In this document: positions 1 to 64,000 of the stretch, in pieces
Numbering within the stretch: position 1 is the stretch's first letter
Layout: every line of letters starts with the position of its first letter
Source: Aerococcus urinae
Lineage (GTDB): Bacteria; Bacillota; Bacilli; Lactobacillales; Aerococcaceae
Direction: 5' to 3'
Assembly (NCBI RefSeq): GCF_001543175.1
Contig: NZ_CP014161.1
Location: 1,674,001-1,738,000, forward strand
DNA length: 64,000 bases
Notes under the pieces: model-generated
Seen by the model: only the letters and a program-made list of their open reading frames with translations
Databases searched by the model: none
Told to the model about the DNA's origin: nothing
Translations under genes and position numbers: made by a program

Positions 1-476
1 CGCAGGTAGTCAGTGGCTGACTTTTGTGAGGGCATGGCCTTTTGGTAGGCCAGTTTGAAGTTTTCCCGCCAACCAACTAAGTGGTCATCGGTCCCCCGAA
101 AGGCGATAATTTTAAAGTAATGAGGCACTTCTACCACCAAGGCCGCAAACTGAAGCACCGCCCCCCGGTTCAACTGGGAATCAAAGCCATAGAGACGGAT
201 GTGTTGAAAACGTTGGCTATCCACCATGGCTTCCAAAAGCGCATAGCGACCATCCATAATCCACTGCCACAAGCCTTGAAATGAATAGTCCTGGTCCTTT
301 AAAGCCTGGTAGAGGCTCTCTAAATCCCAGTAGTCTTCCCCACTTAAATCACTGGTCAAAAGCCCAGCGATGGGCAAGTTACTCAACTCGGTCAAAGCCG
401 CAATATCCACTTCATTAAGTCCTAAATCAGAAAAGGACCGATCCTTATTAGCCTTGAGATAATCAACAATCCGCAT
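1..476 (-). CDS. DUF2974 (Mbeg1-like) lipase-fold protein, truncated by window edge
   Basis: The minus-strand frame opens with ATG at 474-476 behind a strong AGGAGGG ribosome site and runs without a stop off the left edge, giving 158 codons. Visible residues include VVEVPHYFKIIAFRGTDDH and LVGWRENFKLAYQKAMPSQK, the hallmark of the DUF2974/Mbeg1-like family: a phenylalanine-arginine-glycine-threonine-aspartate block followed by a GW-E-NF segment. The family has an alpha/beta-hydrolase fold. Its nucleophile elbow would lie beyond the window, so catalysis cannot be judged. Function in the cell is unknown. A TTGGCT/TATAAT promoter with 17-bp spacing lies just upstream. Confidence 0.75.
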   Translation of the reverse strand, partial: MRIVDYLKANKDRSFSDLGLNEVDIAALTELSNLPIAGLLTSDLSGEDYWDLESLYQALKDQDYSFQGLWQWIMDGRYALLEAMVDSQRFQHIRLYGFDSQLNRGAVLQFAALVVEVPHYFKIIAFRGTDDHLVGWRENFKLAYQKAMPSQKSATDYL

Positions 477-508
477 CGCTACCCTCCTCACAATTTATAC
501 TTAACCCT

Positions 509-537
509 ATTATAAATAAACCCGCTCAGGAAGCCAA
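509..537 (-). promoter_or_regulatory. Promoter of the DUF2974 gene
   Basis: On the minus strand a TTGGCT -35 (532-537) and a perfect TATAAT -10 (509-514) are separated by 17 bp and lie about 33 bp before the start codon at 476. Confidence 0.55.
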
Positions 538-545
538 AAATAAAA

Positions 546-618
546 AGAGTGCGACAAGAGCATCAGAGGGCAGGACCATTTTTTGAAATGGACGTTTGCT
601 CTGCGCTTAGAGCAAATT
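546..618. repeat. Truncated beta-type palindromic repeat
   Basis: This stretch starts with AGAGTGCGACA and contains GGCAGGACC, GGACGTTTGCTCTGCGCTTAGAGC. The same outer arms occur in the fuller beta copies at 27563 and 34121. The central stem (GCTGGAAGAAAA to TTTTCTGAAGC) is deleted here, so only the outer inverted arms remain. It lies upstream of the DUF2974 gene. Confidence 0.65.
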
Positions 619-697
619 TTAATTAGATAATGCGCATAATAATAAAGTATTCTTTTTTATATGAGCAAGTATTTATCAAAAATATTATTTATCGGTA

Positions 698-877
698 TGA
701 GCAGTAGTGTCGCTTTGAAATTAGTCGTTAGCCATGAACAAGCAAGCGATGTGAAATATCGGATCGTAGGCATAAGCCGTACGAACCGTTTGAAGCTCGC
801 TAGGCGAGAGACCTTGCGCTCGAGCCGGTGCCATGGCTTTTCAACGACTAAATTCAAAAGCAGAACGAATGCTCATT
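698..877. repeat. MITE-like element, copy A
   Basis: The element begins TGAGCAGTAGTGTCGCTTTG and ends CAGAACGAATGCTCA. The two ends form an imperfect terminal inverted repeat of about 40 bp: CTTTGAAATTAGTCGTTAGCCATG at the left matches the complement of CCATGGCTTTTCAACGACTAAATTC at the right. The same ends bound copy B at 38737-39033, while the interiors differ in length. Short ORFs across it on both strands (657-857, 661-879) look like by-products of the palindrome. Confidence 0.65.
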
Positions 878-896
878 AAGATTACTTAGTAAAGAT

Positions 897-976
897 AAAA
901 AAACAACCCACTGTCTAAGTGGGTTGTAAAGGAAAAAAACAAAAATGAAAGGATGATGCAATCTCTCGATTGCTTC
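897..976 (-). ncRNA. Candidate small RNA with own promoter and terminator
   Basis: A minus-strand promoter at 983-1011 is followed by about 80 nt that end in a strong intrinsic terminator: a 9-bp stem CAACCCACT/AGTGGGTTG (904-926) and a run of seven T on the minus strand (897-903). The 5' part folds into a hairpin GCAATC-GAGA-GATTGC. The only ORF inside is 21 codons with no ribosome site, so a regulatory RNA is more likely than a peptide. Known RNA families (6S, SRP, tmRNA, T-box) do not match by eye. rlmI transcripts arriving from upstream would also stop here. Confidence 0.5.
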
Positions 977-982
977 GCATCT

Positions 983-1011
983 ATTGTAACACGATCTTCT
1001 AACATATGTAA
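983..1011 (-). promoter_or_regulatory. Promoter of the candidate small RNA
   Basis: TTACAT (1006-1011) and TACAAT (983-988) on the minus strand are separated by exactly 17 bp. The site lies in the gap after rlmI and drives no protein-coding gene. Confidence 0.5.
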
Positions 1012-1020
1012 GGGCTTACA
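1007..1020. promoter_or_regulatory. Operator-like inverted repeat over the -35
   Basis: TGTAAG-GG-CTTACA is an inverted repeat with perfect 6-bp arms that overlaps the -35 of the small-RNA promoter. This is a typical position for a repressor site. The cognate regulator cannot be named. Confidence 0.35.
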
Positions 1021-1084
1021 CATACTTTTTTGAATTTTTTCCCATAACTATTTACTTATTTATAAATTTCCTCAAACGATCAGC

Positions 1085-2272
1085 CTAGTTCTGCTTTTGG
1101 TAGACCCTCACCTTTAAATAATCGCTCTCAGGACTTAGCGGCGGTACCGGAAAATCGTCAGGCAGGTGGAAGCTTTCCACTAATTTAATCTGATGTCCAC
1201 CAGCCTTGGCTCCCTGGTTAATATCCCTTTGGAAGGTTTTGGTCGCATAGTTAGCCGCATTGGTAGAACAGATCAGATAACCACCCGAACTGAGAATTTC
1301 TAGAGCATCGTGGACCAGTTGGGGGTATTGGTCGGTCACCTTGAAGATCTGCTTACCGTTGCGGGCGAAACTGGGCGGATCCATCACGATCACATCATAA
1401 GTCAGGTCGTGGCGCTTAGCATAGGCAAAATAGTCAAAGGTATCCATAACATAAACCTTATGACTATTTCCTAGGTCGATCCCATTGGCTGCAAACTGCT
1501 CGGCAGTGAGTTCCTTGGTTCGGTTGGCCAGGTCTACTGAAGTGGTTGACAAGGCCCCACCCATGGCTGCTGCCAGGGAAAAGGCGCCGGTATAGGAAAA
1601 AGTGTTGAGGACTCGTTTGCCTAAGGCGAGTTTCGACATGAGATAGTCGCGGACCAGTCTTTGGTCCAAAAAGATCCCGGTCATCCAGCCATCGGCCAAA
1701 CGGGTCACATATTTGATCCCGTTTTCCTTAATTAAGACCGGCTGGTCAGTGGCTTGGCCCCAGAGCCGTTCATTTTTATGAGGGACAGCTTGGTTTTTGA
1801 AGCGGTTTTTTCCTTCCATGGCGATGGCTTCAGGGTAGACAGCCTTTAGAGCTTCAATAATGGCTGCCTTGTTCTGGTAAATGCCCAGAGAATACCATTG
1901 CAGGAGCAGGTAGCCAGCGTAGTAATCCACCGTCAAGCCACCTAAGCCGTCCCCCTCGCCGTTAAAGACCCGAAAGGCCGTGGTCAAGTCATCGTGGAAG
2001 AGGCCTTGGCGTTTGTCCTTGGCACTTTGGAAGACTTCTTGGAAAAAGTCCACTCCCCAGCGGGTCTGACAGTCATAGCTATAGATCCAACCAATGCCCT
2101 TGTTTTGCCGGGCCAGGTAGGCTAAAGCAAGAAAGTCGCCGGCTTGGTCTTGGACTTGGACCAGGTCGCCCTCTTCAAAGTGGGGCGGCTTGACGAAGTC
2201 CTGTTCTTTTAATAATAAGCGTCCCGCGCGAGCCGCTTGACTGGCGCGTTTTTTCAGAGTGAGTGTTCGCAT
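1085..2272 (-). CDS. rlmI: Class I rRNA methyltransferase, RlmI-like (23S m5C)
   Basis: The 395-aa product matches the length of E. coli RlmI (396 aa). An N-terminal PUA domain (about residues 1-75) is followed by a Rossmann methyltransferase. The SAM-binding motif is NTFSYTGAFSLAAAMGG, near residue 222. A catalytic-region motif DPPSFARNGKQIFKV lies near 300, and CSTNAANYATKTFQRDI follows. The family methylates a cytosine of 23S rRNA at C5 in the cytoplasm. Exact site specificity in this organism is inferred. Its ATG lies only 3 nt after the stop of the VanZ-like gene and its ribosome site overlaps that stop, so the two are probably co-transcribed. Confidence 0.85.
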   Translation of the reverse strand: MRTLTLKKRASQAARAGRLLLKEQDFVKPPHFEEGDLVQVQDQAGDFLALAYLARQNKGIGWIYSYDCQTRWGVDFFQEVFQSAKDKRQGLFHDDLTTAFRVFNGEGDGLGGLTVDYYAGYLLLQWYSLGIYQNKAAIIEALKAVYPEAIAMEGKNRFKNQAVPHKNERLWGQATDQPVLIKENGIKYVTRLADGWMTGIFLDQRLVRDYLMSKLALGKRVLNTFSYTGAFSLAAAMGGALSTTSVDLANRTKELTAEQFAANGIDLGNSHKVYVMDTFDYFAYAKRHDLTYDVIVMDPPSFARNGKQIFKVTDQYPQLVHDALEILSSGGYLICSTNAANYATKTFQRDINQGAKAGGHQIKLVESFHLPDDFPVPPLSPESDYLKVRVYQKQN

Positions 2273-2275
2273 ACT

Positions 2276-2914
2276 TTACCTGCTTTCATGTTTCATTAGG
2301 AAGAAATGTTTAAAGTCATAGGCAAAATGGCCGATCACCACGCCCATACTGTTAAAAATCACGTCATCGATATGGCCAAGTCCCGTCCCTAAAAAGAGCT
2401 GGCCACATTCAATCATAAAGGAAAAGGCCATTCCCATCAAAAGGACTCGGAAGAAACTCCGTTGCCCCCGGAAGAAATAAGCCAATAACCAGCCAAAAGG
2501 AACAAACCAGAGGACATTGCCAAAAAAGTTATACCAATAGGAAAAACTGGAATCCCCATAGGCCAGTTTGATGGTATCCACCAAGGGCAGCCAGTGGAAG
2601 TCCCGTAAAGTTACTCCAGGAACTAGGGATAAGCGCCACCACTGCCAGTCATAGCGCAAGACTGTCAGGTGGAGGAGGAGGACCAAGTAGACAAAGAGAG
2701 CTAAGACATGGCCGTACTTGGACCTATCGACCTGCCACTTAGGCTGGTGACGCTTTTTCACATGGGCGATTAGGGCGGAAATAGCCAGAAAAATTAAAGT
2801 ATAAAGGATGGTTTTATCCAGAGAAAAAACTAAGAGGCGGATCAGGGGAAAATGATTCACCCGGTCCGCCAGTAAATAAGCCAGTAAGTGATAGAGGGGG
2901 CCGAGGAAGATCAT
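2276..2914 (-). CDS. VanZ-like membrane protein
   Basis: The 212-aa protein has about five hydrophobic segments and the VanZ core: NFFGNVLWFVPFGWLLAYFF followed by FMIECGQLFLGTGLGHIDD and VIFNSMGVVIGHFAY. VanZ family members are membrane proteins best known from teicoplanin resistance. Most have no assigned role, and none is implied here. A GTG at 2926 would add four residues but has its purine-rich stretch touching the start. ATG 2914 overlaps the stop of the small upstream ORF (ATGA) and is preferred. It is followed closely by rlmI. Confidence 0.8.
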   Translation of the reverse strand: MIFLGPLYHLLAYLLADRVNHFPLIRLLVFSLDKTILYTLIFLAISALIAHVKKRHQPKWQVDRSKYGHVLALFVYLVLLLHLTVLRYDWQWWRLSLVPGVTLRDFHWLPLVDTIKLAYGDSSFSYWYNFFGNVLWFVPFGWLLAYFFRGQRSFFRVLLMGMAFSFMIECGQLFLGTGLGHIDDVIFNSMGVVIGHFAYDFKHFFLMKHESR

Positions 2915-3042
2915 CGCGAGATCCACTCCCCACTAATCCAGGTATTTTGCTTGACCGGCAGGTTTTGATAGCGGTCAAGGAAATAGCTTATCTTTCTCAG
3001 TATCGCTTTTGGCATCCTATCTGGATAGGAATAGGTAGACAT
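2911..3042 (-). CDS. Small 43-aa protein translationally coupled to VanZ-like gene
   Basis: An ATG at 3040-3042 sits behind an AAGGAG ribosome site with about 9-nt spacing and opens a 43-codon frame. Its TGA stop overlaps the ATG of the VanZ-like gene as ATGA. The product is basic and soluble (starts MSTYSYPDRMPKAILRK, ends NTWISGEWISR) with no membrane segment or signal. The good ribosome site and the overlap suggest a real coupled leader cistron. I do not recognise the family. Confidence 0.5.
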   Translation of the reverse strand: MSTYSYPDRMPKAILRKISYFLDRYQNLPVKQNTWISGEWISR

Positions 3043-3105
3043 GTAGAAGGTCTCCTTCTGGTTAAAATTTTAAGTAGTCCCCTCGCTGATCCCAACCATG
3101 AAGTT

Positions 3106-4617
3106 TTAGCTGAGATTAGCTGAGTCAGAGGAGTCATCACTGGTTTGAGAGTCACTATTTGCTGCCTCGTGATCATCTTCCCAAGCCTTGACTTGACTTT
3201 CAGGCGGGAAACGCAGGGTAAACTGGGTGCCCTTATCAATTTCACTAGTTACCCGGATATCGGCTTGGTGGACTTTCATGAGTTGCTTAACAATGGACAG
3301 TCCCAGGCCCGATTCGCCATAAGCTGAGGCCTTACGCGACTGATCGACCTTATAGAAGCGTTCCCAAATATTGGCTAATTCGCTCTCGGTCATCCCGATT
3401 CCGGTGTCGCGAACGCGAATAGTGGTCCACTGGTCTTCACCGAGGTCAGCATCAATAGTGATGGTACCAGATTCGGTAAACTGGATGGCATTGTGGACCA
3501 GGTTAAAAATAATTTGCCGGAAGCGGTCCATGTCCGCATACACGGTCAAGTCGTCCGGACAATGCAAGACAATCCGGTCATCTTTCTTATCGGTCAGTTC
3601 CTTGGCCTGGATCACCAGTTCTTCTAGAACCGATTTAACAGGAAAAGTCACCTGGTTGAGGACAATTTCATGGGCCCGGATTTTCTCATAGTCCAAGTTA
3701 TCGTTAACTAAACGGATCAAGCGCTGGGTTTCCTTATGCAAGAGCTCCAAGCTCCGTTCTTCCTTGTCCTTGGGGAAGATATGGTAGCGCAAGCCCTCCA
3801 AAAGCCCGTTCATGGTGGTGAGCGGGGTCCTGAGTTCGTGGGCGATATCCATAATCAATTGGTGGCGCATGCGTTCTTGACGTTCGATCTCCACTACCGA
3901 TTCGGCTAGGGAGGCCGTCATATCATTAAAGTCATCAGCCAAGTCATCTAGTTCGTCGCGGTGGGCGGAAGGAATTTGCAGATAATGGCCTTGGGTGACC
4001 GAACGGGTGGCCTGACGCAGGCGGTTGATCCGCGAGGTTTGGTAGCGGGCCATCATAATAGCTAGGATCACCGCGGCTACCACCGAAATCGCCACCCCTT
4101 GGAAAATATTGGCCTTTAACTTATTAATGGTTTGACGAATGCCACCCGCTGCCTGACCGATCACCAAGTAGCCCGAGTAGTCACCCGAATCGCCGTCTTC
4201 TAGGGGCACGGCAATAGCATAGGCATCGGGACTATCCCCGGTAAAGCCCAGATCAAAGTCGAATAAACCTAAACGGCCCTTCTCTTTCATGGAAACAATG
4301 TCATCTTGGGGCAAGCCCGCTTCAGCATAGTCGCCATTGTCCTTGTCAGTGAGGGACTGAGGATAGATGCGTTGGTTATCCGCGTTATACCAGAAAATCT
4401 TAATCTGAAAGGAATCTTCAAACCAATTCTGGGCCTCTTCTAACATCCCACGAGACACTTGCCGACCTTGGATTTCGGAATAGACGGTCTCTAAGTCATC
4501 AAAGACTTGTTGGTAGATCTGACTCTCCGTGTAACGAAAAAAGGTAAAGGAAAGTTCGCAAACCGTCACCAAAACCAAAATCGCAAAGGAAGCTAATTGT
4601 TGGTATAGGTAACGCAA
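3106..4617 (-). CDS. Sensor histidine kinase of a two-component system
   Basis: This 503-aa membrane kinase has a first transmembrane helix at about residues 8-28 and an extracellular sensor region to about 165. A second helix follows (GVAISVVAAVILAIMMA), then a HAMP domain (about 190-245). The HisKA phospho-acceptor box is MDIAHELRTPLTTMNG, and the ATPase motifs are NLVHNAIQFTESG, RDTGIGM and GESGLGLSIVKQL. Translation begins at TTG, 2 nt after the stop of the partner regulator, with GGGGAG 8 nt upstream. The C-terminal 30 residues are Ser/Asp-rich and probably disordered. The signal sensed is unknown. Confidence 0.88.
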   Translation of the reverse strand: MRYLYQQLASFAILVLVTVCELSFTFFRYTESQIYQQVFDDLETVYSEIQGRQVSRGMLEEAQNWFEDSFQIKIFWYNADNQRIYPQSLTDKDNGDYAEAGLPQDDIVSMKEKGRLGLFDFDLGFTGDSPDAYAIAVPLEDGDSGDYSGYLVIGQAAGGIRQTINKLKANIFQGVAISVVAAVILAIMMARYQTSRINRLRQATRSVTQGHYLQIPSAHRDELDDLADDFNDMTASLAESVVEIERQERMRHQLIMDIAHELRTPLTTMNGLLEGLRYHIFPKDKEERSLELLHKETQRLIRLVNDNLDYEKIRAHEIVLNQVTFPVKSVLEELVIQAKELTDKKDDRIVLHCPDDLTVYADMDRFRQIIFNLVHNAIQFTESGTITIDADLGEDQWTTIRVRDTGIGMTESELANIWERFYKVDQSRKASAYGESGLGLSIVKQLMKVHQADIRVTSEIDKGTQFTLRFPPESQVKAWEDDHEAANSDSQTSDDSSDSANLS

Positions 4618-4619
4618 GT

Positions 4620-5336
4620 TTACTTCTCCCCACTTTCATCGTATTTATAACCCACACCCCAGACGGTTCGAATAGCTTGGGGGCCGTTCTTTTCCATCTT
4701 TTGACGAAGTTTTTTGATGTGGGCATCCACCGTCCGCTCGTCCCCGTAGAAGGGGTCTTCCCACAAACTGGTCAAGAGGTGGTCGCGGGTGAAGACCTGC
4801 TTAGGATGAGAAGCTAAGAGGGCCAGAATATCAAATTCCTTGGGTGTCAAATTCGCAATGGCTTGACCGTGGAAGGAAGCCTCCCGGGTATTGGGGTCAA
4901 TGGTTAAGTACTCGGTCTTAATCAGGCTCTTCTCTTCTTGGGCTTGGCTTTCCCGGTTGTCATTGGCATCCCGTCGTCTCAATAAGGCGTGCATCTTAGC
5001 CACCAGGGTCAAGGGACTAAAGGGCTTAGTAATATAGTCATCTGCTCCTAGGCCCAGGCCCAGGACTTGGTCACTTTCACTATCCCGTGCTGTCAGCATA
5101 ATAATAATTACATCTTGGTTGCTTTTGCGAATATCTTGGCAGATACTAATGCCATCCTTTGAAGGTAAATTGAGGTCTAAAATCACGATATCAATCTCAT
5201 CCTCATGGGCCTTGAAATAGTCGTAACCTTCCTGGCCATCATAGGAAAAATGACTCTCCCATCCCTCTTCTTGGTCAAGGAACATGGATAGCATTTCTGC
5301 CACACTGGTATTATCTTCAATCATCAAAATTTTCAC
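4620..5336 (-). CDS. OmpR-family response regulator
   Basis: The 238-aa regulator has a receiver domain with acidic pocket Glu7/Asp8, phospho-acceptor Asp54 (VILDLNLPSKDG) and Lys104 (DDYITKPFSPL). A winged-helix DNA-binding domain follows (LTPKEFDILALLA, then DERTVDAHIKKLRQK and IRTVWGVGYKY). It starts at GTG with an AAGGAGG site 9 nt upstream and precedes its kinase by 2 nt in one operon. The nearby VanZ-like gene might be a target, but nothing in the sequence proves it. Confidence 0.88.
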   Translation of the reverse strand: MKILMIEDNTSVAEMLSMFLDQEEGWESHFSYDGQEGYDYFKAHEDEIDIVILDLNLPSKDGISICQDIRKSNQDVIIIMLTARDSESDQVLGLGLGADDYITKPFSPLTLVAKMHALLRRRDANDNRESQAQEEKSLIKTEYLTIDPNTREASFHGQAIANLTPKEFDILALLASHPKQVFTRDHLLTSLWEDPFYGDERTVDAHIKKLRQKMEKNGPQAIRTVWGVGYKYDESGEK

Positions 5337-5421
5337 GCCACGGCCCTCCTTTTTCTCCTGTGCCTCTTAATAAGGCATCACTGATGGTCACTACTTCATA
5401 AGCAGGACCTATTCCTTACCT

Positions 5422-5452
5422 ATTATAAGCAATTTTTTGAAAAATTTGTCAA
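5422..5452 (-). promoter_or_regulatory. Candidate promoter of the two-component operon
   Basis: On the minus strand TTGACA (5447-5452) and TATAAT (5422-5427) are both consensus hexamers, but the 19-bp spacing is longer than ideal. It lies about 85 bp before the regulator start codon. Confidence 0.4.
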
Positions 5453-5532
5453 AGAATGCAAAAGATAAATAATTCTTAAGGGAGAAAATTCTTAGTTCTT
5501 TGCGGCTTAATAGGAAGAGAGGAGGTGAAGTG

Positions 5533-5889
5533 ATGAACCAAGTCCAACTCATTGGCCGCTTAGCCCGAGACATTGAAATGACACAAACGGGAAGTAAACA
5601 CCAAGTCCTAAACAATACCTTAGCCGTCAACCGCTTTGTCGGAGGAGAGAAGCAGACCGATTTTATCCCTATTACCGCTTGGAATGCGACCGCCCAGCTG
5701 ATTGATAAATACCTGGACAAGGGCGACGAAATTGGCATCGTGGGGAACTTGCATATGAACCACTATACCAATAAAGACCAAGTGGAGGTTTACCAATTGG
5801 AAGTCATTATCCGCGAAGTCTTCTTCTTGCGCAAGAAGCAAGGCGACAAGGCGGTCCAAGATATTAATATTGAAGTCACTAAGGTTTAA
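5533..5889 (+). CDS. Short single-stranded DNA-binding protein without acidic tail
   Basis: This 118-aa OB-fold SSB begins at ATG 5533 (MNQVQLIGRLARDIEM) with GGAGGTG immediately upstream. The upstream in-frame extension lacks a ribosome site. Conserved segments include TDFIPITAWNATAQLIDKY and GDEIGIVGNLHM. The protein stops at DINIEVTKV. The disordered linker and acidic tip (DDDIPF type) that recruits repair enzymes in replicative SSB are absent. This resembles the accessory SsbB class, linked to competence in other Firmicutes. No ComX/cin box is visible upstream. It stands alone, convergent with the GNAT gene. Confidence 0.82.
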   Translation: MNQVQLIGRLARDIEMTQTGSKHQVLNNTLAVNRFVGGEKQTDFIPITAWNATAQLIDKYLDKGDEIGIVGNLHMNHYTNKDQVEVYQLEVIIREVFFLRKKQGDKAVQDINIEVTKV

Positions 5890-5953
5890 TCCATTTTTGA
5901 CCGTAAGAATCCTAGCTTACGCTCCTTATCCTTTAATTTATTCAGAAAATTAA

Positions 5954-5998
5954 ACAGCCAGCTGAGTTCTTAGAAAAATCAGCTGGCTGTATTCTTTT
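5954..5998 (+). terminator. Terminator of ssb
   Basis: A 12-bp perfect stem ACAGCCAGCTGA/TCAGCTGGCTGT with a 13-nt loop is followed by ATTCTTTT. It lies between the convergent ssb and GNAT genes and may serve both. Confidence 0.75.
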
Positions 5999-6148
5999 AA
6001 GGGTGACTTTGAAATAAAAATAGCCTCCTGGACCCTACACTTAGGTGGGCATTCGATCTACTTTTGACATTTATTTGTTGAAATACAGAGAGTCAACAAG
6101 GGCTAGAGCGGTTTTGATCTCTATCCCCAAACCACTCGCCTGCCCCTT

Positions 6149-6625
6149 TTACTCTTCACTTTCCTGGGCTTCATTGAGGTAGTGCATATAAAGCAAAGGA
6201 TAGGGTCTGCCCTCGGTATCCAAGGCCGTCCGACGATAAGGAACAAAACCCAATTGTTGATAAAAGCCAACTGCTTGGGGATTTTGTTCATTCACAGTTA
6301 GCTGGCTAAGCCCATAGGAGGCGATTCCTTCCTTAAGCAAGGCTCGACCCATTCCTTGCCCCCAATAATTTGGATGAAGGAAGAGCATCTCCAGGTTTTC
6401 GCCAGCCATTCCCATGAAACCAGCAATTTGTCCCGTATGCGCCTTAACCATCACTAAGTGGTCAACCGTCATTAAAGCACCTGGCACCTCTGCTTTAATA
6501 GCCTTGATGGCAGCCTCCGAGAGAAAGTCATGACTGGCTCGTACAGAGGCCTCCCAAATCGCAAGAAGCTCTGAAATATAGTTCTCCCTAGGAGTCACTT
6601 CACAGATCTGATATTGACTTGACAT
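6149..6625 (-). CDS. GNAT-family N-acetyltransferase
   Basis: The 158-aa protein has the GNAT fold. The acetyl-CoA pyrophosphate-binding loop is GQGMGRALLKEG after FLHPNYW, and a C-terminal segment NPQAVGFYQQLGFVPYRR is typical of YjaB/PhnO-like acetyltransferases. It transfers acetyl from acetyl-CoA to an amine that cannot be predicted from sequence. Its ribosome site GGAGG lies about 15 nt upstream, rather far. It is separated from whiA by a flavoprotein remnant. Confidence 0.78.
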   Translation of the reverse strand: MSSQYQICEVTPRENYISELLAIWEASVRASHDFLSEAAIKAIKAEVPGALMTVDHLVMVKAHTGQIAGFMGMAGENLEMLFLHPNYWGQGMGRALLKEGIASYGLSQLTVNEQNPQAVGFYQQLGFVPYRRTALDTEGRPYPLLYMHYLNEAQESEE

Positions 6626-6685
6626 TGTTAAGCTTCAACCTCCTAACTTAAACACCTGACAATTAGCTCTTATTCAACGCTTTAG

Positions 6686-6799
6686 CTAAAAGATTTTAGC
6701 GGCGTTTTCTCCGGCAATCCGACCAAAATTAACCGCAAAGCCAAAGGTTCCGCCAGGGAGGTTGAGGTCATAACTGTCCCCATACATCCCGCCGGCATC
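6686..6799 (-). pseudogene. C-terminal remnant of an FAD-dependent reductase
   Basis: Reading the minus strand from 6799 gives DAGGMYGDSYDLNLPGG followed by FGFAVNFGRIAGENAAKIF and a stop at 6686-6688. This is the conserved C-terminus of fumarate/urocanate-reductase-type flavoproteins (GG-YG and FGRIAGE signatures). The rest of the gene is missing: upstream of 6799 the same frame runs into whiA, which is complete in another frame. I read it as the last 38 codons of a gene deleted up to the whiA stop codon. Confidence 0.65.
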
Positions 6800-7722
6800 T
6801 AAAGATTTTCCGCGTATTGGTTGAGTCTTCTGAGGCGGTGGTTGATGCCGGATTTAGAGACGGGGCCGGAGGGGAGGAGTTCGCCGAGTTCTTTGATGGT
6901 GGCCGAGGGGTTATCGAGGCGGGCTTGGGCGACTTCCTGGAGTTTATCCGGTAATTTATCGAGACCAATGGTGTTTTGAATGTGCTGGATGCTGCGAATT
7001 TGCTTGGCAGCCGCATCAATGGTCTTATTCATATTGGCATTTTCACAGTTGACCATGCGGTTGACCGAATTGCGCATGTCGCGAGTCACCCGAACATTTT
7101 CAAAGCGCAAGATGGCACTAGAGGCTCCTAAAAGCGCCAAGAAATCAGAGATTTTTTCCGCTTCTTTGAGATAAGTGATGACTCCCTTGCGCCGATTGGT
7201 GGTCCGGGCATTCATATGATAGCGATTCATCAATTCTGCCAGCTGGAGGGCATGGCTTTCATGGCTGGAGTAGATCTCCAAGTGATAGGAGGAGGTTTCT
7301 GGATTATTGACCGACCCCCCAGCCAGAAAGGCTCCCCGTAAATAAGCCCGCCGCGTGGGATCGTTATAAATAATGTCTGCTGGAGCTTTTTCTAAGATAC
7401 TGGAATCGCCGAGAATGCCCAGTTGGTCTAAGAGCAGGTCAACGGCTTGTTTAACCCGGACAATATAGACATTATTTTTCTTTAATTTCATCTTCTTCCG
7501 AACCAGGATTTCCCCGTGGACCTGGAAGTATGTTTTTAAAAGGGTATAAATTCTTTGGGTAATAGCCGCATTTTCCGTTTGAATGTTCAATGAGAGTTCG
7601 CCTTCAACGATCTGCAAAGCACCGTTCATACGAATAATGGCGGATAGTTCTGCGCGCGCTTCCTCTTGGTCAAGCTTTAATTGGGTCAGTTCTTTCTTGA
7701 CACTGGCTGCAAAAGAAACCAC
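6799..7722 (-). CDS. whiA: WhiA, sporulation-regulator-type DNA-binding protein
   Basis: The 307-aa WhiA combines an N-terminal region, a degenerate LAGLIDADG homing-endonuclease fold (YLRGAFLAGGSVNNPE about 130) and a C-terminal helix-turn-helix (ATIKELGELLPSGPVSKSG). In Bacillus and Streptococcus the protein affects cell division and chromosome segregation. It starts with GTG at 7722 and lies 28 nt after yvcK in the conserved rapZ-yvcK-whiA operon. The usual downstream partner is replaced by a decayed flavoprotein fragment. Confidence 0.93.
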   Translation of the reverse strand: MVSFAASVKKELTQLKLDQEEARAELSAIIRMNGALQIVEGELSLNIQTENAAITQRIYTLLKTYFQVHGEILVRKKMKLKKNNVYIVRVKQAVDLLLDQLGILGDSSILEKAPADIIYNDPTRRAYLRGAFLAGGSVNNPETSSYHLEIYSSHESHALQLAELMNRYHMNARTTNRRKGVITYLKEAEKISDFLALLGASSAILRFENVRVTRDMRNSVNRMVNCENANMNKTIDAAAKQIRSIQHIQNTIGLDKLPDKLQEVAQARLDNPSATIKELGELLPSGPVSKSGINHRLRRLNQYAENL

Positions 7723-7750
7723 ATGATCGCCTACTTTCTCTTCTTAATAA

Positions 7751-8755
7751 CTAGTGTTGATGGTGGTCACGGTACACTTGGATCAGGGCTTGGACCAGCT
7801 TATCCTTGTCATGGTAAACCCCAGAATCCTTGAGGTTTAGAAAATCCCAGCCGATAATCTCAGCTTCCTGATCTTTCAAAGCTTGCCGGTCGTGGCTAAC
7901 TTGGACCAGATAATCCAGGACCTCATTGTTTTCAATGTATTCATAAGGCACAGTGGTCCGATTCAATAGACAGGCATCGACATAGTGGCCTTGTAAATGA
8001 TCGTTGATCACCCGCAAGTGATCAGCATCCGAGAAGCCTTCCGTTTCCCCCAACTGGGTCATGATATTACAGATATAAACCACTGTCGCTGAAGTCTCCT
8101 GGAGGGCTTGGCGGATTTCTGGAATCACGATATTGGGTAAGATCGAGGTATAAAGCGATCCCGGACCTAAAACCACCATGTCCGCTCCCATGATGGCATC
8201 CACCACGCCCCGTCCGGCTTTAACCCTTTGGTCGGAGGCTGATTGATTAGCCAAACGAACCGAGACCGACTGGATGGGCCGTTTTTCCTCAACGATGGTG
8301 GTCTCCCCTTCGATCATATCGCCCTCTTGGTAGTGGGCTTGTAGGATCAAGGGCTCTTCACAGGCGGGAAGGACCCGGCCTTTGACTGCCATGGCGACCG
8401 ATAATAATTTCAAGGCCGAATAGATACTCCCCCGCATTTCGGTGAGAGCAGCAATAATCAAGTTTCCAATGGCATGTCCGGAAAACTCCTGGTCCTCAGG
8501 GGCAAAGCGGTACTGGAAGACATCCTTATAGAGTCTATCGGAGTCCGATAAGGCCACTAAGCAGTTACGCAAGTCGCCTGGGGGGATGGTATTTAAGGCC
8601 GACCGCAATTTGCCCGAAGAGCCCCCGTCATCTGCGACAGTCACCACAGCGGTTAAGTCGCAGTTGGCGCTCTTCAAACCGGATAGGAGAATGGGAAGAC
8701 CTGTCCCTCCGCCTATCACGGTAATTTTAGGGTAATAGTTCCTTGACTCACTCAT
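7751..8755 (-). CDS. yvcK: YvcK/GlmR gluconeogenesis factor
   Basis: The 334-aa protein opens with ITVIGGGTGLPILLSGLKS, the nucleotide-sugar-binding loop of the CofD/YvcK family, and contains GPGSLYTSILPNIVIP. In B. subtilis and Listeria it binds UDP-GlcNAc and promotes carbon flow into cell-wall precursors by stimulating GlmS. Its ATG overlaps the rapZ stop by four bases (ATGA), indicating translational coupling. The start is supported by the overlap and family length. Confidence 0.92.
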   Translation of the reverse strand: MSESRNYYPKITVIGGGTGLPILLSGLKSANCDLTAVVTVADDGGSSGKLRSALNTIPPGDLRNCLVALSDSDRLYKDVFQYRFAPEDQEFSGHAIGNLIIAALTEMRGSIYSALKLLSVAMAVKGRVLPACEEPLILQAHYQEGDMIEGETTIVEEKRPIQSVSVRLANQSASDQRVKAGRGVVDAIMGADMVVLGPGSLYTSILPNIVIPEIRQALQETSATVVYICNIMTQLGETEGFSDADHLRVINDHLQGHYVDACLLNRTTVPYEYIENNEVLDYLVQVSHDRQALKDQEAEIIGWDFLNLKDSGVYHDKDKLVQALIQVYRDHHQH

Positions 8756-9648
8756 TGATTTCGCTCCGTTCCTTTGCGTTTGTTCTGGTCACGGTGACTG
8801 ATATGGGTGGTGTAATTGGTTGTGTCCATGATATGTTGACCGATTCGGCGGGTTAGGGCCACGGATCGGTGTTGGCCTCCGGTACAGCCAATAGCAATGG
8901 TCAAGCTGGCTTTCCCTTCGGCTTCATAGAGGGGCAGGGTAAAGTCTAAGAGGTCGACAAATTTTTGGTAGAAAATTTCAGTATCGTCCTGGTCCATCAC
9001 ATAGTTATAAACGGGATCGTCTTCCCCAGTTAAGGGACGCAATTCGTCGATATAGTGGGGGTTAGGCAGGAAACGCACGTCCATGACAATATCAGCATCA
9101 ATGGGGATCCCATACTTAAAGCCAAAGGACATGACTTCAATGGTGAAGCCTGAGGCATCAGAGACATGGAATTCGCGGATCAAGGCCGCCCGCAATTCTT
9201 TTGGAGTGATCGAAGTAGTGTCAATAGTCAAGTGGGAGAGGGCCCGAACTGGACTCAACTCTTCCCGTTCCCGTTGGATCCCCTCTAAAATCGTCCCGCC
9301 CTTTTGCAAGGGATGGTTACGGCGGCTTTCCTTATAGCGAGCCACCAAGGCCGCATCACTAGTGTCTAGGTAGACCAATTGGGAATGAATTTTAGGGTTA
9401 TTGTCCAAGAGTTGGAGGGCATGGACAAATTCATCAAAGAATTCCCGCGACCGTAAGTCAATCACCAGACAAACTTGGTTGATATCCTTAGACTTCTTGA
9501 TCAACTCGGAAAAAGTCGGCAAGAGAGAAGGCGGTAAGTTATCCACACAAAAGTATCCCATATCTTCAAAACTTTGTAAGGCAACCGTCTTCCCGGCCCC
9601 ACTCATTCCAGTAATAATTACAATATTTAATTCACTATTTTCTGACAT
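8752..9648 (-). CDS. rapZ: RapZ/YvcJ RNase adapter, P-loop ATPase
   Basis: The 298-aa protein has a Walker A motif GMSGAGKTVAL near residue 15, LDTSDAALVARYKESRR in the middle, and the C-terminal signature IAIGCTGGQHRSVAL. In E. coli RapZ guides decay of the GlmZ RNA that controls GlmS; in Firmicutes YvcJ is a nucleotide-binding protein of less clear role. It is the first gene of the operon with yvcK and whiA, directly behind a near-consensus promoter. Confidence 0.93.
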   Translation of the reverse strand: MSENSELNIVIITGMSGAGKTVALQSFEDMGYFCVDNLPPSLLPTFSELIKKSKDINQVCLVIDLRSREFFDEFVHALQLLDNNPKIHSQLVYLDTSDAALVARYKESRRNHPLQKGGTILEGIQREREELSPVRALSHLTIDTTSITPKELRAALIREFHVSDASGFTIEVMSFGFKYGIPIDADIVMDVRFLPNPHYIDELRPLTGEDDPVYNYVMDQDDTEIFYQKFVDLLDFTLPLYEAEGKASLTIAIGCTGGQHRSVALTRRIGQHIMDTTNYTTHISHRDQNKRKGTERNQ

Positions 9649-9687
9649 AATGTCTCCTTTTGTCTGAACACAGACCTAATCCTTCTT

Positions 9688-9716
9688 ATTATAACAAGCA
9701 TCAATCGGGCCAGCAA
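9688..9716 (-). promoter_or_regulatory. Promoter of rapZ-yvcK-whiA
   Basis: TTGCTG (9711-9716) and a perfect extended -10, TGTTATAAT (hexamer 9688-9693), are separated by 17 bp on the minus strand, 40 bp before the rapZ start. Confidence 0.65.
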
Positions 9717-9805
9717 TTAAATAAATCCTAAAAAATCTAGAGTGTGCCTGAAACACGTTTGTGAAGATGCCAGCTCCTCCTAGAGTCCCAAAGTCGGTCA
9801 ATAAG

Positions 9806-9843
9806 GCAAAAAGAGGCTGGGATTCATTCCCAGCTCCTTTTTT
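9806..9843 (-). terminator. Terminator of pgcA
   Basis: A GGCTGGGA/TCCCAGC stem with short loop has T-runs on both strands. It lies about 80 nt after the pgcA stop and is read from the minus strand. Confidence 0.7.
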
Positions 9844-9880
9844 AAATCATTGACTTTTTTTGGCCTTGACCATATAGCCT

Positions 9881-9912
9881 TAATGAGCATTCGTTCGGCT
9901 TTTGAATTGTGT
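9881..9912. repeat. Solo terminal end of the MITE-like element
   Basis: TAATGAGCATTCGTTC then GGCTTTTGAATT reproduces the outer end of copies A (complement of 698-877) and B (38737). The other end is not seen. It lies between the pgcA stop and its terminator. Confidence 0.5.
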
Positions 9913-9924
9913 TTTTTAAAACTT

Positions 9925-11646
9925 TTATTCTGCCAAAGCTTGCATGACTTGACCATATTGGTCCACTTTTTGGGCAGCTTGGTCTTCGGAATCAGCCTTG
10001 ACCCCGATGTAGAACTTAATCTTGGGTTCGGTCCCACTTGGCCGTACTGCAATCCATGACCCATCTGCCAGTTGGTATTTCAAGACATTGGACCGGGACA
10101 TGTCGAAGTTTTCCACCTGACCTTGGTCGTCAATCCGTTCCCCAGTTTGGAAGTCTTCGGTTAATAGGACTTTTTGACCGCCAATGTCTTGGGGTTGTTC
10201 TTGGCGCAAGTTAGCCATAATACTTTCAATTTTCTTAGCGCCGGCTTGGCCTTCAAATTTAAGCGGAATGGTTTTTTCCAGGTAGTAACCATATTCCTTG
10301 TAAAGGTCCAGGAGTCCGTCATAAACGGTCTTGCCTTGGTCCTTGTAGAAGGCCCCCACTTCGGCAAATAAGAGGGCCGCTTGAACAGCATCCTTGTCGC
10401 GTGCAAAAGGCTTAATCAAGTAGCCATAACTTTCTTCAAAGCCAAAGAGGAAGCTATGTTCACCAGTCTCTTCGTATTCTTGGATTTTTTCGGCGATGAA
10501 TTTAAAGCCGGTCAGGGTATTTTCGGTCGCAATATCAAAAGATTCCGCAATCTTAGCGGGCAGGTCACTGGACACGATCGATTTCACAATCACGCCATTA
10601 TCTGGCAGCGTCCCCTCTTCCTTACGAGCAGTAAGGATATAGTGGGTTAATAGTGCCCCAATTTGGTTACCAGAAATAATCTTGTAGGACCCGTCTGGCA
10701 TTAAAGCCGCCGCCCCCATCCGGTCAGCATCCGGGTCAGTAGCAATCAAGAGGTCCGCGTGACTTTCCTTGCCGTAACGCATGGCATAGGTGAAGGCTTC
10801 TGGGTATTCGGGGTTGGGTTCATCCAAGGTGGAGAAGTCCCCATTGGGTTCTTTTTGTTCTTCTACGTAGACAATGTTTTCAAAACCAGCCTTGTCTAAG
10901 GCTTTTTCCATCAATTTTTGTCCCGTCCCTTGTAGCGGGGTGTAGACAATAGTGACCTTGTCCTTCATCTTTTCGATAATGTCAGGGTTCACAGTCACGG
11001 TTTCCAGGTTCTTCAAGTAAGCGTCATCGACTTCCTTACCGATCACTTGGTAGAGTCCCTTGTCCTTAATTTCATCCAAATCAGCCAGGGGAATGGTTAA
11101 CATATTGACGTCTTTGACGTGGTTGACCAAGGCATCAGCATCTTGAGGAGGCATTTGCCCCCCGTCTTCCCCGTATACCTTGTAGCCATTATAGTATTCG
11201 TTATTGTGGCTGGCAGTAATCATAATCCCGGTAAAGGTGCCCAAGTGGCGGACAGTAAAGGAGAGCTCTGGTGTTGGACGAACCCCATCAAAGATATAGG
11301 ATTTAATCCCATGTTGGCCCAGCACCCGAGCCGCATTTTGAGCAAATTCTAGAGAATGATGGCGACCGTCATAGGCAATGGCTACCCCACGGTCAACGGC
11401 TTCTTGGCCGTATTCTTCCATTACTCGGGCTAATCCTTCTGTGGCTTGGCGAACAGTATAAATATTCAAACGATTGGTCCCAGGGCCCATTAAGTCACGC
11501 ATGCCAGCCGTCCCAAAGTTTACCTCTTTGTAGAAAGCTTCCTGGAGGGCGTCTTCGTCTTTTTCTAATTCTTCTAATTCAGCACGAACCTGACCATCTA
11601 AATCAGGGAAATTCTTCCATTGCTCATAAGCATCTTTCCAAGTCAT
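9925..11646 (-). CDS. pgcA: Alpha-phosphoglucomutase (PgcA type)
   Basis: This 573-aa phosphohexomutase interconverts glucose-6-phosphate and glucose-1-phosphate. The active-site phosphoserine loop is GIMITASHNNEYYNGYKVYG, the metal-binding loop TDPDADRMG, the sugar-binding loop GFEESYGYL and the phosphate-binding loop RPSGTEPKIKFYIG. The length and the Asn-Asn-Glu after the active serine place it with the Firmicutes PgcA/YhxB group rather than GlmM. Its product feeds GalU, also in this window, for UDP-glucose and glycolipid synthesis. It is monocistronic, with a GGAG site before the ATG and a terminator after. Confidence 0.92.
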   Translation of the reverse strand: MTWKDAYEQWKNFPDLDGQVRAELEELEKDEDALQEAFYKEVNFGTAGMRDLMGPGTNRLNIYTVRQATEGLARVMEEYGQEAVDRGVAIAYDGRHHSLEFAQNAARVLGQHGIKSYIFDGVRPTPELSFTVRHLGTFTGIMITASHNNEYYNGYKVYGEDGGQMPPQDADALVNHVKDVNMLTIPLADLDEIKDKGLYQVIGKEVDDAYLKNLETVTVNPDIIEKMKDKVTIVYTPLQGTGQKLMEKALDKAGFENIVYVEEQKEPNGDFSTLDEPNPEYPEAFTYAMRYGKESHADLLIATDPDADRMGAAALMPDGSYKIISGNQIGALLTHYILTARKEEGTLPDNGVIVKSIVSSDLPAKIAESFDIATENTLTGFKFIAEKIQEYEETGEHSFLFGFEESYGYLIKPFARDKDAVQAALLFAEVGAFYKDQGKTVYDGLLDLYKEYGYYLEKTIPLKFEGQAGAKKIESIMANLRQEQPQDIGGQKVLLTEDFQTGERIDDQGQVENFDMSRSNVLKYQLADGSWIAVRPSGTEPKIKFYIGVKADSEDQAAQKVDQYGQVMQALAE

Positions 11647-11824
11647 GGGATCACTCCTCTTTCATTTTTCGTATCTCTATTGTACCAAATTTGCCTTAGC
11701 TTTGCTCCCTTTTCTCCCGAAACAAGCGTTCCCATCGTTTTTGCTGAGGGAATAGGATATCTAGGGAATGTGAATGGACTCTAGTCTGCTCCTATTCCCC
11801 AAAGACGTCGCCTAAAGCACTCAA

Positions 11825-11866
11825 TAAAAAATACCCCTTAATCTCCCATCAGGAGACCAAGAGGTA
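11825..11866 (-). terminator. Terminator of the MFS gene
   Basis: On the minus strand TACCTCTTGGTCTCC pairs with GGGAGATTAAGGGGTA (about 15 bp including G-U pairs), followed by six T. It starts about 20 nt after the stop codon. Confidence 0.75.
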
Positions 11867-11884
11867 AGTGGTCTAAGTTATTGC

Positions 11885-13126
11885 TTAAATATACTTGTGT
11901 GCTTGTTTGTGGGCGGCGATCCAGAAAACAGCGATTAAGGCTGAGAGGACTGCCAGGAAGATCCAGGCCGTTTGGTAGGTCCCAGAAACATCCGCTAGGG
12001 TTGCTGCGAGGAGCGACCCAGAAGTCATCCCTAACATCAAGGCGCTTTGAACAATTCCGTATGCTTTAGGATAGTCATCGGCTTTAAAGATCGATGAGGT
12101 CATCAATGGCGGTAAAACGGTACCGATGGCGTTCCCTAAGCCAAAGAAAATGGCCATCAGGAAGACAAAGGTATAGTTGCCACTGAAGAGCATCAAGAAG
12201 TAAGCCAAGGCGCAAAGCAGAGAAGCGTAAAGCGTCGCGATCCGAACACCAAACTTGTCATTGACCACACCGAGAACTAACTTTCCAAGAATCCCTACCC
12301 CAGAGTAGATGGATACCATTTGGGCCATCTTACCCGCGCCGTGGAGTTGTTGGACGTAAGGTGGGAATTGCCCCAAGCCCCCGTTATTCGAGATACCGAT
12401 AAAGACGGTACCGATTAATAACATGATAAAGAAAGGCTTCTTGAAGGCTGCTTTGGTGGGTAATTTCACCCCCGTCTGGTCCTCTTCTTGGTGGTCAGCC
12501 GTGTCATCCACTTCAGCTGCTCCCAAGGCATGGAGACCTTTAGCTTCAGGGTGTTCCACAAAGAGCATCATCACAATCGGAATTCCGACCACTAACATGA
12601 TAATGGCGTAAACTAAGTAAGCCATCCGCCAACCCATGTCACCAATTAACCAAGTTAGTAATTGACTGAAGATAATTCCGCCCAGACCGAGTCCAGCGAA
12701 GGAAAGGCTGAGGGCGGTCCCCCGACTTTTCACAAACCAATTATTGACCAGCATGGACACTGGAATAATGGTGGTGGCGGTATAACCGAAGCCTACCCCA
12801 ATAGAGAGCAAATAAAAGACATAAATATTCGGGGCAAAGGCATATAAACCGTAAGAAATGGCATAAGCAAGCACACCGATCAGATAAAAGCGCTTGAAAT
12901 TCCCCTTCTTAGCGAATTGTTGGGAGACAAAGGGTGAGACAAAGATCCCCATCCCCAGCACAATGGAGTTAACAATGGCAAAGGCTGAGTTAGCAATGCC
13001 AAATTCTTCAACGACATAGGGTTGGAAGAGGTTGGCTACGGCTACCGAAGCCGGTCCCATGACCGCTAGCATGATAATGGCGCCGAGTACGACCCACCAA
13101 CCATAGAATAACTTATTTTCTTTCAT
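11885..13126 (-). CDS. MFS transporter, oxalate:formate antiporter-like family
   Basis: This 413-aa carrier has 12 predicted membrane helices. It opens with KLFYGWWVVLGAIIMLAVMG, and the YGWWV motif plus long N-half helices are typical of the OFA/monocarboxylate-type MFS group. A hydrophilic loop rich in Asp and Glu (about residues 200-225) separates the two halves. Substrate is unknown; members carry small monocarboxylates. ATG 13126 is preferred over ATG 13138 because only the former has a ribosome site (AGGA, 6 nt). Confidence 0.8.
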   Translation of the reverse strand: MKENKLFYGWWVVLGAIIMLAVMGPASVAVANLFQPYVVEEFGIANSAFAIVNSIVLGMGIFVSPFVSQQFAKKGNFKRFYLIGVLAYAISYGLYAFAPNIYVFYLLSIGVGFGYTATTIIPVSMLVNNWFVKSRGTALSLSFAGLGLGGIIFSQLLTWLIGDMGWRMAYLVYAIIMLVVGIPIVMMLFVEHPEAKGLHALGAAEVDDTADHQEEDQTGVKLPTKAAFKKPFFIMLLIGTVFIGISNNGGLGQFPPYVQQLHGAGKMAQMVSIYSGVGILGKLVLGVVNDKFGVRIATLYASLLCALAYFLMLFSGNYTFVFLMAIFFGLGNAIGTVLPPLMTSSIFKADDYPKAYGIVQSALMLGMTSGSLLAATLADVSGTYQTAWIFLAVLSALIAVFWIAAHKQAHKYI

Positions 13127-13212
13127 TGAATTCCTCATTTCTATAAGACTTACTTATTTACTATACCAGTAATTTGAAATTTTGTTGGGAATTTTGATTA
13201 TTAATCCCCAAT

Positions 13213-13246
13213 AAAAAAGAGGCCGCGACTTTTGTCTTGGCCTCTT
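13213..13246 (-). terminator. Terminator downstream of the collagen-like gene
   Basis: On the minus strand AGAGGCCAAGAC/GTCGCGGCCTCT with an AAAA loop precedes six T. It lies about 190 nt beyond the stop of the 3733-aa gene, on the far side of the palindromic repeat. Confidence 0.7.
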
Positions 13247-13434
13247 AGTTGTATTCCAAGTGCAGAGCTAGCTCTACTTCAGAAGTCTTGCTCTTTAATG
13301 CACTTGTCACACTTCCTAGTCGAGTTCGGACGCCAGTCTTGAAGTTGCTTCAGAAAATTCCAACGCACACTTTCGTGTGCTTATGGTATTTTCCTCCAGC
13401 AATTCAAGTCTCTGACGGCGTCCTCACATCCTTT
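13247..13434. repeat. Composite palindromic repeat: beta remnant plus alpha hairpin
   Basis: 13318-13433 is a complete alpha hairpin. The arm GACGCCAGTCTTGAAGTTGC with TTCAGAAAATTCCAACGCACAC pairs imperfectly with GTGTGCTTATGGTATTTTCC plus TCCAGCAATTCAAGTC and GACGGCGTC. It ends CTCACATCC just before the stop codon at 13437-13439. 13247-13317 is a shortened beta repeat (AAGTGCAGAGC, CACTTCAGAAG, CTTGTCACAC). Confidence 0.75.
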
Positions 13435-13436
13435 TT

Positions 13437-16400
13437 TTAATGTAGAGATTCATCCTTCTTGCTGATTGTAACCAATCCTGTTCCAGTGAGCAATAAGGCA
13501 GCTGCTAAGAGAACTGGAAGGGTGGAGTCAGCTTCTGAACCTGTTTTTGGCAGGCTGGTTGCTTGACTCTTCACTTCAGCTACTTCTTGCTTGGCTTCTT
13601 GACTAGGCAAAGCATTATTGTCATGAATACTTAATGACGCATTTTCGCTAGCTTTGAAGGCTTTAGGATAAGTGAGTGTATAGGTCTTCACCGACGTATC
13701 CTTCTTCTTGTGCAGGCTGGTTGTCACCAGATAGTCTGAATGTTCACTAGGGATTTCTTCTTGAACTTTGTCTCCCATTTCTTCCTCTGTTTTTCTTGGA
13801 CGAGGACCTGCTGGAGCTGCTGGACTTGGCTTCTCATGAGGAATTTCCGGCGTTTTTTCCTTGTCCTTAGGCTTAGGTTTGTCCCCTTGATCAGATGGTT
13901 TGTCTGGAGTGGCTGGTTGGTCGTGTTTACCAGGTTTGTCTGGAGTTCCTGGTTGATCTGGGGTTCCTGGTTTTTCAGGAGTTTCTGGTTTACCTTTTTT
14001 ACCAGGCTTATCTGGACTCGGTTGGTCTGGATGGGATGGTTTGCTTGGGTTTGGACATGTCCCGCAGACATTACCCGCAACTTCGATACTGTAGTCGGTG
14101 TAAACTACAATGAAGTCGCCATTGTCGGTAAGCTTGACATTCTTAATGCCCCGGCCATCTTTTCCGTCTTTGCCGTCTTTACCATCGCGACCGTCACGAC
14201 CATCCTTACCGCGAACAAGACCAGCGTCAATGGTCCGACCATCGTCAAGACTAATGATCAAGTGGCCGGCTTCATCAACCTTGGCATCTTTAATGCCGCC
14301 TTGATTTGGACGAGGGATCACTTGAGTGGTGTGGTTGCTGTTGATAATCACAAGATCACCGTTATTGTTGACCGTAATCTTCTCGACCCCTTGAGCATCC
14401 TTACCGTCTCTACCATCACGACCGTCACGGCCATCCTTGCCATCTTTACCGTCTTTGCCGTCGCGAACGAAGACTTGGCGGATGACTTCTCCAGTTTTCG
14501 GATTCTTATAGATAATCTTGGTGCCTGGTTGTTTAGGATTGTCGCTTGGCTCAGTTTCGATGATTGGGGTTTGACCATCTTCACCATTATAGATAAATTC
14601 TCGACTTAAGAGCTTACCCTTGCGGTCGGTTAAGGAAATTTCAACCCCGATTTGTTTACCATTCTTATCGAAGACTGGCTTGATATCAGGAGTTAGGCCA
14701 TCTTGACCGTCCTTGCCATCTTTTCCATCTTTGACAAAGACTTTGCTGAATGTTTGCCCCGTCTTTGGATGGATGAAGCTGATGTAATGGCCTTTTTCAC
14801 CCTTTTCATTGGTGGCTGGAGTGGTTTCAACTTTAGGCGACTCGCCATCCTTACCATCAGAGATAAAGGTCTCGCTGATCACTGCCCCAGTTTCTGGATT
14901 TTTGACAAGAATATAGGCACCTGTTTGCCCTGCACGGTCTTGGCCTGGCTTGGTCTCAACAATTGGCGCCTTGCCATCCTTGCCGTCTCTTCCGTCTTTT
15001 CCATCTTTACCGTCTCTGACAAAGCTTTCAGAGATGACAGCTCCAGTCTCTGGATGTTTAACCAGGATCTTAGTTCCGCTATGTCCTTGGCTGTCTTTTC
15101 CTGGTAAGGTTTCAACGATTGGGGCTTTGCCATCCTTACCGTTAGTGATGGTGACTGATTTTTGCTTGCCATTCGTTTTGGTAATTGTCACAACATGGTT
15201 GCCATTAGCATCGGTTGTTACATCAACATCTGGGGATTTACCGTCTTTTAACTCAGTGACTTCAGGTGTGTCATCCGAAACCGAACGATCTGTACCACGA
15301 ACTTGTGGTGTTACTGTGATGATAACCCCATCGTTAGTAGCATTCCGGCGGGCTGTAATTTTAGGTGCTAAACCGTCTAGACCATCCTTAACAATGGCTC
15401 TGGCAACAGGTTCCTTAGAGGTGTCCACCTTACCCGTTTCTGGGTTGACTGGGTAGAAATTAATTAGATTCCCATAGGAGGTTCTTTCTACCACTGGCAG
15501 GTAGGTCTTGCCGTCCTTACCGTCTTTACCGTCTTTACCGTCGCTTCCGGCGATACCTTGGGCGCCACGTTCACCGCGGTCACCCTTGTCACCTTTTTCA
15601 CCTTTATCGCCTTTTGCGATGGTGAGGACGGTGCCGTCGGATAAGGTAACGAGGGTGTTGCCTTGGTCGTCTTTAGCAGTGTGGGTGACGGTAAGAGATT
15701 TGCCGTCTTTACCATCTTTACCATTGGTCCCAGCGACACCTTGAGCGCCGGTTTCACCGCGGTCGCCCTTATCACCTTTATCACCTTTTTGGCCGTTTTT
15801 CACTTCAAATGAAGTCGTGCTGCCGTCAGGGTTCTTAATAGTGATAGTGTGACCATCTGGGGTTTCAGCGGTTGAGACTTCTGGGGACTTCCCATCTACA
15901 CCGTCTTTACCGTTAGCTCCAGCTGCTCCTGTGTCACCTTTATCTCCCTTGGCGCCTTTTTCGCCTTGTGGACCTTGGTCACCTTTGTCCCCTTTTGCAA
16001 TATTGAGAACTGTGCCATCAGATAAAGTAACGACTGTATTGCCGTCTTTATCTTTTTCGGTCTTGGTTACTGTTAGTGGAGCGGCGTCTTTACCATCGCT
16101 TCCATTTTTACCATCTTTGATAGTTGTGGTAGTTGTTGAGCCGTCCGGATTGGTGATAGTGATGGTGTGAGATCCATCGCCGTTATCTTTGGTTGAGATC
16201 AGTGGGGATTTTCCGTCTGCACCAGCTGCTCCTTGAGCGCCACGTTCACCTTGCAGACCTCTTTCACCGCGGTCTCCTTTGTCACCCTTTTCACCTTTTT
16301 GGCCGTTCTTGACTTCAAATGAGGTAGTTGTGCCATCTGGGTTCTTGATAGTGATAGTGTGACCGTCTGGGGTTTCAGCGGTTGAGACTTCTGGGGACTT

Positions 16401-19400
16401 CCCATCTACACCGTCTTTACCGTTAGCTCCAGCTGCTCCTGTATCACCTTTATCCCCCTTGGCGCCTTTTTCGCCTGGAAGACCTTGGTCACCTTTGTCC
16501 CCTTTTGCGATGTTTAAGACTGTGCCGTCAGATAAAGTAACGACTGTATTGCCGTCTTTATCTTTTTCAGTCTTGGTAACAGTTAGTGGAGCGGCGTCTT
16601 TTCCGTTGGCTCCAGCGGCACCTTGAGCGCCGGTTTCACCGCGGTCCCCCTTGTCACCTTTATCACCCTTTTGGCCATTCTTCACTTCGAATGAAGTTGT
16701 GCTGCCATCTGGATTGGTGATGGTGATGGTGTGAGAGCCGTTACCGTTATCTTTGGTTGAGATAGTTGGAGATTTGCCGTCTACACCATCTTTTCCATTG
16801 GTTCCAGCTGCGCCTTGATCCCCTTTTTCTCCTTTAGCACCATCTGGAATAAAGATGTTGTTGGTGGTTTCAAAGGTATCTGGGTTCTTGATACGCAACC
16901 AGGTCCCTGGAACTTTCTTGGTACTGTCAGAGAAACCGCGTTGGGCGAATACGATTGGCGATTTGCCATCTTTTCCTGGGGATCCGGCTTGACCTTTTTC
17001 ACCGTTCTTTACGACGAATGAAGTTGTTGTCCCATTTGGATTCTTGATGGTGATGGTATGACTGCCGTCAGCATTTTCGGTAGTGGAAATTTCTGGGGAT
17101 TTGCCGTCTAGGCCGTTCTTTCCGTCTTTTCCGTTGGTTCCAGCAGCTCCTTGTGCGCCGGTTTCTCCACGATCTCCCTTGTCACCTTTATCGCCCTTGT
17201 CACCTTTTTCACCTGGAAGACCTTGTGGCCCTTGAGCACCTGGTTCACCTTTGGCTCCATCTTTGATTTCACCTGTGGCAACCGCTTCTTTACTGGTGTC
17301 AGCCTTACCGGTTTCTGGGTTTACTGGATAGAATTTGATAGTAGTTACGCCATTATTGTCTTTTGTGATCACTGGGGCGAAGGTCTTGCCGTTGTCACCT
17401 GCAACCCCTTTATCTCCTTTGATACCATCATGGACTTCCACGGTTTGTGGTTTACCGTCAACAATATTCCCTTTGTCATCACGGATTTGTGGGGTAATAG
17501 TTAAAGTGACACCATTGTTGGCATCGCTCCGTTTAGCAGTTACTTTTGGAGCCAGACCATCTTTTCCAGCAAGGCCTTGGGCACCGGCTTCACCTTTAGC
17601 TCCATCTTTGATATCGACACTTTGTGGGATGCCATCTACAATGTTCCCTTTGGCGTCACGACTTTGTGGAGTAATGGTGAGGGTTACACCGTCATTGGCC
17701 TGATTACGAACGGCGCTTACTTTCGGTGCTAGGCCGTCTTTGCCGTTTGCTCCAGCTTCACCTCTATCACCCTTATCACCTTTTTGGCCGTTCTTGACTT
17801 CAAATGAAGTCGTGCTGCCGTCTGGATTCTTAATGGTAATTGTGTGGCCATCTTTTGTTTCAGCGGTTGAAATTTCTGGGGACTTACCGTCTGCGCCATC
17901 CTTACCTTTTTCGCCTTGTGGTCCTTGAGCGCCGACTTCACCTTTGGCTCCGTCCTTGATTTCACCCGTGGCAACCGCTTCTTTAGTCGTATCAGCTTTG
18001 CCGGTTTCTGGATTTACTGGATAGAACTTGATGGTTGTTACGCCATCTTTGTCTTTTGTAAGGACTGGGGCGAAGGATTTACCATTATCACCTGCTAGGC
18101 CACGTTCACCTTGGTTTCCTTTTGGACCTTGAGCACCAGTGTCACCCTTATCACCTTTGGCACCATCGGGAATAAAGATGTTGTTAGTCGTTTCTAGGGT
18201 GTCTGGGTTCTTGATCCGTAACCAGGTTCCGGGCACTTTCTTCGTATTATCAGAGAAACCGCGTTGGGCAAATACAACTGGCGATTTGCCGTCTTTACCT
18301 GGCGCTCCGGCTTCACCGTTTTTCACAACAAATGAAGTAGTCGTGCCGTTTGGATTCTTGATGGTAATGGTGTGAGTGCCGTCAGGATTTTCAGCGCTGG
18401 AGATTTCTGGTGACTTACCGTCTACGCCATTCTTACCATCTTTTCCGTTGGTTCCTGCAGCTCCTTGAGCACCGCGTTCCCCCTGGTCTCCCTTGTCACC
18501 CTTTTGACCTTGTGGGCCTTGAGTACCTGTGTCACCTTTATCTCCCTTGGCACCTTTTTCGCCTGGGAGACCTTGATCACCCTTGTCCCCTTTTGCGATA
18601 TTTAAGACTGTGCCGTCAGATAGAGTAACGACTGTATTGCCATCTTTATCTTTTTCAGTCTTGGTGACAGTTAGTGGAGCGGCGTCTTTACCATCCTTAC
18701 CGTTAGTTCCTGCGACCCCCTGTTCACCGTTCTTAACAGTAAATGAGTTGGTGGTACCATTCGGGTTCTTAATAGTGATGGTGTGGCTGCCGTCAGGATT
18801 TTCAGCACTAGAGATTTCTGGTGACTTACCGTCCACACCATCTTTCCCTTTTTCACCTTGAAGACCTTGTGGCCCTTGAGCACCCTGTTCACCTTTGGCT
18901 CCATCTTTGATTTCACCTGTGGCAACAGCTTCTTTAGTAGTATCAGCTTTGCCGGTTTCTGGATTCACCGGATAGAACTTAATGGTGGTTACACCATCTT
19001 TATCTTTTGTAACAACTGGGGCATAGGATTTACCGTCGTCACCTTTTAGACCATCGTGGACTTCAACGGTTTGTGGTTTACCATCAAGGATATTGCCTTT
19101 GTCATCACGGATTTGTGGGGTAATAGTTAAAGTGACGCCATTGTTAGCTTCATTTCGATCAGCGCTTACTTTTGGTGCCAGACCGTCTTTCCCAGCAAGC
19201 CCTTGAGCTCCAGCTTCACCTTGGGCTCCGTCTTTGATATCCACAATTTGTGGGGTGCCATCTACAATGTTTCCTTTGTCGTCACGACTTTGAGGGGTGA
19301 TAGTGAGGGTCACACCATCATTAGCCTTATTACGAACGGCGGTTACTTTTGGTGCTAGACCGTCTTTGCCGTTTACGCCAGCCGCACCGGTGTCGCCCTT

Positions 19401-22400
19401 TTCACCCTTGGCACCTTTTTCACCATTCTTCACAACAAATGAAGTGGTCGTGCCGTTCGGATTCTTAATGGTGATTGTGTGTCCTTCTGGAGTTTCAGTG
19501 GTGGAAATTTCTGGAGACTTGCCGTCTGCGCCATCCTTACCTTTTTCGCCTTGTGGTCCTTGAGCGCCGACTTCACCTTTGGCTCCGTCCTTGATTTCAC
19601 CCGTGGCAACCGCTTCTTTAGTCGTATCAGCTTTGCCGGTTTCTGGATTTACTGGATAGAACTTGATGGTTGTTACGCCATCTTTGTCTTTTGTAAGTAC
19701 TGGGGCGAAGGTCTTGCCGTTAGCTCCTGCAGCACCACGTTCACCTTGTAGACCTCTTTCGCCTCGGTCACCCTTATCCCCTTTTGGACCTTGAGCACCT
19801 GGCTCACCTTTTAGCCCTTGAGCACCTTTTTCACCGTTCTTCACGACGAATGAATTGGTAGTACCATTTGGATTCTTGATGGTGATGGTATGAGTGCCGT
19901 CTGCGTTTTCGGCACTGGAAATTTCTGGTGACTTGCCATCTAGGCCGTTCTTACCATCTTTTCCATTGGCTCCCGCAGCTCCTTGGGCGCCGGTTTCTCC
20001 ACGATCTCCCTTGTCACCCTTTTGACCTTGTGGACCTTGAGCACCTGTGTCACCTTTATCTCCCTTGGCACCTTTTTCGCCTGGGAGACCTTGGTCACCT
20101 TTATCACCTTTTGCGATATTGAGGACTGTGCCATCAGATAAGGTAACAACTGTATTGCCTTCTTTATCTTTTTCAGTCTTGGTAACAGTTAGTGGAGCAG
20201 CATCTTTTCCATCTTTACCGTTAGTTCCAGCAACCCCATTTTCACCGTTCTTAACAGTAAATGAGTTGGTGGTACCATTCGGGTTCTTGATAGTGATGGT
20301 GTGGCTGCCGTCTGCGTTTTCGGTGGTAGAAATTTCTGGGGACTTGCCGTCCACACCATCTTTCCCTTTTTCACCTTGTGGGCCTTGAGCGCCGGCTTCA
20401 CCCTTTTCGCCACGCTCACCTTGTAAGCCTCTTTCACCTTGATCACCTTTTAGACCTTGCGGACCTTGAGCGCCTGGTTCACCTTTAGCGCCATCTTTGA
20501 TTTCACCTGTAGCAACCGCTTCTTTACTGGTGTCAGCCTTACCGGTTTCTGGGTTCACTGGATAGAACTTGATGGTGGTTACGCCATCTTTATCTTTTGT
20601 GAGCACTGGAGCAAAAGATTTCCCATCGTCACCTTTTTGACCATCTTTGACTTCAACAGTTTGTGGTTTACCGTCAAGGATATTGCCTTTGTCATCACGA
20701 ATTTGAGGAGTGATGGTTAAAGTGACACCATTGTTAGCCACATTTCGCTCAGCTGTTACTTTTGGTGCTAGACCGTCTTTACCAGCAAGCCCTTGGGCAC
20801 CGGCTTCACCTTTAGCGCCATCTTTGATGTCGACACTTTGTGGAGTACCGTCAACGATCTTGCCTTGGGCGTCACGACTTTGAGGCGTGATGGTGAGAGT
20901 TACCCCATCATTGGCTTGGTTACGAACAGCGGTTACTTTTGGCGCAAGGCCGTCTTTACCATCAGCACCCGCTGCGCCTTGAAGACCACGTTCACCTTGG
21001 TCACCTTTTTGGCCGTTCTTGACTTCAAATGAAGTCGTGCTGCCATCTGGGTTCTTGATGGTGATGGTGTGTCCATCTTTTGTTTCCGTGGTTGAAACTT
21101 CTGGGGACTTGCCGTCAGCGCCTTTTTCGCCTTGTGGCCCTTGAGCCCCTGCTTCTCCTTTAGCGCCATCTTTAATTTCACCGGTAGCAACGGCTTCTTT
21201 GCTGGTATCAGCTTTACCGGTTTCTGGATTCACTGGATAGAACTTGATGGTGGTTGTGCCATTATTGTCTTTTGTGAGCACTGGGATGAAGGATTTACCA
21301 TTATCACCTGCAACACCACGTTCACCTTGTGGGCCTTGAGCGCCGGTTTCACCTCTTTCACCTTTAGCACCGTCTGGAATAAAGATATTGTTGGTGGTTT
21401 CTAAGGTCTCTGGATTCTTAATGCGTAACCAGGTTCCTGGAACTTTATTAGTATTGTCAGAGAATCCACGTTGTGCTGAAACAATTGGTGATTTGCCATC
21501 TTTACCTGGGGCTCCGGCTTCACCTTTTTGGCCGTTTTTCACGACAAATGAAGTGGTCGTGCCGTTTGGATTCTTGATGGTGATGGTGTGACTGCCATCT
21601 GCGTTTTCGGCGCTAGAGATTTCTGGGGACTTGCCGTCTGCGCCATTCTTACCATCTTTTCCGTTGGTTCCTGCAGCTCCTTGAGCGCCGGTTTCACCTT
21701 TATCTCCCTTGGCACCTTTTTCGCCTGGAAGACCTTGGTCACCTTTGTCACCTTTAGGACCTTGTGGGCCTTGAGCTCCTGTGTCTCCTTTTAGACCTCG
21801 ATCCCCTTTGGCTCCATCTTTAATTTCCACTGTTTGTGGTGTTCCAGATACGATATTGCCTTTTTCATCTCGAGACCGTGGGGTGATGGTTAGGGTGACA
21901 CCGTTATTATCTGGGTTACGCTTAGCTGTTACTGTTGGTTCAAGGCCGTCTTTACCATCGACACCATTCTTGATTACTGTGCTATTGGTTGAACCATCTG
22001 GATTGGTGATTGTTAATGTGTAGCTACCATCACCGTTATCCTTAGTTGAGATGGATGGGGACTTGCCATTTTCGCCATCTTTTCCTTTTTCACCTGGGGC
22101 GCCTTGTGCACCTGTGTCTCCTTTTGGACCTTGGGCACCGGTTGCACCTTGTAGTCCTCTTTCTCCTTGGTCACCCTTGTCCCCTTTAGGACCTTGAGCG
22201 CCTCTTTCCCCTTGGGGACCGCGTTCACCATCTTTGATTTCACCTATGGCAACGGCTTCTTGGCTGGTGTCGGGCTGGCCGGTTTCTGGATTCACTGGGT
22301 AGAACTTGATGGTGGTTACACCGTTTTTGTCTTTTTTGATAACTGGTGCGAAGGTTTTACCATCTTTACCGTTTCTGATTGTAGCTGAGTGGGTGGTCCC

Positions 22401-24638
22401 ATCGACATCTTTAACTTTTACGGTATAGGTGTCATCTTTATTATCCACCCAGTCAATTTCAGGAGACTTGCCATCCTTACCATCTGCAATAACGGCTTGG
22501 TGGCTGGTTCCATCGGGGTTAGTAATCTTTATTGTATAAGAATTTGGCTCTTGGGGATTTTTCTTCTCATTTTTAACAATGGCTAAGCGTGGCGTTCCAC
22601 CGTCTTTTCCTGGTTCACCTGGAGCACCTTGAGGCCCTTGGGCACCGGTATCACCTTTAGCACCGTCTGGAATGAAGGCAGTCTTGGTTTCAGTGGTTTT
22701 ATTGCCCTCTTGATCATATTTTGGATAGGTAAAGGTGACATAGGTTCCCTTTTTGCCATCTTTTTCCCCAGGCTTGGTTTGGACATCGATAGCCAGATCT
22801 GGGAGAGCTGAACCAGTTCCTTCAAGAATGACTTCATCTTGACGCTTAATCAATTCCTTGGAATTCTTCTTGGTGTAGTAATCGGTAAAGTTGTCTTCGG
22901 TTAAGTTCTCATCGCCTAAGACATCACGGGTTTGTTCATAAATCACGCGGTTGACGCCGTCATGGCCGGTTTGTTTAACCACGCGGACACCCTTAGGAAG
23001 GAGAGGGGTTGTCTCGACCGATGAGCTGTGCTTGTCAGTTTCAGTACGCACTTCATAATGCTTAATCTTGCGAAAGGCTGTGTCAACCACTTCATCTTTC
23101 TTAAGATTCTTAATGATTTTTTCCGTGCCGACAAATTGCTTGCCTGCCTTAACCGTGGAAAAACGATTGGGTTCTTCAAATTTCACCACATAGCTATTGT
23201 ATCCAGGTAATTCTTCAAAAGTATAACGGCCATTCAGGTCGGTGGTTGTGCTGGCTAGCAATTTCCCATCGTCAGGGTTGTAGAGGTTGACCTTAATGTT
23301 ACTTAGGGTTTGGTCGCCAGTACTTGAACCATCACCATTGCGGTCATCATAGACTGTCCCAGAAATTTTATAGATATCAACAATTTGTGGAACGTTCGTT
23401 AGTGGTAGTCCATCAAGAACATTGAAAGTACGTTCTTTATTTTTATACGCTCTTTTTACCGATTCTCTAGTGAAATCGTTCAGAACGATAGGTTTGCCAT
23501 TTCTATCTACATAAGTTATTTCAATTCCAGAATTAGCATAATCATTTAATTGAGTCCCTGGTAACACTTTTAGTGGAAGATGATTTTTAGGAATCCTAAC
23601 AGTTACCTTATCTTCAGCAGTATTTATTGGAATTTCTTGTGGTTTTTCCTCTGGGTCTCCGTCAGGATAAGTAACAATTACTCTAGCTCCAACAGCAGAC
23701 AATTGCTTGCCAATGCCATCAACAAAACCAATGTAAAATTCTTTGCTAGCTAAGGTTAAATTACCATTTCCCTTTTCATTGACAATTTGAGGAGAGTGAC
23801 TAATGACTGCTCCAAATTTGCTATCAACAGAAACTTCTTTGCTTGTTCTTCCATCTGTTACTCGAACCTTATCACCATCACGCAATTCTTTGACGGCGCC
23901 TAATGGAATTTTCCAATAACCATCGGACTCAGCAACAGTCTCTCCAATTGGCGTTTCTACACCATCATGGATATAAACTGCCTTAATGGTTTTACCTGCT
24001 TCTGCTTGACCACCAAAATAATCTTGGTAACGTTGGCCATTCTTATCCCCTTCAAGATTCTCATTTTCAATTCTTAATGAATTAGCCTGATTATCAGTAA
24101 CCACAGGCGGTTGATCGTTTTCTGGCGCTTCATAAGTAGTCGCAAGTGTTTCTTCTGGAGCAAGACTTGTTGTTTCTTCTATCGAACTTGAAGTTAGATC
24201 GTTACTTGGCGCTGATGTGCTTGTCACTTCAGCTTTTGGAGTTTCTGGAAGAGAAACGGCTGTTGGACTGGCTGGGGTATTTTCATCTAAGGGAAGCGCG
24301 GCTGGCTGATTGTCATTTTCTTGAGGACTTACTGGCTGACTTGCTGTAGCCTTTTTGTCAACGGCTTGACCCTTGTCCGAACTAGCTAAGTCAGCTGGAC
24401 TGATTTGTCCTTGACTTGAGCTTAGCCCTTGGTCTTGACTACTTGGAAGGCTGACTTTTGTTTCAGCGGCGGCTGCTTCATTAACGGCGGCTTGAGCTAC
24501 CGCAGCGTCTCCCATAAAGAGCAAACCAACAGCGACTGCCACAGAAGCCACTCCGATATTTAAGCGTTTAATAGAATAGCGATAGAATTTATTCGCCATT
24601 TTTTCACGGTATAATTTGACATTGTTCTTTCCTAACAT
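13437..24638 (-). CDS. Giant LPXTG-anchored collagen-like mosaic surface protein
   Basis: The 3733-aa product has a YSIRK-like signal (YSIKRLNIGVASVAVAVGLL), a Ser/Thr/Pro-rich stretch to about 180, Ig-like folds, and an SdrB-type domain (ISGTVYDDRNGDGSS, LNGRYTFEELPGY) near 430-510. About 2800 residues of repeats follow, alternating Gly-X-Y collagen tracts (GPQGERG, GPKGDKGDQG) with beta-type modules. The module heads are KSPEISTTENADGSHTITIK, FAPVLTKDKDGVTTIKFYP, GLAPKVTAVRN, APLTVTKTEKDKDGNTVV and VPGTWLRIKNPETLETTNN. It ends with DGRDGRDG runs, a lone CGTC, a Pro/Lys wall-spanning region and the sortase signal LPKTG, hydrophobic helix and charged tail. It is presumably an adhesin. It starts 16 nt after the lectin-like gene with AAGGAG, so is likely co-transcribed. 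Confidence 0.9.
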   Translation of the reverse strand: MLGKNNVKLYREKMANKFYRYSIKRLNIGVASVAVAVGLLFMGDAAVAQAAVNEAAAAETKVSLPSSQDQGLSSSQGQISPADLASSDKGQAVDKKATASQPVSPQENDNQPAALPLDENTPASPTAVSLPETPKAEVTSTSAPSNDLTSSSIEETTSLAPEETLATTYEAPENDQPPVVTDNQANSLRIENENLEGDKNGQRYQDYFGGQAEAGKTIKAVYIHDGVETPIGETVAESDGYWKIPLGAVKELRDGDKVRVTDGRTSKEVSVDSKFGAVISHSPQIVNEKGNGNLTLASKEFYIGFVDGIGKQLSAVGARVIVTYPDGDPEEKPQEIPINTAEDKVTVRIPKNHLPLKVLPGTQLNDYANSGIEITYVDRNGKPIVLNDFTRESVKRAYKNKERTFNVLDGLPLTNVPQIVDIYKISGTVYDDRNGDGSSTGDQTLSNIKVNLYNPDDGKLLASTTTDLNGRYTFEELPGYNSYVVKFEEPNRFSTVKAGKQFVGTEKIIKNLKKDEVVDTAFRKIKHYEVRTETDKHSSSVETTPLLPKGVRVVKQTGHDGVNRVIYEQTRDVLGDENLTEDNFTDYYTKKNSKELIKRQDEVILEGTGSALPDLAIDVQTKPGEKDGKKGTYVTFTYPKYDQEGNKTTETKTAFIPDGAKGDTGAQGPQGAPGEPGKDGGTPRLAIVKNEKKNPQEPNSYTIKITNPDGTSHQAVIADGKDGKSPEIDWVDNKDDTYTVKVKDVDGTTHSATIRNGKDGKTFAPVIKKDKNGVTTIKFYPVNPETGQPDTSQEAVAIGEIKDGERGPQGERGAQGPKGDKGDQGERGLQGATGAQGPKGDTGAQGAPGEKGKDGENGKSPSISTKDNGDGSYTLTITNPDGSTNSTVIKNGVDGKDGLEPTVTAKRNPDNNGVTLTITPRSRDEKGNIVSGTPQTVEIKDGAKGDRGLKGDTGAQGPQGPKGDKGDQGLPGEKGAKGDKGETGAQGAAGTNGKDGKNGADGKSPEISSAENADGSHTITIKNPNGTTTSFVVKNGQKGEAGAPGKDGKSPIVSAQRGFSDNTNKVPGTWLRIKNPETLETTNNIFIPDGAKGERGETGAQGPQGERGVAGDNGKSFIPVLTKDNNGTTTIKFYPVNPETGKADTSKEAVATGEIKDGAKGEAGAQGPQGEKGADGKSPEVSTTETKDGHTITIKNPDGSTTSFEVKNGQKGDQGERGLQGAAGADGKDGLAPKVTAVRNQANDGVTLTITPQSRDAQGKIVDGTPQSVDIKDGAKGEAGAQGLAGKDGLAPKVTAERNVANNGVTLTITPQIRDDKGNILDGKPQTVEVKDGQKGDDGKSFAPVLTKDKDGVTTIKFYPVNPETGKADTSKEAVATGEIKDGAKGEPGAQGPQGLKGDQGERGLQGERGEKGEAGAQGPQGEKGKDGVDGKSPEISTTENADGSHTITIKNPNGTTNSFTVKNGENGVAGTNGKDGKDAAPLTVTKTEKDKEGNTVVTLSDGTVLNIAKGDKGDQGLPGEKGAKGDKGDTGAQGPQGQKGDKGDRGETGAQGAAGANGKDGKNGLDGKSPEISSAENADGTHTITIKNPNGTTNSFVVKNGEKGAQGLKGEPGAQGPKGDKGDRGERGLQGERGAAGANGKTFAPVLTKDKDGVTTIKFYPVNPETGKADTTKEAVATGEIKDGAKGEVGAQGPQGEKGKDGADGKSPEISTTETPEGHTITIKNPNGTTTSFVVKNGEKGAKGEKGDTGAAGVNGKDGLAPKVTAVRNKANDGVTLTITPQSRDDKGNIVDGTPQIVDIKDGAQGEAGAQGLAGKDGLAPKVSADRNEANNGVTLTITPQIRDDKGNILDGKPQTVEVHDGLKGDDGKSYAPVVTKDKDGVTTIKFYPVNPETGKADTTKEAVATGEIKDGAKGEQGAQGPQGLQGEKGKDGVDGKSPEISSAENPDGSHTITIKNPNGTTNSFTVKNGEQGVAGTNGKDGKDAAPLTVTKTEKDKDGNTVVTLSDGTVLNIAKGDKGDQGLPGEKGAKGDKGDTGTQGPQGQKGDKGDQGERGAQGAAGTNGKDGKNGVDGKSPEISSAENPDGTHTITIKNPNGTTTSFVVKNGEAGAPGKDGKSPVVFAQRGFSDNTKKVPGTWLRIKNPDTLETTNNIFIPDGAKGDKGDTGAQGPKGNQGERGLAGDNGKSFAPVLTKDKDGVTTIKFYPVNPETGKADTTKEAVATGEIKDGAKGEVGAQGPQGEKGKDGADGKSPEISTAETKDGHTITIKNPDGSTTSFEVKNGQKGDKGDRGEAGANGKDGLAPKVSAVRNQANDGVTLTITPQSRDAKGNIVDGIPQSVDIKDGAKGEAGAQGLAGKDGLAPKVTAKRSDANNGVTLTITPQIRDDKGNIVDGKPQTVEVHDGIKGDKGVAGDNGKTFAPVITKDNNGVTTIKFYPVNPETGKADTSKEAVATGEIKDGAKGEPGAQGPQGLPGEKGDKGDKGDKGDRGETGAQGAAGTNGKDGKNGLDGKSPEISTTENADGSHTITIKNPNGTTTSFVVKNGEKGQAGSPGKDGKSPIVFAQRGFSDSTKKVPGTWLRIKNPDTFETTNNIFIPDGAKGEKGDQGAAGTNGKDGVDGKSPTISTKDNGNGSHTITITNPDGSTTSFEVKNGQKGDKGDKGDRGETGAQGAAGANGKDAAPLTVTKTEKDKDGNTVVTLSDGTVLNIAKGDKGDQGLPGEKGAKGDKGDTGAAGANGKDGVDGKSPEVSTAETPDGHTITIKNPDGTTTSFEVKNGQKGEKGDKGDRGERGLQGERGAQGAAGADGKSPLISTKDNGDGSHTITITNPDGSTTTTTIKDGKNGSDGKDAAPLTVTKTEKDKDGNTVVTLSDGTVLNIAKGDKGDQGPQGEKGAKGDKGDTGAAGANGKDGVDGKSPEVSTAETPDGHTITIKNPDGSTTSFEVKNGQKGDKGDKGDRGETGAQGVAGTNGKDGKDGKSLTVTHTAKDDQGNTLVTLSDGTVLTIAKGDKGEKGDKGDRGERGAQGIAGSDGKDGKDGKDGKTYLPVVERTSYGNLINFYPVNPETGKVDTSKEPVARAIVKDGLDGLAPKITARRNATNDGVIITVTPQVRGTDRSVSDDTPEVTELKDGKSPDVDVTTDANGNHVVTITKTNGKQKSVTITNGKDGKAPIVETLPGKDSQGHSGTKILVKHPETGAVISESFVRDGKDGKDGRDGKDGKAPIVETKPGQDRAGQTGAYILVKNPETGAVISETFISDGKDGESPKVETTPATNEKGEKGHYISFIHPKTGQTFSKVFVKDGKDGKDGQDGLTPDIKPVFDKNGKQIGVEISLTDRKGKLLSREFIYNGEDGQTPIIETEPSDNPKQPGTKIIYKNPKTGEVIRQVFVRDGKDGKDGKDGRDGRDGRDGKDAQGVEKITVNNNGDLVIINSNHTTQVIPRPNQGGIKDAKVDEAGHLIISLDDGRTIDAGLVRGKDGRDGRDGKDGKDGKDGRGIKNVKLTDNGDFIVVYTDYSIEVAGNVCGTCPNPSKPSHPDQPSPDKPGKKGKPETPEKPGTPDQPGTPDKPGKHDQPATPDKPSDQGDKPKPKDKEKTPEIPHEKPSPAAPAGPRPRKTEEEMGDKVQEEIPSEHSDYLVTTSLHKKKDTSVKTYTLTYPKAFKASENASLSIHDNNALPSQEAKQEVAEVKSQATSLPKTGSEADSTLPVLLAAALLLTGTGLVTISKKDESLH

Positions 24639-24654
24639 ATATGTTTCTCCTTTC

Positions 24655-27060
24655 TTATCTTCTAAAGGAACCTGAGTAAGAAGGTCTGTAATAATGCGCT
24701 CTAGCAGAACGTCTCACGCGAGTTGGACGATAGGTTGATGGGCGATATCTTCGAGAATTGGAATAAGCTGTTGGAACTGAACTTCTTTCACTTGAACGAC
24801 TAAAGCTGTCAAAAGTGAATCCTCGTCGAATAACTCGATTCATTGGCGTTGCAAGAACTGTTCGAATTACCTTTGGATTGGGTTGAGGGACTCCATTAAT
24901 GTAGGTCGTTTCAATGATTGTCTTAATTTTCCCTTTTCGACCAGGATTAACAACGACTTCTTCTCGGGGAGCTAATGTTCTATCATCTATCACAATTACT
25001 CTCGGATCAGTTGTTTTAACTATAATTTCTCTTCTCACTTCAACAACTTGAGTTCCCACTTCCACGATCTCATCGCGTTTGTCGCGGAGGACACGGCTGG
25101 TAACTTCGGGGTTAGGTTGTGGACGCCCATTGACGTAAGTGGTCACGGTTCTTTCTTCTACGCGACCAGTAATTCCGCTTTGAATCACACGGCGCTCACC
25201 TTTTGGAAGGTTAGGATTCTCGCGAGTGATGGTTTGATAAGGGATTTCCTTGACAGTTACTCGGGAATCTTTACGAACTTCTTGGGTACCGACTTCCACA
25301 ATTTCATCACGTTTGTCACGGACTACTCGGCTAGTGATTTCTGGGTTAGGCTGTGGACGTCCATTGACGTAAGTCGTTGTTGTGGTTTCTTCGACGCGGC
25401 CGGTGATTCCGCTTTGAATCACGCGACGTTCTCCTTTTGCAAGGTTAGGATTCTCACGAGTGATGGTTTGGTAAGGAATTTCCTTAACGGTTACTTGAGA
25501 GTCTTGGCGAACCTCTTGGGTGCCGATTTCGATAATGCGATTTTGCCCTTGTTGAAGGACTCTTTCGCTCACTAAGCGGCGACTGACTTCTTTCTTGTTG
25601 ATGGTTTTGATATGGATTTGACTTTCGACAATAGTCTTCTTGCCTTCTTGGATCGTCCGTCGCAGACCCTTGCCAAGATTGGGGTTGTACTTGTAAATGG
25701 TATCGAAACCACTCGCTCTTTCTTGGCGGACTAGGCGGGTTTCTTCGACACGCCCTTTCTCTTGCTTAGAGTATGTGATCCGGGCCGTACCGTCTTGACG
25801 AACAGCCACCCCAGCACCTCCACGGTAGTAGGGGGCTACTTCAGAGGTAATGGCGAAAGTATATTGCTTACGGCGGTCAATCCCCAAGGCTTGGGCATTG
25901 ATGGATTGGACAATGCGGCCAGCCCCGTCCCCATAGATGGCTTGGAATTGACCACTACGGGCGCTGTATTTCAAAAGCAGTGGCTCAAATTCTTCAGGAC
26001 GGAATTGATCAGCGTCACGTTCATAACGGCCTTGCATCCGCTTGTTGTTGTATTCAAAACCATGGCTAGACCCGACAATCCGACTGGTCCCTGCTTGGTC
26101 ATTGCGAACGAAGGCTGTGTAACCACGATGTTGGTTGCCGGCAATGCGGTTAGACATGCCTTGCTTATCCATCTGATTGGTTTCTGGGTTGTAACGAATG
26201 TCAATCTTATAACCAAATGCCTTAGCGACGCCGCGGTTCTTGAGAATACCGCCTTGATTGAGGTAGTCTTGACCCTTGTTGGCGCCTTCAATAAATAAGA
26301 AACCAAAGCCGTCTGCAGCCGTGGTATTGTTGTGGTGGTCCAGGCGAACTTCTAAATTCAACTCAAAGTCTTTGTCGAAGCTCACCGCCTCCTTCTTCAC
26401 CAAGGCGCCGCGTTGGCTTTGAACATTGTGAATCATCCGTGATCCCAAGGCATTGCTATTGCCAAATTGAACTGATTGAACATTCTCAGGGCCACGGTCG
26501 GCCTTGGCTGGGTTATATTCTGTCGGGTCAAATTTGGTCACATTGGGACCTATCCGATCAAAATGATTTCTACCCAGGCCAGTTTCTGTGACGGTTCGGC
26601 TATCAGTCACTTCCTTACGGTCAATGACCCGGTCTTCGACGGTGCGCGTTTGGTCAGCTTCTCGGTTATATTCAACGTAGGCAGGTTGCTCGTCTCCACC
26701 CACAAGCACTTCATCGCTGGCTTCCAGGTCGGTATAGTAAGTCGCCCGATTTTCTGTACTGAAGACTGGTCGGCTGGTTGATTCGCTCACCTTATCAGTC
26801 AAGGAATAACTGCTGTCTGGAGAAACTGCCTTATCTGCCTCTCCTGATGAATGGCCTTGACCGTTTGCAAGGTCGGCTACATTTTCACTTGCTACGCCTT
26901 CAATTGAAGCTGCATGAGCCACAGAAGTCTCTCCCATAAAGAGCAAGCCGACAGCAACAGCGACTGAAGCCACACCGATATTTAAGCGTTTGATGGCATA
27001 GCGATAGGAGCGATTGCTACTTTTTTCACTGATCATTTTAAAGTTATTCTTCCCTAGCAT
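24655..27060 (-). CDS. Aap/SasG-like surface protein: L-type lectin plus G5 repeats, basic tail
   Basis: The 801-aa protein has a YSIRK-like signal (YAIKRLNIGVASVAVAVGLL) nearly identical to that of the next gene, and a linker to about 165. An L-type lectin domain (about 170-420) shows VSFDKDFELNLEVRLD, ADGFGFLFIEG and QYTFAITSEV. Four G5 repeats of about 78 residues follow; the middle two are almost identical (KEIPYQTITRENPNL, TYVNGRPQPNPE, DEIVEVGTQ). This is the architecture of staphylococcal Aap/SasG adhesins. There is no LPXTG: the last 54 residues are Arg/Tyr/Ser-rich (RRYRPSTYRPTRVRRSAR). Other frames show no hidden sortase signal. How it stays on the wall is unknown. Confidence 0.85.
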   Translation of the reverse strand: MLGKNNFKMISEKSSNRSYRYAIKRLNIGVASVAVAVGLLFMGETSVAHAASIEGVASENVADLANGQGHSSGEADKAVSPDSSYSLTDKVSESTSRPVFSTENRATYYTDLEASDEVLVGGDEQPAYVEYNREADQTRTVEDRVIDRKEVTDSRTVTETGLGRNHFDRIGPNVTKFDPTEYNPAKADRGPENVQSVQFGNSNALGSRMIHNVQSQRGALVKKEAVSFDKDFELNLEVRLDHHNNTTAADGFGFLFIEGANKGQDYLNQGGILKNRGVAKAFGYKIDIRYNPETNQMDKQGMSNRIAGNQHRGYTAFVRNDQAGTSRIVGSSHGFEYNNKRMQGRYERDADQFRPEEFEPLLLKYSARSGQFQAIYGDGAGRIVQSINAQALGIDRRKQYTFAITSEVAPYYRGGAGVAVRQDGTARITYSKQEKGRVEETRLVRQERASGFDTIYKYNPNLGKGLRRTIQEGKKTIVESQIHIKTINKKEVSRRLVSERVLQQGQNRIIEIGTQEVRQDSQVTVKEIPYQTITRENPNLAKGERRVIQSGITGRVEETTTTTYVNGRPQPNPEITSRVVRDKRDEIVEVGTQEVRKDSRVTVKEIPYQTITRENPNLPKGERRVIQSGITGRVEERTVTTYVNGRPQPNPEVTSRVLRDKRDEIVEVGTQVVEVRREIIVKTTDPRVIVIDDRTLAPREEVVVNPGRKGKIKTIIETTYINGVPQPNPKVIRTVLATPMNRVIRRGFTFDSFSRSSERSSVPTAYSNSRRYRPSTYRPTRVRRSARAHYYRPSYSGSFRR

Positions 27061-27506
27061 ATGTTTTGATTACCCTCTTTATATTCTTCTTAGTTTTTAA
27101 GTGTAAAAAGCAAATAATGTATAATAAAATATAAAAATTCGCTATTAGTTAAGCAAAAAAGAAATTGAAAAACTAGCAGATTTTTAAAAATAAATCAAAA
27201 CTCCTGATTATTTTTTAAACTAATAAGTATTTATCGCTTGAAAAAGTCCAGGAAGCTTGATTTAACGGCATTTCTCTTTTGCTTATGGTATATATTTTTC
27301 AAGAGGATAATAGCCCAAAAACATTTTATTATATTTATTATTAACTTTATTTGGAAATAATTTAATTATTTTTCGTTTTGCTGAACAAAAACTTTTTTCA
27401 CTTGATAAATATAATCGATTGCATATCATCGGATAAAACTTTCACCGCTTAGCTAAACAGAACTCTCCAGAAAATCTCAAGCTGAAAATTTCTTCTCTGA
27501 GCGCAC
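27061..27506. other. AT-rich upstream region of the surface-protein operon
   Basis: About 450 bp, strongly AT-rich compared with the flanking genes, hold no convincing ORF on either strand. It presumably contains promoter and regulatory sites of the two surface-protein genes. Apart from one candidate promoter near 27140, nothing specific can be assigned. Confidence 0.4.
27128..27156 (-). promoter_or_regulatory. Candidate promoter of the surface-protein operon
   Basis: TTGCTT (27151-27156) and TATATT (27128-27133) on the minus strand are 17 bp apart and about 70 bp before the start codon. The AT-rich context makes chance matches common. Confidence 0.35.
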
Positions 27507-27542
27507 AAAAAAAAGAGACCAGGACAAAAGTTCCAGTCTCTT
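27507..27542 (-). terminator. Terminator of trxB
   Basis: On the minus strand AAGAGACTGGA and TCCTGGTCTCTT form a stem with a 7-nt loop followed by eight T. A palindromic repeat lies between it and the trxB stop codon. Confidence 0.7.
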
Positions 27543-27562
27543 AATAAAATATAAACTATATC

Positions 27563-27722
27563 ATCAAAACTTGTTCTTCGACACGCTTGTCGCACTCTAT
27601 CCAAACCTGCTCCAAGCGCAGAGCAAGCGTCCGCTTCAGAAAAAGGCGCTAAATTCTCTTTGAGATTTTAGACGCCTTTTTCTTCCAGCGGTCTTGCTCT
27701 TCGATGCGCTTGTCGCACTCTA
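27563..27722. repeat. Intact beta-type palindromic repeat, overlapping trxB stop
   Basis: The core stem AAAAAGGCG/CGCCTTTTT with CTAAA/TTTAG is flanked by TTCAG and TTCCAGC, then by outer arms AGCGCAGAGCAAGCG and CTTGCTCTTCGATGCGCTT. It ends GTCGCACTCTA, where CTA is the complement of the trxB stop. A further arm copy (CTTCGACACGCTTGTCGCAC) lies at 27575. This is the clearest uninterrupted beta copy. Confidence 0.75.
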
Positions 27723-28652
27723 TCCTAAGGCTTCCACGTATTGGTAGGCTTCTTGTCCTGCGCTGCCGGCGTCACCGACTGCGGTGGAGACTTGGCGTAA
27801 TTTCTTCTTGCGGACATCCCCACAGGCAAAGATTCCTGGTACAGTGGTGGCCATGTTTTCATCGGTTAGGATCCAGCCTTCTTCATCAGTAATGCCTAAA
27901 TCACGAAATGCTTCACTATTAGGCAGGAGCCCCACATAGATGAAGACCCCGCCAGCTGGGACTTCAGTCAGATCATGGGTCTTAACATTTTCCACCACAA
28001 TGCTGGTAACTTGCTTACCGTCGCCTTTGATTTCTTTAACCACGCTATCCCAGGTAAAAGAAATCTTGTCGTTAGCAAAGGCGCGGTCTTGGAGAATTTT
28101 TTGGGCCCGTAATTGGTCCCGGCGGTGGATAATGTCGACCGTGTTGGCAAATTGGGTCAGGTAGCTCCCCTCTTCCACAGCCGAGTCGCCGCCACCGACC
28201 ACCTTGATGTCGCGGCCCTTATAGAAGGCCCCGTCACAAACGGCACAGTAGGAAACCCCGTGACCATTGTATTCTTCTTCTCCAGGCACATCCAAGGTTC
28301 GATGCACTGATCCGGTAGCGATAACAATAGCCTTGGCCTTGTAATCCCCATTATCGGTTTCAATCAGGTGGTAAGGTTTACCAGGGATTACTTTCTTCAC
28401 ATTACCAAAGACATACTCGGCTCCAAATTGCATGGCGCTTTCGTACATCTTGTTGGCCAGGTCCGGTCCAGAAATACTCTTGTAGCCGGGGTAGTTTTCC
28501 ACCGTGGCAGTATTAATCAGTTCCCCACCAGGAACTCCCCGTTCTAAGACAGCCACCGCTAAATTAGCCCGGGAAGCATACAAGGCGGCCGTTAAGCCGG
28601 CTGGTCCGGCACCGATAACAATCACATCATAAGTCTTAACTTCTTCACTCAC
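27720..28652 (-). CDS. trxB: Thioredoxin reductase
   Basis: This 310-aa flavoenzyme has FAD-binding GAGPAGLTAALYASRA at the N-terminus, the redox-active CAVCDGAFYKG, an NADPH-binding GGGDSAVEEG and the C-terminal FAD contact GIFACGDVRKK. It reduces thioredoxin with NADPH. It starts at GTG behind GGAGG and is last in the conserved hprK-lgt-gpsA-galU-trxB series. Its TAG stop is shared with the start of a beta palindromic repeat. Confidence 0.95.
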   Translation of the reverse strand: MSEEVKTYDVIVIGAGPAGLTAALYASRANLAVAVLERGVPGGELINTATVENYPGYKSISGPDLANKMYESAMQFGAEYVFGNVKKVIPGKPYHLIETDNGDYKAKAIVIATGSVHRTLDVPGEEEYNGHGVSYCAVCDGAFYKGRDIKVVGGGDSAVEEGSYLTQFANTVDIIHRRDQLRAQKILQDRAFANDKISFTWDSVVKEIKGDGKQVTSIVVENVKTHDLTEVPAGGVFIYVGLLPNSEAFRDLGITDEEGWILTDENMATTVPGIFACGDVRKKKLRQVSTAVGDAGSAGQEAYQYVEALG

Positions 28653-28739
28653 GTTGATTCCTCCACTTTTTCTCTTTAGTCACACTGAATCCCCAGCCTC
28701 CAAACGATCTGCGCGACAGGAACCCAGCGGACTAAACAA

Positions 28740-29615
28740 TTATTTCAAGTCCTTCTCTAAGTCAAGTAGGTAGGCGCGTAAGTCGTCTTTGATTTCAGGA
28801 TGGCGGAGGCCATAGGAAATACAGGTTTTCATATATTCTAACTTATTGCCGACATCATAGCGTTGGCCGCTGAATTCCAGGGCGAAGACCCTTTGTGTTT
28901 TATTCAAACGGTCAATGGCATCGGTCAATTGGATTTCATTACCGGCCCCAGGCTCTTGGGTTTCCAAGAGGTCAAAGATTTCTGGGGTCAAGAGGTAGCG
29001 ACCGATAATAGCCAAGTCACTCGGTGCCTCGCTAGGGTCAGGTTTTTCCACGAATTGGCGGACATTGTAGATCCCGTCCTTATATTGGGCTTCGGGGTCG
29101 ATTATCCCGTACTTACCCGTATCTTCATGAGGCACCCGCATGACGGCAATATTTGAGGCATGAGTCTCATGATAAGCGTCGATCAATTGTTTTGTCAAAG
29201 GAACTGCATCTTCCATCAAGTCATCGCCCAGCATAACCACAAAGGGTTCGTCGCCGACAAAGGCCTTGGCTTGTAAGACCGCGTCCCCTAGTCCCTTAGG
29301 ATAGGATTGGCGCTTGAAGAAGAGGTTGAGGCCAATGGTTTCTTGGACAATTTCCAGTAAGTCATCCTTGCCCTTGGCATGGAGGTTTTCTTCCAGCTCA
29401 ATATTGGAGTCAAAGTGGTCCTCGATCGGACGTTTGTTCTTTCCAGTAATGATTAAAATATCTTCAATCCCACTGGCCAGGGCTTCTTCCACGATGAATT
29501 GGATGGTGGGTTTATCAACAATTGGTAACATTTCTTTGGCCATCGCCTTGGTGGCTGGTAGGAAACGGGTTCCTAAACCAGCGGCAGGGATAATGGCTTT
29601 TCTTACTTTCGTCAT
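28740..29615 (-). CDS. galU: UTP-glucose-1-phosphate uridylyltransferase
   Basis: The 291-aa enzyme begins [20 protein letters not shown], the nucleotidyltransferase signature, with [26 protein letters not shown] and [12 protein letters not shown] further on. It makes UDP-glucose from UTP and glucose-1-phosphate, the product of PgcA. ATG 29615 has AAGGAG 6 nt upstream; the frame stays open for 34 codons further upstream but that part is unlike the family and has no ribosome site. Confidence 0.95.
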
Positions 29616-29784
29616 AGCTACTCCTTTATTCGTGAATCCATCTTCACGGTAATTATTGTGACAGTTGGCGTCACTAGTCTCTTCTCTTAATGTAAAAGTT
29701 GTTTTGCAATTTAGCAAGCCTTAAGGGGATTCTTAGTACTTTTTTATCGATTGCTAGTTCCCAATAAACTCTTAAAAAAGGCGC

Positions 29785-30867
29785 TTAATCGTTCAATCGA
29801 GCTTGTTTGGCCAAGGATTGTTCTAAGGCCAAGCGGTCTAATCCGACTTCTTGCTTACCTTGGCGTTTCATCAGGTCTTCCACCAGTTTTCTCAAGTCTT
29901 TATGGTCATAGAGGACCTGGTAGGTGGTTTGGGTGATGGGCATTTCGATACCGACTTTTTGGGCCAATTCATAGGCCGACTTGGTGGTGTGGACGCCTTC
30001 AACGATCATGCCCATGTGGTCGAGGACTTCACTGACGGACTTACCTTGACCAATTTGATAGCCGGCCTGCCAGTTCCTAGAAAAAGGCGAGGTACAGGTA
30101 ACGATTAAGTCCCCAATCCCGCTCAAACCGGCAAAGGTAAAGGGATCTGCCCCCAAGGCCACACCTAGCCGGGTAATCTCCGCCAGACCTCGAGTCATTA
30201 AGATGGCCTTAGCATTATCACCAAAGCCAAGTCCTGCGATAGCCCCGGAACAGAGGGCAATAATATTTTTCAAGGCACCACCGAGTTCCACCCCGACCAC
30301 GTCGTCATTGGTGTAGACCCTAAAATAAGCATTCATAAAGAGGGCTTGGAGGGCTTCAGCTGCCGCCAGATCTTGGCAGGCAGCGGTAATACCGGTGATA
30401 TCATGGCGGGCCACTTCTTCCGCATGACTGGGTCCTGATAAAACCACCGGTCCTTGGATGGCTAGACCTTTCAGACTTTCTTCTAGGATCACTGATACTC
30501 GTTCATGGGTTTCTAACTCCAGTCCCTTAGCCGCATGGAAGACCAGGGGCATGCCTGCATCCGCATCGGCTTGTCGCAAAATGTCGGCCACTTGCCCCGC
30601 CACTCCGCGAATGGCATTGGTCGGCACCACAAAACCGATCACTTGGGCCCCTTTAACGGCCGCTTCCAAATCAGAGGTAGCGACAATGTCTTTGGGCAAA
30701 GTGACCTCTTTTAAATAGGCGGCATTGGTGTGTTCTTGGTTAATTTCATCCGCCTGATTTTGCCGGTGGGTCCAGAGAGTCACCTGGTGGCCATTTTCCG
30801 CTAAGACCATGGCCAAGGCGGTCCCCCAGGAACCAGCACCCAGTAAGCTAATTGCTTGTTTTACCAT
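29785..30867 (-). CDS. gpsA: NAD(P)-dependent glycerol-3-phosphate dehydrogenase
   Basis: The 360-aa enzyme has the Rossmann motif LLGAGSWGTALAMVLAENG and the catalytic-lysine region GVELGGALKNIIALCSG. It converts dihydroxyacetone phosphate to sn-glycerol-3-phosphate for phospholipid and lipoteichoic acid synthesis. ATG 30867 with AGGAG is chosen over an upstream in-frame ATG that lacks a site. It lies between lgt and galU, the usual Lactobacillales order. Confidence 0.95.
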   Translation of the reverse strand: MVKQAISLLGAGSWGTALAMVLAENGHQVTLWTHRQNQADEINQEHTNAAYLKEVTLPKDIVATSDLEAAVKGAQVIGFVVPTNAIRGVAGQVADILRQADADAGMPLVFHAAKGLELETHERVSVILEESLKGLAIQGPVVLSGPSHAEEVARHDITGITAACQDLAAAEALQALFMNAYFRVYTNDDVVGVELGGALKNIIALCSGAIAGLGFGDNAKAILMTRGLAEITRLGVALGADPFTFAGLSGIGDLIVTCTSPFSRNWQAGYQIGQGKSVSEVLDHMGMIVEGVHTTKSAYELAQKVGIEMPITQTTYQVLYDHKDLRKLVEDLMKRQGKQEVGLDRLALEQSLAKQARLND

Positions 30868-30909
30868 TATCTTCTCCTTTAATTCACTTTCATACAAATT
30901 GACTTGCCC

Positions 30910-31800
30910 TTAGGCTGATTTTTTGGCTTGGGCCCGCCGCTTACTTAAGTAATCATAGTCGCTGTAATAAGGCAGGTCTGACTTTTGGCTGCGACGGTAG
31001 ATCAAGAGGGCAATCCCCACGACCACCAGAACTAAGGACAGGGCTTGGGAGACCCGGATCGGGCCTAGGTAGAGGGAATCGGTCCGTAAGCCTTCAATGA
31101 AGAAGCGTCCGGTCCCGTACCAAACTAAGTATAAGAGCCCGGTTTCCCCGAGTTTTAAGGTCTTATGATGGTGACGGAGGAAGAGTAAGACCCCTACCCC
31201 CAGTATATTCCATAGGGATTCGTAGAGAAAGGTGGGATGGTAGTATTGGCCGTTAATAAACATTTGTTCAACAATAAAATTAGGTAAGTGGAGAGCCTCC
31301 CGCAAGAAGCTTTCGCTCACCGGACCTCCGTGGGCCTCTTGGTTGACGAAGTTGCCCCAGCGGCCAATCCCTTGAGCTAAAAGCAAGTAAGGCATGATCA
31401 CATCCGCCAAGAAGCTCACCTTCATCTCGTGACGCTTGGCATAGATAATCGCCGTCAAAGCCCCCGCAATCACGCCCCCGTAAATAGCAATGCCGCCCTG
31501 CCAGATAGCAATAATTTCGCCCAGGTTTTCCCGGTAGTAGTCCCATTCAAAGATCACATAATAGAGCCGAGCCCCGATAAAACCGATGGGAATGGCCCAC
31601 ATGATCATATCCATGACCTGGTCACTATCAAAACCCTTGCGTTCAATTTCTTTAAGGATCAATTCCACCGCCAAAAACATACCCAGGGCAATAATAATCC
31701 CGTACCAACGGATCTCAATTCCTAAAAAGGAAAAGGCCACTGGATCAATGGTCAGGAGATTAAAGCTAGGTAGCAAATTTCCCAGTAAAGTCGTCATCAT
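30910..31800 (-). CDS. lgt: Prolipoprotein diacylglyceryl transferase
   Basis: This 296-aa multi-pass membrane enzyme carries the Lgt signature GRWGNFVNQEAHGGPV, plus YHPTFLYESLWN and GLRTDSLYLG. It moves diacylglycerol from phosphatidylglycerol to the lipobox cysteine of prolipoproteins. One likely client in this window is the phosphoesterase at 43641. Its ATG overlaps the hprK stop by four bases. The C-terminus is basic (LSKRRAQAKKSA). Confidence 0.95.
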   Translation of the reverse strand: MMTTLLGNLLPSFNLLTIDPVAFSFLGIEIRWYGIIIALGMFLAVELILKEIERKGFDSDQVMDMIMWAIPIGFIGARLYYVIFEWDYYRENLGEIIAIWQGGIAIYGGVIAGALTAIIYAKRHEMKVSFLADVIMPYLLLAQGIGRWGNFVNQEAHGGPVSESFLREALHLPNFIVEQMFINGQYYHPTFLYESLWNILGVGVLLFLRHHHKTLKLGETGLLYLVWYGTGRFFIEGLRTDSLYLGPIRVSQALSLVLVVVGIALLIYRRSQKSDLPYYSDYDYLSKRRAQAKKSA

Positions 31801-32777
31801 GACTGATCGCCCGCTTCCGCCTGGTCGTTTTCAGCGTGGGTCTTGGCATCTGCTTCCTGGTTGGCTTGGATTAAGTGGGTCAGTCTTTCCTCGAATTCCT
31901 TACCGGCATTGTAGCCCATATTATTGGCCCGAAGATTCATGGCCGCGACTTCGACAATATTGGAAGAATTCCGCCCTGTGCGGACAGGCACGGTAATTTG
32001 AGGCACATCCACTCCTAAGAGCGACACCATTTCCGGCTCCGAGCCCAAGCGTTCATAATCTTCATCATCATCCCACATCACTAAGCGGACAATCAAATGC
32101 AGTTGTTGGGCTTGTTTAACCGCCCCAGCCCCAAAGAGGGTAAGGACATTAATAATGCCCAGGCCGCGGATTTCGATCATATTTTGTAAGATGGCCGGCG
32201 CCTCACCCACGATAGAATAGTCATCGCGTTTATGGAGTTCCACCCGGTCATCCGCCACAAGACGGTGGCCGTTCTTAATTAGCTCCAGGGCGGTTTCGGA
32301 CTTGCCGATCCCGCTGTCCCCAATAATCATAATTCCCAAACCATACACGTCTACAAAGACGCCATGCTTGGACACCCGGGGCGCCAAACGCTCCTGAAGA
32401 TAGGTAGTGATATTAGAATAGAGCCGGGTGGTCACCGCACTCCCCTGTAAAATTGGGATCTGATTTTCTTCAGCCGCTTGAAAGACCTCATATTCCGGCA
32501 TCAAGTCGCGGGAGAAAATAAAGACCGGCGTATCTTCCCGAGACATCCGTCGCATGATCAAGAGCCGCTCATCACTAGTCATTTTCTTCAAATAGGAGTG
32601 CTCATTACGGCCAAACAATTGGACCCGTTCCGAGGGATAATAGTTAAAATAGCCCGATAATTCCAAACCCGGACGGGAAATGTCGCTGGTTTGAATCAAA
32701 CGGTCTAAATACTCCTCTCCCTGGAGCACCTTTAGCCCAAGCTGATCCCTGAGCTCTTTAACGGTTACTGCTTCCAT
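31797..32777 (-). CDS. hprK: HPr(Ser) kinase/phosphorylase
   Basis: This 326-aa bifunctional enzyme phosphorylates HPr on serine and dephosphorylates it, controlling CcpA-dependent catabolite repression. It has the P-loop GDSGIGKSETALELI, the HprK signature EIRGLGIINVLTLFGAGAV and DDRVELHK. ATG 32777 (MEAVTVKELRDQL) has AAGGAAA upstream; an in-frame extension of ten codons lacks homology. The C-terminal 25 residues are acidic. Several cre-like boxes in the window are consistent with active CcpA control. Confidence 0.95.
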   Translation of the reverse strand: MEAVTVKELRDQLGLKVLQGEEYLDRLIQTSDISRPGLELSGYFNYYPSERVQLFGRNEHSYLKKMTSDERLLIMRRMSREDTPVFIFSRDLMPEYEVFQAAEENQIPILQGSAVTTRLYSNITTYLQERLAPRVSKHGVFVDVYGLGIMIIGDSGIGKSETALELIKNGHRLVADDRVELHKRDDYSIVGEAPAILQNMIEIRGLGIINVLTLFGAGAVKQAQQLHLIVRLVMWDDDEDYERLGSEPEMVSLLGVDVPQITVPVRTGRNSSNIVEVAAMNLRANNMGYNAGKEFEERLTHLIQANQEADAKTHAENDQAEAGDQS

Positions 32778-32810
32778 AATTGTTTCCTTTCTCTTTTTAA
32801 ATCTCACTTC

Positions 32811-32839
32811 ATTTTACCATAGGCCCAGGCCATTAGTAA
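32811..32839 (-). promoter_or_regulatory. Candidate promoter of hprK
   Basis: TTACTA (32834-32839) and extended -10 TGGTAAAAT (hexamer 32811-32816) on the minus strand, 17-bp spacing, 33 bp before the hprK ATG. A palindromic repeat begins right upstream. Confidence 0.45.
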
Positions 32840-32843
32840 GGCT

Positions 32844-33091
32844 AGAGAGTGTGACAGTCACAACAAAGGACGAAATCGCTGGAGGAAAATACCATAAGCA
32901 CAGCTATGAGGATGTGAGGAAGGATCAGGGAGGGAGATTCCTTGGAGGAAAAGATGATAAGATCAGCTTGCTGATCGTTCAACTTTTCTGAAAGGACATC
33001 CCCTCACCCTTCCAAACTCAACTGTCTGTGTGTTGGTATTTTCTGAAGCGGACGTTCGTCCTGTGACTGGAACACGTTTTGAGAGTGTGAC
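32844..33091. repeat. Nested palindromic repeat: delta hairpin inside gamma hairpin
   Basis: The outer gamma arms are AGAGTGTGACAGTCAC with GGACGAAATCGCTGGAGG at the left. At the right are TTTTCTGAAGCGGACG, TCCTGTGACTGGAACACG and GAGAGTGTGAC. Inside the gamma loop, 32908-33023 is a delta hairpin: GGATGTGAGGAAGGATCAGG, GAGATTCCTTGGAGGAAAAG and GATGATAAGATCAGC pair with GCTGATCGTTC, CTTTTCTGAAAGGACATCCC and CCCTTCC, ending AAACTCAACT. Located between the liaZ-like terminator and the hprK promoter. Confidence 0.75.
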
Positions 33092-33137
33092 GGGTGCACC
33101 AAAAGCCAAAAAGAATCCTGAACCAAGGCTAACTAAT

Positions 33138-33167
33138 AAAAAAGACTGCAACAGCCGTCGCAGTCCA
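33138..33167 (-). terminator. Terminator of the PspC/LiaZ-like operon
   Basis: On the minus strand GGACTGCGAC/GTTGCAGTC with a short loop is followed by six T, about 50 nt after the stop codon at 33214. Confidence 0.7.
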
Positions 33168-33198
33168 TTAACGATTAATAACACTTAAGTAAAAGCTA

Positions 33199-33216
33199 TT
33201 TCCATCGCACTCTCTA
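33199..33216. repeat. Palindrome end fragment at the LiaZ-like stop codon
   Basis: CATCGCACTCTCTAG matches the GTCGCACTCTA end of the beta and gamma repeats and again coincides with a stop codon (TAG at 33214-33216). No partner arm is present nearby. Confidence 0.4.
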
Positions 33217-33579
33217 GTAGTCGCTTCGGTAAGGGTTAAAGATCTTCTTCAACAACTCTTGAGCCAGGCCATAAATTAAGGCCAAAACCATACAGTAGAA
33301 GAAAGAAGATATCCAGAAATAAGCCGTCCCCATCAAAGAGGAAGCCAGCCAGAAGATAAAACCATTCAGGACCAGGTTAAATAAACCCAGGGTGAGAAAG
33401 TTTATCGGCAGGGCTAAAATCTTCAAAATCGGGTAAACCAACTTGTAAAGGATAGCGATGACTAATACCACAATCACCGCCGAGGCAAAGTCTTGAATAT
33501 AGACCGCTGGCCAGAAAATCCGACCCAGACCTTGGAGGAGAATGGCTTGGATCAAGAGACGAATAATATTTCTAATCAT
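33214..33579 (-). CDS. LiaZ/YvlD-like phage-holin-4 superfamily membrane protein
   Basis: The 121-aa protein has four hydrophobic segments (IIRLLIQAILLQGLGRIFWP, VIVVLVIAILYKLVYPIL, LTLGLFNLVLNGFIFWLAS, FYCMVLALIYGLAQ) and matches the family of YvlD and enterococcal LiaZ. The family name refers to phage holins, but chromosomal members belong to envelope-stress operons. Its start overlaps the end of the PspC gene by 8 bp, and hprK lies downstream, as in enterococci. No prophage genes surround it. Confidence 0.78.
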   Translation of the reverse strand: MIRNIIRLLIQAILLQGLGRIFWPAVYIQDFASAVIVVLVIAILYKLVYPILKILALPINFLTLGLFNLVLNGFIFWLASSLMGTAYFWISSFFYCMVLALIYGLAQELLKKIFNPYRSDY

Positions 33580-33928
33580 GGTCGACCTTAACCTTCTCCA
33601 CTTCCTTAATTTGGCGTTTGTTTAACTCTCGGTAGACCGGTTCCACATCATCTTCACGCTGACTATAAGCTTCTTGGCGCGGATTGGTCCGCTGTCTAGC
33701 CCCTTGTCCCCCACCAAAGAAAGTCCGCTTAAAGTTAATCACACTTTCATTAGGAATTAAAACCATCAGGGACAGGTAGATAAAAATAGCTAGGTAACGT
33801 AGCGGGGTAAAAAGAGCCACCGCAAAGGCAATCCGAAGCCAAACTGCGGAAATACCAAAGTAGTCAGCAAAACCACCACAAACCCCAGCAAAAACTCGGT
33901 TGGTTAATGAGCGTTTCAGTGCTTTCAT
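33572..33928 (-). CDS. PspC-domain membrane protein, LiaY-like
   Basis: The 118-aa protein opens with a PspC domain (KRSLTNRVFAGVCGGFADYF, WLRIAFAVALFTPLRYLAIF) and two membrane helices. A charged C-terminal tail ends VEKVKVDHD. PspC-type proteins take part in membrane-stress responses, and enterococcal LiaY belongs here. It heads a two-gene unit with the holin-like gene. In Enterococcus a DUF4097 gene (LiaX) precedes it; here that position holds only a palindromic repeat and no gene. Confidence 0.82.
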   Translation of the reverse strand: MKALKRSLTNRVFAGVCGGFADYFGISAVWLRIAFAVALFTPLRYLAIFIYLSLMVLIPNESVINFKRTFFGGGQGARQRTNPRQEAYSQREDDVEPVYRELNKRQIKEVEKVKVDHD

Positions 33929-34120
33929 AAAATCTCTCCTTATCTTGATTAAAACAAGTACTATCGATCCCGTCTGTTCAAGCGATTAAAGAACCGCCAC
34001 TAAGATATAAACAAAATTAGGTATTAGAACGCGGGATATAAGAATATTTTACCATAAGCACACCCAAGACTCGACTCTCCCCACCTAGCAAAGCGCGAAT
34101 TTAAAGGATTCTAAAGAAAT
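33929..34120. other. Upstream region of the PspC gene
   Basis: About 190 bp before the PspC start hold a GGAGAG ribosome site and AT-rich DNA in which the promoter should lie. No ORF or clear operator is seen. Confidence 0.35.
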
Positions 34121-34377
34121 AGAGTGCGACAAGCGCATCAGAAGGCAAGACCACTGGAAGAAAAAGACGTAAGAATTCTCAAAAAGGATGAGAGGGCGCC
34201 GCTAAAGACTTGAATTGCTGGAGGAAAATACCATAAGCACAGAAAACTGTGCGTTGGAATTTTCTGAAGCAACTTCAAGTCTGGCGCACGAACTCAACTA
34301 GAGAATTTGTCGTCATTTTCTGAAGTGGACGCTTGCCTTGCGCTTGGAGCATGTTTGGATAGGATGTGAAAAAGCCT
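34121..34377. repeat. Nested palindromic repeat: alpha hairpin inside beta hairpin
   Basis: The beta arms are AGAGTGCGACAAGCGCATCA, GACCACTGGAAGAAAAAGAC and GAATTCTC at the left. At the right are GAGAATTT, CATTTTCTGAAGTGGACG and CTTGCGCTTGGAGC. The beta loop holds an alpha copy at 34183-34300, starting AAAGGATGAGAGGGCGCC and ending GGCGCACGAACTCAACTA. The alpha apex is AAGCACAGAAAACTGTGCG. The element abuts the sbcC stop codon. Confidence 0.75.
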
Positions 34378-37300
34378 CTACTCCTCTGCTCCCGGCAAGC
34401 CTTGCCAGTGACATTGGCTACCGCTAGGGGTCATTTCGACCGCTAGCTGGATGGGTAATTCCTGTTTCAATTCTTCCCGGTGGGAGATGACAGCAATCAA
34501 GCGGCCCGAGCGTTGGTGGAGGTCCACCAGGGTATCCAGGGCCTGTTGGAGGGTTTCCGAGTCCAAGGTCCCGAAACCTTCATCAATAAAGAGCATGCCC
34601 ACATCCACCGTCCCGGCTTCTTCCTGGATCACATCACTGAGTCCCAGGGCTAGAGCAAGCGAGGCTTGGAAACTTTCGCCCCCTGACAGGGAGTGGACGC
34701 TGCGTTCGCTAGCCGTATAGGAGTCAAAGACATTGAGGTTGAGCCCCTTGGCCTGATTGCCACCGATCTGGTCTTCCGCTCGTTTAAAGTAGTACTTGCC
34801 ATTGGTCATTTGGTAGAAACGCTGGTTGGCCCGGTCGACGATCCAATCCAAGTAAATCCCTAAAATATAACGTTGGAAGGAAATCCGCTGGCTCTTGTTG
34901 AGCTTCCCATTAGCGACATCCGACAACTTCTTCAAATCGCCAAAGCTCTGGTAGCGGTCTTGGTAGTCCTGCCATAAATCGGTTAGGATGGCCACTTGGT
35001 CCTTGAGGCGGATTAAATCTTCCCGCTCCTGACTTAATTGGCTAGCGGCTTGGTCATAGCTTTGGTCGAGCTCGCTTTTTTCCTTTTGGTAAGTGGCTTG
35101 GTCTTGATCAATCGCCAAATCCTTTTCTTTTGCCTTTAAGGCCTCCAGCGACTTTTTATAGGCATAGACCTGGTTAGAATAGGCAGATAAGGCTTGACTG
35201 ATGGCCTGCCAGTCACGGTCACTTTGGTGGAGGGCCTTGACCTGGTCATCACTAAGATCTGAATCTCTCCGAGCTTGGTCTAAACGCTTAGCAATGGCCT
35301 TAGACTGTGCTTGGTTTTTCTTGACCGCCGCTTCTTGGTAGTCCCGCTTGGTGGTTAAAACGGCAGCTTTTTCTTTCAGGGCTTGTTCTCTTTGGGCTAA
35401 GGTTTGGCCTAAACTTTCTAAATTGGCCTGGTCTGTCTTAAGTGCTTGTTTTTTTTCTTCTAAGGCAACCTGAGACTCTCCAATCAAGAGGGACTGGGTT
35501 TGCTTGAGCCGCTCTTTGACTTGGTTTAGATAAGCTTTTTGCCGGTTGACCTGGCCTTCATTTTTAGAAAGTTCCTGCTTGAGGGCTTGCAACTTAGTCT
35601 CTTGCTCTTTAACCCTTTCCTTTGCTTCAGCCAGGGCTTCTTGATTAGCCTGGTCTTTTTCCTGTTTCTCTTGGTAGGCAGCGCTGGCTTGGTCATAGGC
35701 GTCTTGGGCTTGATCTAAGCGATCTTGCCAGTCCCTAGCGCTAGCCTTAGGATCAAAGTTATATTGTTTGCATAAGTCGGCCCGGCTCTGCTTGTGGTAG
35801 TTAAGAGCTTGGCTGGCTGTTTGGTAGGCTTGGCTGGCATCTTGGGCCCGGGCTTCTAATTGGTCCACTTGCGCTTGGTCCAGATGCTCAGCAGAAGTGT
35901 CGGCACTGACTTGGGCTGGAGCGGGATGGTCCAAACTTCCGCAGACGGGACAGGGACTATCTGGCCTTAGGTCCTGGGCCATGATCCCCGCCAGATTGCG
36001 TTGGTAGGCCTGCTTGGCTTCCAGATAGGCCTGGTTAGCTTTTTGCCAGGTATCTTCCGCCTGGAGAAAGTCCGCCTTCCCCTTTTCAATGGCTTGGTCC
36101 CATTTTTTAATCTGGTTCAGTCCTGCCTTTAAATCAGCCAGTTGTCGCCCAGATTCTTTGACCGCTTCCTTTTCTTGGCTCAAACTGTCGGGGTCAAGAA
36201 TGGCCTGGCTTAATTGTTTCACCTGGGCCTGACCTTTGCTGATGGCTTCTTCTAGACTAGCGACTTGGCCTTGCCCTTTTTGATAGCTGGCCTCTAGGTT
36301 TTCTAATTCAGTCTGACCGTCCTGGACTTCCTTTTGGGTGCTTGTATAAGTGGTCCAGTCCTTGAGACCTACTTGGACCCGATCGATCTGTTCTTTAATT
36401 TTGGGCAGACGGGCCAAGTTTTCTTTTTGGGCCTCCCATTCCTTATCATAGTCGGCTTGGGCAGCTTGATAATCTTTTTCCTCCTGATCCAGTCGGGCCT
36501 GACTTCGGGCCAGGTCCTTGGCCTCTGCTTGAGCCTGGGCTTGGTCTTTTAAAGCCTGGTAAAAAGATAAAGACGCCTGGTAGTTTTGATAGGCCGTTTT
36601 TAAATCAGCCATCTGGCTTTGCTTGGCTTCTAGGCGATCTTTTTCCTGGGCCAGGTCAGCCTGAGCGTCAAAGTAGTCTAAGACCTGGCTAAGATGAGTC
36701 CGCTTGGTCTCTAGGTTTTCTAACTTCTGCTCAGCTTGCTTGAAGTCTGCCTCTTTAGCCCCTAAGAAATCAGCTAAAATCTCGCCTATCTTGGCCTCTC
36801 CTTGGTCTTTTAAGCGACCTTCTAAAAGGGCTTGGTCTTCTGAACTAAGCAAAGTCTTTAAGCGTTCTTGGGCCGCATCATGGTTTTTCTTGAGGCGGTC
36901 TAAATCGCTCTTGATCTGGCTGTACTGGTCTTGCAAATAGTCCTGGAAGCGATTAATAGCCCCAGTATGGAAAATATGGGTAAAAATTTCCTCCTTGTCC
37001 CGGCTTGAAGCCTCCAGTAGGCGCTTAAACTCGCCCTGGGGCAGCATGACGATTTGGGTAAACTGGGACTTGTCTAAACCAATGGCTGCTTTGAGATAGT
37101 TTTCCAATTCGTTCTTCTTACCCGACACCAACTTGCCGTCGATTTTGACTTCCAGCACTTCAGAAGGATAGGCCTTAGACCGCCCTTCCACAGCACCGGG
37201 ACCAGTTTGTTTGGGTTGGCGGTAGACCTGGTAGTGGTGGCCATCACTATCAAAAGTAAAGCGCACATAGGCCAGGTCCAAGTCCGTGGCAAAACGCGAC

Positions 37301-37500
37301 TTGAGTTCGTTGGCTTCCCGGCTGGACCCCGAGGCACCCCCGTAGAGGGCATAGGTAATGGCGTCAAAGAGAGTGGTCTTGCCCGCCCCGGTATCTCCTG
37401 AAATCATAAACAAGCCATAGGGCCGGACCCGGTCAAATTCGATCACGGTCAGGTCCCGGTATGACCCAAAGGCATTCATTTCTAAACGTAAGGGAATCAT
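34378..37500 (-). CDS. sbcC: SbcC, ATPase subunit of the SbcCD nuclease
   Basis: This 1040-aa SMC-like protein has a Walker A GDTGAGKTTLFDAITYALYG (about residue 35), two very long Gln/Ala/Lys-rich coiled coils, and a central zinc hook CPVCGSLDHP (about 515). The C-terminal ABC signature is HSLSGGESFQASLALALG, with Walker B GMLFIDEGFGTLD. With SbcD it opens and cuts hairpins and protein-blocked DNA ends. A hairpin nuclease in a genome carrying many long palindromes is notable. It follows sbcD by 23 nt in one operon. Confidence 0.94.
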   Translation of the reverse strand: MIPLRLEMNAFGSYRDLTVIEFDRVRPYGLFMISGDTGAGKTTLFDAITYALYGGASGSSREANELKSRFATDLDLAYVRFTFDSDGHHYQVYRQPKQTGPGAVEGRSKAYPSEVLEVKIDGKLVSGKKNELENYLKAAIGLDKSQFTQIVMLPQGEFKRLLEASSRDKEEIFTHIFHTGAINRFQDYLQDQYSQIKSDLDRLKKNHDAAQERLKTLLSSEDQALLEGRLKDQGEAKIGEILADFLGAKEADFKQAEQKLENLETKRTHLSQVLDYFDAQADLAQEKDRLEAKQSQMADLKTAYQNYQASLSFYQALKDQAQAQAEAKDLARSQARLDQEEKDYQAAQADYDKEWEAQKENLARLPKIKEQIDRVQVGLKDWTTYTSTQKEVQDGQTELENLEASYQKGQGQVASLEEAISKGQAQVKQLSQAILDPDSLSQEKEAVKESGRQLADLKAGLNQIKKWDQAIEKGKADFLQAEDTWQKANQAYLEAKQAYQRNLAGIMAQDLRPDSPCPVCGSLDHPAPAQVSADTSAEHLDQAQVDQLEARAQDASQAYQTASQALNYHKQSRADLCKQYNFDPKASARDWQDRLDQAQDAYDQASAAYQEKQEKDQANQEALAEAKERVKEQETKLQALKQELSKNEGQVNRQKAYLNQVKERLKQTQSLLIGESQVALEEKKQALKTDQANLESLGQTLAQREQALKEKAAVLTTKRDYQEAAVKKNQAQSKAIAKRLDQARRDSDLSDDQVKALHQSDRDWQAISQALSAYSNQVYAYKKSLEALKAKEKDLAIDQDQATYQKEKSELDQSYDQAASQLSQEREDLIRLKDQVAILTDLWQDYQDRYQSFGDLKKLSDVANGKLNKSQRISFQRYILGIYLDWIVDRANQRFYQMTNGKYYFKRAEDQIGGNQAKGLNLNVFDSYTASERSVHSLSGGESFQASLALALGLSDVIQEEAGTVDVGMLFIDEGFGTLDSETLQQALDTLVDLHQRSGRLIAVISHREELKQELPIQLAVEMTPSGSQCHWQGLPGAEE

Positions 37501-37523
37501 GGTCCACTTCCTTTCTCACTCAG

Positions 37524-38690
37524 CTAGTCGTCTTCCTGGTCTTTTTGCGCCGCTAACCAGGCCGTCTCCACTGCTTGACTTTGTGTTTCGGTCAGAGGCT
37601 GGCCGAGTGTCTCTTGGTAGAAATCAGCAAAGAGCTCTAAGGGGTCAGCCACTTGGCGACTGAGTTTGTCTTTACTGATCTTTCCCTCGATCTGGGCGCT
37701 GACCTGGCCGATATTGACGTATTCCAGGTTCATAATATTGGGATACTTATCCCGCAGGCGGTTCATTCCGTCATGGACCGGCGTCTGGTCAGTCAGTTCA
37801 AAATAAATATAGTCCTCCGACTGCCCCGTTAAAGCCTGGTCAAAGCTAGTCTTAATGACACGAACATCGTGTTTGGGCTGAATCATATGCTTGGTGACTT
37901 GGATGGACTCCTTGGTTAAGTCAAGCTCCAAGTACTGCTTGTGGTGGTGGGCTTCGGACTTGGAGTATTTGAGGGGACTGCCGCTGTAGCGGACATTTTC
38001 CCCCTTGACCCGCTGCGCCCCGTGCAAGTGACCCAGCGCCACATAGTCAAAGGCTTGAAAGACCCGGCTGGGTACATATTCAGTCGTTCCAATAGATAAG
38101 GGCCGTTCCGACTCCGATTCTTCCAGGTCCGCCCCAGCTTCTTCCAAGCTAGACGAAGTCACATAACCATGGTAGACAATCAGGTTGAGACGGTCAGGAT
38201 CAAAAGCTTCCTGGTCAGTGATAGCTTGAACCTGTTTGGCTGCGGCCTTTTCCAAGCTGTCAATACTTGGATCCTGGTAGAGCTCACGGATGACCTGGTA
38301 GTCGGCATAGGGGAGGAGGTAGACCCGGGCCCCTGGTAAATCGACGTGTTGAGGAACTTTTTGCGGCAGGCCCGCCAGGTGGACATTTTGCCGCTCATAG
38401 GCCCTAGCCCCATAAGCAATCCGTTCGCCAGCATCGTGGTTACCAGCAATAATGGCCACGGGGCAAGCTAATTCCACCATCAATCGGTCGATCAGGTCAT
38501 TAGCCAAGCGGACACTATCGCGGCTGGGAAGCGACCGATCGTAAAAGTCGCCCGCAATAATGACTAGGTCCGGCACAAGGGCCTTAAACTCGTCAATTAG
38601 CTGGTGGAGGACCACTTCCTGGTCAGCCAACATGGACCGGTCATTGACAATCTTTCCAATATGCCAGTCGGAAGTATGGATAATTTTCAT
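37524..38690 (-). CDS. sbcD: SbcD, nuclease subunit of SbcCD
   Basis: This 388-aa metallophosphoesterase-type nuclease has motifs in order: SDWHIGKIVN, VIIAGDFYDRSLPSRD, AIIAGNHDAGERI, VYHGYV and ALGHLHGAQRV. The C-terminal capping region ends in an acidic Asp/Glu tail. It is the Mre11-like partner of SbcC and first in the operon. A MITE-like element lies directly upstream, so its promoter must lie within or beside that element. Confidence 0.95.
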   Translation of the reverse strand: MKIIHTSDWHIGKIVNDRSMLADQEVVLHQLIDEFKALVPDLVIIAGDFYDRSLPSRDSVRLANDLIDRLMVELACPVAIIAGNHDAGERIAYGARAYERQNVHLAGLPQKVPQHVDLPGARVYLLPYADYQVIRELYQDPSIDSLEKAAAKQVQAITDQEAFDPDRLNLIVYHGYVTSSSLEEAGADLEESESERPLSIGTTEYVPSRVFQAFDYVALGHLHGAQRVKGENVRYSGSPLKYSKSEAHHHKQYLELDLTKESIQVTKHMIQPKHDVRVIKTSFDQALTGQSEDYIYFELTDQTPVHDGMNRLRDKYPNIMNLEYVNIGQVSAQIEGKISKDKLSRQVADPLELFADFYQETLGQPLTETQSQAVETAWLAAQKDQEDD

Positions 38691-38736
38691 AGGGTCAACT
38701 CCTTATAATAGTATTTAAATTGATAATTAGTCTTGA

Positions 38737-39033
38737 AGAGCATTCGTTCTGCTTTTGAAATTTGGTCCTTGAAAAGCCATGGCACCGGTTCAAGCAGCTA
38801 TAGCTCTTGGAGCAAAGCGACTTAGAGATATAGTTCAAGGTTGCGTATGCAACGTTGCTACTCTTTTCTTCTCTCACCTAGTGAGACTCAAATGGCTCGT
38901 AAGGCGGCGCGCCAACGATCCAGCTACGCATACTGAATCCGTAACTCGCTTTGCTTCGAACGGCTTCAGCATAATTCGCTTCACTTGCTTGTTCATGGCT
39001 AAGGACCAATTTCAAAGCGCCACTACTGCTCAC
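38737..39033. repeat. MITE-like element, copy B
   Basis: It begins GAGCATTCGTTCTGCTTTTG then AAATTTGGTCCTTG and GCCATGGC, and ends GTTCATGGCTAAGGACC, AATTTCAAAGC and CTACTGCTCA. The ends form an imperfect terminal inverted repeat shared with copy A (698-877). The interior is about 115 bp longer and holds short inverted motifs such as GTTGCGTATGCAACG and CTCACCTAGTGAGA. It lies between sbcD and the uvrA terminator. Confidence 0.65.
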
Positions 39034-39095
39034 AGCTATTTAACAAAACACACTTCTACCATAACTATCCCTAAAAAAATAGGATAACCGCCTTT

Positions 39096-39128
39096 ATAAA
39101 AACCAAGCTCCCCACTTGGAGAGCTTGT
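39096..39128 (-). terminator. Terminator of uvrA
   Basis: On the minus strand CAAGCTCTCC/GGGGAGCTTG with an AAGT loop is followed by GTTTTTAT, starting about 20 nt after the uvrA stop. Confidence 0.75.
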
Positions 39129-39146
39129 CTACTTGATAAAATGTGC

Positions 39147-41969
39147 TTATTTCTTCTTCAGTAATGGCTTGAGATATTGGCCGGTATAAGAATCCTTATT
39201 TTTAGCCACTTTTTCAGGGGTTCCGGTGGCGACAATGGTGCCGCCGCCGTCTCCGCCTTCTGGTCCCAAGTCGACAATATAGTCGGCGGTCTTAATCACA
39301 TCTAAGTTGTGTTCGATGACTAAGACGGTATTGCCCTCGTCCACCAAACGTTGGAGAACGCCAATCAGTCGCTTGATGTCGTGGCTGTGGAGACCCGTCG
39401 TGGGCTCATCTAAGATATAGATGGTATTGCCACTAGCTACCCTTTGCAGTTCACTGGCCAGTTTCATCCGTTGGGCTTCCCCACCAGACAGGGAGGGCGC
39501 GGGTTGACCCAAGGCCACATAGCCTAGGCCCACGTCAGCGATGGCTTGGAGCTTGCGGTGGATTTTCGGGATGGATTGGAAGAATTCCAAGGCTTCGTCC
39601 ACCCGCATGTCTAGAACTTCGGCAATATTCTTGCCCTTGTAGTGGACTTCCAGGGTCTCAGCATTGTAACGGGTCCCCTTGCAGACTTCACAAGGCACGT
39701 AAATATCCGGCAGGAAGTTCATCTCTACCTTGACAATCCCGTCCCCCTTGCAGGCTTCACAACGACCACCCTTGACGTTAAAGGAAAAGCGGCCCTTCTT
39801 ATAGCCCCGCAATTTAGCCTCATTAGTTTGGGCAAAGAGGTCACGGATATCGTCAAAGACTGAAGTATAAGTAGCTGGGTTAGAACGTGGGGTCCGGCCG
39901 ATCGGACTTTGGTCAATATCGATCACCTTGTCCAGGGATTCATAACCTTCAATAGCCTTGACCTTGCCAGGAACCACTTGGGCCCGGTTGAGATGGCGGA
40001 GTAAGTACTTCTTGACCACTTCATTAACCAGGCTGGACTTCCCGGAACCGGATACCCCAGTTATCAGGTTAAAACAGCCCAGCGGAAACTTGACGTCAAC
40101 ATCTTTTAGGTTGTTAGCCGCGGCGCCCTTAACTTCCAGCCAACCCTTGTCAGTCTTGCGCCGTTTTTTAGGCACTTCAATAGCTTGTTTACCGGATAAA
40201 TATTGGCCAGTCAGGGAATCAGGGTCTTGGGCGACCTCTTCTGGAGTTCCCGCTGAAACCACTTCTCCCCCATGGGCTCCGGCGCCTGGCCCCATATCGA
40301 TCAGGTAATCGGCCTGGCGCATGGTGTCCTCATCGTGTTCCACCACAATCAGGGTATTACCCAAGTCGCGCATCCGTTTCAAGGACCGGATCAAGCGGTC
40401 ATTATCGCGTTGGTGGAGGCCAATGGAAGGTTCGTCCAGGACATACATGATCCCAGACAGGTTGGACCCAATTTGCGTGGCCAGCCGAATCCGTTGGGCC
40501 TCTCCACCCGATAGCGAGCCAGCATTACGGTCCAAGGTCAAATAATCCAGGCCCACTTCATCCAGGAAGCCTAACCGGGCATGGAGTTCTTCCATAATGG
40601 GACGGGCAATCTTTTCGTCTTGGTCTTCTAGATCCAGGTCCTTAAAGAATTCGATGACTTGGCCAATGGCTTTTTCTGTCACTTCGGCGATATCCAAGCC
40701 TTCCACCTTGACCGCCAAGGCCCGTTCATTGAGCCGTTTACCGTGACACTTAGGACAAGGCAGTTCCGCCATATATTGGCGCATGCTTTCCCGGATCATA
40801 TTAGATGAAGAATTGTGGTAGCGGCGTTCGACGTTGTTGGCCACCCCTTCAAAAGTCATATCCTTATCGGTGACATTACCAAACTCATTTTGATAGTTAA
40901 AGTGGAATCTTTGGTCACCAGACCCATAGAGGAGCAGGTTTTGTTGGTCTTCACTGAGTTCTTCAAAGGGCTTGTCTTGGGGAATATCAAAGGCCTGGCA
41001 AGCTTGGTCCAAAAGGGCCGGATAATAGCCGGAAGCCTTATTATACCAAGGTACCAAGGCCCCCTCTTCTAGCGACTTGGTCTTGTCGGGGACTACAATA
41101 TCGACGTCCACCTTCATCTTGGAACCAATCCCGTCACACTCTGGACAGCGGCCAAATGGCGCGTTGAAGGAGAAGAGCCGGGGTTCCAGTTCCCCCACCG
41201 TGAAACCACAAAGGGGACAAGCATAGTGTTCGGAGAAGAGAATTTCTTCCCCGCCAATAATATCGACCAAGGCATAACCTTCAGTCAGACGCAGGGCGGT
41301 TTCTAGGGAGTCTGCTAAACGCGCCCGGATGCCTTCCTTAATCACCAAACGGTCAATGACCACATCAATGTCATGTTTTTTGTTCTTATTGAGTTCCGGC
41401 AGGTCCTCCACGTCATACATCTCACCGTCGATACGGACGCGGACATAGCCTTGTTGTTGGACCTTTTCCAGGAGCTTCTTGTGTTGGCCCTTCTTACCAT
41501 AAACGATGGGCGCCAGGATCTGGATCCGAGTCCGCTCTTCTAAATTCTTGACCCGGTCAATCATCTGGTCGATGGACTGACTTTGGATCTTGGTCCCGTC
41601 ATTAGGACAAATTGGGTGACCCACCCGGGCAAAAAGTAAACGCAGATAGTCATTGACTTCGGTAATGGTTCCCACGGTGGAACGCGGGTTACGGTTGGTG
41701 GTCTTTTGGTCAATGGAAATCGCCGGACTCAAACCATCAATGGAATCGACATCCGCCTTCTTAATATTGCCCAAGAATTGACGGGCAAAAGCTGACAGGG
41801 ATTCCACATAACGGCGCTGACCCTCGGCATAGAGGGTGTCAAAGGCCAGGGAAGACTTACCTGATCCGGATAGACCGGTAATCACCACCATTTGGTTACG
41901 GGGAATGGTCACATCAATATCTTTTAAATTATGAGAGCGTGCACCACGCACGACAATTTCTTCTTTCAA
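39147..41969 (-). CDS. uvrA: UvrA, excision-repair ATPase
   Basis: The product is 940 aa from the chosen start, the usual UvrA length. It has two ABC modules: GLSGSGKSSLAF and GVSGSGKSSLVNEV (Walker A), LSGGEAQRIRLA and LSGGEAQRMKLA (signatures). Zinc-binding pairs are CPLCG/CPECDGIG and CEACKGDG/CEVCKGTRY. It scans DNA for damage with UvrB. The frame opens at 42023 with GTG, but its AAGGA touches that codon. TTG 41969 (KEEIVVRGARSHNLKDI) aligns with other UvrA N-termini and has AAGGA 10 nt upstream. The true start is uncertain. uvrB is not in the window. Confidence 0.93.
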   Translation of the reverse strand: MKEEIVVRGARSHNLKDIDVTIPRNQMVVITGLSGSGKSSLAFDTLYAEGQRRYVESLSAFARQFLGNIKKADVDSIDGLSPAISIDQKTTNRNPRSTVGTITEVNDYLRLLFARVGHPICPNDGTKIQSQSIDQMIDRVKNLEERTRIQILAPIVYGKKGQHKKLLEKVQQQGYVRVRIDGEMYDVEDLPELNKNKKHDIDVVIDRLVIKEGIRARLADSLETALRLTEGYALVDIIGGEEILFSEHYACPLCGFTVGELEPRLFSFNAPFGRCPECDGIGSKMKVDVDIVVPDKTKSLEEGALVPWYNKASGYYPALLDQACQAFDIPQDKPFEELSEDQQNLLLYGSGDQRFHFNYQNEFGNVTDKDMTFEGVANNVERRYHNSSSNMIRESMRQYMAELPCPKCHGKRLNERALAVKVEGLDIAEVTEKAIGQVIEFFKDLDLEDQDEKIARPIMEELHARLGFLDEVGLDYLTLDRNAGSLSGGEAQRIRLATQIGSNLSGIMYVLDEPSIGLHQRDNDRLIRSLKRMRDLGNTLIVVEHDEDTMRQADYLIDMGPGAGAHGGEVVSAGTPEEVAQDPDSLTGQYLSGKQAIEVPKKRRKTDKGWLEVKGAAANNLKDVDVKFPLGCFNLITGVSGSGKSSLVNEVVKKYLLRHLNRAQVVPGKVKAIEGYESLDKVIDIDQSPIGRTPRSNPATYTSVFDDIRDLFAQTNEAKLRGYKKGRFSFNVKGGRCEACKGDGIVKVEMNFLPDIYVPCEVCKGTRYNAETLEVHYKGKNIAEVLDMRVDEALEFFQSIPKIHRKLQAIADVGLGYVALGQPAPSLSGGEAQRMKLASELQRVASGNTIYILDEPTTGLHSHDIKRLIGVLQRLVDEGNTVLVIEHNLDVIKTADYIVDLGPEGGDGGGTIVATGTPEKVAKNKDSYTGQYLKPLLKKK

Positions 41970-42196
41970 ATCGGTCACTTCCTTAATTGAGCAAAAAGGC
42001 AGCTTAAAGCTTTTCCCTTTCACTCCTTACTCTGATACAAACTGGTGTTCTGGTAATAGTTTACCATAAATCAAGTCCCAGACCTAGGAAAGCCATCTCA
42101 GCAGCACGGTCGGGATTGCACCCCTCATTATAACCAGCCAAGAGACGGAATTAAAGCAAAGGACTCTCTTGTATCTCCTAGATGACCTGATCTATT

Positions 42197-42820
42197 CTAT
42201 TTCTTCCAAAATTCCGAAATCAGCTCAGCTAATACTTTGGGATTGTCGACATTGACTTCATGGCCTGCATTTTTTATTAGATTAAGTTCACTATTTTTAA
42301 TCTGGGCATGAAAATGTCGACTACTCTTGAGATTAAATCGATCTTTTTCTCCACAGATTAATAAGGTCTTACAATCTACTTGTTCTAAATTTGTAGCTAT
42401 GTTTAAATCCTTCGTTGAGGCTATCAAGCTAACGAATTCATCCTTGGCTAGACCTAATTTTTCAAAAGTTCTTTTGGGCATGAGCCTAAAGATCATTGCC
42501 TGGATGTCCATGAGTAATTTGGGAATTTTGTAGGGAACCCCGATTAAAATTAAGGAATTGACCTTGTTAGGGTAATTTTTGGCATAATCTAAAGCCAGTA
42601 GTCCCCCTAAAGAAAGGCCACACAAGTTGACCTTGCTATCATAATGATTGATGTGAGTTTCAAACTGATTATAAAGATTTTGGTAAGTGTAGCGGTCATT
42701 TTTGACTAATTCAAAGAGATTGGGACAGTGAACCGCCAAATTTTCTTCACCCAAATGCCCTTTCACTGGGTCCCAACTTGTATGGTCTTGGCCTAAACCA
42801 TGAATTAAAATATTTTTCAT
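42197..42820 (-). CDS. Alpha/beta-hydrolase
   Basis: This 207-aa enzyme of the alpha/beta-hydrolase fold has an oxyanion region LIHGLGQDHTSWDPV, a nucleophile elbow CGLSLGGLLALDYA (Ser within GLSLG), an acid at LLICGEKDRFNL and a histidine at IKNAGHEVNVDNP. The complete triad suggests an active esterase or related hydrolase, but the substrate is not predictable. Codon use is visibly more AT-rich than in uvrA or the phosphoesterase beside it, which may indicate recent acquisition. ATG 42820 lacks a strong ribosome site (GGAGGGC lies about 7 nt upstream). Confidence 0.78.
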   Translation of the reverse strand: MKNILIHGLGQDHTSWDPVKGHLGEENLAVHCPNLFELVKNDRYTYQNLYNQFETHINHYDSKVNLCGLSLGGLLALDYAKNYPNKVNSLILIGVPYKIPKLLMDIQAMIFRLMPKRTFEKLGLAKDEFVSLIASTKDLNIATNLEQVDCKTLLICGEKDRFNLKSSRHFHAQIKNSELNLIKNAGHEVNVDNPKVLAELISEFWKK

Positions 42821-42979
42821 CTATCGCCCTCCGTAAATTTGTTTGTAAGTATTATATAATCTATTATTTCATATCAGCTAACAAAACCAAATATAGACTT
42901 AAAATCGGCCTTATTACCTATGACAATTGTTATATTTATTGCTTTAATATAAGTAATAAACACAAGAAGGTAGAGGATT

Positions 42980-43159
42980 ATGACTAAAGTATTATCCGCT
43001 AGATTAATCAAAATTGGTAATAGTCAAGCGATTATTTTAAGTAAAACTGCTTCCGAACTCGCAAACTTTCACGTGGGTGAGCCTGGGACTTTTGTCACAC
43101 TCTTTAGGACGCTTAATCCCAACATCTACCATGATTTATCTTTTTCTTCTCATTTTTAA
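42980..43159 (+). pseudogene. Truncated MazE/AbrB-type antitoxin fragment
   Basis: An ATG at 42980 behind AGAGGA opens a 59-codon frame. The first 35 residues (TKVLSARLIKIGNSQAIILS, then KTASELANFHVGE) are the swapped-hairpin DNA-binding domain of MazE/AbrB antitoxins. The C-terminal part (PGTFVTLFRTLNPN onward) is unlike any antitoxin. At DNA level it contains TTTTGTCACACTCTTTAGG, an end of the gamma palindrome. No toxin gene follows. I read it as a broken antitoxin gene. Confidence 0.6.
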
Positions 43160-43196
43160 TCCATTTCAACAATATCGGCTGCGCCCATGCCACCAC

Positions 43197-43226
43197 AAAA
43201 AAGCCGCTGACTTTCGCCAGCGACTC
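43197..43226 (-). terminator. Terminator downstream of the phosphoesterase gene
   Basis: On the minus strand AGTCGCTG/CAGCGGCT with an 8-nt loop precedes six T. It lies about 415 nt past the stop codon, beyond a composite palindromic repeat. Confidence 0.65.
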
Positions 43227-43242
43227 TAGTGAATTTGACTGC

Positions 43243-43640
43243 TGTCACAGTCTATTTAAAACGTGTTCCAGTCACACTCTACTCAAACGTGTTCCAGTCA
43301 CAGGACGACCGTCCGCTTCACACAGGGTGTGAGACTTGGCGCCTAGACTTGGATGATTGGAGCAAGTCAGAATAAAAGCGAAACATTCGCTTGTTTCTGA
43401 CTTGTGAAATCACTCCAAGTCTGCCAAGTCAAACCCAACTAAAAACTGGTAACGCTCAGACTAGTTGAGTTCGTACGCCAGACTTGAAGTTGCTTCAGAA
43501 AATTCCAACGCTCAGACTAGCTGAGCTTATGGTATTTTCCTCCAGCAATTCAAGTCTTTTGACGGCGTACTCACATCCTTATAACTGAGCTTATACCAGT
43601 TTTCTCCAGCGATTTCGTCCTTTATTGTGACTGTCACACT
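43243..43640. repeat. Composite repeat: gamma carrying alpha and epsilon hairpins
   Basis: An outer gamma runs from GTTCCAGTCACAGGACG (43302) to CGTCCTTTATTGTGACTGTC then ACACTCTA at the phosphoesterase stop. Its loop (CGCTCAGACTAG and ATAACTGAGC) contains an alpha copy at 43463-43582. Its left arm is split by an epsilon hairpin at 43325-43441 (GGTGTGAGACTTGGC, GATTGGAGCAAGTCAGAA; TTCTGACTTGTGAAATCAC, GCCAAGTC, ending CCCAACTA). Further gamma end fragments (GTGTTCCAGTCACACTCTA) lie at 43270-43301. Confidence 0.75.
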
Positions 43641-45533
43641 CTACTTCTCTTTCTTAATCCCGTAAGAATCAACTAATTCAACGGTCCGTTCTTCCCCTTC
43701 GTGGAGGTTACCGCTCATTTCATAGAATTCGATTAAGAATTCATCTTCGGTGACGGTGTAAACCGCGAAGTTTTGGTTTTGGGATTGACGGAAGTTTTCG
43801 TGTTTGTGGTCGAATTTTGGTGATTCGTCGGGTTGTTTAGCCACATCGAAGAGACCGTTCCAGAGCTCAACATCATCTTCAGTCATCCAGTCTAATTTAG
43901 GACGGACTTTGTGAACATGGTCAGCCCCCTTCATGTAGATGGCATCATAGGCCTTAGTTCCTGAGGTATTCGGGATGATGTAGGTCACGCCTTCTGGGTT
44001 CACGTGGTATTCCACCCCATCTTTTTCGACTTTTTCGGTGTCTTCAACTTCCCCATAAGAGAAGTTATCGGAGGTGTAAACCAGGGACTTAGTCCGGGTT
44101 AAGTTGTGGTCGTGACCTTGGAGAACCACATCAACATCGAGTTCGTCCGCTAATTTAGCGAATTCTTCCCGGGTCACTTGAACGTCCTCATCTTGGAGGG
44201 CGTGGTAGGAAGCTGAGTAAATGGGTTTGTGGTAGGCCAGGATGATCCAGTTAGCTCCTGCATCACGGGCTGCTTGGATATCTTGCTTGGCCCATTCCAT
44301 TTGTTCCTTACCGATAGCGCCTTGTTCAGGATTATCTTCCGATTCCTTATTGTCGTTGGTGTTTAAGACCACAAAGTGAGCGCCGTTGTAGTCGTAGGAA
44401 TAGTAGGAGCCCCCGGTCATAGCATCGTTAGTAATTGGCACATTGGTATGTTCGTTGAAGGCGGTTAAGTCCTTTTCATCCCCTAGAACCGTGTATTCAT
44501 CGTGGTTACCTGGGGTGTAGGCATGAGGTAAGTGGAGGTTTTGGTCTTGAGACATATCCAAGTTGTCTACCCACTCATCTTCCACTTCGGCCACTTCAAC
44601 AAAGTCCCCAGTATGGAGGGCAAAGTCTGCGTCTGGCGCAACTTCTAGGGCATGGGCTAAAGTATCGGCCCCGTAAGCGGCCTCGTTATTGACATTAGCA
44701 TTCCAATAAGCATTCTGGGTATCGGTATAGTGGATAAATTGGAAAGGCTCGCCCTTTTCACCGGAAGTTCTAAAGGATCCAGTCTTAGAATAGCCCCCCT
44801 CGTCAGAACCGACTTGGTAGTAGTATTGGGTGTCGGGTTCGAGGTCATCGGCCTCTGCCTTATAGGAGTATTCTGTCACATCTTGGAGTTCCAAGTAACC
44901 TAAGGAGCTCCCTTCAGAAGTCCATTCGGTATTGTCTGGTGTAATTTGTTCGTCGGTGAAGTAACCTTCAACTTCTTTTGGTGCACCATTCTCGTCAACA
45001 ATGAAATTACCCTCGTCATCTTTTTTCGCCGCCGCATAGATATAGTAGCCATCCTTGTCGCGCTCGGCATATTCAGAAGTCACTTCGGTCGCTTCTGCAG
45101 CAAATTCAACTGGATCGGACATATCTTCAGATTTGGACACTTTCACCTTGGCATCTGGCATTTTGTCGGTGGTATACCAGTTAAAGCCCATGGCATCCGT
45201 GGTTTCTTCCAGGAGGTTGGTGGCAATCCGGTTAGGTTCATTATTGACAGGAACCGGTGCCACTTCAGGTTTATCGTCTTGGAGTTCGATTAAATCTAAG
45301 CCATTCTCTTCCCCATAGACTGGGTCAACTTCCTCGGACCCTTTACCTTCTTTAGAATCCTTGGATTCCTTAGCGCTTTCTTGCGAACTATTATCCCCTG
45401 AAGCCACGCTCTCTTCAACTGCACTATCGGCCGAAGCATTATCGCTGTTGTCATTCGTTTCGGCGCAGGCTCCCAAGACAAAAATCGAAGTCAGCAAGAG
45501 CCCCACTTTCTTAATACGATCATCCCAATGCAT
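43641..45533 (-). CDS. Secreted lipoprotein metallophosphoesterase, purple-acid-phosphatase-like
   Basis: The 630-aa protein has a lipoprotein signal (VGLLLTSIFVLGAC) and an acidic Ser/Glu linker. A fibronectin-like N-terminal domain (DLEPDTQYYYQVGS) is followed by a calcineurin-type phosphoesterase domain with motifs HYTDTQN, LHTGDFVE, PGNHDEY, LAYHKPIYS and LQGHDHNLTRT. This architecture fits a cell-surface purple acid phosphatase-like enzyme releasing phosphate. ATG 45533 has GGAG 11 nt upstream. Four direct repeats resembling a Pho box lie before the -10 region. The TAG stop is shared with a gamma palindrome. Substrate is not known. Confidence 0.85.
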   Translation of the reverse strand: MHWDDRIKKVGLLLTSIFVLGACAETNDNSDNASADSAVEESVASGDNSSQESAKESKDSKEGKGSEEVDPVYGEENGLDLIELQDDKPEVAPVPVNNEPNRIATNLLEETTDAMGFNWYTTDKMPDAKVKVSKSEDMSDPVEFAAEATEVTSEYAERDKDGYYIYAAAKKDDEGNFIVDENGAPKEVEGYFTDEQITPDNTEWTSEGSSLGYLELQDVTEYSYKAEADDLEPDTQYYYQVGSDEGGYSKTGSFRTSGEKGEPFQFIHYTDTQNAYWNANVNNEAAYGADTLAHALEVAPDADFALHTGDFVEVAEVEDEWVDNLDMSQDQNLHLPHAYTPGNHDEYTVLGDEKDLTAFNEHTNVPITNDAMTGGSYYSYDYNGAHFVVLNTNDNKESEDNPEQGAIGKEQMEWAKQDIQAARDAGANWIILAYHKPIYSASYHALQDEDVQVTREEFAKLADELDVDVVLQGHDHNLTRTKSLVYTSDNFSYGEVEDTEKVEKDGVEYHVNPEGVTYIIPNTSGTKAYDAIYMKGADHVHKVRPKLDWMTEDDVELWNGLFDVAKQPDESPKFDHKHENFRQSQNQNFAVYTVTEDEFLIEFYEMSGNLHEGEERTVELVDSYGIKKEK

Positions 45534-45592
45534 ACGGTCTGTATCTCCTTTCAAAATATCATTTTTACTTTAAGTAAATCCAACTTGCCCTC

Positions 45593-45598
45593 ACTATA
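45593..45598 (-). promoter_or_regulatory. -10 element of the phosphoesterase gene
   Basis: TATAGT on the minus strand lies 9 bp downstream of the Pho-box-like repeats. There is no good -35, as expected for activator-dependent promoters. Confidence 0.45.
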
Positions 45599-45607
45599 GC
45601 AAAGCAT

Positions 45608-45646
45608 TGTAAAAAATCTGTAAATTTACCGTAAGTTTTAAGTAAA
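45608..45646 (-). promoter_or_regulatory. Pho-box-like array (PhoP binding site)
   Basis: On the minus strand four hexamers TTTACT, CTTACG, TTTACA, TTTACA are spaced by exactly 5 bp (11-bp period). This is the arrangement of the Bacillus PhoP box (TTAACA-like repeats, 11-bp period). The position directly before the -10 of a phosphatase gene supports the call. Confidence 0.6.
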
Positions 45647-45725
45647 AGTGAAATTTTGGTGAGAAAAGCGAATAATACTAACTATTTTTAAAATAAAGTT
45701 CATTATTTACTAATCATTGAGATAA

Positions 45726-45763
45726 TAAAAAGCCTATAACCTTTCGTCATAGACTCTTTAAAA
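45726..45763 (-). terminator. Terminator of the toxin-antitoxin operon
   Basis: On the minus strand AGTCTATGAC/GGTTATAGGCT with a GAAA loop is followed by TTTTTA, about 20 nt after the toxin stop. Confidence 0.6.
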
Positions 45764-45784
45764 TAGATACTTCAGCTAAAATTT

Positions 45785-46021
45785 TTATTTATAAATATCT
45801 CCGCGACTTCCGATATTCAAAATTTCAATACCTTCATCCATCTCAGTAAAAAGAATGCGATATTTACCTACTCGCAAACGCTTTAAATTGTCATAGTCAG
45901 CCATATTTTTAATATCACCTTTTGGAATCCGATAAATAGCTGTAATAAGACGATCTTGATCGATTTTACTTTGTTTTTTGAGAAACTTCAGGGCCTTTTT
46001 CTTAAAAATAAAGTCTTGCAT
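45785..46021 (-). CDS. RelE/ParE-family toxin
   Basis: This 78-aa basic protein has the RelE fold pattern: FIFKKKALKFLKKQSKIDQD, then KRLRVGKYRILFTEMDE and ILNIGSRGDIYK. The RVGKYRI-F segment is the conserved core strand. RelE-type toxins cleave mRNA at the ribosome, ParE types poison gyrase; the subtype is not certain. It starts 2 nt after the antitoxin stop in a two-gene unit with its own terminator. Confidence 0.82.
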   Translation of the reverse strand: MQDFIFKKKALKFLKKQSKIDQDRLITAIYRIPKGDIKNMADYDNLKRLRVGKYRILFTEMDEGIEILNIGSRGDIYK

Positions 46022-46023
46022 GG

Positions 46024-46254
46024 CTATAGGGCTAATCTTTTACGCAAATCAGATTCACTTAAGCTCTCTCCAGAATCCTCTTCATCCACCTCATTAATTA
46101 AATCACGATAAAAATGATCGACAATGACCTGGCCTTTTTCGTCATAGAGGTCTTGATCAGCGGTTTTTAGATAGTCAATCAAAGTAAGAAGATTCTGCAG
46201 CTGCCCTTCATCTAAATGATTTAATTCATTTTTAACCTTATCTAGAGTAGTCAT
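46024..46254 (-). CDS. Antitoxin partner of the RelE-type toxin
   Basis: This 76-aa acidic protein precedes the toxin gene by 2 nt, the usual antitoxin-first order. It is helix-rich (KVKNELNHLDEGQLQNLLTL) with an acidic middle (INEVDEEDSGESLSESDL). No ribbon-helix-helix or HTH domain is obvious, so autoregulation cannot be inferred. The role is assigned mainly from charge, size and neighbour. Confidence 0.7.
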   Translation of the reverse strand: MTTLDKVKNELNHLDEGQLQNLLTLIDYLKTADQDLYDEKGQVIVDHFYRDLINEVDEEDSGESLSESDLRKRLAL

Positions 46255-46374
46255 GGAATCACTCCTTAATTATCAATAATTCGCTTATTCAATCATAAAA
46301 CTTTCCTCCTCATTATAACATAGTGCACCGATTAATCGATAATATGAGATGAGCAAGAATTGACTTTCTAACTA

Positions 46375-46403
46375 TTGTGCAATGCAAGCTAGTGTGCTAT
46401 ACT
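46375..46403 (+). promoter_or_regulatory. Promoter of the PadR-DUF1700-DUF4097 operon
   Basis: TTGTGC (46375-46380) and TATACT (46398-46403) are 17 bp apart on the plus strand, about 68 bp before the padR start. Confidence 0.5.
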
Positions 46404-46430
46404 TTACTTGAAGAGGTACTAGGCATTGCA
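46378..46430. promoter_or_regulatory. Inverted repeat bracketing the padR promoter
   Basis: TGCAATGC (46378-46385) and GCATTGCA (46423-46430) are perfect inverted copies 37 bp apart on either side of the -10 and probable start site. GGTACTAGG and GATACTAAT further resemble half sites. A PadR self-control site is plausible but not proven. Confidence 0.35.
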
Positions 46431-46470
46431 AGATACTAATTGAATTAAAATAGTGAGGGGAGTTGTCCAT

Positions 46471-46782
46471 GTGAACAGTCAATTGAAAAAAGGCGTTTTG
46501 GAAATGCTGGTCCTCCAGCAGTTACGAGAGCGGGATTGCTATGGCTATGAATTGGTTCAAGAAATCTCAGAACACATCGCGATTTCTGAAGGCACCATCT
46601 ACCCACTCCTACGCCGACTCAACAAAGAAGCCCTGGTAACAACTTATCTGAAGGAATCCGAATCAGGTCCGCCCCGGAAGTACTACAAAATTTCCAGCCA
46701 GGGTTTGGCCACGCTCCAAGAACAGATCGCGGAATGGCAAACTTTCGTCCAAAGAGTCAATGCCATCCTTGAAGGAGGTTAG
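46471..46782 (+). CDS. PadR-family transcriptional regulator
   Basis: This 103-aa winged-helix regulator has the PadR pattern: KGVLEMLVLQQLRERDCYGY, then ISEGTIYPLLRRLNKE and GPPRKYYKISSQGLATL. GTG 46471 has AGGGGA about 9 nt upstream; an in-frame GTG at 46453 has no site. PadR proteins usually repress their own operon and release on membrane or phenolic stress. It is followed after 3 nt by DUF1700 and DUF4097 genes, a common envelope-stress arrangement. Confidence 0.88.
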   Translation: MNSQLKKGVLEMLVLQQLRERDCYGYELVQEISEHIAISEGTIYPLLRRLNKEALVTTYLKESESGPPRKYYKISSQGLATLQEQIAEWQTFVQRVNAILEGG

Positions 46783-46785
46783 CTC

Positions 46786-47397
46786 ATGAAAAAAGAAGAA
46801 TTTATTGACTTACTACGTTTCTACTTACATAAACTGCCCAATTCAGTCATTAATGATATCCTGAGTGACTACCAGGAACATTTCCAAATCGCTCTCAACC
46901 AAGGCAAGTCGGAAGAAGAAATCTGCCAGGAACTGGGGAGTCCCAAACAAATCGCCAAGGAATACTTAGACAATGAGCGGGTCTTTATCGATGAACGGCC
47001 AGCAAAAGAGCCCACTAGCCACAAGACCCGGCGCAATCTTTTAATCGCCCTCTTGGTGATCGTCTGCCTGCCCTTGATTTTGGGTGTACTCTTAGGCTTA
47101 GGCGGAGGAGTTCTGGGACTACTCACCGGCTTTCTGGCCCTGGTTTTTACCATTTTTGTGGTCGCTATCACCCTGCTAGCCAGCCTGGTCAATCCCCAAG
47201 CCTTTATCAGTGGCCCCATCCAACTGGGCTTATTGAATACGCTCCATCCCTTAACCAAGGTTTTTGCGGTAATCTTCTGCTTCTGTATGGTGATTATCCT
47301 GATCTACCTCATCTTCCGGTTGATCAAGGGTTGCTGGAATATGATCAAGAAAACTTGGTATGCCATTCAATGGCGGCGCAAACGAGGTGATTACTAA
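46786..47397 (+). CDS. DUF1700 membrane protein
   Basis: The 203-aa protein has the DUF1700 head (KEEFIDLLRFYLHKLPNSVI, DYQEHFQIALNQGKSEEEI, LGSPKQIAKEYL) resembling the HAAS signalling domain, followed by about four membrane helices. Such proteins pair with PadR regulators. They are thought to relay or set membrane-stress signalling, but their mechanism is not known. GGAGG lies just before the ATG. The stop overlaps the start of the next gene by one base. Confidence 0.85.
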   Translation: MKKEEFIDLLRFYLHKLPNSVINDILSDYQEHFQIALNQGKSEEEICQELGSPKQIAKEYLDNERVFIDERPAKEPTSHKTRRNLLIALLVIVCLPLILGVLLGLGGGVLGLLTGFLALVFTIFVVAITLLASLVNPQAFISGPIQLGLLNTLHPLTKVFAVIFCFCMVIILIYLIFRLIKGCWNMIKKTWYAIQWRRKRGDY

Positions 47398-48230
47398 TGA
47401 AAAAACAAAGGAATACAGTCGTTCGTAGCATCTGGACCCTCTGTGGGGTCGCTTTCCTAGCACTAGTTTTGGGCTTCATGTCCTTCTTCTACTTTGACTA
47501 TGACCATATCGTCAGTGAAATCCAAGCCTACCAGGTCGAACAAAACGCTGACCACCGGCAATTGGTCTATGAAAAGAACTTTGACCAAAGCTTTGACCTG
47601 ATGGAAATCGACATTAGGGACCACAGTGAAATTGAAATCATCCCTGCCGATAGCTATTCCATCAAGATCTGGGACGTTAAAGGCGAGGACTTGGATAATG
47701 ACGAAATTCCTAATGATACCAAGTTCTTCGATATTCAAGCCGATGGGGCCTTCTTAAAAATTAATGAGAAGATTCTTGGTACCGGTCAATTCCGCCGCCA
47801 CCCTATCCGGATTCAAATTGCCGGACCGGACTTCACGCAAAGCCGTCTCAACGCCAGCGGGAACTATGCTGACCTCAGTCTCAACCAAGCCCTCAAAGAC
47901 CTCTATTGGGAAGTTTATGACGGCCAAGTCACCATCAAGAGCCCATCCACCTTCCCTATGACCTTTAGCGGCGACGATGTGGCTGTGGATATGACGGTCG
48001 ACGAGGCCAATGCGACCTTATCCTTCAACCACGGTTATTCCCAAGCAACCATTAATGGGCGAAGCCTGGAAATCCCAGTCAATCAAGACCTTGACGACTT
48101 GGCCACTGAAGAAAGCACCAGTCAGCCTAGCGAACCCGAACCCTTTATCCATCAAATTGGTGAGGGGCGTGACCCTATCCACTTTAATGGCGAAAACAAT
48201 ACAGTAAGCGTCCGCTATCCAGAAAATTAA
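47397..48230 (+). CDS. DUF4097 beta-solenoid envelope-stress protein, LiaX/YvlB-like
   Basis: This 277-aa protein has one N-terminal membrane helix (SIWTLCGVAFLALVLGFMSF) and an extracytoplasmic DUF4097 region of repeated beta-strands (IDIRDHSEIEIIPADSYSIK, LNASGNYADLSLNQALKDLY). Enterococcal LiaX, which senses daptomycin and antimicrobial peptides, carries DUF4097, as does YvlB of Bacillus. It is the last gene of the PadR operon. A LiaX-type role is an inference; the protein is shorter than LiaX and membrane-anchored. Confidence 0.78.
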   Translation: MKKQRNTVVRSIWTLCGVAFLALVLGFMSFFYFDYDHIVSEIQAYQVEQNADHRQLVYEKNFDQSFDLMEIDIRDHSEIEIIPADSYSIKIWDVKGEDLDNDEIPNDTKFFDIQADGAFLKINEKILGTGQFRRHPIRIQIAGPDFTQSRLNASGNYADLSLNQALKDLYWEVYDGQVTIKSPSTFPMTFSGDDVAVDMTVDEANATLSFNHGYSQATINGRSLEIPVNQDLDDLATEESTSQPSEPEPFIHQIGEGRDPIHFNGENNTVSVRYPEN

Positions 48231-48246
48231 ATCCCCAGAGAAGAAA

Positions 48247-48290
48247 ACAAGCCCAGGAGTTGATCAAAAGCTCCCGGGCTTGTTTTTTTA
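48247..48290 (+). terminator. Terminator of the PadR operon
   Basis: ACAAGCCCAGGAG pairs with CTCCCGGGCTTGT (one mismatch), followed by seven T. It also faces the convergent tautomerase gene, with a weaker T-run on the minus strand. Confidence 0.78.
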
Positions 48291-48298
48291 GTTGGTGG

Positions 48299-48466
48299 TT
48301 AATTATTGTTGTAGTAGTCACCTTTTTTCATGTCGTTAAAAATCACGTGGACATGGTCTTTAGGCGTCTTGGCGTGCTTAGAAATACTTTCGGTGATCTC
48401 CTTAGCAATGGCCGCCTTGACTTCCTGGGACCGTCCTTCGATAAGTTGAATGTTTACAACCGGCAT
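48299..48466 (-). CDS. 4-oxalocrotonate tautomerase-like enzyme
   Basis: A 55-codon minus-strand frame starts at ATG 48464-48466 behind GGAGG. The product begins PVVNIQLIEGRSQEVKAAIA with the catalytic Pro directly after the removable Met, and continues KEITESISKHAKTPKDHVHV. This is the complete 4-OT subunit pattern. Such small tautomerases form hexamers and catalyse keto-enol shifts. Here no aromatic degradation genes are near, so its substrate is open. Confidence 0.85.
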   Translation of the reverse strand: MPVVNIQLIEGRSQEVKAAIAKEITESISKHAKTPKDHVHVIFNDMKKGDYYNNN

Positions 48467-48582
48467 AGGTAAAACCTCCTCCTAAGAATTTAATTTAAAT
48501 TATACCTTAAAAAAAGAGGAGCGATCAATCTGAGAAATTGATTATTGACTATATTTTTAGCTAATAAAGCAGGTAGTATTGT

Positions 48583-48780
48583 TTATAATCCTAAATATTT
48601 AGAGAATAAATAATCAGCGACTTCTTTAGAAATTTCTTTATCCCACATGGCCGAATTAATGGACCCATAGAGTTCACAGGCAATTTCACCAATAAAAGGC
48701 CCTTCCACTTCTTGTTCATGAAGAAGGTCACGAATATCTTTTTCAATATATGTTGGTAATGTTTTTAAATCAAGTTTCAT
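48583..48780 (-). CDS. Small hypothetical protein, 65 aa
   Basis: A 65-codon frame with a good ribosome site (AAGGGGG, about 7 nt) before ATG 48780. The protein is acidic and helix-prone: KLDLKTLPTYIEKDIRDLLH, then SAMWDKEISKEVADYLFSKY. No signal, membrane helix or known motif is seen. It could be a small regulator or an orphan component of an antitoxin-like unit; I do not recognise it. Confidence 0.5.
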   Translation of the reverse strand: MKLDLKTLPTYIEKDIRDLLHEQEVEGPFIGEIACELYGSINSAMWDKEISKEVADYLFSKYLGL

Positions 48781-48947
48781 CCGAGTCCCCCTTATCTAAA
48801 AAATTTAGTGCTCAAATCTATTAACAATTATAGCATATTAAGATAAAGACTCACTATTCTAAAAGCGATCTACCTAGGGAGAACCACTCGGCAGATCGCT
48901 TCGATTTTAAGACTATTAGACATTCTTATTTTGCTAAAACATGCACC

Positions 48948-49195
48948 CGTCGCACTCTATTAAAACCTGCTCCAGGTGCAGATCGATCTCCACTTCAGAA
49001 ATATTTGGCAATCCTTTTCAAGGATTTCCGCATATTTCTTCCAGCGTTTCGCTTTTTTGTCATCAGCTCGCACTCTATAGTTGAGCTCGGTCGCCAGTCT
49101 TGAAGTCGCTTCAGAAAATTCCAAGGTACAGTTTCCTGTGCTTATGGTATTTTCTTCCAGCGATTCAAGCCTTTTGCGGCGACCTCACATCCTTA
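48948..49195. repeat. Composite repeat: beta followed by alpha after rihC
   Basis: Alpha (49079-49195) starts directly at the rihC stop: on the minus strand TAAATAAGGATGTGAGG and then GCTTGAATCGCTGGAAG, apex CACAGGAAACTGT, ending GCGACCGAGCTCAACTATAG. A divergent beta (48948-49078) follows with stem AAATATGCGGAAATCCTTG and CAAGGATT-type loop (AAAAGGATTGCCAAATATTT) between CGCTGGAAG and CTGAAGTGG. Confidence 0.7.
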
Positions 49196-50110
49196 TTTAC
49201 ATTTCAAGATGCTTTCTTTGAACCATTCTTTGAAGCGGGCGGTGTCGATGGTGGTGGGGACGACGCAGTTAACGGGGCGGTCAGTTTTATGGTCGAGGTC
49301 GACGACGGTTTGTCCGTAAGTCAGTGGACTAGCGAGTTCGACTTCGACATTACATTCGACTTCTTCAAACATTTCGGGTTCCAAGAGGTAGGCGATGGCG
49401 GTTGGGTCGTACATTTCCCATTCTTGGTTCTTTTGAGCTGACCGGTAGTGTTGGAGCATAGAATGGATCATTTTCCCGGTTTCGGTTTTTTCCGCTAATT
49501 CCGCAGCCTCTTTTAAGCCAATGGTGGCATTGTAACCAATATCCAATCCTACCATGACGGTTTTTACCGAGGATTGGAGCACCATTTGGGCAGCTTCAGG
49601 GTCAGTTCCGATGTTGAACTCATCCATAACGTGCTTGTTGCCCCGGGTGAAAGACCCACCCATGATGATAATCTCTTCGATCTTGTCTTTAACTTCTGGA
49701 TACATGGTCAAGAGCAGGGCCACATTGGTTTGGGGGCCAACTGCCACGATGGTGATTTTTTCATCACTTTCCATTAAAACCTTGCGCATGGCTAGAACCG
49801 CATGTTCTTCTAAAAGTTGGCTCTTGTCGGGTTCTGGAAAGTCGTAACCGTCCATGCCAGATTCGCCGTGGACTTCAGATGCATCGGTAAATTCGGTCAA
49901 GAGCGGGCCGCGGTTTCCGGCAGCGACTGGAATATCTTTTTCAAAGAAATTGACTAATTTTAAGGCGTTGGTGGAGGTCTTTTCTAAGGCCACGTTCCCA
50001 CCCACAGCAGTAATCAATTCCACTTGGACCTGGTCAGAATTTAAAAGAATAGCGGTCGCAATCGCGTCATCAATGCCTGGGTCTGTATCAAAAATAACTT
50101 TTCTTACCAT
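49193..50110 (-). CDS. rihC: Ribonucleoside hydrolase, RihC-like
   Basis: This 305-aa enzyme of the inosine-uridine nucleoside hydrolase family has an N-terminal Ca-binding DTDPGIDDAIA, VHGESGMDGYDFPEP, VAVGPQTNVALL and DEFNIGTDPEAAQ. Length and block order match E. coli RihC (304 aa), which splits purine and pyrimidine ribonucleosides into base and ribose. The next gene upstream on the same strand is a nucleoside permease, a sensible partner. A palindromic repeat starts right after the stop. Confidence 0.88.
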   Translation of the reverse strand: MVRKVIFDTDPGIDDAIATAILLNSDQVQVELITAVGGNVALEKTSTNALKLVNFFEKDIPVAAGNRGPLLTEFTDASEVHGESGMDGYDFPEPDKSQLLEEHAVLAMRKVLMESDEKITIVAVGPQTNVALLLTMYPEVKDKIEEIIIMGGSFTRGNKHVMDEFNIGTDPEAAQMVLQSSVKTVMVGLDIGYNATIGLKEAAELAEKTETGKMIHSMLQHYRSAQKNQEWEMYDPTAIAYLLEPEMFEEVECNVEVELASPLTYGQTVVDLDHKTDRPVNCVVPTTIDTARFKEWFKESILKCK

Positions 50111-50173
50111 GAAAAAATTCCTCCTTGTAAATACTCAGTAACTTTTTTATCTAATTTCATTATAATCGCTTGG

Positions 50174-50440
50174 TCTTCGTCCTTTGATGTGACTGTCGCA
50201 CTCTAGTTGAGCTCGGAAGGGTGAGGGGATATCCTTTCAGAAAAGTTGAACGATCAACAAGTTGAGTTCGGTTGCCAGTCTTGAAGTCACTTCAAAAAAT
50301 TCCAACGCACAGTTCCCTGTGCTTATGGTATTTTTCTCCAGTGATTCAAGACTTTAATGGCGCCCTCACATCCTTATAGCTGATCTTATCATCTTTTCTT
50401 CCAAGGAATCTCCCTCCCTGATACTTCCTCACATCCTTAT
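50174..50440. repeat. Nested repeat: alpha hairpin inside delta hairpin, with gamma end
   Basis: The delta left arm CGGAAGGGTGAGGGGATATC, CTTTCAGAAAAGTTGAACG and ATCAAC (50214-50257) is separated from its right arm (CTGATCTTATCATC, CTTTTCTTCCAAGGAATCTC, CCTCCCTGATACTTCC; 50381-50430) by a complete alpha at 50261-50378. Compare the uninterrupted delta at 32908. A gamma end (CGTCCTTTGATGTGACTG, TCGCACTCTA) lies at 50178-50206. The unit sits between the nupC stop (50443) and the rihC start. Confidence 0.75.
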
Positions 50441-50442
50441 CC

Positions 50443-51675
50443 CTAGAACAAGAATCCAACAATGGTCGCAGTAACCATGGAAGCGAGGGTGGAGACGAGG
50501 ACGATCTTGAGAGAATATTTGGCGACCACGTTTCCTTGGTGGGCGTCGATGGCTTTGACCCCGCCGATGACCATGCCTAGGGTCCCAAAGTTAGAGAAGC
50601 TCATGCAGTAGGTTCCCATAATGGCAGCGGTCTTTTCACTCAAGCCTTCTAAACCGGAGAGCGAAGTCATAGCCACGACTTCGTTAGCCAAGACTTTTTG
50701 GGCCATAACTGAACCGGCTTGGACAATGTCTTCTTTAGGAACGCCCATTAAGAAGGCGAATGGGGAGAAGACATAGCCGACTAATTCGGTAAAGGAAATA
50801 TTGATGAGACCTTCAAAGAGGCTGTTCAACATGGAAATTAAGGCCACAAAACCAATCAGCATAACAGCCACAATCACGGCGGTGTTCCAACCGGTTACCA
50901 TATAGTCACTGAGCATGGAGAAGAAGGGTTCTTTTTCCTTTTCCCCTTGAGCTTCCTCAGCTTGGTCGTCTTCAATGCCTTCCCGTTCATGGTAGGCCTG
51001 GGTTCCTTTGGCAATCTCTTCCTTGTCATCATAGGGGTTGACAATGACTGAAACTGCTAAGGCTGACAGGAGTTGCATAAGAACACCGACCACCACGTAT
51101 TGGGGTTTGACTAATTTCATATAGGCCGCCAGCATGGAGACCGTCACCACTGACATAGGAATCACAGCCAGGGTAAATAATTGCTTCTCGCTGGCCCGTC
51201 TAACTTGGTCAACCACCGATAAATAGTTAGTCGGCGTCCCAAAGACGGTAGAGGCAATGGGGAAGTAAGACTCCAGTTCCCCGGCCCCGGTCAGTTTGTT
51301 GATGCCAAAACCAACCCATTTCACCACAAAGGGCAAAACGCCCAGCCAGTTTAAAACCCCGATCAAGGCGGTAATAAAGACTAGGGGCGCTAGAACGTGG
51401 AGGAAAAAGACAAAACCGTCAGCGGTCAATTGAATTCCGCCAAAGACGAAGTTAACCCCTTCAATCCCTTGGGCCATCAACCAGTCCATCCCACTGGCAA
51501 TCCCGTTCAGGATAGTTAAACCCAGGCTGGTCCGGAAGAGGATCAAAGCCAAGACCACTTCTGCCACTAACATAATCGCAACATTTTTATATTTAATGTT
51601 TTTCCGGTCAAAAGACAGAAAATAACATAAGCCAAAAATGACCAGTAGACCCACAAGGCCTTGTACAATACTCAT
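50443..51675 (-). CDS. nupC: Concentrative nucleoside transporter (NupC family)
   Basis: This 410-aa CNT-family carrier has about ten membrane helices and the family motifs VFGTPTNYLSVVDQVR and EVVAMTSLSGLEGLSEKTAA near the C-terminus, with SFSNFGTLGMVIGGVKAI. A charged Glu-rich loop sits near residue 240. It brings nucleosides in with protons or sodium, matching the nearby hydrolase RihC. ATG 51675 (MSIVQGLVGLLVIFG) has AAGGT upstream and suits the family N-terminus; ATG 51714 lacks a proper site. Confidence 0.88.
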   Translation of the reverse strand: MSIVQGLVGLLVIFGLCYFLSFDRKNIKYKNVAIMLVAEVVLALILFRTSLGLTILNGIASGMDWLMAQGIEGVNFVFGGIQLTADGFVFFLHVLAPLVFITALIGVLNWLGVLPFVVKWVGFGINKLTGAGELESYFPIASTVFGTPTNYLSVVDQVRRASEKQLFTLAVIPMSVVTVSMLAAYMKLVKPQYVVVGVLMQLLSALAVSVIVNPYDDKEEIAKGTQAYHEREGIEDDQAEEAQGEKEKEPFFSMLSDYMVTGWNTAVIVAVMLIGFVALISMLNSLFEGLINISFTELVGYVFSPFAFLMGVPKEDIVQAGSVMAQKVLANEVVAMTSLSGLEGLSEKTAAIMGTYCMSFSNFGTLGMVIGGVKAIDAHQGNVVAKYSLKIVLVSTLASMVTATIVGFLF

Positions 51676-51765
51676 TGAATCACTTACCTTTCCAAAGCTT
51701 AAAAGCTTATCCATTTACCTAGAAAAGAAAGTCGACCGCCCCCTTTTGGCTTAAATCAGGAATTA

Positions 51766-51777
51766 AAAACGCTTTCA
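51766..51777 (-). promoter_or_regulatory. cre-like box before nupC
   Basis: On the minus strand TGAAAGCGTTTT matches the CcpA cre consensus closely. It lies about 8 bp past a TAAAAT -10-like hexamer reading toward nupC, a position typical for repression. Confidence 0.6.
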
Positions 51778-51855
51778 CCCATATTTTACCCAAATTTTCG
51801 AAATAATGCTATAATCTCTAAATAATTTTTAAATCATCGCCTGTAAAGGCAAATC

Positions 51856-51869
51856 GATAACGCTTTCAG
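51856..51869 (+). promoter_or_regulatory. cre-like box before fbp
   Basis: GATAACGCTTTCAG (complement CTGAAAGCGTTATC) fits the cre consensus. It lies about 40 bp downstream of a TATAAT hexamer at 51810-51815 reading toward fbp and 75 bp before its start codon. Glucose repression of fructose-bisphosphatase would be logical. Confidence 0.6.
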
Positions 51870-51943
51870 GTAGAATAGAAAGAGATTGACAGCGCCAGCG
51901 AGTTTAAAAAGCTCCCTGGCGCCTAGAGAGGAAGGAAAGTCCC

Positions 51944-53914
51944 ATGGCATTTAGTCCTGCATTTTTACAATTACTGGCCGAAAAATTTCCCAACAAGGCT
52001 GCCGCATCCACGGAAATGATTAACTTAGAAGCAATTATGTCCCTCCCCAAGGGCACCGAGCACTTTATGACCGACCTACACGGCGAATTCGATGCCGTTA
52101 ACCATGTCCTCCGCAACGGCTCGGGGAATATCAAGGAAAAGATCAATGAAATCTTTGGCGACCGCCTATCCACCAAGCGCCGGGCTGAACTGGCTACCAT
52201 TATCTACTACCCGGAAGAAAAACTTCGCGCCCTGACTAAGGAAATGGACTCCCAGGCTGAAATCGATGAGTTCTACACCCTGACGACTAGCCGGCTGGTG
52301 GAATTGACCCAATTTGTGGTCTCTAAGTATACCCGGTCCAAGGTCCACAAGGCCATGAACCCGGATATGGCCTATATCATGGACGAGTTGATCTTCAAGG
52401 ACTCTATCCTCTCCAACAAGGAACACTACTATAAACGTATCATCCAATCGGTCATTGACCTGGATGAAGCCCCCCGACTGATCACCTGCCTGGCGGAATT
52501 AATCCGGGAACTGGTCGTCGACCACCTCCACATCTTAGGTGACATCTACGACCGCGGACCCGCTCCCGACCGGATACTCGATCTCTTAATGGAGAAGAAT
52601 TCCCTGGACATTGAATGGGGCAACCACGACATGATCTGGATGGGCGCCGCTTCTGGCTCCAAGGCCTTAATCGCCAATGTGGTCCGGATCCAAGCCCGCT
52701 ATGATAACCTCTCTGTGATCGAACATGCCTATGGGATCCCGCTCCGGCCCTTGGTCAATTTAGCTGATACGGTTTTCCGGGAGGCCGACCTGACTGGCTT
52801 CATGCCTAAATTAGCCGATGACCATGACTACCACCATGATGAGGTGGAACAATTAGCCCGCATGCAGCTAGCCATGGCCATTATCCAGTTCAAGTTAGAG
52901 GCCCAGGTCATCCGCCGCCACCCTGAATTCGGCTGTGACAACCGCCTGCTCTTGGATAAGATCGACTACCAAGCCGGGACCATTCACTGGCAGGGCAAGA
53001 CCTATCCTTTAGTCAATACTTCTTTCCCCACCGTGGACCCGGATGATCCCTATGCCCTGACTGAAGAAGAGGACGCGGTCATGGAAGCCCTCCAAGCCGC
53101 CTTTTTGGATAGCCAACGCCTACAAAAGCACGTGGCCTTCTTGATTAATAAGGGGTCCATGTATAAGATTTATAACAATAATCTCATGTTCCACGGCTGT
53201 ATCCCCATGAACGAGGACGGCAGCTTTATGGCAGCCACTATTGATGGGCAAACCCTGGCTGGCCAAGACCTCTTGGATAAGTTCGACCAGGTGGTCCGGC
53301 GCATGTATGCCAAACGCCAAAGTGATGAAAGTAAAAACCCCGACCTGGATTTTGCCTGGTATCTCTGGCAGGGCGAAGGGTCTGCCCTCTTTGGAAAGAA
53401 ACAAATGGCCACCTTTGAACGTTACTTTATCGCAGACAAGGAGACCCACCAAGAACACCGCAATGTCTACTACTCCTGGCGGGAAGACATCGACTTTATC
53501 CGCCGGGTCTTAGAAGAGTTTGGCATCGATCCCGACAAGGGCCATATCATTAACGGCCATACCCCCATTAAGGCCAAGGACGGAGAAAATGCTATTAAGG
53601 CAGAGGGCAAGATGATTGTGATCGACGGCGGTTTTGCCCGGGCCTACCAAAAAACGACCGGACTGGGGGGCTTTACCCTGCTCTATAACTCCTATGGCAT
53701 GCAGCTGGTCGCCCACCATCCCTTCCATGGTAAAGAAGACGCTATTAAATACGAAACCGATATCGAATCCACCCGCCGCGTGGTCGACAAGGAGTTGGAA
53801 CGGATCTCAGTCAGAGAAACGGATATCGGTAAGCAGCTCACTTGCCAGGTCCAAGCCCTCAAAGCCCTGATTGAAGCCTACCAAGCTGGGCTGATTGGGG
53901 AGGAAGTGCATTAG
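51944..53914 (+). CDS. fbp: Class III fructose-1,6-bisphosphatase
   Basis: This 656-aa enzyme of the Firmicutes-specific class III has the metallophosphatase-like core HFMTDLHGEFDAVNHVL, HILGDIYDRGPAPDRIL, EWGNHDMIWMGAASG and a late INGHTPIKAKDGENAIKAEG. It removes the 1-phosphate of fructose-1,6-bisphosphate in gluconeogenesis. ATG 51944 has GAGGAAGG upstream. It is preceded by a TATAAT hexamer and a cre box. The GC-rich codon choice differs from the flanking AT-rich intergenes but fits the core genome. Confidence 0.94.
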   Translation: MAFSPAFLQLLAEKFPNKAAASTEMINLEAIMSLPKGTEHFMTDLHGEFDAVNHVLRNGSGNIKEKINEIFGDRLSTKRRAELATIIYYPEEKLRALTKEMDSQAEIDEFYTLTTSRLVELTQFVVSKYTRSKVHKAMNPDMAYIMDELIFKDSILSNKEHYYKRIIQSVIDLDEAPRLITCLAELIRELVVDHLHILGDIYDRGPAPDRILDLLMEKNSLDIEWGNHDMIWMGAASGSKALIANVVRIQARYDNLSVIEHAYGIPLRPLVNLADTVFREADLTGFMPKLADDHDYHHDEVEQLARMQLAMAIIQFKLEAQVIRRHPEFGCDNRLLLDKIDYQAGTIHWQGKTYPLVNTSFPTVDPDDPYALTEEEDAVMEALQAAFLDSQRLQKHVAFLINKGSMYKIYNNNLMFHGCIPMNEDGSFMAATIDGQTLAGQDLLDKFDQVVRRMYAKRQSDESKNPDLDFAWYLWQGEGSALFGKKQMATFERYFIADKETHQEHRNVYYSWREDIDFIRRVLEEFGIDPDKGHIINGHTPIKAKDGENAIKAEGKMIVIDGGFARAYQKTTGLGGFTLLYNSYGMQLVAHHPFHGKEDAIKYETDIESTRRVVDKELERISVRETDIGKQLTCQVQALKALIEAYQAGLIGEEVH

Positions 53915-53951
53915 GCGAGTGTCATTACTTCATGACTAGGAGGTCATTCAT

Positions 53952-54170
53952 TTGGAAGTTCAAGTTAGACAAGTTGGGAATTCATTAGTTCTTCCCCTAC
54001 CTAACAACGATAAGCTTAGCGTGGGAATGAAATTTTCGGTTGCATGTCACAATAGTGGCGCCATTGTCTACACCCCAGTCAAAGAGAACCTCTTTGAAAA
54101 CCCAGCTATCTTAAAATATGCTGACGACTATAGACAAAATGAACTTTTACTAGAAGAGGATATCGAATAA
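53952..54170 (+). CDS. MazE/AbrB-type antitoxin, orphan
   Basis: A 72-aa protein starting at TTG 53952 with a perfect AGGAGG 8 nt upstream. EVQVRQVGNSLVLPLPNND, LSVGMKFSVAC and AIVYTPVKENLFENPAI give the swapped-hairpin DNA-binding domain followed by a short acidic tail (LLLEEDIE), as in MazE-type antitoxins. It lies 37 nt after fbp and is closed by its own terminator. No toxin gene follows or precedes. Confidence 0.72.
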   Translation: MEVQVRQVGNSLVLPLPNNDKLSVGMKFSVACHNSGAIVYTPVKENLFENPAILKYADDYRQNELLLEEDIE

Positions 54171-54186
54171 AATTTTTTGCGACAAG

Positions 54187-54220
54187 AAAAGGACTAGGTG
54201 TCAATTCCTAGTCCTTTTTA
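54187..54220 (+). terminator. Terminator after the MazE-like gene
   Basis: AAAAGGACTAGG pairs perfectly with CCTAGTCCTTTT around an 8-nt loop, ending in five T. It is close to symmetrical and may also stop minus-strand transcripts. Confidence 0.78.
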
Positions 54221-54249
54221 ATGTGTACAGTTTATGCAGAATGTGTTTT

Positions 54250-54503
54250 AATCACACTCTATCCAAACCTGCTCCAGTCACAGGACGAACGTCCATTTCA
54301 AAAACTGCCAACGCTCAGGCTAGTTGAGTTCGTACGCCAGCCTTGAAGTTGCTTCAGAAAATTCAAGTCTTTGACGGCGTTCTCACATCCTTATAGCTGA
54401 GCTTATGACAGTTTTCTCCAATTGCTATAGCTGTTCGAAGCGTTAGCGAGTTACAGATATAGTATGCGTAGCGTTTTCGTCCTCTAGTGTGACTGTCGCA
54501 CTC
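54250..54503. repeat. Composite repeat: gamma with shortened alpha and foreign insert
   Basis: Gamma arms are CTCCAGTCACAGGACGAACG with AAAACTGCCAACGCTCAGGC at the left and TAGCTGAGCTTATGACAG, TTTTCTCC and TAGTGTGACTGTCGCACTCT at the right. The loop holds an alpha copy lacking its apex (54323-54392). The right arm is interrupted at about 54422-54468 by TATAGCTGTTCGAAGCGTTAG-like sequence resembling the interior of MITE-like copy B. It abuts the fabK-like stop. Confidence 0.7.
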
Positions 54504-55436
54504 TTAGATACTTGGCATGTTTTTCAGAGCTTCGCGAGCTTCTTCGACGATGGAGTCGATGATTTCTTTGACAGGGCGAATTTCGGTGATGTTGCCGGCT
54601 ACTTGACCGATGGTTACGATCCCGTTTTCGGTGTCGCCTTTGGTGATAGCGGTTAGTAACATTTGAAGGTTGGATTTTTCGAATTCATCACGGGTAGAGC
54701 CGTTGTCGATTTCTTCTTGGAGTTTAGCGACCATGTCATTTTGGATTAAACGCACAGGGGCGCCGATGGAACGACCGACAACAACAGTATCGGTTAAACC
54801 ACAGTTAACGATGGCTTCCTTGTAACCTTGAGCGATTGGAGCTTCTTCACTGGCGCAGAAGACGGTCCCTAATTGCACCCCTTCACCACCTAAAGCAAAG
54901 GCTGCAGCTAAACCATGACCGTCAGAAATCCCACCAGCAATGATCACTGGAATGTCAACGGCTGCGATAACTGCACGGGCTAAAGGCATGGTGGTCACTT
55001 CACCCACGTGGCCACCCGCTTCGGTCCCTTCACAGACCACGGCATCGGCACCAGCGTCTTCCATTTTCTTGGCTTGACGGGCATTAGCGACAACAGGAAC
55101 GACTTTGATGCCCGCTTCATGTAAAGGTGCGATTAATGGCGCAGCATTCCCAGCACCGGTCGTTACCACTTTAATGCCTTCGTCAATAATCACTTCCATG
55201 ATTTCTTCGGTGTTGTGAGACATTAACATTAAGTTAACAGCAAAGGTTTTGTCAGTAATTTCGCGGACAGTTTTAATTTGTTCACGTAACCAGTCCCCTT
55301 TACGGCCAGCGGTAGCAATCACTCCTAAACCGCCTGCTTCAGAAACAGCGCCAGCTAAGGGCGCTTCAGCGACCCCTGCCATGGAACCTTGGAAAATCGG
55401 ATAGTCAATATTTAATAATTCACAAACTCGGTTCAT
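54504..55436 (-). CDS. FabK-like enoyl-ACP reductase / nitronate monooxygenase family
   Basis: This 310-aa TIM-barrel flavoprotein closely follows pneumococcal FabK block by block: ELLNIDYPIFQGSMAGVAEA, AVSEAGGLGVIATAG, TDKTFAVNLMLMS, VVTTGAGNAAPLI, CEGTEAGGHVGEVTTM and VIIAGGISDGHG. FabK reduces enoyl-ACP in fatty-acid elongation using FMN and NAD(P)H. The same family includes nitronate monooxygenases, and this gene is not within a fab cluster, so its role is not certain. It is monocistronic with its own promoter. The stop abuts a palindromic repeat. Confidence 0.8.
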   Translation of the reverse strand: MNRVCELLNIDYPIFQGSMAGVAEAPLAGAVSEAGGLGVIATAGRKGDWLREQIKTVREITDKTFAVNLMLMSHNTEEIMEVIIDEGIKVVTTGAGNAAPLIAPLHEAGIKVVPVVANARQAKKMEDAGADAVVCEGTEAGGHVGEVTTMPLARAVIAAVDIPVIIAGGISDGHGLAAAFALGGEGVQLGTVFCASEEAPIAQGYKEAIVNCGLTDTVVVGRSIGAPVRLIQNDMVAKLQEEIDNGSTRDEFEKSNLQMLLTAITKGDTENGIVTIGQVAGNITEIRPVKEIIDSIVEEAREALKNMPSI

Positions 55437-55471
55437 GCAATCTCTCCTTTTTAAGATTTTTAGTCAACAAT

Positions 55472-55501
55472 TTTATACTGTAAAAGAAATAGTTCTAACA
55501 A
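55472..55501 (-). promoter_or_regulatory. Promoter of the fabK-like gene
   Basis: TTGTTA (55496-55501) and TATAAA (55472-55477) on the minus strand with 18-bp spacing, about 35 bp before the start codon. Confidence 0.5.
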
Positions 55502-55569
55502 TTCTATTATGTGCTTATATTCACAACATGTAAAATAGTAAGTTTAGAGTTCTGGGATAACTATATTGT

Positions 55570-55768
55570 TATGGAAGAGATATAAGAACGCCCACTGCGA
55601 TCGATGACAATAATTCCCCCCTGATTTAAAAGCGAATGAGCACAAGGTTCGCAATCCTAGCTTAGTCATGCTAGGATAAAAATGTAGTCGTAAAAAGACA
55701 AGCTGTCCGTCAGTGGCACTCGATTAATCACACTGACGCAGAAAGACCAATAAGGAGGAAACAAACTT
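55570..55768 (+). promoter_or_regulatory. Structured 5' leader of the PfpI-family gene
   Basis: About 190 nt between the probable promoter region (TATATT near 55562) and the ATG hold no ORF but two perfect hairpins: ATCCTAGC/GCTAGGAT (55654-55677) and CGTCAGTG/CACTGACG (55708-55738), plus a small GTC-GAC one. No T-run follows either, so they are not simple terminators. I could not match a known riboswitch class. Confidence 0.35.
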
Positions 55769-56281
55769 ATGGCAAAAATTGCAAGTATTATGACCGACCT
55801 CTTCGAAGATTCTGAATACACCTCACCAAAAGAAGCGCTCGAAGCGGCAGGTCATCAAGTGGTTCCTGTCGGTTTAGAAAAAGGCGCTACTGTCACTGGT
55901 AAAAGTGATGGCACCGAAGTCGAAATTGAAGTTGGAATTGACAACGCTAAGGGCGAAGACTTCGACGCTTTACTGATCCCTGGTGGTTATTCTCCCGATA
56001 AGATCCGTAAGTATGAAGACGTTCTAAACTTCGTGCGTCACTTCGCTTACAAGCATAAACCCATCTTCACCATCTGCCACGGCCCACAACTCTTAGTCAA
56101 CGCCGATGTCCTCCACGGTAAAGACATCACTGCGGTGGCCCAAGTTGCCGTTGACGTGAAGAATGCCGGGGCTAATTACTTTGATGAAGAAGTGGTGATC
56201 GACTCCTCTGGTATCATTTCCAGCCGGACCCCAGATGACCTTCCTGCCTTCAACAAAGCCATTGTTGACGCTTTAAAATAG
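55769..56281 (+). CDS. DJ-1/PfpI-family protein
   Basis: This 170-aa protein of the DJ-1/PfpI superfamily has a nucleophile-elbow FTICHGPQLLVNADVL (Cys in ICHGPQ), the acidic partner region LIPGGYSPDKIRKYED, and EVVIDSSGIISSRTPDDLP. This subgroup (PfpI/YfkM/YhbO) includes general-stress proteins proposed as deglycases or glyoxalases. Strong AAGGAGG precedes the ATG and a long structured leader precedes that. It stands alone with its own terminator. Confidence 0.88.
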   Translation: MAKIASIMTDLFEDSEYTSPKEALEAAGHQVVPVGLEKGATVTGKSDGTEVEIEVGIDNAKGEDFDALLIPGGYSPDKIRKYEDVLNFVRHFAYKHKPIFTICHGPQLLVNADVLHGKDITAVAQVAVDVKNAGANYFDEEVVIDSSGIISSRTPDDLPAFNKAIVDALK

Positions 56282-56292
56282 AATAAAAAATA

Positions 56293-56340
56293 ACCAGCGC
56301 CTGCCACAGCTTATTTGAGCTTGGGGGCGCTGGTTTTGGT
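56293..56340 (+). terminator. Terminator of the PfpI-family gene
   Basis: ACCAGCGCC/GGCGCTGGT with inner pairing AGCTTATTTGAGCT is followed by TTTTGGTTT, starting 12 nt after the stop. Confidence 0.72.
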
Positions 56341-56370
56341 TTGAATTTTCATTCAAATTTATCAATAAGT

Positions 56371-56408
56371 AAAAGTCCACTCATAAACAAAGATGAGTGG
56401 ACTTTTTG
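56371..56408. terminator. Terminator of the sorbitol operon (symmetrical)
   Basis: AAAAGTCCACTCAT/ATGAGTGGACTTTT is a perfect stem with A- and T-runs on both sides. It lies 8 nt after the srlB stop and terminates the minus-strand operon; it can also act for the plus strand. Confidence 0.8.
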
Positions 56409-56415
56409 AATTCTC

Positions 56416-56772
56416 TTAGTGAATCGTTACTTTGGTACCAATGGTAATTTCTGGAAGTGCTTTTTCTTCCACATAGATAGTTCCAGCCAAATCAGCATCG
56501 CTTGAATTGTCGAAACGAACAGAAATGTGGCCTAAGTCAGTAAGGTTCTTCTCTACGACGCTACCAACAGCAGTGATTTTATAGTCTTGGTCATCAAAGG
56601 AGATGGTTTGCCCTGCTTCAATAGTTCCTTGGATAGGATTAACGTCGATATTATAGCAATAATCAGCTAAGTCAGCAGGGGCGTCTTCTCCAAAGAGGAT
56701 GATCATGTTTTCACTTTTAAATAATTCAGCATCGGCACCAATATTTTTTACTTCTGTTTGATAAATAGTCAT
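56416..56772 (-). CDS. srlB: PTS sorbitol (glucitol) EIIA component
   Basis: This 118-aa GutB/SrlB-type EIIA has YQTEVKNIGADAELF, IILFGEDAPADLADY and SVRFDNSSDADLAGTIYVEE. In the E. coli enzyme phosphohistidine lies in a segment LITFN..AP..L.D. Here no histidine is present at the ILFGEDAP position; the only conserved-looking histidine is in LTDLGHISVRF, so the phospho-site needs care. It receives phosphate from HPr and passes it to SrlE. Last gene of the operon, 51 nt after srlE. Confidence 0.88.
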   Translation of the reverse strand: MTIYQTEVKNIGADAELFKSENMIILFGEDAPADLADYCYNIDVNPIQGTIEAGQTISFDDQDYKITAVGSVVEKNLTDLGHISVRFDNSSDADLAGTIYVEEKALPEITIGTKVTIH

Positions 56773-56823
56773 CGTAGATTTCCTTTCTGTACTTTTGTTT
56801 TTATGAGCGCATTTCTTCTTTGA

Positions 56824-57843
56824 TTAGCTATAGAGACCAATACTTGCTAACCATGCCACTAAGACACGGGGCACACCGTTTAGGAAACGGGAATAAAGGA
56901 TAGCAGGCACGCCGACTTCAACAGTTTCAGAGGAAGCTTCTGCTAAACCTAAACCAACCGGAATGAAGTCACAACCGTTTTGGGTATTGATGGCAAAGAG
57001 AGCAGGTAGAGCCAATTGTGGTGGAATATTTCCCTTACCAATTTCTACCCCGATTAGGGTCCCAACAATCTGGCTAATAACTGCGCCAGGCCCGAGTAAT
57101 GGGGATAAGAATGGGAGGGAGCAGACAAAACCAATAACCACTAAACCAATTCCATTCCCAGCTAGTGGGGTTAGGGCCCGGGCGATCCAGTCACCAACCC
57201 CTGAGCCTTGGATAAGTCCAATGAGTAAGGAAACAAAGGCCATGAAAGGAATCACGGTATGTAACATGGTTTCAATCGCTTCCCGGGCGGATTGGTTGAA
57301 GACGGCAACAATTTTACCAGCGCCCATCCCGATTTTAGCGATAAAACTAGGATTTTCAGTTTGTTCGGTAATCTTCTTAGAGGTGTCGTAACCAGCCTTT
57401 TCACTACTGTCTTCAGCTTGGTCATCTGCTTGGCTAGCCGCTACCGTACTTACTGGTTCTTGGCTACCATCTGCCAGGCCAATTTGGTTAACGCCAACAT
57501 TAGAAACATAGATATCTTCGGTAATATATTGGGCTAAGGGACCAGACTTCCCAGTAGCGATAATATTAACGGTAGGAATCCCCTTCTTAGGATAGATCCC
57601 GCAACGGAGGGTCCCTCCACAGTCAATAATCGCTAAGGCAATTTCTTCATCAGGGATGGAGGTTTTAAAACCGTTCACCGCCTCCATACCGGAAAGTTCT
57701 TCAATACGATCCACAATAGCTGGGCGCTCACCGCCACCCACCACATAAATGAATTTGTGTTTTTCTTCGGTTGGGGTAATGACTAGGGGGCCACCAAAGC
57801 CGCCTGACCCTTTTACAATTTTTATGCTTTTGTATTCACTCAT
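56824..57843 (-). CDS. srlE: PTS sorbitol EIIBC component
   Basis: This 339-aa protein opens with an EIIB domain ([20 protein letters not shown]) with the phosphocysteine region [19 protein letters not shown] near 90. A linker and a membrane part follow with [20 protein letters not shown] and [19 protein letters not shown]. The C-terminus [15 protein letters not shown] is typical of the GutE/SrlE family. It phosphorylates sorbitol during uptake together with SrlA and SrlB. It follows srlA by 11 nt. Confidence 0.92.
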
Positions 57844-57854
57844 GATAATTCTCC

Positions 57855-58409
57855 TTAATCAATGTTCCCGTCAACGGTTTTTGAAAGGGTAATTCCTTGT
57901 TGTTTACATACCCGCGCGGTGATAAAGTCTGTGACCCAACCACCAACAAAGTTCATCACTAACCCCACTAAGAGGTAGCGAATGGCCAGTTCCATTTGGT
58001 TAAGGCCTAAAGCTTCAATCCCTTGGGCGATCCCTAACCAAACGAATAATTCACCTGGGTTAATATGAGGGAAGACCCCGTTGGAGGTATGGCAGAATTG
58101 CATTTGTGCGGCAATATAACCGGGTTTATAGAATTCAGGCAGGAAACGTCCCATGGTCATTGACATGGGGTTCCCTAACATAAAGGCAGACACAAAGGGT
58201 AGGATCATGTAACGGGTAAAGACATTCTTAGAAGCCACCCGGGCTAAGCTGGTTACCCGTTCTTCCCCTAAGAGATTAATAATAGCGTTCATGGCAACCA
58301 TTAACATTAATACCAGGGGAACAATGGATCCCATCCAGGCAATGAAGTTATCGGCACCGGTTTGGAAGAGGTTCATGAACCCTTCCGCAAATTTAACAAT
58401 ATATTCCAT
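57855..58409 (-). CDS. srlA: PTS sorbitol EIIC component
   Basis: This 184-aa membrane subunit (GutA/SrlA, EIIC2) has segments [58 protein letters not shown] and [18 protein letters not shown]. The [15 protein letters not shown] and HTSNG-FPHINP blocks are the family signatures. It forms the sorbitol channel with the membrane part of SrlE. The start is 3 nt after gutM. Confidence 0.93.
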
Positions 58410-58412
58410 TTT

Positions 58413-58895
58413 TTATCCACGTCCTTTAACTTTATTTGACAGTGTGTATTTCATCTGTGTGGCAAAATTGCCTAATTGTTTGAAGGTGGATTGCGGTTTT
58501 TCTTCCTTATAGTCACCGATTTCCACCCGAATGTAGACTTCGCGGGCGTCTTCCATGGCAATTTGGGTTAATTTATTTTCTTTCTGTACCAGGGGATGCT
58601 TGCGATCGATCAAATAGAGATCTTGACCAATATATTGGGGGAGGCGCTTGAATTTCGCTAATACCGTGACTCCCTGCATCTTATAGGCATCAAGGATTCT
58701 AGCTTGGTCATTGACAGCAAACATCACGATAGTACCTTGGCGAAGCTTGCCAGACCGTCTCCCGATGGCGACTTTGCCTTGTTTACGCAGGTCTTGATAA
58801 ACTTGGTTAAAGTGTTTGATTTGCAGGAAACCAAGAAAGGCTTGGCCCAAGTAGGCCAGTAAGGCCATCCCACCAAATACGATCATAAAGCTCAC
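58413..58895 (-). CDS. gutM: GutM, glucitol operon activator protein
   Basis: This 160-aa protein has one N-terminal membrane helix (IVFGGMALLAYLGQAFLGFL) followed by IKHFNQVYQDLRKQGKVAIG, GTIVMFAVNDQARILDAYKM and REVYIRVEIGDYKEE. This is the GutM family, found inside sorbitol operons and needed for full expression in E. coli. Its start overlaps the gutR stop by four bases, so translation is coupled. The membrane helix suggests it acts at the membrane, perhaps linking transporter state to GutR. Confidence 0.9.
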   Translation of the reverse strand: MSFMIVFGGMALLAYLGQAFLGFLQIKHFNQVYQDLRKQGKVAIGRRSGKLRQGTIVMFAVNDQARILDAYKMQGVTVLAKFKRLPQYIGQDLYLIDRKHPLVQKENKLTQIAMEDAREVYIRVEIGDYKEEKPQSTFKQLGNFATQMKYTLSNKVKGRG

Positions 58896-60748
58896 AATGC
58901 GTCATCTCCTTGTAAAATATCTTGAATCTCTTCCAAAGAATGCGTAGTTTTTAATAAGGCCTTTAAGTCTTGGTTATTGGCCACCGCAAAAATCGCTTCA
59001 TAGATATTAATCAGTAACTCATCCATGACTTGGTTGGTCTGACTGGGAATTCCTAAGAGAAAGACCAGGTCAATGGGTCGGCCCTTTTCTTTGATATCAG
59101 CTTCAACTTGCCCGATGAATAGGATGATTTGATCAAAATCTTCAACCACCGTATGGGGCATAGCTATTCCTTGGTCAAAAACTTTATCACTAATGGCTTC
59201 CCGGTCAAAAATCGCTTGTTGAAATTCAGCCGAAACTCCGGTCTCTTCAATGACTTTGTCCGTCATGACTTGGAGCAAATCTTCGTAACTTTCCCCTTGG
59301 TCTAAAGTAAGAAAGTCCAAGTAAACCAACTGGGAAAAGAGAGGATTATGCCGTTGGACACTATTCCATTGCGACCGGATATAAGACTCATCGAATAAAT
59401 TATCCAGTTGAATAATAGGCCGTTTGATCCTGGTCTTGTCTAAAGGAATAGTAGTGAAGATGGCAAAGTATTGACTAGGGTCTTCCTGGTTAAATTCCCC
59501 TTCTGAGAAAGTGGATAACTCTAAACTGGTCCCTAAGATGCGCTGAATCTGCAGCTTAATCAAACGGGCTGTGCCCTTACCGGTGTGACAAACGATAGCA
59601 ATTTTTTGACTTTTCAAACTCACTTGTCGGCTAATAACCAACTCGAAATAAAGACTGAGATAAGACAGCTCAATGCCTGGTACCTCACGGTCTAAGACTT
59701 CTTCTAAGACCTGGCCAGTAATCTCTGCCAGAGTGAAGGATAGTGGGTATTGTTTTTGGACCTCATGGAAAAAGAGATCCTCACTATTAACCCGGAATAA
59801 CAAGCGACGAATAAGAAAAATTAAATGATTACGCATAGCTTGGTATAACTTTTCCTGGTCAAATTCAATGGCTAAGTCACGTTGAATGGCTTGGAGGACT
59901 TCTTGGTAAACATGGTCAACAAAGGCTGAGTTAAAGCTCTCCGGTACAATGTCTTCCTTATTGTAAATATTAAACGGATAGGCCAGGTACTGGTATTCAT
60001 AATGACTTAGGGTGAGGTTGAAATAATCTTCAATTTCAGCAATAAAGACTTCATAGTCCTCTTGTCCTTGTAAGAAGTTCTGGTAGTGAAGTATCTCACT
60101 CGTCAAACCGTGCCCTTGACGGACACGGAGTAGAGTGACATAAACAACTTTTAAGAGTAAATCTTTGGTGAAATTGGTCATATTAAAATTAGGGGCCAAA
60201 TTCAACAAATGCGTCTTATCTTTGATAGTGAATTGATCTTCCTTGAAGTAAGAAAGAACGATATTGACATAGGCCGTGCGGATATCGAGCTCATCCCCTT
60301 CCAGAGTCAAACCCTTATTGGGGGTGCCCACAATGGTGAGGTGATAATCCGTTAACTCTTGACGAAGGTGACTGATATCATTATTCACCGTCCCGCGACT
60401 AACCGTGGTCACTTCAGTAAGGTCATCGATAATCACAGCCTCTTGGTCTTCAATCAGCTGTTTAAGAATATAGGCTTGCCGTTTATTGGAAGAATTAAAG
60501 TCAGTATCTTGGCGAAATTTTCCTGCTAGAATTTTCTTGAAAGCAGCAAAATCTTTAATGGTCAAGTGATAGACCTTGTCTTCTAAAGTAATGCTGGCAA
60601 TGCCTCCCAGCTCCTGGTTGAGGAGTTGGATATTCTTTTTGAGGGTTTGGCGACTTGTCTTCAGCCCCGCTTCAAACTCCGCTTGTGAAATCTTGGGGTG
60701 CATATATAAATTATTTAAAATTTCATACCAACGATCAACAAGTGCCAT
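58892..60748 (-). CDS. gutR: GutR-like PRD transcription activator with EIIB/EIIA domains
   Basis: The 618-aa regulator has two N-terminal helix-turn-helix domains (SQAEFEAGLKTSRQTLKKNI, TEVTTVSRGTVNNDISHLRQ) and two PTS-regulation domains (about 190-400). An EIIB-like domain (KIAIVCHTGKGTARLIKLQI) and a C-terminal fructose/mannitol-type EIIA (DKVFDQGIAMPHTVVEDFDQ) with phospho-His in MPH follow. HPr and PTS enzymes tune such activators by phosphorylation. It lies 15 nt after srlD and overlaps gutM. Target sorbitol promoter sites are not resolved by eye. Confidence 0.9.
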   Translation of the reverse strand: MALVDRWYEILNNLYMHPKISQAEFEAGLKTSRQTLKKNIQLLNQELGGIASITLEDKVYHLTIKDFAAFKKILAGKFRQDTDFNSSNKRQAYILKQLIEDQEAVIIDDLTEVTTVSRGTVNNDISHLRQELTDYHLTIVGTPNKGLTLEGDELDIRTAYVNIVLSYFKEDQFTIKDKTHLLNLAPNFNMTNFTKDLLLKVVYVTLLRVRQGHGLTSEILHYQNFLQGQEDYEVFIAEIEDYFNLTLSHYEYQYLAYPFNIYNKEDIVPESFNSAFVDHVYQEVLQAIQRDLAIEFDQEKLYQAMRNHLIFLIRRLLFRVNSEDLFFHEVQKQYPLSFTLAEITGQVLEEVLDREVPGIELSYLSLYFELVISRQVSLKSQKIAIVCHTGKGTARLIKLQIQRILGTSLELSTFSEGEFNQEDPSQYFAIFTTIPLDKTRIKRPIIQLDNLFDESYIRSQWNSVQRHNPLFSQLVYLDFLTLDQGESYEDLLQVMTDKVIEETGVSAEFQQAIFDREAISDKVFDQGIAMPHTVVEDFDQIILFIGQVEADIKEKGRPIDLVFLLGIPSQTNQVMDELLINIYEAIFAVANNQDLKALLKTTHSLEEIQDILQGDDAL

Positions 60749-60763
60749 AACACCACTCCTTAA

Positions 60764-61564
60764 CTAGCCTCTTGTCTTGCCTCCCGCAACGTTGATGGTT
60801 ACTCCGGTAATATAGGAAGAATGGTTAGATACTAAGTAAGCGACCACATCGGCCACTTCACTTAATTTACCGCTGCGGCCTAAAGGAATTGTGGTGGTCT
60901 TTGAATACCCGGCACGTAAATCATCGACCGTAATGCCACGGGTATAAGATAGGGATTCTTCATAAGCTAGGGTTCTTAGACCAGTTTCTTCTAAAATCCC
61001 AGGAGCCACACCAACCACACGCACATTGTGTTTGCCTAATTCCTTAGACCAAGAGCGGGTAAATGAGTAAACAGCTGCTTTTGTTGCTGCGTAAGGGCTT
61101 TGACCTTCGGAACCTTCTAGTCCTGATTCAGAACCCATATTGATGATTACGCCTTCGCCTTTATCTACTAAGATCCGACCCACCGCTTGGGCAACCAAGA
61201 AGACACCTTTTTGATTGATTGCTACCATTTTATCAAATGTTGCGTCATCCAGTTCATATTTTCCGTTAGGGTCTTTAGGATCCACTAATAAACGAGGTAC
61301 GTTAATCCCAGCATTATTGACCACAGCATCCACAGTCCCAAAGTGGTCCACCACTTTTTGAACACTGGCTTCCACATTTTCTCGTGAAGAGACGTCGGTT
61401 TTCACAAAGAGTAAGTTATCATGTTCGACATGGTTGTCAGAAATATCAAAGTTGGCTACCTTACAGCCATCATTTAATAGTTCTTCCACTACGGCAGCCC
61501 CAATTCCTGAAGATGCCCCTGTAACAATAACTACCTTACCTTCAATACCTAACCAATTTTCCAT
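60764..61564 (-). CDS. srlD: Sorbitol-6-phosphate 2-dehydrogenase
   Basis: This 266-aa short-chain dehydrogenase has the cofactor loop VTGASSGIGAAVVEELL, NNAGINVPRLLVDPKDPNG and the catalytic triad region MGSESGLEGSEG then SPYAATKAAVYSFTRSWSKE. It ends SSYITGVTINVAGGKTRG. It oxidises sorbitol-6-phosphate to fructose-6-phosphate with NAD. The match to lactobacillus SrlD/GutF is near end-to-end. It is the first gene of the sorbitol operon, behind a promoter whose -35 overlaps a cre-like box. Confidence 0.94.
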   Translation of the reverse strand: MENWLGIEGKVVIVTGASSGIGAAVVEELLNDGCKVANFDISDNHVEHDNLLFVKTDVSSRENVEASVQKVVDHFGTVDAVVNNAGINVPRLLVDPKDPNGKYELDDATFDKMVAINQKGVFLVAQAVGRILVDKGEGVIINMGSESGLEGSEGQSPYAATKAAVYSFTRSWSKELGKHNVRVVGVAPGILEETGLRTLAYEESLSYTRGITVDDLRAGYSKTTTIPLGRSGKLSEVADVVAYLVSNHSSYITGVTINVAGGKTRG

Positions 61565-61606
61565 AATCGATTCACCTCTCTAAATTTTTTGTTCTTTTCT
61601 TTACAC

Positions 61607-61634
61607 TTAGTATTGTATCGGTAAGCGCTGTCAA
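61607..61634 (-). promoter_or_regulatory. Promoter of the sorbitol operon
   Basis: Consensus -35 TTGACA (61629-61634) and TACTAA (61607-61612), 16-bp spacing, about 43 bp before the srlD ATG. The cre-like box at 61620-61633 overlaps the -35. Confidence 0.55.
61620..61633 (-). promoter_or_regulatory. cre-like box over the sorbitol promoter -35
   Basis: TGACAGCGCTTACC on the minus strand fits the cre pattern TG-N4-GCG-N4-CA-like core. A second, weaker one, ATAAAAGCGCTGATAT, lies at 61689-61704. Both imply catabolite repression by CcpA. Confidence 0.55.
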
Positions 61635-61754
61635 AATTAATACAAGGTTTTTTCGCTCGATAAAAAAAGTCTTTGACTAATCCTTTTCATAAAAGCGCTG
61701 ATATAAAAAGAACTAGCAGTCTTTTCACGTACTGCTAACTCCGCAAGCAATGCA
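61635..61754. other. Upstream control region of the sorbitol operon
   Basis: AT-rich 120 bp between the promoter and the upstream terminator. Apart from the second cre-like box at 61689-61704 and a short inverted repeat AGCAGT/ACTGCT (61715-61736), nothing is resolved. GutR binding sites should lie here. Confidence 0.35.
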
Positions 61755-61790
61755 TAAAAAAATGCCATACTCTTTTGAAGTATGACATTG
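61755..61790 (-). terminator. Terminator of the fsa-HAD operon
   Basis: On the minus strand AATGTCATACT/AGTATGGCATT with a TCAAAAG loop is followed by seven T, about 100 nt after the HAD stop. Confidence 0.75.
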
Positions 61791-61887
61791 ACTAATGAAA
61801 GCTAATATTAAAATCATTCAACCAAGAACTAAAAGGTGTGCCAATAGAGAGCCTAAGGTCTTCATCAATACAAAGTATTTCTACCTC

Positions 61888-62568
61888 TTAGTTTTTCAAA
61901 AAGTCTTTTATTGCTTTTAAGGAAGGGTAAACGCCGATTAAGTAATCTTCATTTACATGATCAAATTCACCATTTCTTAAAGGAATTTCTGGCACGTAAA
62001 AAGTAGGGATTTTCGCCCGCGTGCTAGCTAATAAACCGTTCAACGAATCCTCGATAACCACTGCTTCCTGGCTACTTACTTGGAAATGCTCCAGAACTTT
62101 AAGAAAAATATCTGGCTGTGGTTTACCATATTCAATTTGATTACCATATATTACAAAATCGAAATGAGGCATTAACCCACTAATTTCTAAGATATCTTCT
62201 CCGCGATCGATAGGAGAAGAAGTAGCTACGGCTAGTGATAAGCCATTAGCTTGTAAGTATTCTAGCAATTCAAAAGCTCCCACTTTTAAATCAATTTTAC
62301 CCTGGCTAATAACTTCTTTAAAATAAGCGTTCCGCTTTTCTCTTGCTTCCTGTGCTAAGCTTTCGTCTCCACCTAAAATATCTTGAATTAAACGATTATT
62401 ATGTTTTCGGGTTCCTCCACGCATTTTTTCAAGCATTTCTTGACTAATAGTAGCATTATAATCTTTTAATACGGTTCGCCAGCCTGCTTGGTAAATCTTT
62501 TCCGTATCCACTAGAGTGCCATCTAAGTCAAAGATCACTACTTTGATTTGGCTAAGGTCATTCTTCAT
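61888..62568 (-). CDS. HAD-family sugar phosphatase / beta-phosphoglucomutase-like
   Basis: This 226-aa HAD hydrolase has motif I VVIFDLDGTLVDTEKIYQ, motif II VATSSPIDRGED, motif III lysine in YGKPQPDIFLKVLE and motif IV VVIEDSLNGLLASTRA. The helical cap places it with the beta-phosphoglucomutase/YcjU and sugar-phosphatase group. The key mutase features cannot be settled by eye. It follows fsa by 11 nt in one unit, so a role with sugar phosphates from sorbitol or pentose metabolism is likely. Confidence 0.82.
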   Translation of the reverse strand: MKNDLSQIKVVIFDLDGTLVDTEKIYQAGWRTVLKDYNATISQEMLEKMRGGTRKHNNRLIQDILGGDESLAQEAREKRNAYFKEVISQGKIDLKVGAFELLEYLQANGLSLAVATSSPIDRGEDILEISGLMPHFDFVIYGNQIEYGKPQPDIFLKVLEHFQVSSQEAVVIEDSLNGLLASTRAKIPTFYVPEIPLRNGEFDHVNEDYLIGVYPSLKAIKDFLKN

Positions 62569-62579
62569 ATTGCTAATCC

Positions 62580-63251
62580 CTAAACAAAACTATCCCGGTC
62601 ATGAACAGCGGTCCAATCGGCAGAAAAATCGCTGACCGCTTTTTCAATATTGGCGTTTTCAACAAACTTATCCACAACATCATCCCCAACCGTAATGTAT
62701 TGAGCTCCGGCTTCTAAAGCACTAGTCACCTGATTAATATTCTTAAAGGAAGCGGCAATGATTTCGGTGTCGCTGTTGGTCCGCGCTAATTGATAGGAAA
62801 CAGAGGAAATCACTTCATAAGGATCGGTATCTAAGTTAAGCATACGGTTCACGTAAGGAGCCAAGAAATCAGCGCCTAATTCAGCCGCCAACAAGGCTTG
62901 AATTTTAGAATAGATGCCAGTGGCGGTAATACGAACCCCTTCTGCCTTTAAGGTTTTAATAGCCCGCAAACCTTCCTTATTCACTGGGATTTTAACACAT
63001 ACTCGGTCATTGACTGCTTCTAAGATGGCGTGAGCGTCCTTAACAATCCCTTCATAGTCCTTAGCCACTACTTGGACATGGAGGTCTTTGTCTAACCCAA
63101 TCACTTCTTGAATGGCATTTAAACGCTCGACCACATCAATGTCGCCAGCTTTTTTCAGGATGCTAGGGTTGGTGGTAACCCCCTCTACCGGTAAATAAGT
63201 CACATAATCCTTGATTTTGTCTAAATTAGCGGTATCCAATACCAACTTCAT
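62580..63251 (-). CDS. fsa: Fructose-6-phosphate aldolase / transaldolase-like (FSA)
   Basis: This 223-aa TalC/FSA-type enzyme begins KLVLDTANLDKIKDYVTYLP, with GVTTNPSILKKAG, the Schiff-base lysine in DRVCVKIPVNKEG, GIYSKIQALLAAELGADFL and APYVNRMLNLDTDPY. The length fits small transaldolases and FSA (220 aa). FSA splits fructose-6-phosphate to glyceraldehyde-3-phosphate and dihydroxyacetone; transaldolase activity is the alternative. ATG 63251 has AAGGATG upstream. A cre-like box overlaps its promoter. Confidence 0.88.
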   Translation of the reverse strand: MKLVLDTANLDKIKDYVTYLPVEGVTTNPSILKKAGDIDVVERLNAIQEVIGLDKDLHVQVVAKDYEGIVKDAHAILEAVNDRVCVKIPVNKEGLRAIKTLKAEGVRITATGIYSKIQALLAAELGADFLAPYVNRMLNLDTDPYEVISSVSYQLARTNSDTEIIAASFKNINQVTSALEAGAQYITVGDDVVDKFVENANIEKAVSDFSADWTAVHDRDSFV

Positions 63252-63315
63252 TAGAATCATCCTTTCTTCTAATATTAAACGAATAAACAATCGTTTTTCT
63301 TTTTCTACTACCTCT

Positions 63316-63343
63316 AGTTTACTAGAAATATTAGAAATGTCAG
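63316..63343 (-). promoter_or_regulatory. Promoter of fsa-HAD
   Basis: CTGACA (63338-63343) and TAAACT (63316-63321), 16-bp spacing, the same geometry as the sorbitol promoter. Confidence 0.45.
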
Positions 63344-63351
63344 CGCTTTTA
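63338..63351 (-). promoter_or_regulatory. cre-like box over the fsa promoter
   Basis: TAAAAGCGCTGACA on the minus strand fits the cre consensus and overlaps the -35, as at srlD. Confidence 0.55.
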
Positions 63352-63416
63352 TAAAACTAATGAGTGCTTTTTCTTATTAGTAACTACTTTAATTTTCAAC
63401 ATAAAGGTTCACATAT

Positions 63417-63465
63417 AAAAAGCACCAAATCTGTGGAGACTATTACAGTATTTAGTGCTTTATTG
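63417..63465 (-). terminator. Terminator of the Rpe-like gene
   Basis: On the minus strand AAGCACTAAATACTGT pairs with ACAGATTTGGTGCTT (two mismatches), followed by TTTATATG. It starts about 27 nt after the stop codon. Confidence 0.68.
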
Positions 63466-63491
63466 GTCATAACAAGTAAATAATCATTAAT

Positions 63492-64000
63492 CTATTTTCC
63501 TATAATCGCATACATTTCATCCGCCTTTTCTTTATAGGATCTAGGATCTTCATTAAACAAGGCAGATGTCCCTAAAACATAGAGATCGACAGCATAATCT
63601 TGCATTTTTGCCATGGTAACCGGGTTAATATTACCATCCACTTCGACCAAGGGACGATTCTCATTGGTAAAATTCTCCTCAAAGTATTGGGTCAATTGGT
63701 CGAGTTTCTCTAGAACATCCTCTCTAAAGGCTTGACCGGCAAAACCCGGCTTCACTGTCATCATTAGAACTAAATCCACTTGATTTAGATAAGGAAGGAT
63801 CGTTAATAAGGGAGTATCCGGGCTAATAGCAATCCCCGCACCGATCCCTTCATCCTGAATCAATTGAATGACAGCATTTGGATCTTCAGCTGCTTCAACA
63901 TGGAAAGTAATATAATCAGGCCGACAAGGGGCAAACATTTTAACGTATTTTTCAGGGTTCTTTACCGCCATATGGATATCTACAGTAAAATCCGGCATCT
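63492..64000 (-). CDS. Ribulose-phosphate 3-epimerase-like protein, cut by window edge
   Basis: The frame is open to the right edge; 168 codons from the first ATG are visible and about 50 N-terminal residues are missing relative to the usual 220. Conserved parts are TVDIHMAVKNPEKYVKMFA (DIHLMV-type metal site), YITFHVEAAEDP, VLMMTVKPGFAGQAF and VEVDGNINPVTMAKM. The last replaces the usual VDGG-N phosphate loop region with EVDGNIN. Rpe interconverts ribulose-5-P and xylulose-5-P; relatives include allulose-6-phosphate epimerases. Its neighbour fsa favours a sugar-phosphate role. Confidence 0.85.
   Translation of the reverse strand, partial: MPDFTVDIHMAVKNPEKYVKMFAPCRPDYITFHVEAAEDPNAVIQLIQDEGIGAGIAISPDTPLLTILPYLNQVDLVLMMTVKPGFAGQAFREDVLEKLDQLTQYFEENFTNENRPLVEVDGNINPVTMAKMQDYAVDLYVLGTSALFNEDPRSYKEKADEMYAIIGK

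Follow-up and report, generated by a model that had tools for sequence, protein, structure and literature searches.

Insertion sequence IS1397 targets palindromes, inserting in the loop of REP elements. REP and REPIN palindromes, linked with RAYT (TnpA-REP), occur outside genes in high copy number, keep certain unpaired bases fixed and are believed to move as single-stranded hairpins (PMC3733652, PMC6006769). In the BOX repeat of Streptococcus pneumoniae, as described in PMC3049150, predictions give the inner boxB a fold that touches the outer A and C at few points, and boxB varies in copy number; the same source describes RUP, the ends of which resemble IS630-Spn1 (PMC3049150). Insertion of IS630-type elements into TA, with duplication, is reported as established (PMC2170065).

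Here, related hairpin units of 113-123 nt were found at eight intergenic sites (about 13.25, 27.58, 32.84, 34.12, 43.24, 48.96, 50.17 and 54.25 kb) of a 64,000-nt stretch of the Aerococcus urinae chromosome (NZ_CP014161.1, positions 1,674,001 to 1,738,000; "the window"). All eight verify a preliminary description, which had claimed at least eight intergenic sites with imperfect palindromes of related types. Like BOX, these are modular intergenic hairpin repeats. However, BOX has a fixed A-B-C order with reported terminal inverted repeats and target duplications, whereas each Aerococcus unit forms an entire hairpin with ends of its own and freely varying stems, placed in loops or mixed tandem arrays (compared by description only). 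As with RUP and IS630-type MITEs, the units are short, intergenic and non-autonomous, and TA is common at their borders, but three orthologous empty targets are without TA and no IS630-type transposase was detected in the A. urinae genome. The fixed unpaired bases of these high-copy extragenic palindromes recall REP/REPIN; however, the latter measure 20-65 nt, no GT[AG]G tag was seen by eye at the hairpin foot in the consensus ends (AGGRTGTGAG and GAGTGYGAC) and their flanks, and no Y1 transposase was detected in the A. urinae genome or in its two most copy-rich relatives, G003 and G004. IS1397 shares with the units the insertion into hairpin loops. One hairpin of the family in A. tenax has an IS1182-family copy in its apical region and lacks the apical stem; the ends of this copy are unrelated to those of the units, so that IS1182 was rejected as the source of the unit ends, and its domain, PF05598, was undetected in A. 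urinae. At the level of listings in one open-access library, the literature searched describes no Aerococcus repeat family.

Architecture and distribution of the units

A typical unit, about 118 bases in length, folds into a single long, imperfect hairpin; its short ends and internal-loop motifs are fixed and its stems vary by paired changes, so that the shape is kept while the paired letters vary freely. Class A ends, AGGRTGTGAG...GAACYCRACT, hold across copies, and class B ends are typically GAGTGYGAC...GARCAGGTTTG; the consensus ends are imperfect rather than clean inverted repeats. Folded as RNA, five window units gave z-scores of -4.2 to -10.2, with none of 200 shuffles as good for each, and the 407-nt composite at 43.2 kb gave -11.0 (0 of 100 shuffles). 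An ungapped inverted-repeat scan missed all eight sites, because the arms contain internal loops, and found a single other palindrome. The features are collected in Table 1.

Table 1. Hairpin units and related features (window coordinates)
Feature	Position	Strand	Remarks
Zeta palindrome, separate larger hairpin type, ~177 nt	699..875	+	A. tenax comparison; A. tenax copy has an epsilon unit inserted at the place corresponding to 747/748
Empty site	6805..6806	.	Filled in A. tenax by a 357-bp composite of a B-type unit and a delta that holds beta in its loop
Shortened B-type unit	~13247-13313		Adjoins beta of 13318..13432
Class A unit (beta)	13318..13432	-	Model match; absent from A. tenax
Class B unit (alpha1), simple hairpin	27600..27720	-	A. 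tenax: solo end only
Class B host, 5' half	32846..32908	+	Genome position 1706846-1706908; A. tenax orthologue of host 32846..33078 has the same outer arms, different inner hairpin
Class A guest (delta)	32909..33023	+	Model match; apical loop of class B host 32846..33078
Class B host, 3' half	33026..33078	+	Partner of 32846..32908
Class B host (alpha1), 5' half	34123..34184	+	
Class A guest (beta)	34185..34299	+	Model match; apical loop of alpha1
Alpha1 host, 3' half	34300..34359	+	Partner of 34123..34184
Alpha2 host, 3' half	~43284-43323 and 43441-43462		
Class A unit (gamma)	43324..43440	+	Model match; site empty in A. tenax; reverse to alpha2 host, at 3' strand of host's conserved internal loop
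Class A guest (beta)	43463..43579	-	Model match; apical loop of alpha2 host; empty in A. tenax
Alpha2 host, 5' half	43582..43649	-	
Class B unit	48960..49075	-	Model match; adjoins beta 49079..49193
Class A unit (beta)	49079..49193	-	Model match
Delta host, 3' half	50206..50259	-	
Class A guest (beta)	50260..50374	-	Apical loop of delta; A. tenax delta loop empty
Delta host, 5' half	50378..50438	-	
Alpha2-type composite	~54250-54503		Also carries ~50-bp eta insert near 54420-54475
Internally deleted beta guest	54322..54391	-	Model match; in alpha2-type composite

In class B (24 units) 27 of 33 pairs, and in class A (21 units) 27 of 37, have changed on both sides, while the short motifs at the unit ends and internal loops stayed fixed. 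Among 93 distinct units from other genomes, 90.9% of the cells pair, and covariation was 0.855, compared with at most 0.148 for slid partners, in an alignment fitted to the structure; two of the five covariation measures lay near the shuffles (35 vs 33.2 pairs; 132 vs 125 types).

The A. urinae genome holds at least 126 distinct model matches at no fewer than 74 sites, and the same architecture was matched in 11 of 15 genomes of the genus (G000, which is A. urinae, G002-G006 and G010-G014; undetected in G001 and G007-G009, with G007 and G009 85% complete) and in 21 of 295 genomes of the order. Among searches by sequence pattern, an initial end-to-end pattern had no match in the A. urinae genome, a beta pattern none in the named genome collection or the phage records, and a gamma-type pattern matched 18 stretches, all in Aerococcus sp. 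HMSC062A02. The only match in the plasmid collection, A. tenax CP127381.1, was rejected as a plasmid: it carries rpoB, ribosomal protein genes and parB, is syntenic with the A. urinae chromosome, and looks chromosomal.

Nesting and unit differences between A. urinae and A. tenax

Nesting of hairpins in each other's apical loops, as originally proposed, is real at 32.8, 34.1, 43.2, 50.2 and 54.3 kb, and guests were found at the tips of four host types (alpha1, alpha2, beta and delta). Nesting would persist because the outer stem is not broken when a hairpin enters its loop. A script that covered 400 kb of A. urinae sequence plus 29 shorter pieces of that genome, and 450 kb of A. tenax, with classes defined by windows of a few bases round each feature, found 44 interrupted hosts. 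The interruption lies in the apical loop in 16 of them; in 27 it falls on a particular conserved internal loop or just 5' of it, and in 1 next to that loop. Four of the 27 were discounted, as their inserts of 288-411 bp are joins of two neighbouring units, leaving 40 interruptions (16, 23 and 1, respectively); hosts with double inserts, missed by the script, were described by hand. All 16 apical guests found, of 17 named, run in the direction of the host, and all 13 gamma units listed are reverse to theirs. Units also sit side by side, different ones mixed in arrays with spacers of 0-6 nt. The stretches from other species yielded only a single split unit, so that insertion into loops may be peculiar to the A. 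urinae complex.

Occupied and empty alleles are seen between the species: at 50.2 and 43.3 kb, and at two further loci beyond the window, the host hairpin is present in A. tenax but its loop is empty. In both directions, one species has whole units that the other lacks; they lie at unit ends (in tandem), in apical loops, and at one internal loop or next to it, and at A. tenax 283429 a unit-sized segment stands where A. urinae has no unit; these differences were read as presence or absence, unpolarised by an outgroup. Of the 28 listed differences, 15 match whole-unit lengths: 10 are one unit long (109-123 bp), 4 two units (238-243 bp) and 1 three units (357 bp). The other 13 involve units with the eta insert, zeta copies or gene sequence. 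Uninterrupted units were taken from a text pattern, and 40 of 44 could be placed in syntenic intervals: a matching orthologue (≥0.85) was found for 5, only an unrelated unit (<0.70) for 11 and no unit for 24. Orthologous places often carry unrelated units.

Inner and outer shells combine variously among copies. At orthologous loci, exchange of the inner shell shows in 1706846 against A. tenax 315016, and in G003 against G004; a single in-place exchange was also seen at locus 13, and the hosts at 1617122 and 1463195 are chimaeric, their two arms coming from different inner types. With such fast change of loops, an empty A. tenax loop need not equal the ancestral target, and several polymorphic nestings could be gene conversion instead of fresh insertion. 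With host types labelled by hand, 8 of 13 nested betas had their nearest relative in a host of the same type, compared with 1.72 expected. As nested guests resemble guests of the same host type, these sequences suggest that composites spread or convert as units, and many nested loci would then be copies or conversions of a few founding composites. Of the proposed loop-targeted transposition, the guests at four kinds of tip thus stand, and repeated independent targeting is weakened.

Target sites and candidate mobilisers

The units had been described as bracketed by TA. This holds in part: of the 67 listed class A copies, 26 have TA before AGG, and in 44 the final T has an A after it. For class A, TA-bounded insertion is not supported by three orthologous empty targets: those of beta in delta (GATCAACTTGTTGATC), of gamma (CTTCAAAAAC) and of epsilon (CAAGCGATG) are all without TA. 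Alpha1 loops do not decide the matter, because forms without TA (CTCAAAGAG) and with it (CTCATAGAG) both occur. CTAG or TA as a loop target fits some loops (CTCAGCTAGTCTGAG, CACAGCTAGTCTGTG, CTCATAGAG) but fails the delta, gamma and epsilon targets. At unique sites a TA rule would still be conceivable for class B, whose left flanks there often finish in TA or GA. None of the insertions recovered lay cleanly in unique sequence between fully readable flanks, and an excision-frame test on apical guests did not fix a target duplication. The single guest orientation fits the REP/RAYT or IS200/IS605 mode, in which one strand inserts 3' of a fixed target tag with no target duplication, although no five-letter tag common to all targets was found by eye.

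The preliminary description had named a transposase gene with matching ends as possible support. However, four families (IS630, IS200/IS605, IS110 and IS1182) were undetected in the A. urinae genome, G003 and G004 and were set aside as mobilisers: DDE_3 (IS630-type) had no match in A. urinae and, among the 15 genomes, only a weak one below the cut-off in G014; Y1 (IS200/IS605), present in G006, G010 and G014 among nine genomes of the genus searched, had no match in A. urinae, G003 or G004; and PF02371 and PF05598 (IS110, IS1182) had none in these last three either. Eleven loci from the DDE_3 and Y1 searches, scanned for unit ends, gave one start-like and no end-like match. PF12784 (Rpn nuclease) matched nowhere, uninformatively, as its controls were equally silent. 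A gene-bearing relative with matching ends was also rejected for 22 of 24 pairs of complementary arms 130-6000 bp apart, which, at 158-565 bp, leave room only for nested or neighbouring units; the other two lie 4.8 and 5.3 kb apart.

Possible origins of the family

We favour, at a probability of about 0.57, a family of non-autonomous 113-123 nt hairpin modules spread by rare insertion and reshuffled by recombination. These modules probably act as DNA. According to this model: a trans-acting factor would recognise the folded DNA via the fixed motifs; it would insert units at unit ends or in loops, for class A without TA duplication; and later recombination between copies would convert or swap units in place, via the conserved ends, junctions and loop motifs. 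A tentative and rather doubtful elaboration is shape-read mobile DNA, in which cassettes across the Aerococcaceae would be recognised via a small set of fixed bases in the loops and at the ends of a long DNA hairpin, inserted at tips or unit ends, and exchanged by a single-strand recombinase or a co-opted host enzyme.

An RNA role seems improbable. Strong covariation and fixed internal-loop motifs would suit a structured RNA family (processing or termination hairpins, for example) selected in transcripts and copied by chance recombination, as would gene orientation: in a simple ORF model with uninterrupted units only, 22 of 29 units in A. urinae and 20 of 28 in A. tenax are co-oriented with flanking same-direction genes, and of the occupied regions, 3 of 27 and 0 of 21, respectively, lie between divergent genes. 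However, of 3399 cells, 2965 are Watson-Crick, only 126 G-U and 72 A-C, more than half as many as G-U and unlike RNA selection; this mostly Watson-Crick pairing leans to DNA over RNA. High copy number, rapid turnover and nesting also speak against it, and an Rfam 15 covariance search of the window up to E 1 gave no match over the gathering score, the sole match, BSnc120, reaching 25.8 bits of the 114 needed.

Recombination without present transposition, in which homologous or template-switch events between old copies at replication-stalling hairpins produced the differences, is also unlikely: it accommodates the clustering of guests by host type, the inner-shell exchanges and the chimaeric hosts, but a unit-sized presence opposite no unit, as at A. 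tenax 283429, speaks against it, and the closely spaced mixed arrays are most easily explained by whole-unit insertion. Quite improbable are TA-target MITEs of the IS630/Tc1-mariner kind, inserting into TA or CTAG loops as RUP would in pneumococcus. The frequent TA at borders, the CTAG/TA loops and the RUP and IS630 precedents agree with them; the three empty targets without TA, the absence of a DDE_3 match in the A. urinae genome, the single orientation of loop guests and the unclean inverted repeats at the unit ends do not.

Many of the intergenic sequences by which the two compared genomes of the A. urinae complex differ are explained by hairpin units. Bacterial interspersed repeats are usually defined by sequence, whereas here shape and a few fixed bases are kept and the sequence is nearly free. 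This conservation of shape spans a bacterial family, with unit swaps visible between related species, and provides natural material with which to ask whether DNA hairpins can serve in the cell as recombination targets and substrates, and which enzyme reads them.

Architecture and distribution of the hairpin units

The preliminary description named eight intergenic hairpin sites, and hairpins were present at all eight; the family is, moreover, larger than was reported there. Two covariance models, one built from 24 aligned class B (alpha-type) units and the other from 21 aligned class A (beta, delta, gamma and epsilon) units, gave at least 100 and at least 91 matches in the whole genome at E 1e-4. 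Merged, these are at least 126 distinct matches at no fewer than 74 sites, covering at least 15,274 bases, all being lower bounds: scoring covered 150 of 1049 candidates for one model and 150 of 801 for the other, and the counts are of unsplit units. Matches occurred in 11 of 15 genomes of the genus, with the highest numbers in the relatives G003 (at least 150) and G004 (136), and in 21 of 295 genomes of the order, 18 of the 21 being from the same family. Stretches of other species, covering 20 regions and 11 loci with 12 arrays listed, show units in tandem, separated by 0-6 bases. The longest of the listed arrays consists of six units followed by the beginning of a seventh; different hairpins are mixed in some arrays, and one or two are repeated in others. 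Searches of the listings of one open-access library showed no prior description of an Aerococcus repeat family. Among known repeats, BOX and REP elements come closest; REP membership fails, and the likeness to BOX elements is one of modular hairpin form.

Both classes have a common architecture, and each model matches the other's units. Class A ends are AGGRTGTGAG...GAACYCRACT, and class B ends are typically GAGTGYGAC...GARCAGGTTTG. Read by eye from the consensus, the base of the unit is a short bulged stem, followed by a GA/GA internal loop and two variable stems, inside which lies a fixed internal loop, TGGAR // TGAAG (motif 1); further inward the inner stem, itself variable, leads to the apical stem-loop, which in many types is preceded by a second fixed loop (TAAG // CGT). 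Two-sided changes were found in 27 of 33 consensus pairs in class B (24 units aligned) and 27 of 37 in class A (21 units aligned). For 93 distinct units from other species, in an alignment fitted to the structure, 90.9% of cells were paired and the covariation score was 0.855, versus at most 0.148 with slid partners, while two of five covariation measures were near the shuffles (35 versus 33.2 pairs with two-sided changes; 132 versus 125 further pair types). Five units folded singly as RNA, and likewise the composite at 43.2 kb, fold far better than shuffles; with DNA parameters three units fold well, 1 of 200 shuffles being as good for one of them.

Empty sites, target sequence and insert positions

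The window corresponds to positions 1674001-1738000 in a complete genome 1,974,262 bases long. The A. tenax record CP127381.1, from the nearest named relative, is syntenic with the window at approximately 90% identity, and differences in occupancy run in both directions (Table). Among 28 listed presence/absence events, 10 correspond to one unit (109-123 bp), four to two units (238-243 bp) and one to three units (357 bp); the other 13 hold units bearing the element eta, copies of the separate palindrome zeta, or gene sequence. A variant in the host arm at 43.2 kb, TGGTATAAG, is shared with the A. tenax orthologue, and its retention fits insertion in place.

Features of the hairpin family and of associated elements (A. 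tenax, CP127381.1)
Feature	Position	State in A. tenax or remark
Beta in delta loop	window 50260-50374	delta host, loop empty
Beta + gamma in alpha2 host	window 43463-43579 + 43324-43440	alpha2 host empty
Delta in beta	1589452, outside window	host empty
Beta plus gamma	1857103-1857356, outside window	host empty
357-bp composite in A. tenax	window 6805/6806	empty here (opposite direction)
Epsilon in A. tenax	window 747/748	empty here (opposite direction)
Eta copy	window ~54420-54475	
Zeta	window 699-875 + other copies	separate ~177-nt palindrome family, GAGCAGTAGTGGCGCTT...GAATGCTCA

Several observations accompany this comparison. CP127381.1 (591,691 bp) is labelled a plasmid; its genes include rpoB, rpoC, parB and those of ribosomal proteins, it is syntenic with the chromosome here, and it looks like chromosomal sequence. 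An AbrB-family gene that the annotation of A. tenax shows complete (CP127381 325538-325786, the following gene extending to 326018) is truncated here (window 43040-43110). The truncation point coincides with a remnant class B end, GTCACACTCT, which makes this a hairpin-associated deletion. Window 13437-24638 is a very long, repeat-rich open frame (3733 aa) whose alignment to A. tenax is broken into many repeat matches, the gene at that place being annotated there as an SdrD B-like domain protein. Zeta has its own presence/absence differences and its own inserts, and a short class B model match (window 547-622, E 5.1e-12) adjoins it.

Three orthologous comparisons of beta and delta guests gave a net gain of 117-118 bp, and three of epsilon gave 120 bp. 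The residues left by different excision frames around the unit fit the empty loops about equally well, so that a duplication of up to about 3 bases is indistinguishable from none. Insertion at TA had been proposed. The orthologous empty targets in the delta loop (GATCAACTTGTTGATC), for gamma (CTTCAAAAAC) and for epsilon (CAAGCGATG) lack TA, and this reading is thus not supported for class A, in which 26 of 67 units have TA immediately before AGG and 44 of 67 have A after the final T. Loops of alpha1 occur both with and without TA and therefore do not decide the question; TA may have a role in class B insertion. Loops also change quickly, so that the empty A. tenax alleles may differ from the exact ancestors of the targets.

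The proposed placement of units in apical loops is real. A script run on A. tenax and own-genome stretches, which misses hosts with two inserts, found 44 split hosts. The insert lies in the apical loop in 16, at motif 1 or immediately 5' of it in 27, and beside motif 1 in one; none was found in the long stems. Thirteen of the apical inserts are 115-122 bp, the size of one unit, and three are 152-168 bp. Four of the 27 motif 1 events were discounted as joins between neighbouring units; all the remaining 23 inserts are 49-51 bp, those examined being the single element eta. Eta, of approximately 50 bp, has a near-constant internal-loop place in many hosts (24 events of 49-51 bp). Inspection by hand placed gamma at the 3' strand of motif 1, in the opposite orientation to its host, in 13 of 13 copies listed and across two inner-stem types. 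All four A. tenax epsilon copies have an identical left flank, confirmed as zeta for one of them, and three of their places are empty here. Inserts thus occupy the hairpin tip, or a conserved internal loop or its immediate border, within an alignment tolerance of a few bases.

Spread of composites, exchange in place and search for a mobiliser

Among 28 beta units, the nearest relative of a nested beta shares its host type in 8 of 13 cases versus 1.72 with shuffled labels (at least the observed value in 2 of 2000 shuffles, host labels being assigned by hand), and all three alpha1-hosted betas start with AGGATGAGAGGG. These results indicate that founding insertions were few, perhaps four of class A into apical-loop types in addition to those of gamma, eta and epsilon. 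Copying or conversion of the composites came later. Placement in loops stands, but independent loop insertions are few, which weakens the idea of repeated loop targeting.

Two chimaeric hosts (1617122 and 1463195) with unlike arms point to recombination through a shared guest. Exchange in place was seen as well. In the orthologues at 1706846 here and 315016 in A. tenax the outer arms agree and the inner hairpin differs; at 1628.0 kb the flanks agree with A. tenax and the unit between them differs; and at two loci compared between G003 and G004 flanks and unit borders are kept while stems differ. When the 44 uninterrupted units here were mapped coarsely to A. tenax syntenic intervals, 40 could be placed: five have a matching unit, 11 only an unrelated one (identity below 0.70, as for random pairs), and the remaining 24 have no counterpart.

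If selection acted on a transcript, a clear preference for G-U over A-C would be expected. Watson-Crick pairs fill 2965 of 3399 pair cells, G-U 126 and A-C 72; without the single most G-U-rich column the last two are 93 and 72. From this modest excess we infer either structure in the DNA itself or recombination that keeps the two arms alike. Under a simple ORF model, where the flanking genes share a direction, units follow it in 22 of 29 cases in this genome and in 20 of 28 in A. tenax. Regions between divergent genes hold about one-fifth of intergenic bases in both genomes, yet they account for 3 of the 27 occupied regions here and for none of the 21 in A. tenax. Such a bias is compatible with selection against promoter damage and with an RNA role.

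Neither this genome nor G003 or G004, the two with most matches, gave a hit to DDE_3, Y1_Tnp, Transposase_20 or DUF772. In the 22 of 24 pairs of complementary unit arms that were covered, the arms leave room for units only, and no gene was found between them. An IS1182-family copy in A. tenax (CP127381 563948-565477) occupies the apical region of one class B hairpin; the orthologous hairpin here (1908000-1908120) is uninterrupted. The ends of this copy are unrelated to the hairpin ends, and it was rejected as their source. The best reading is that of a non-autonomous family of hairpin modules that is conserved in shape, inserts rarely and recombines often.
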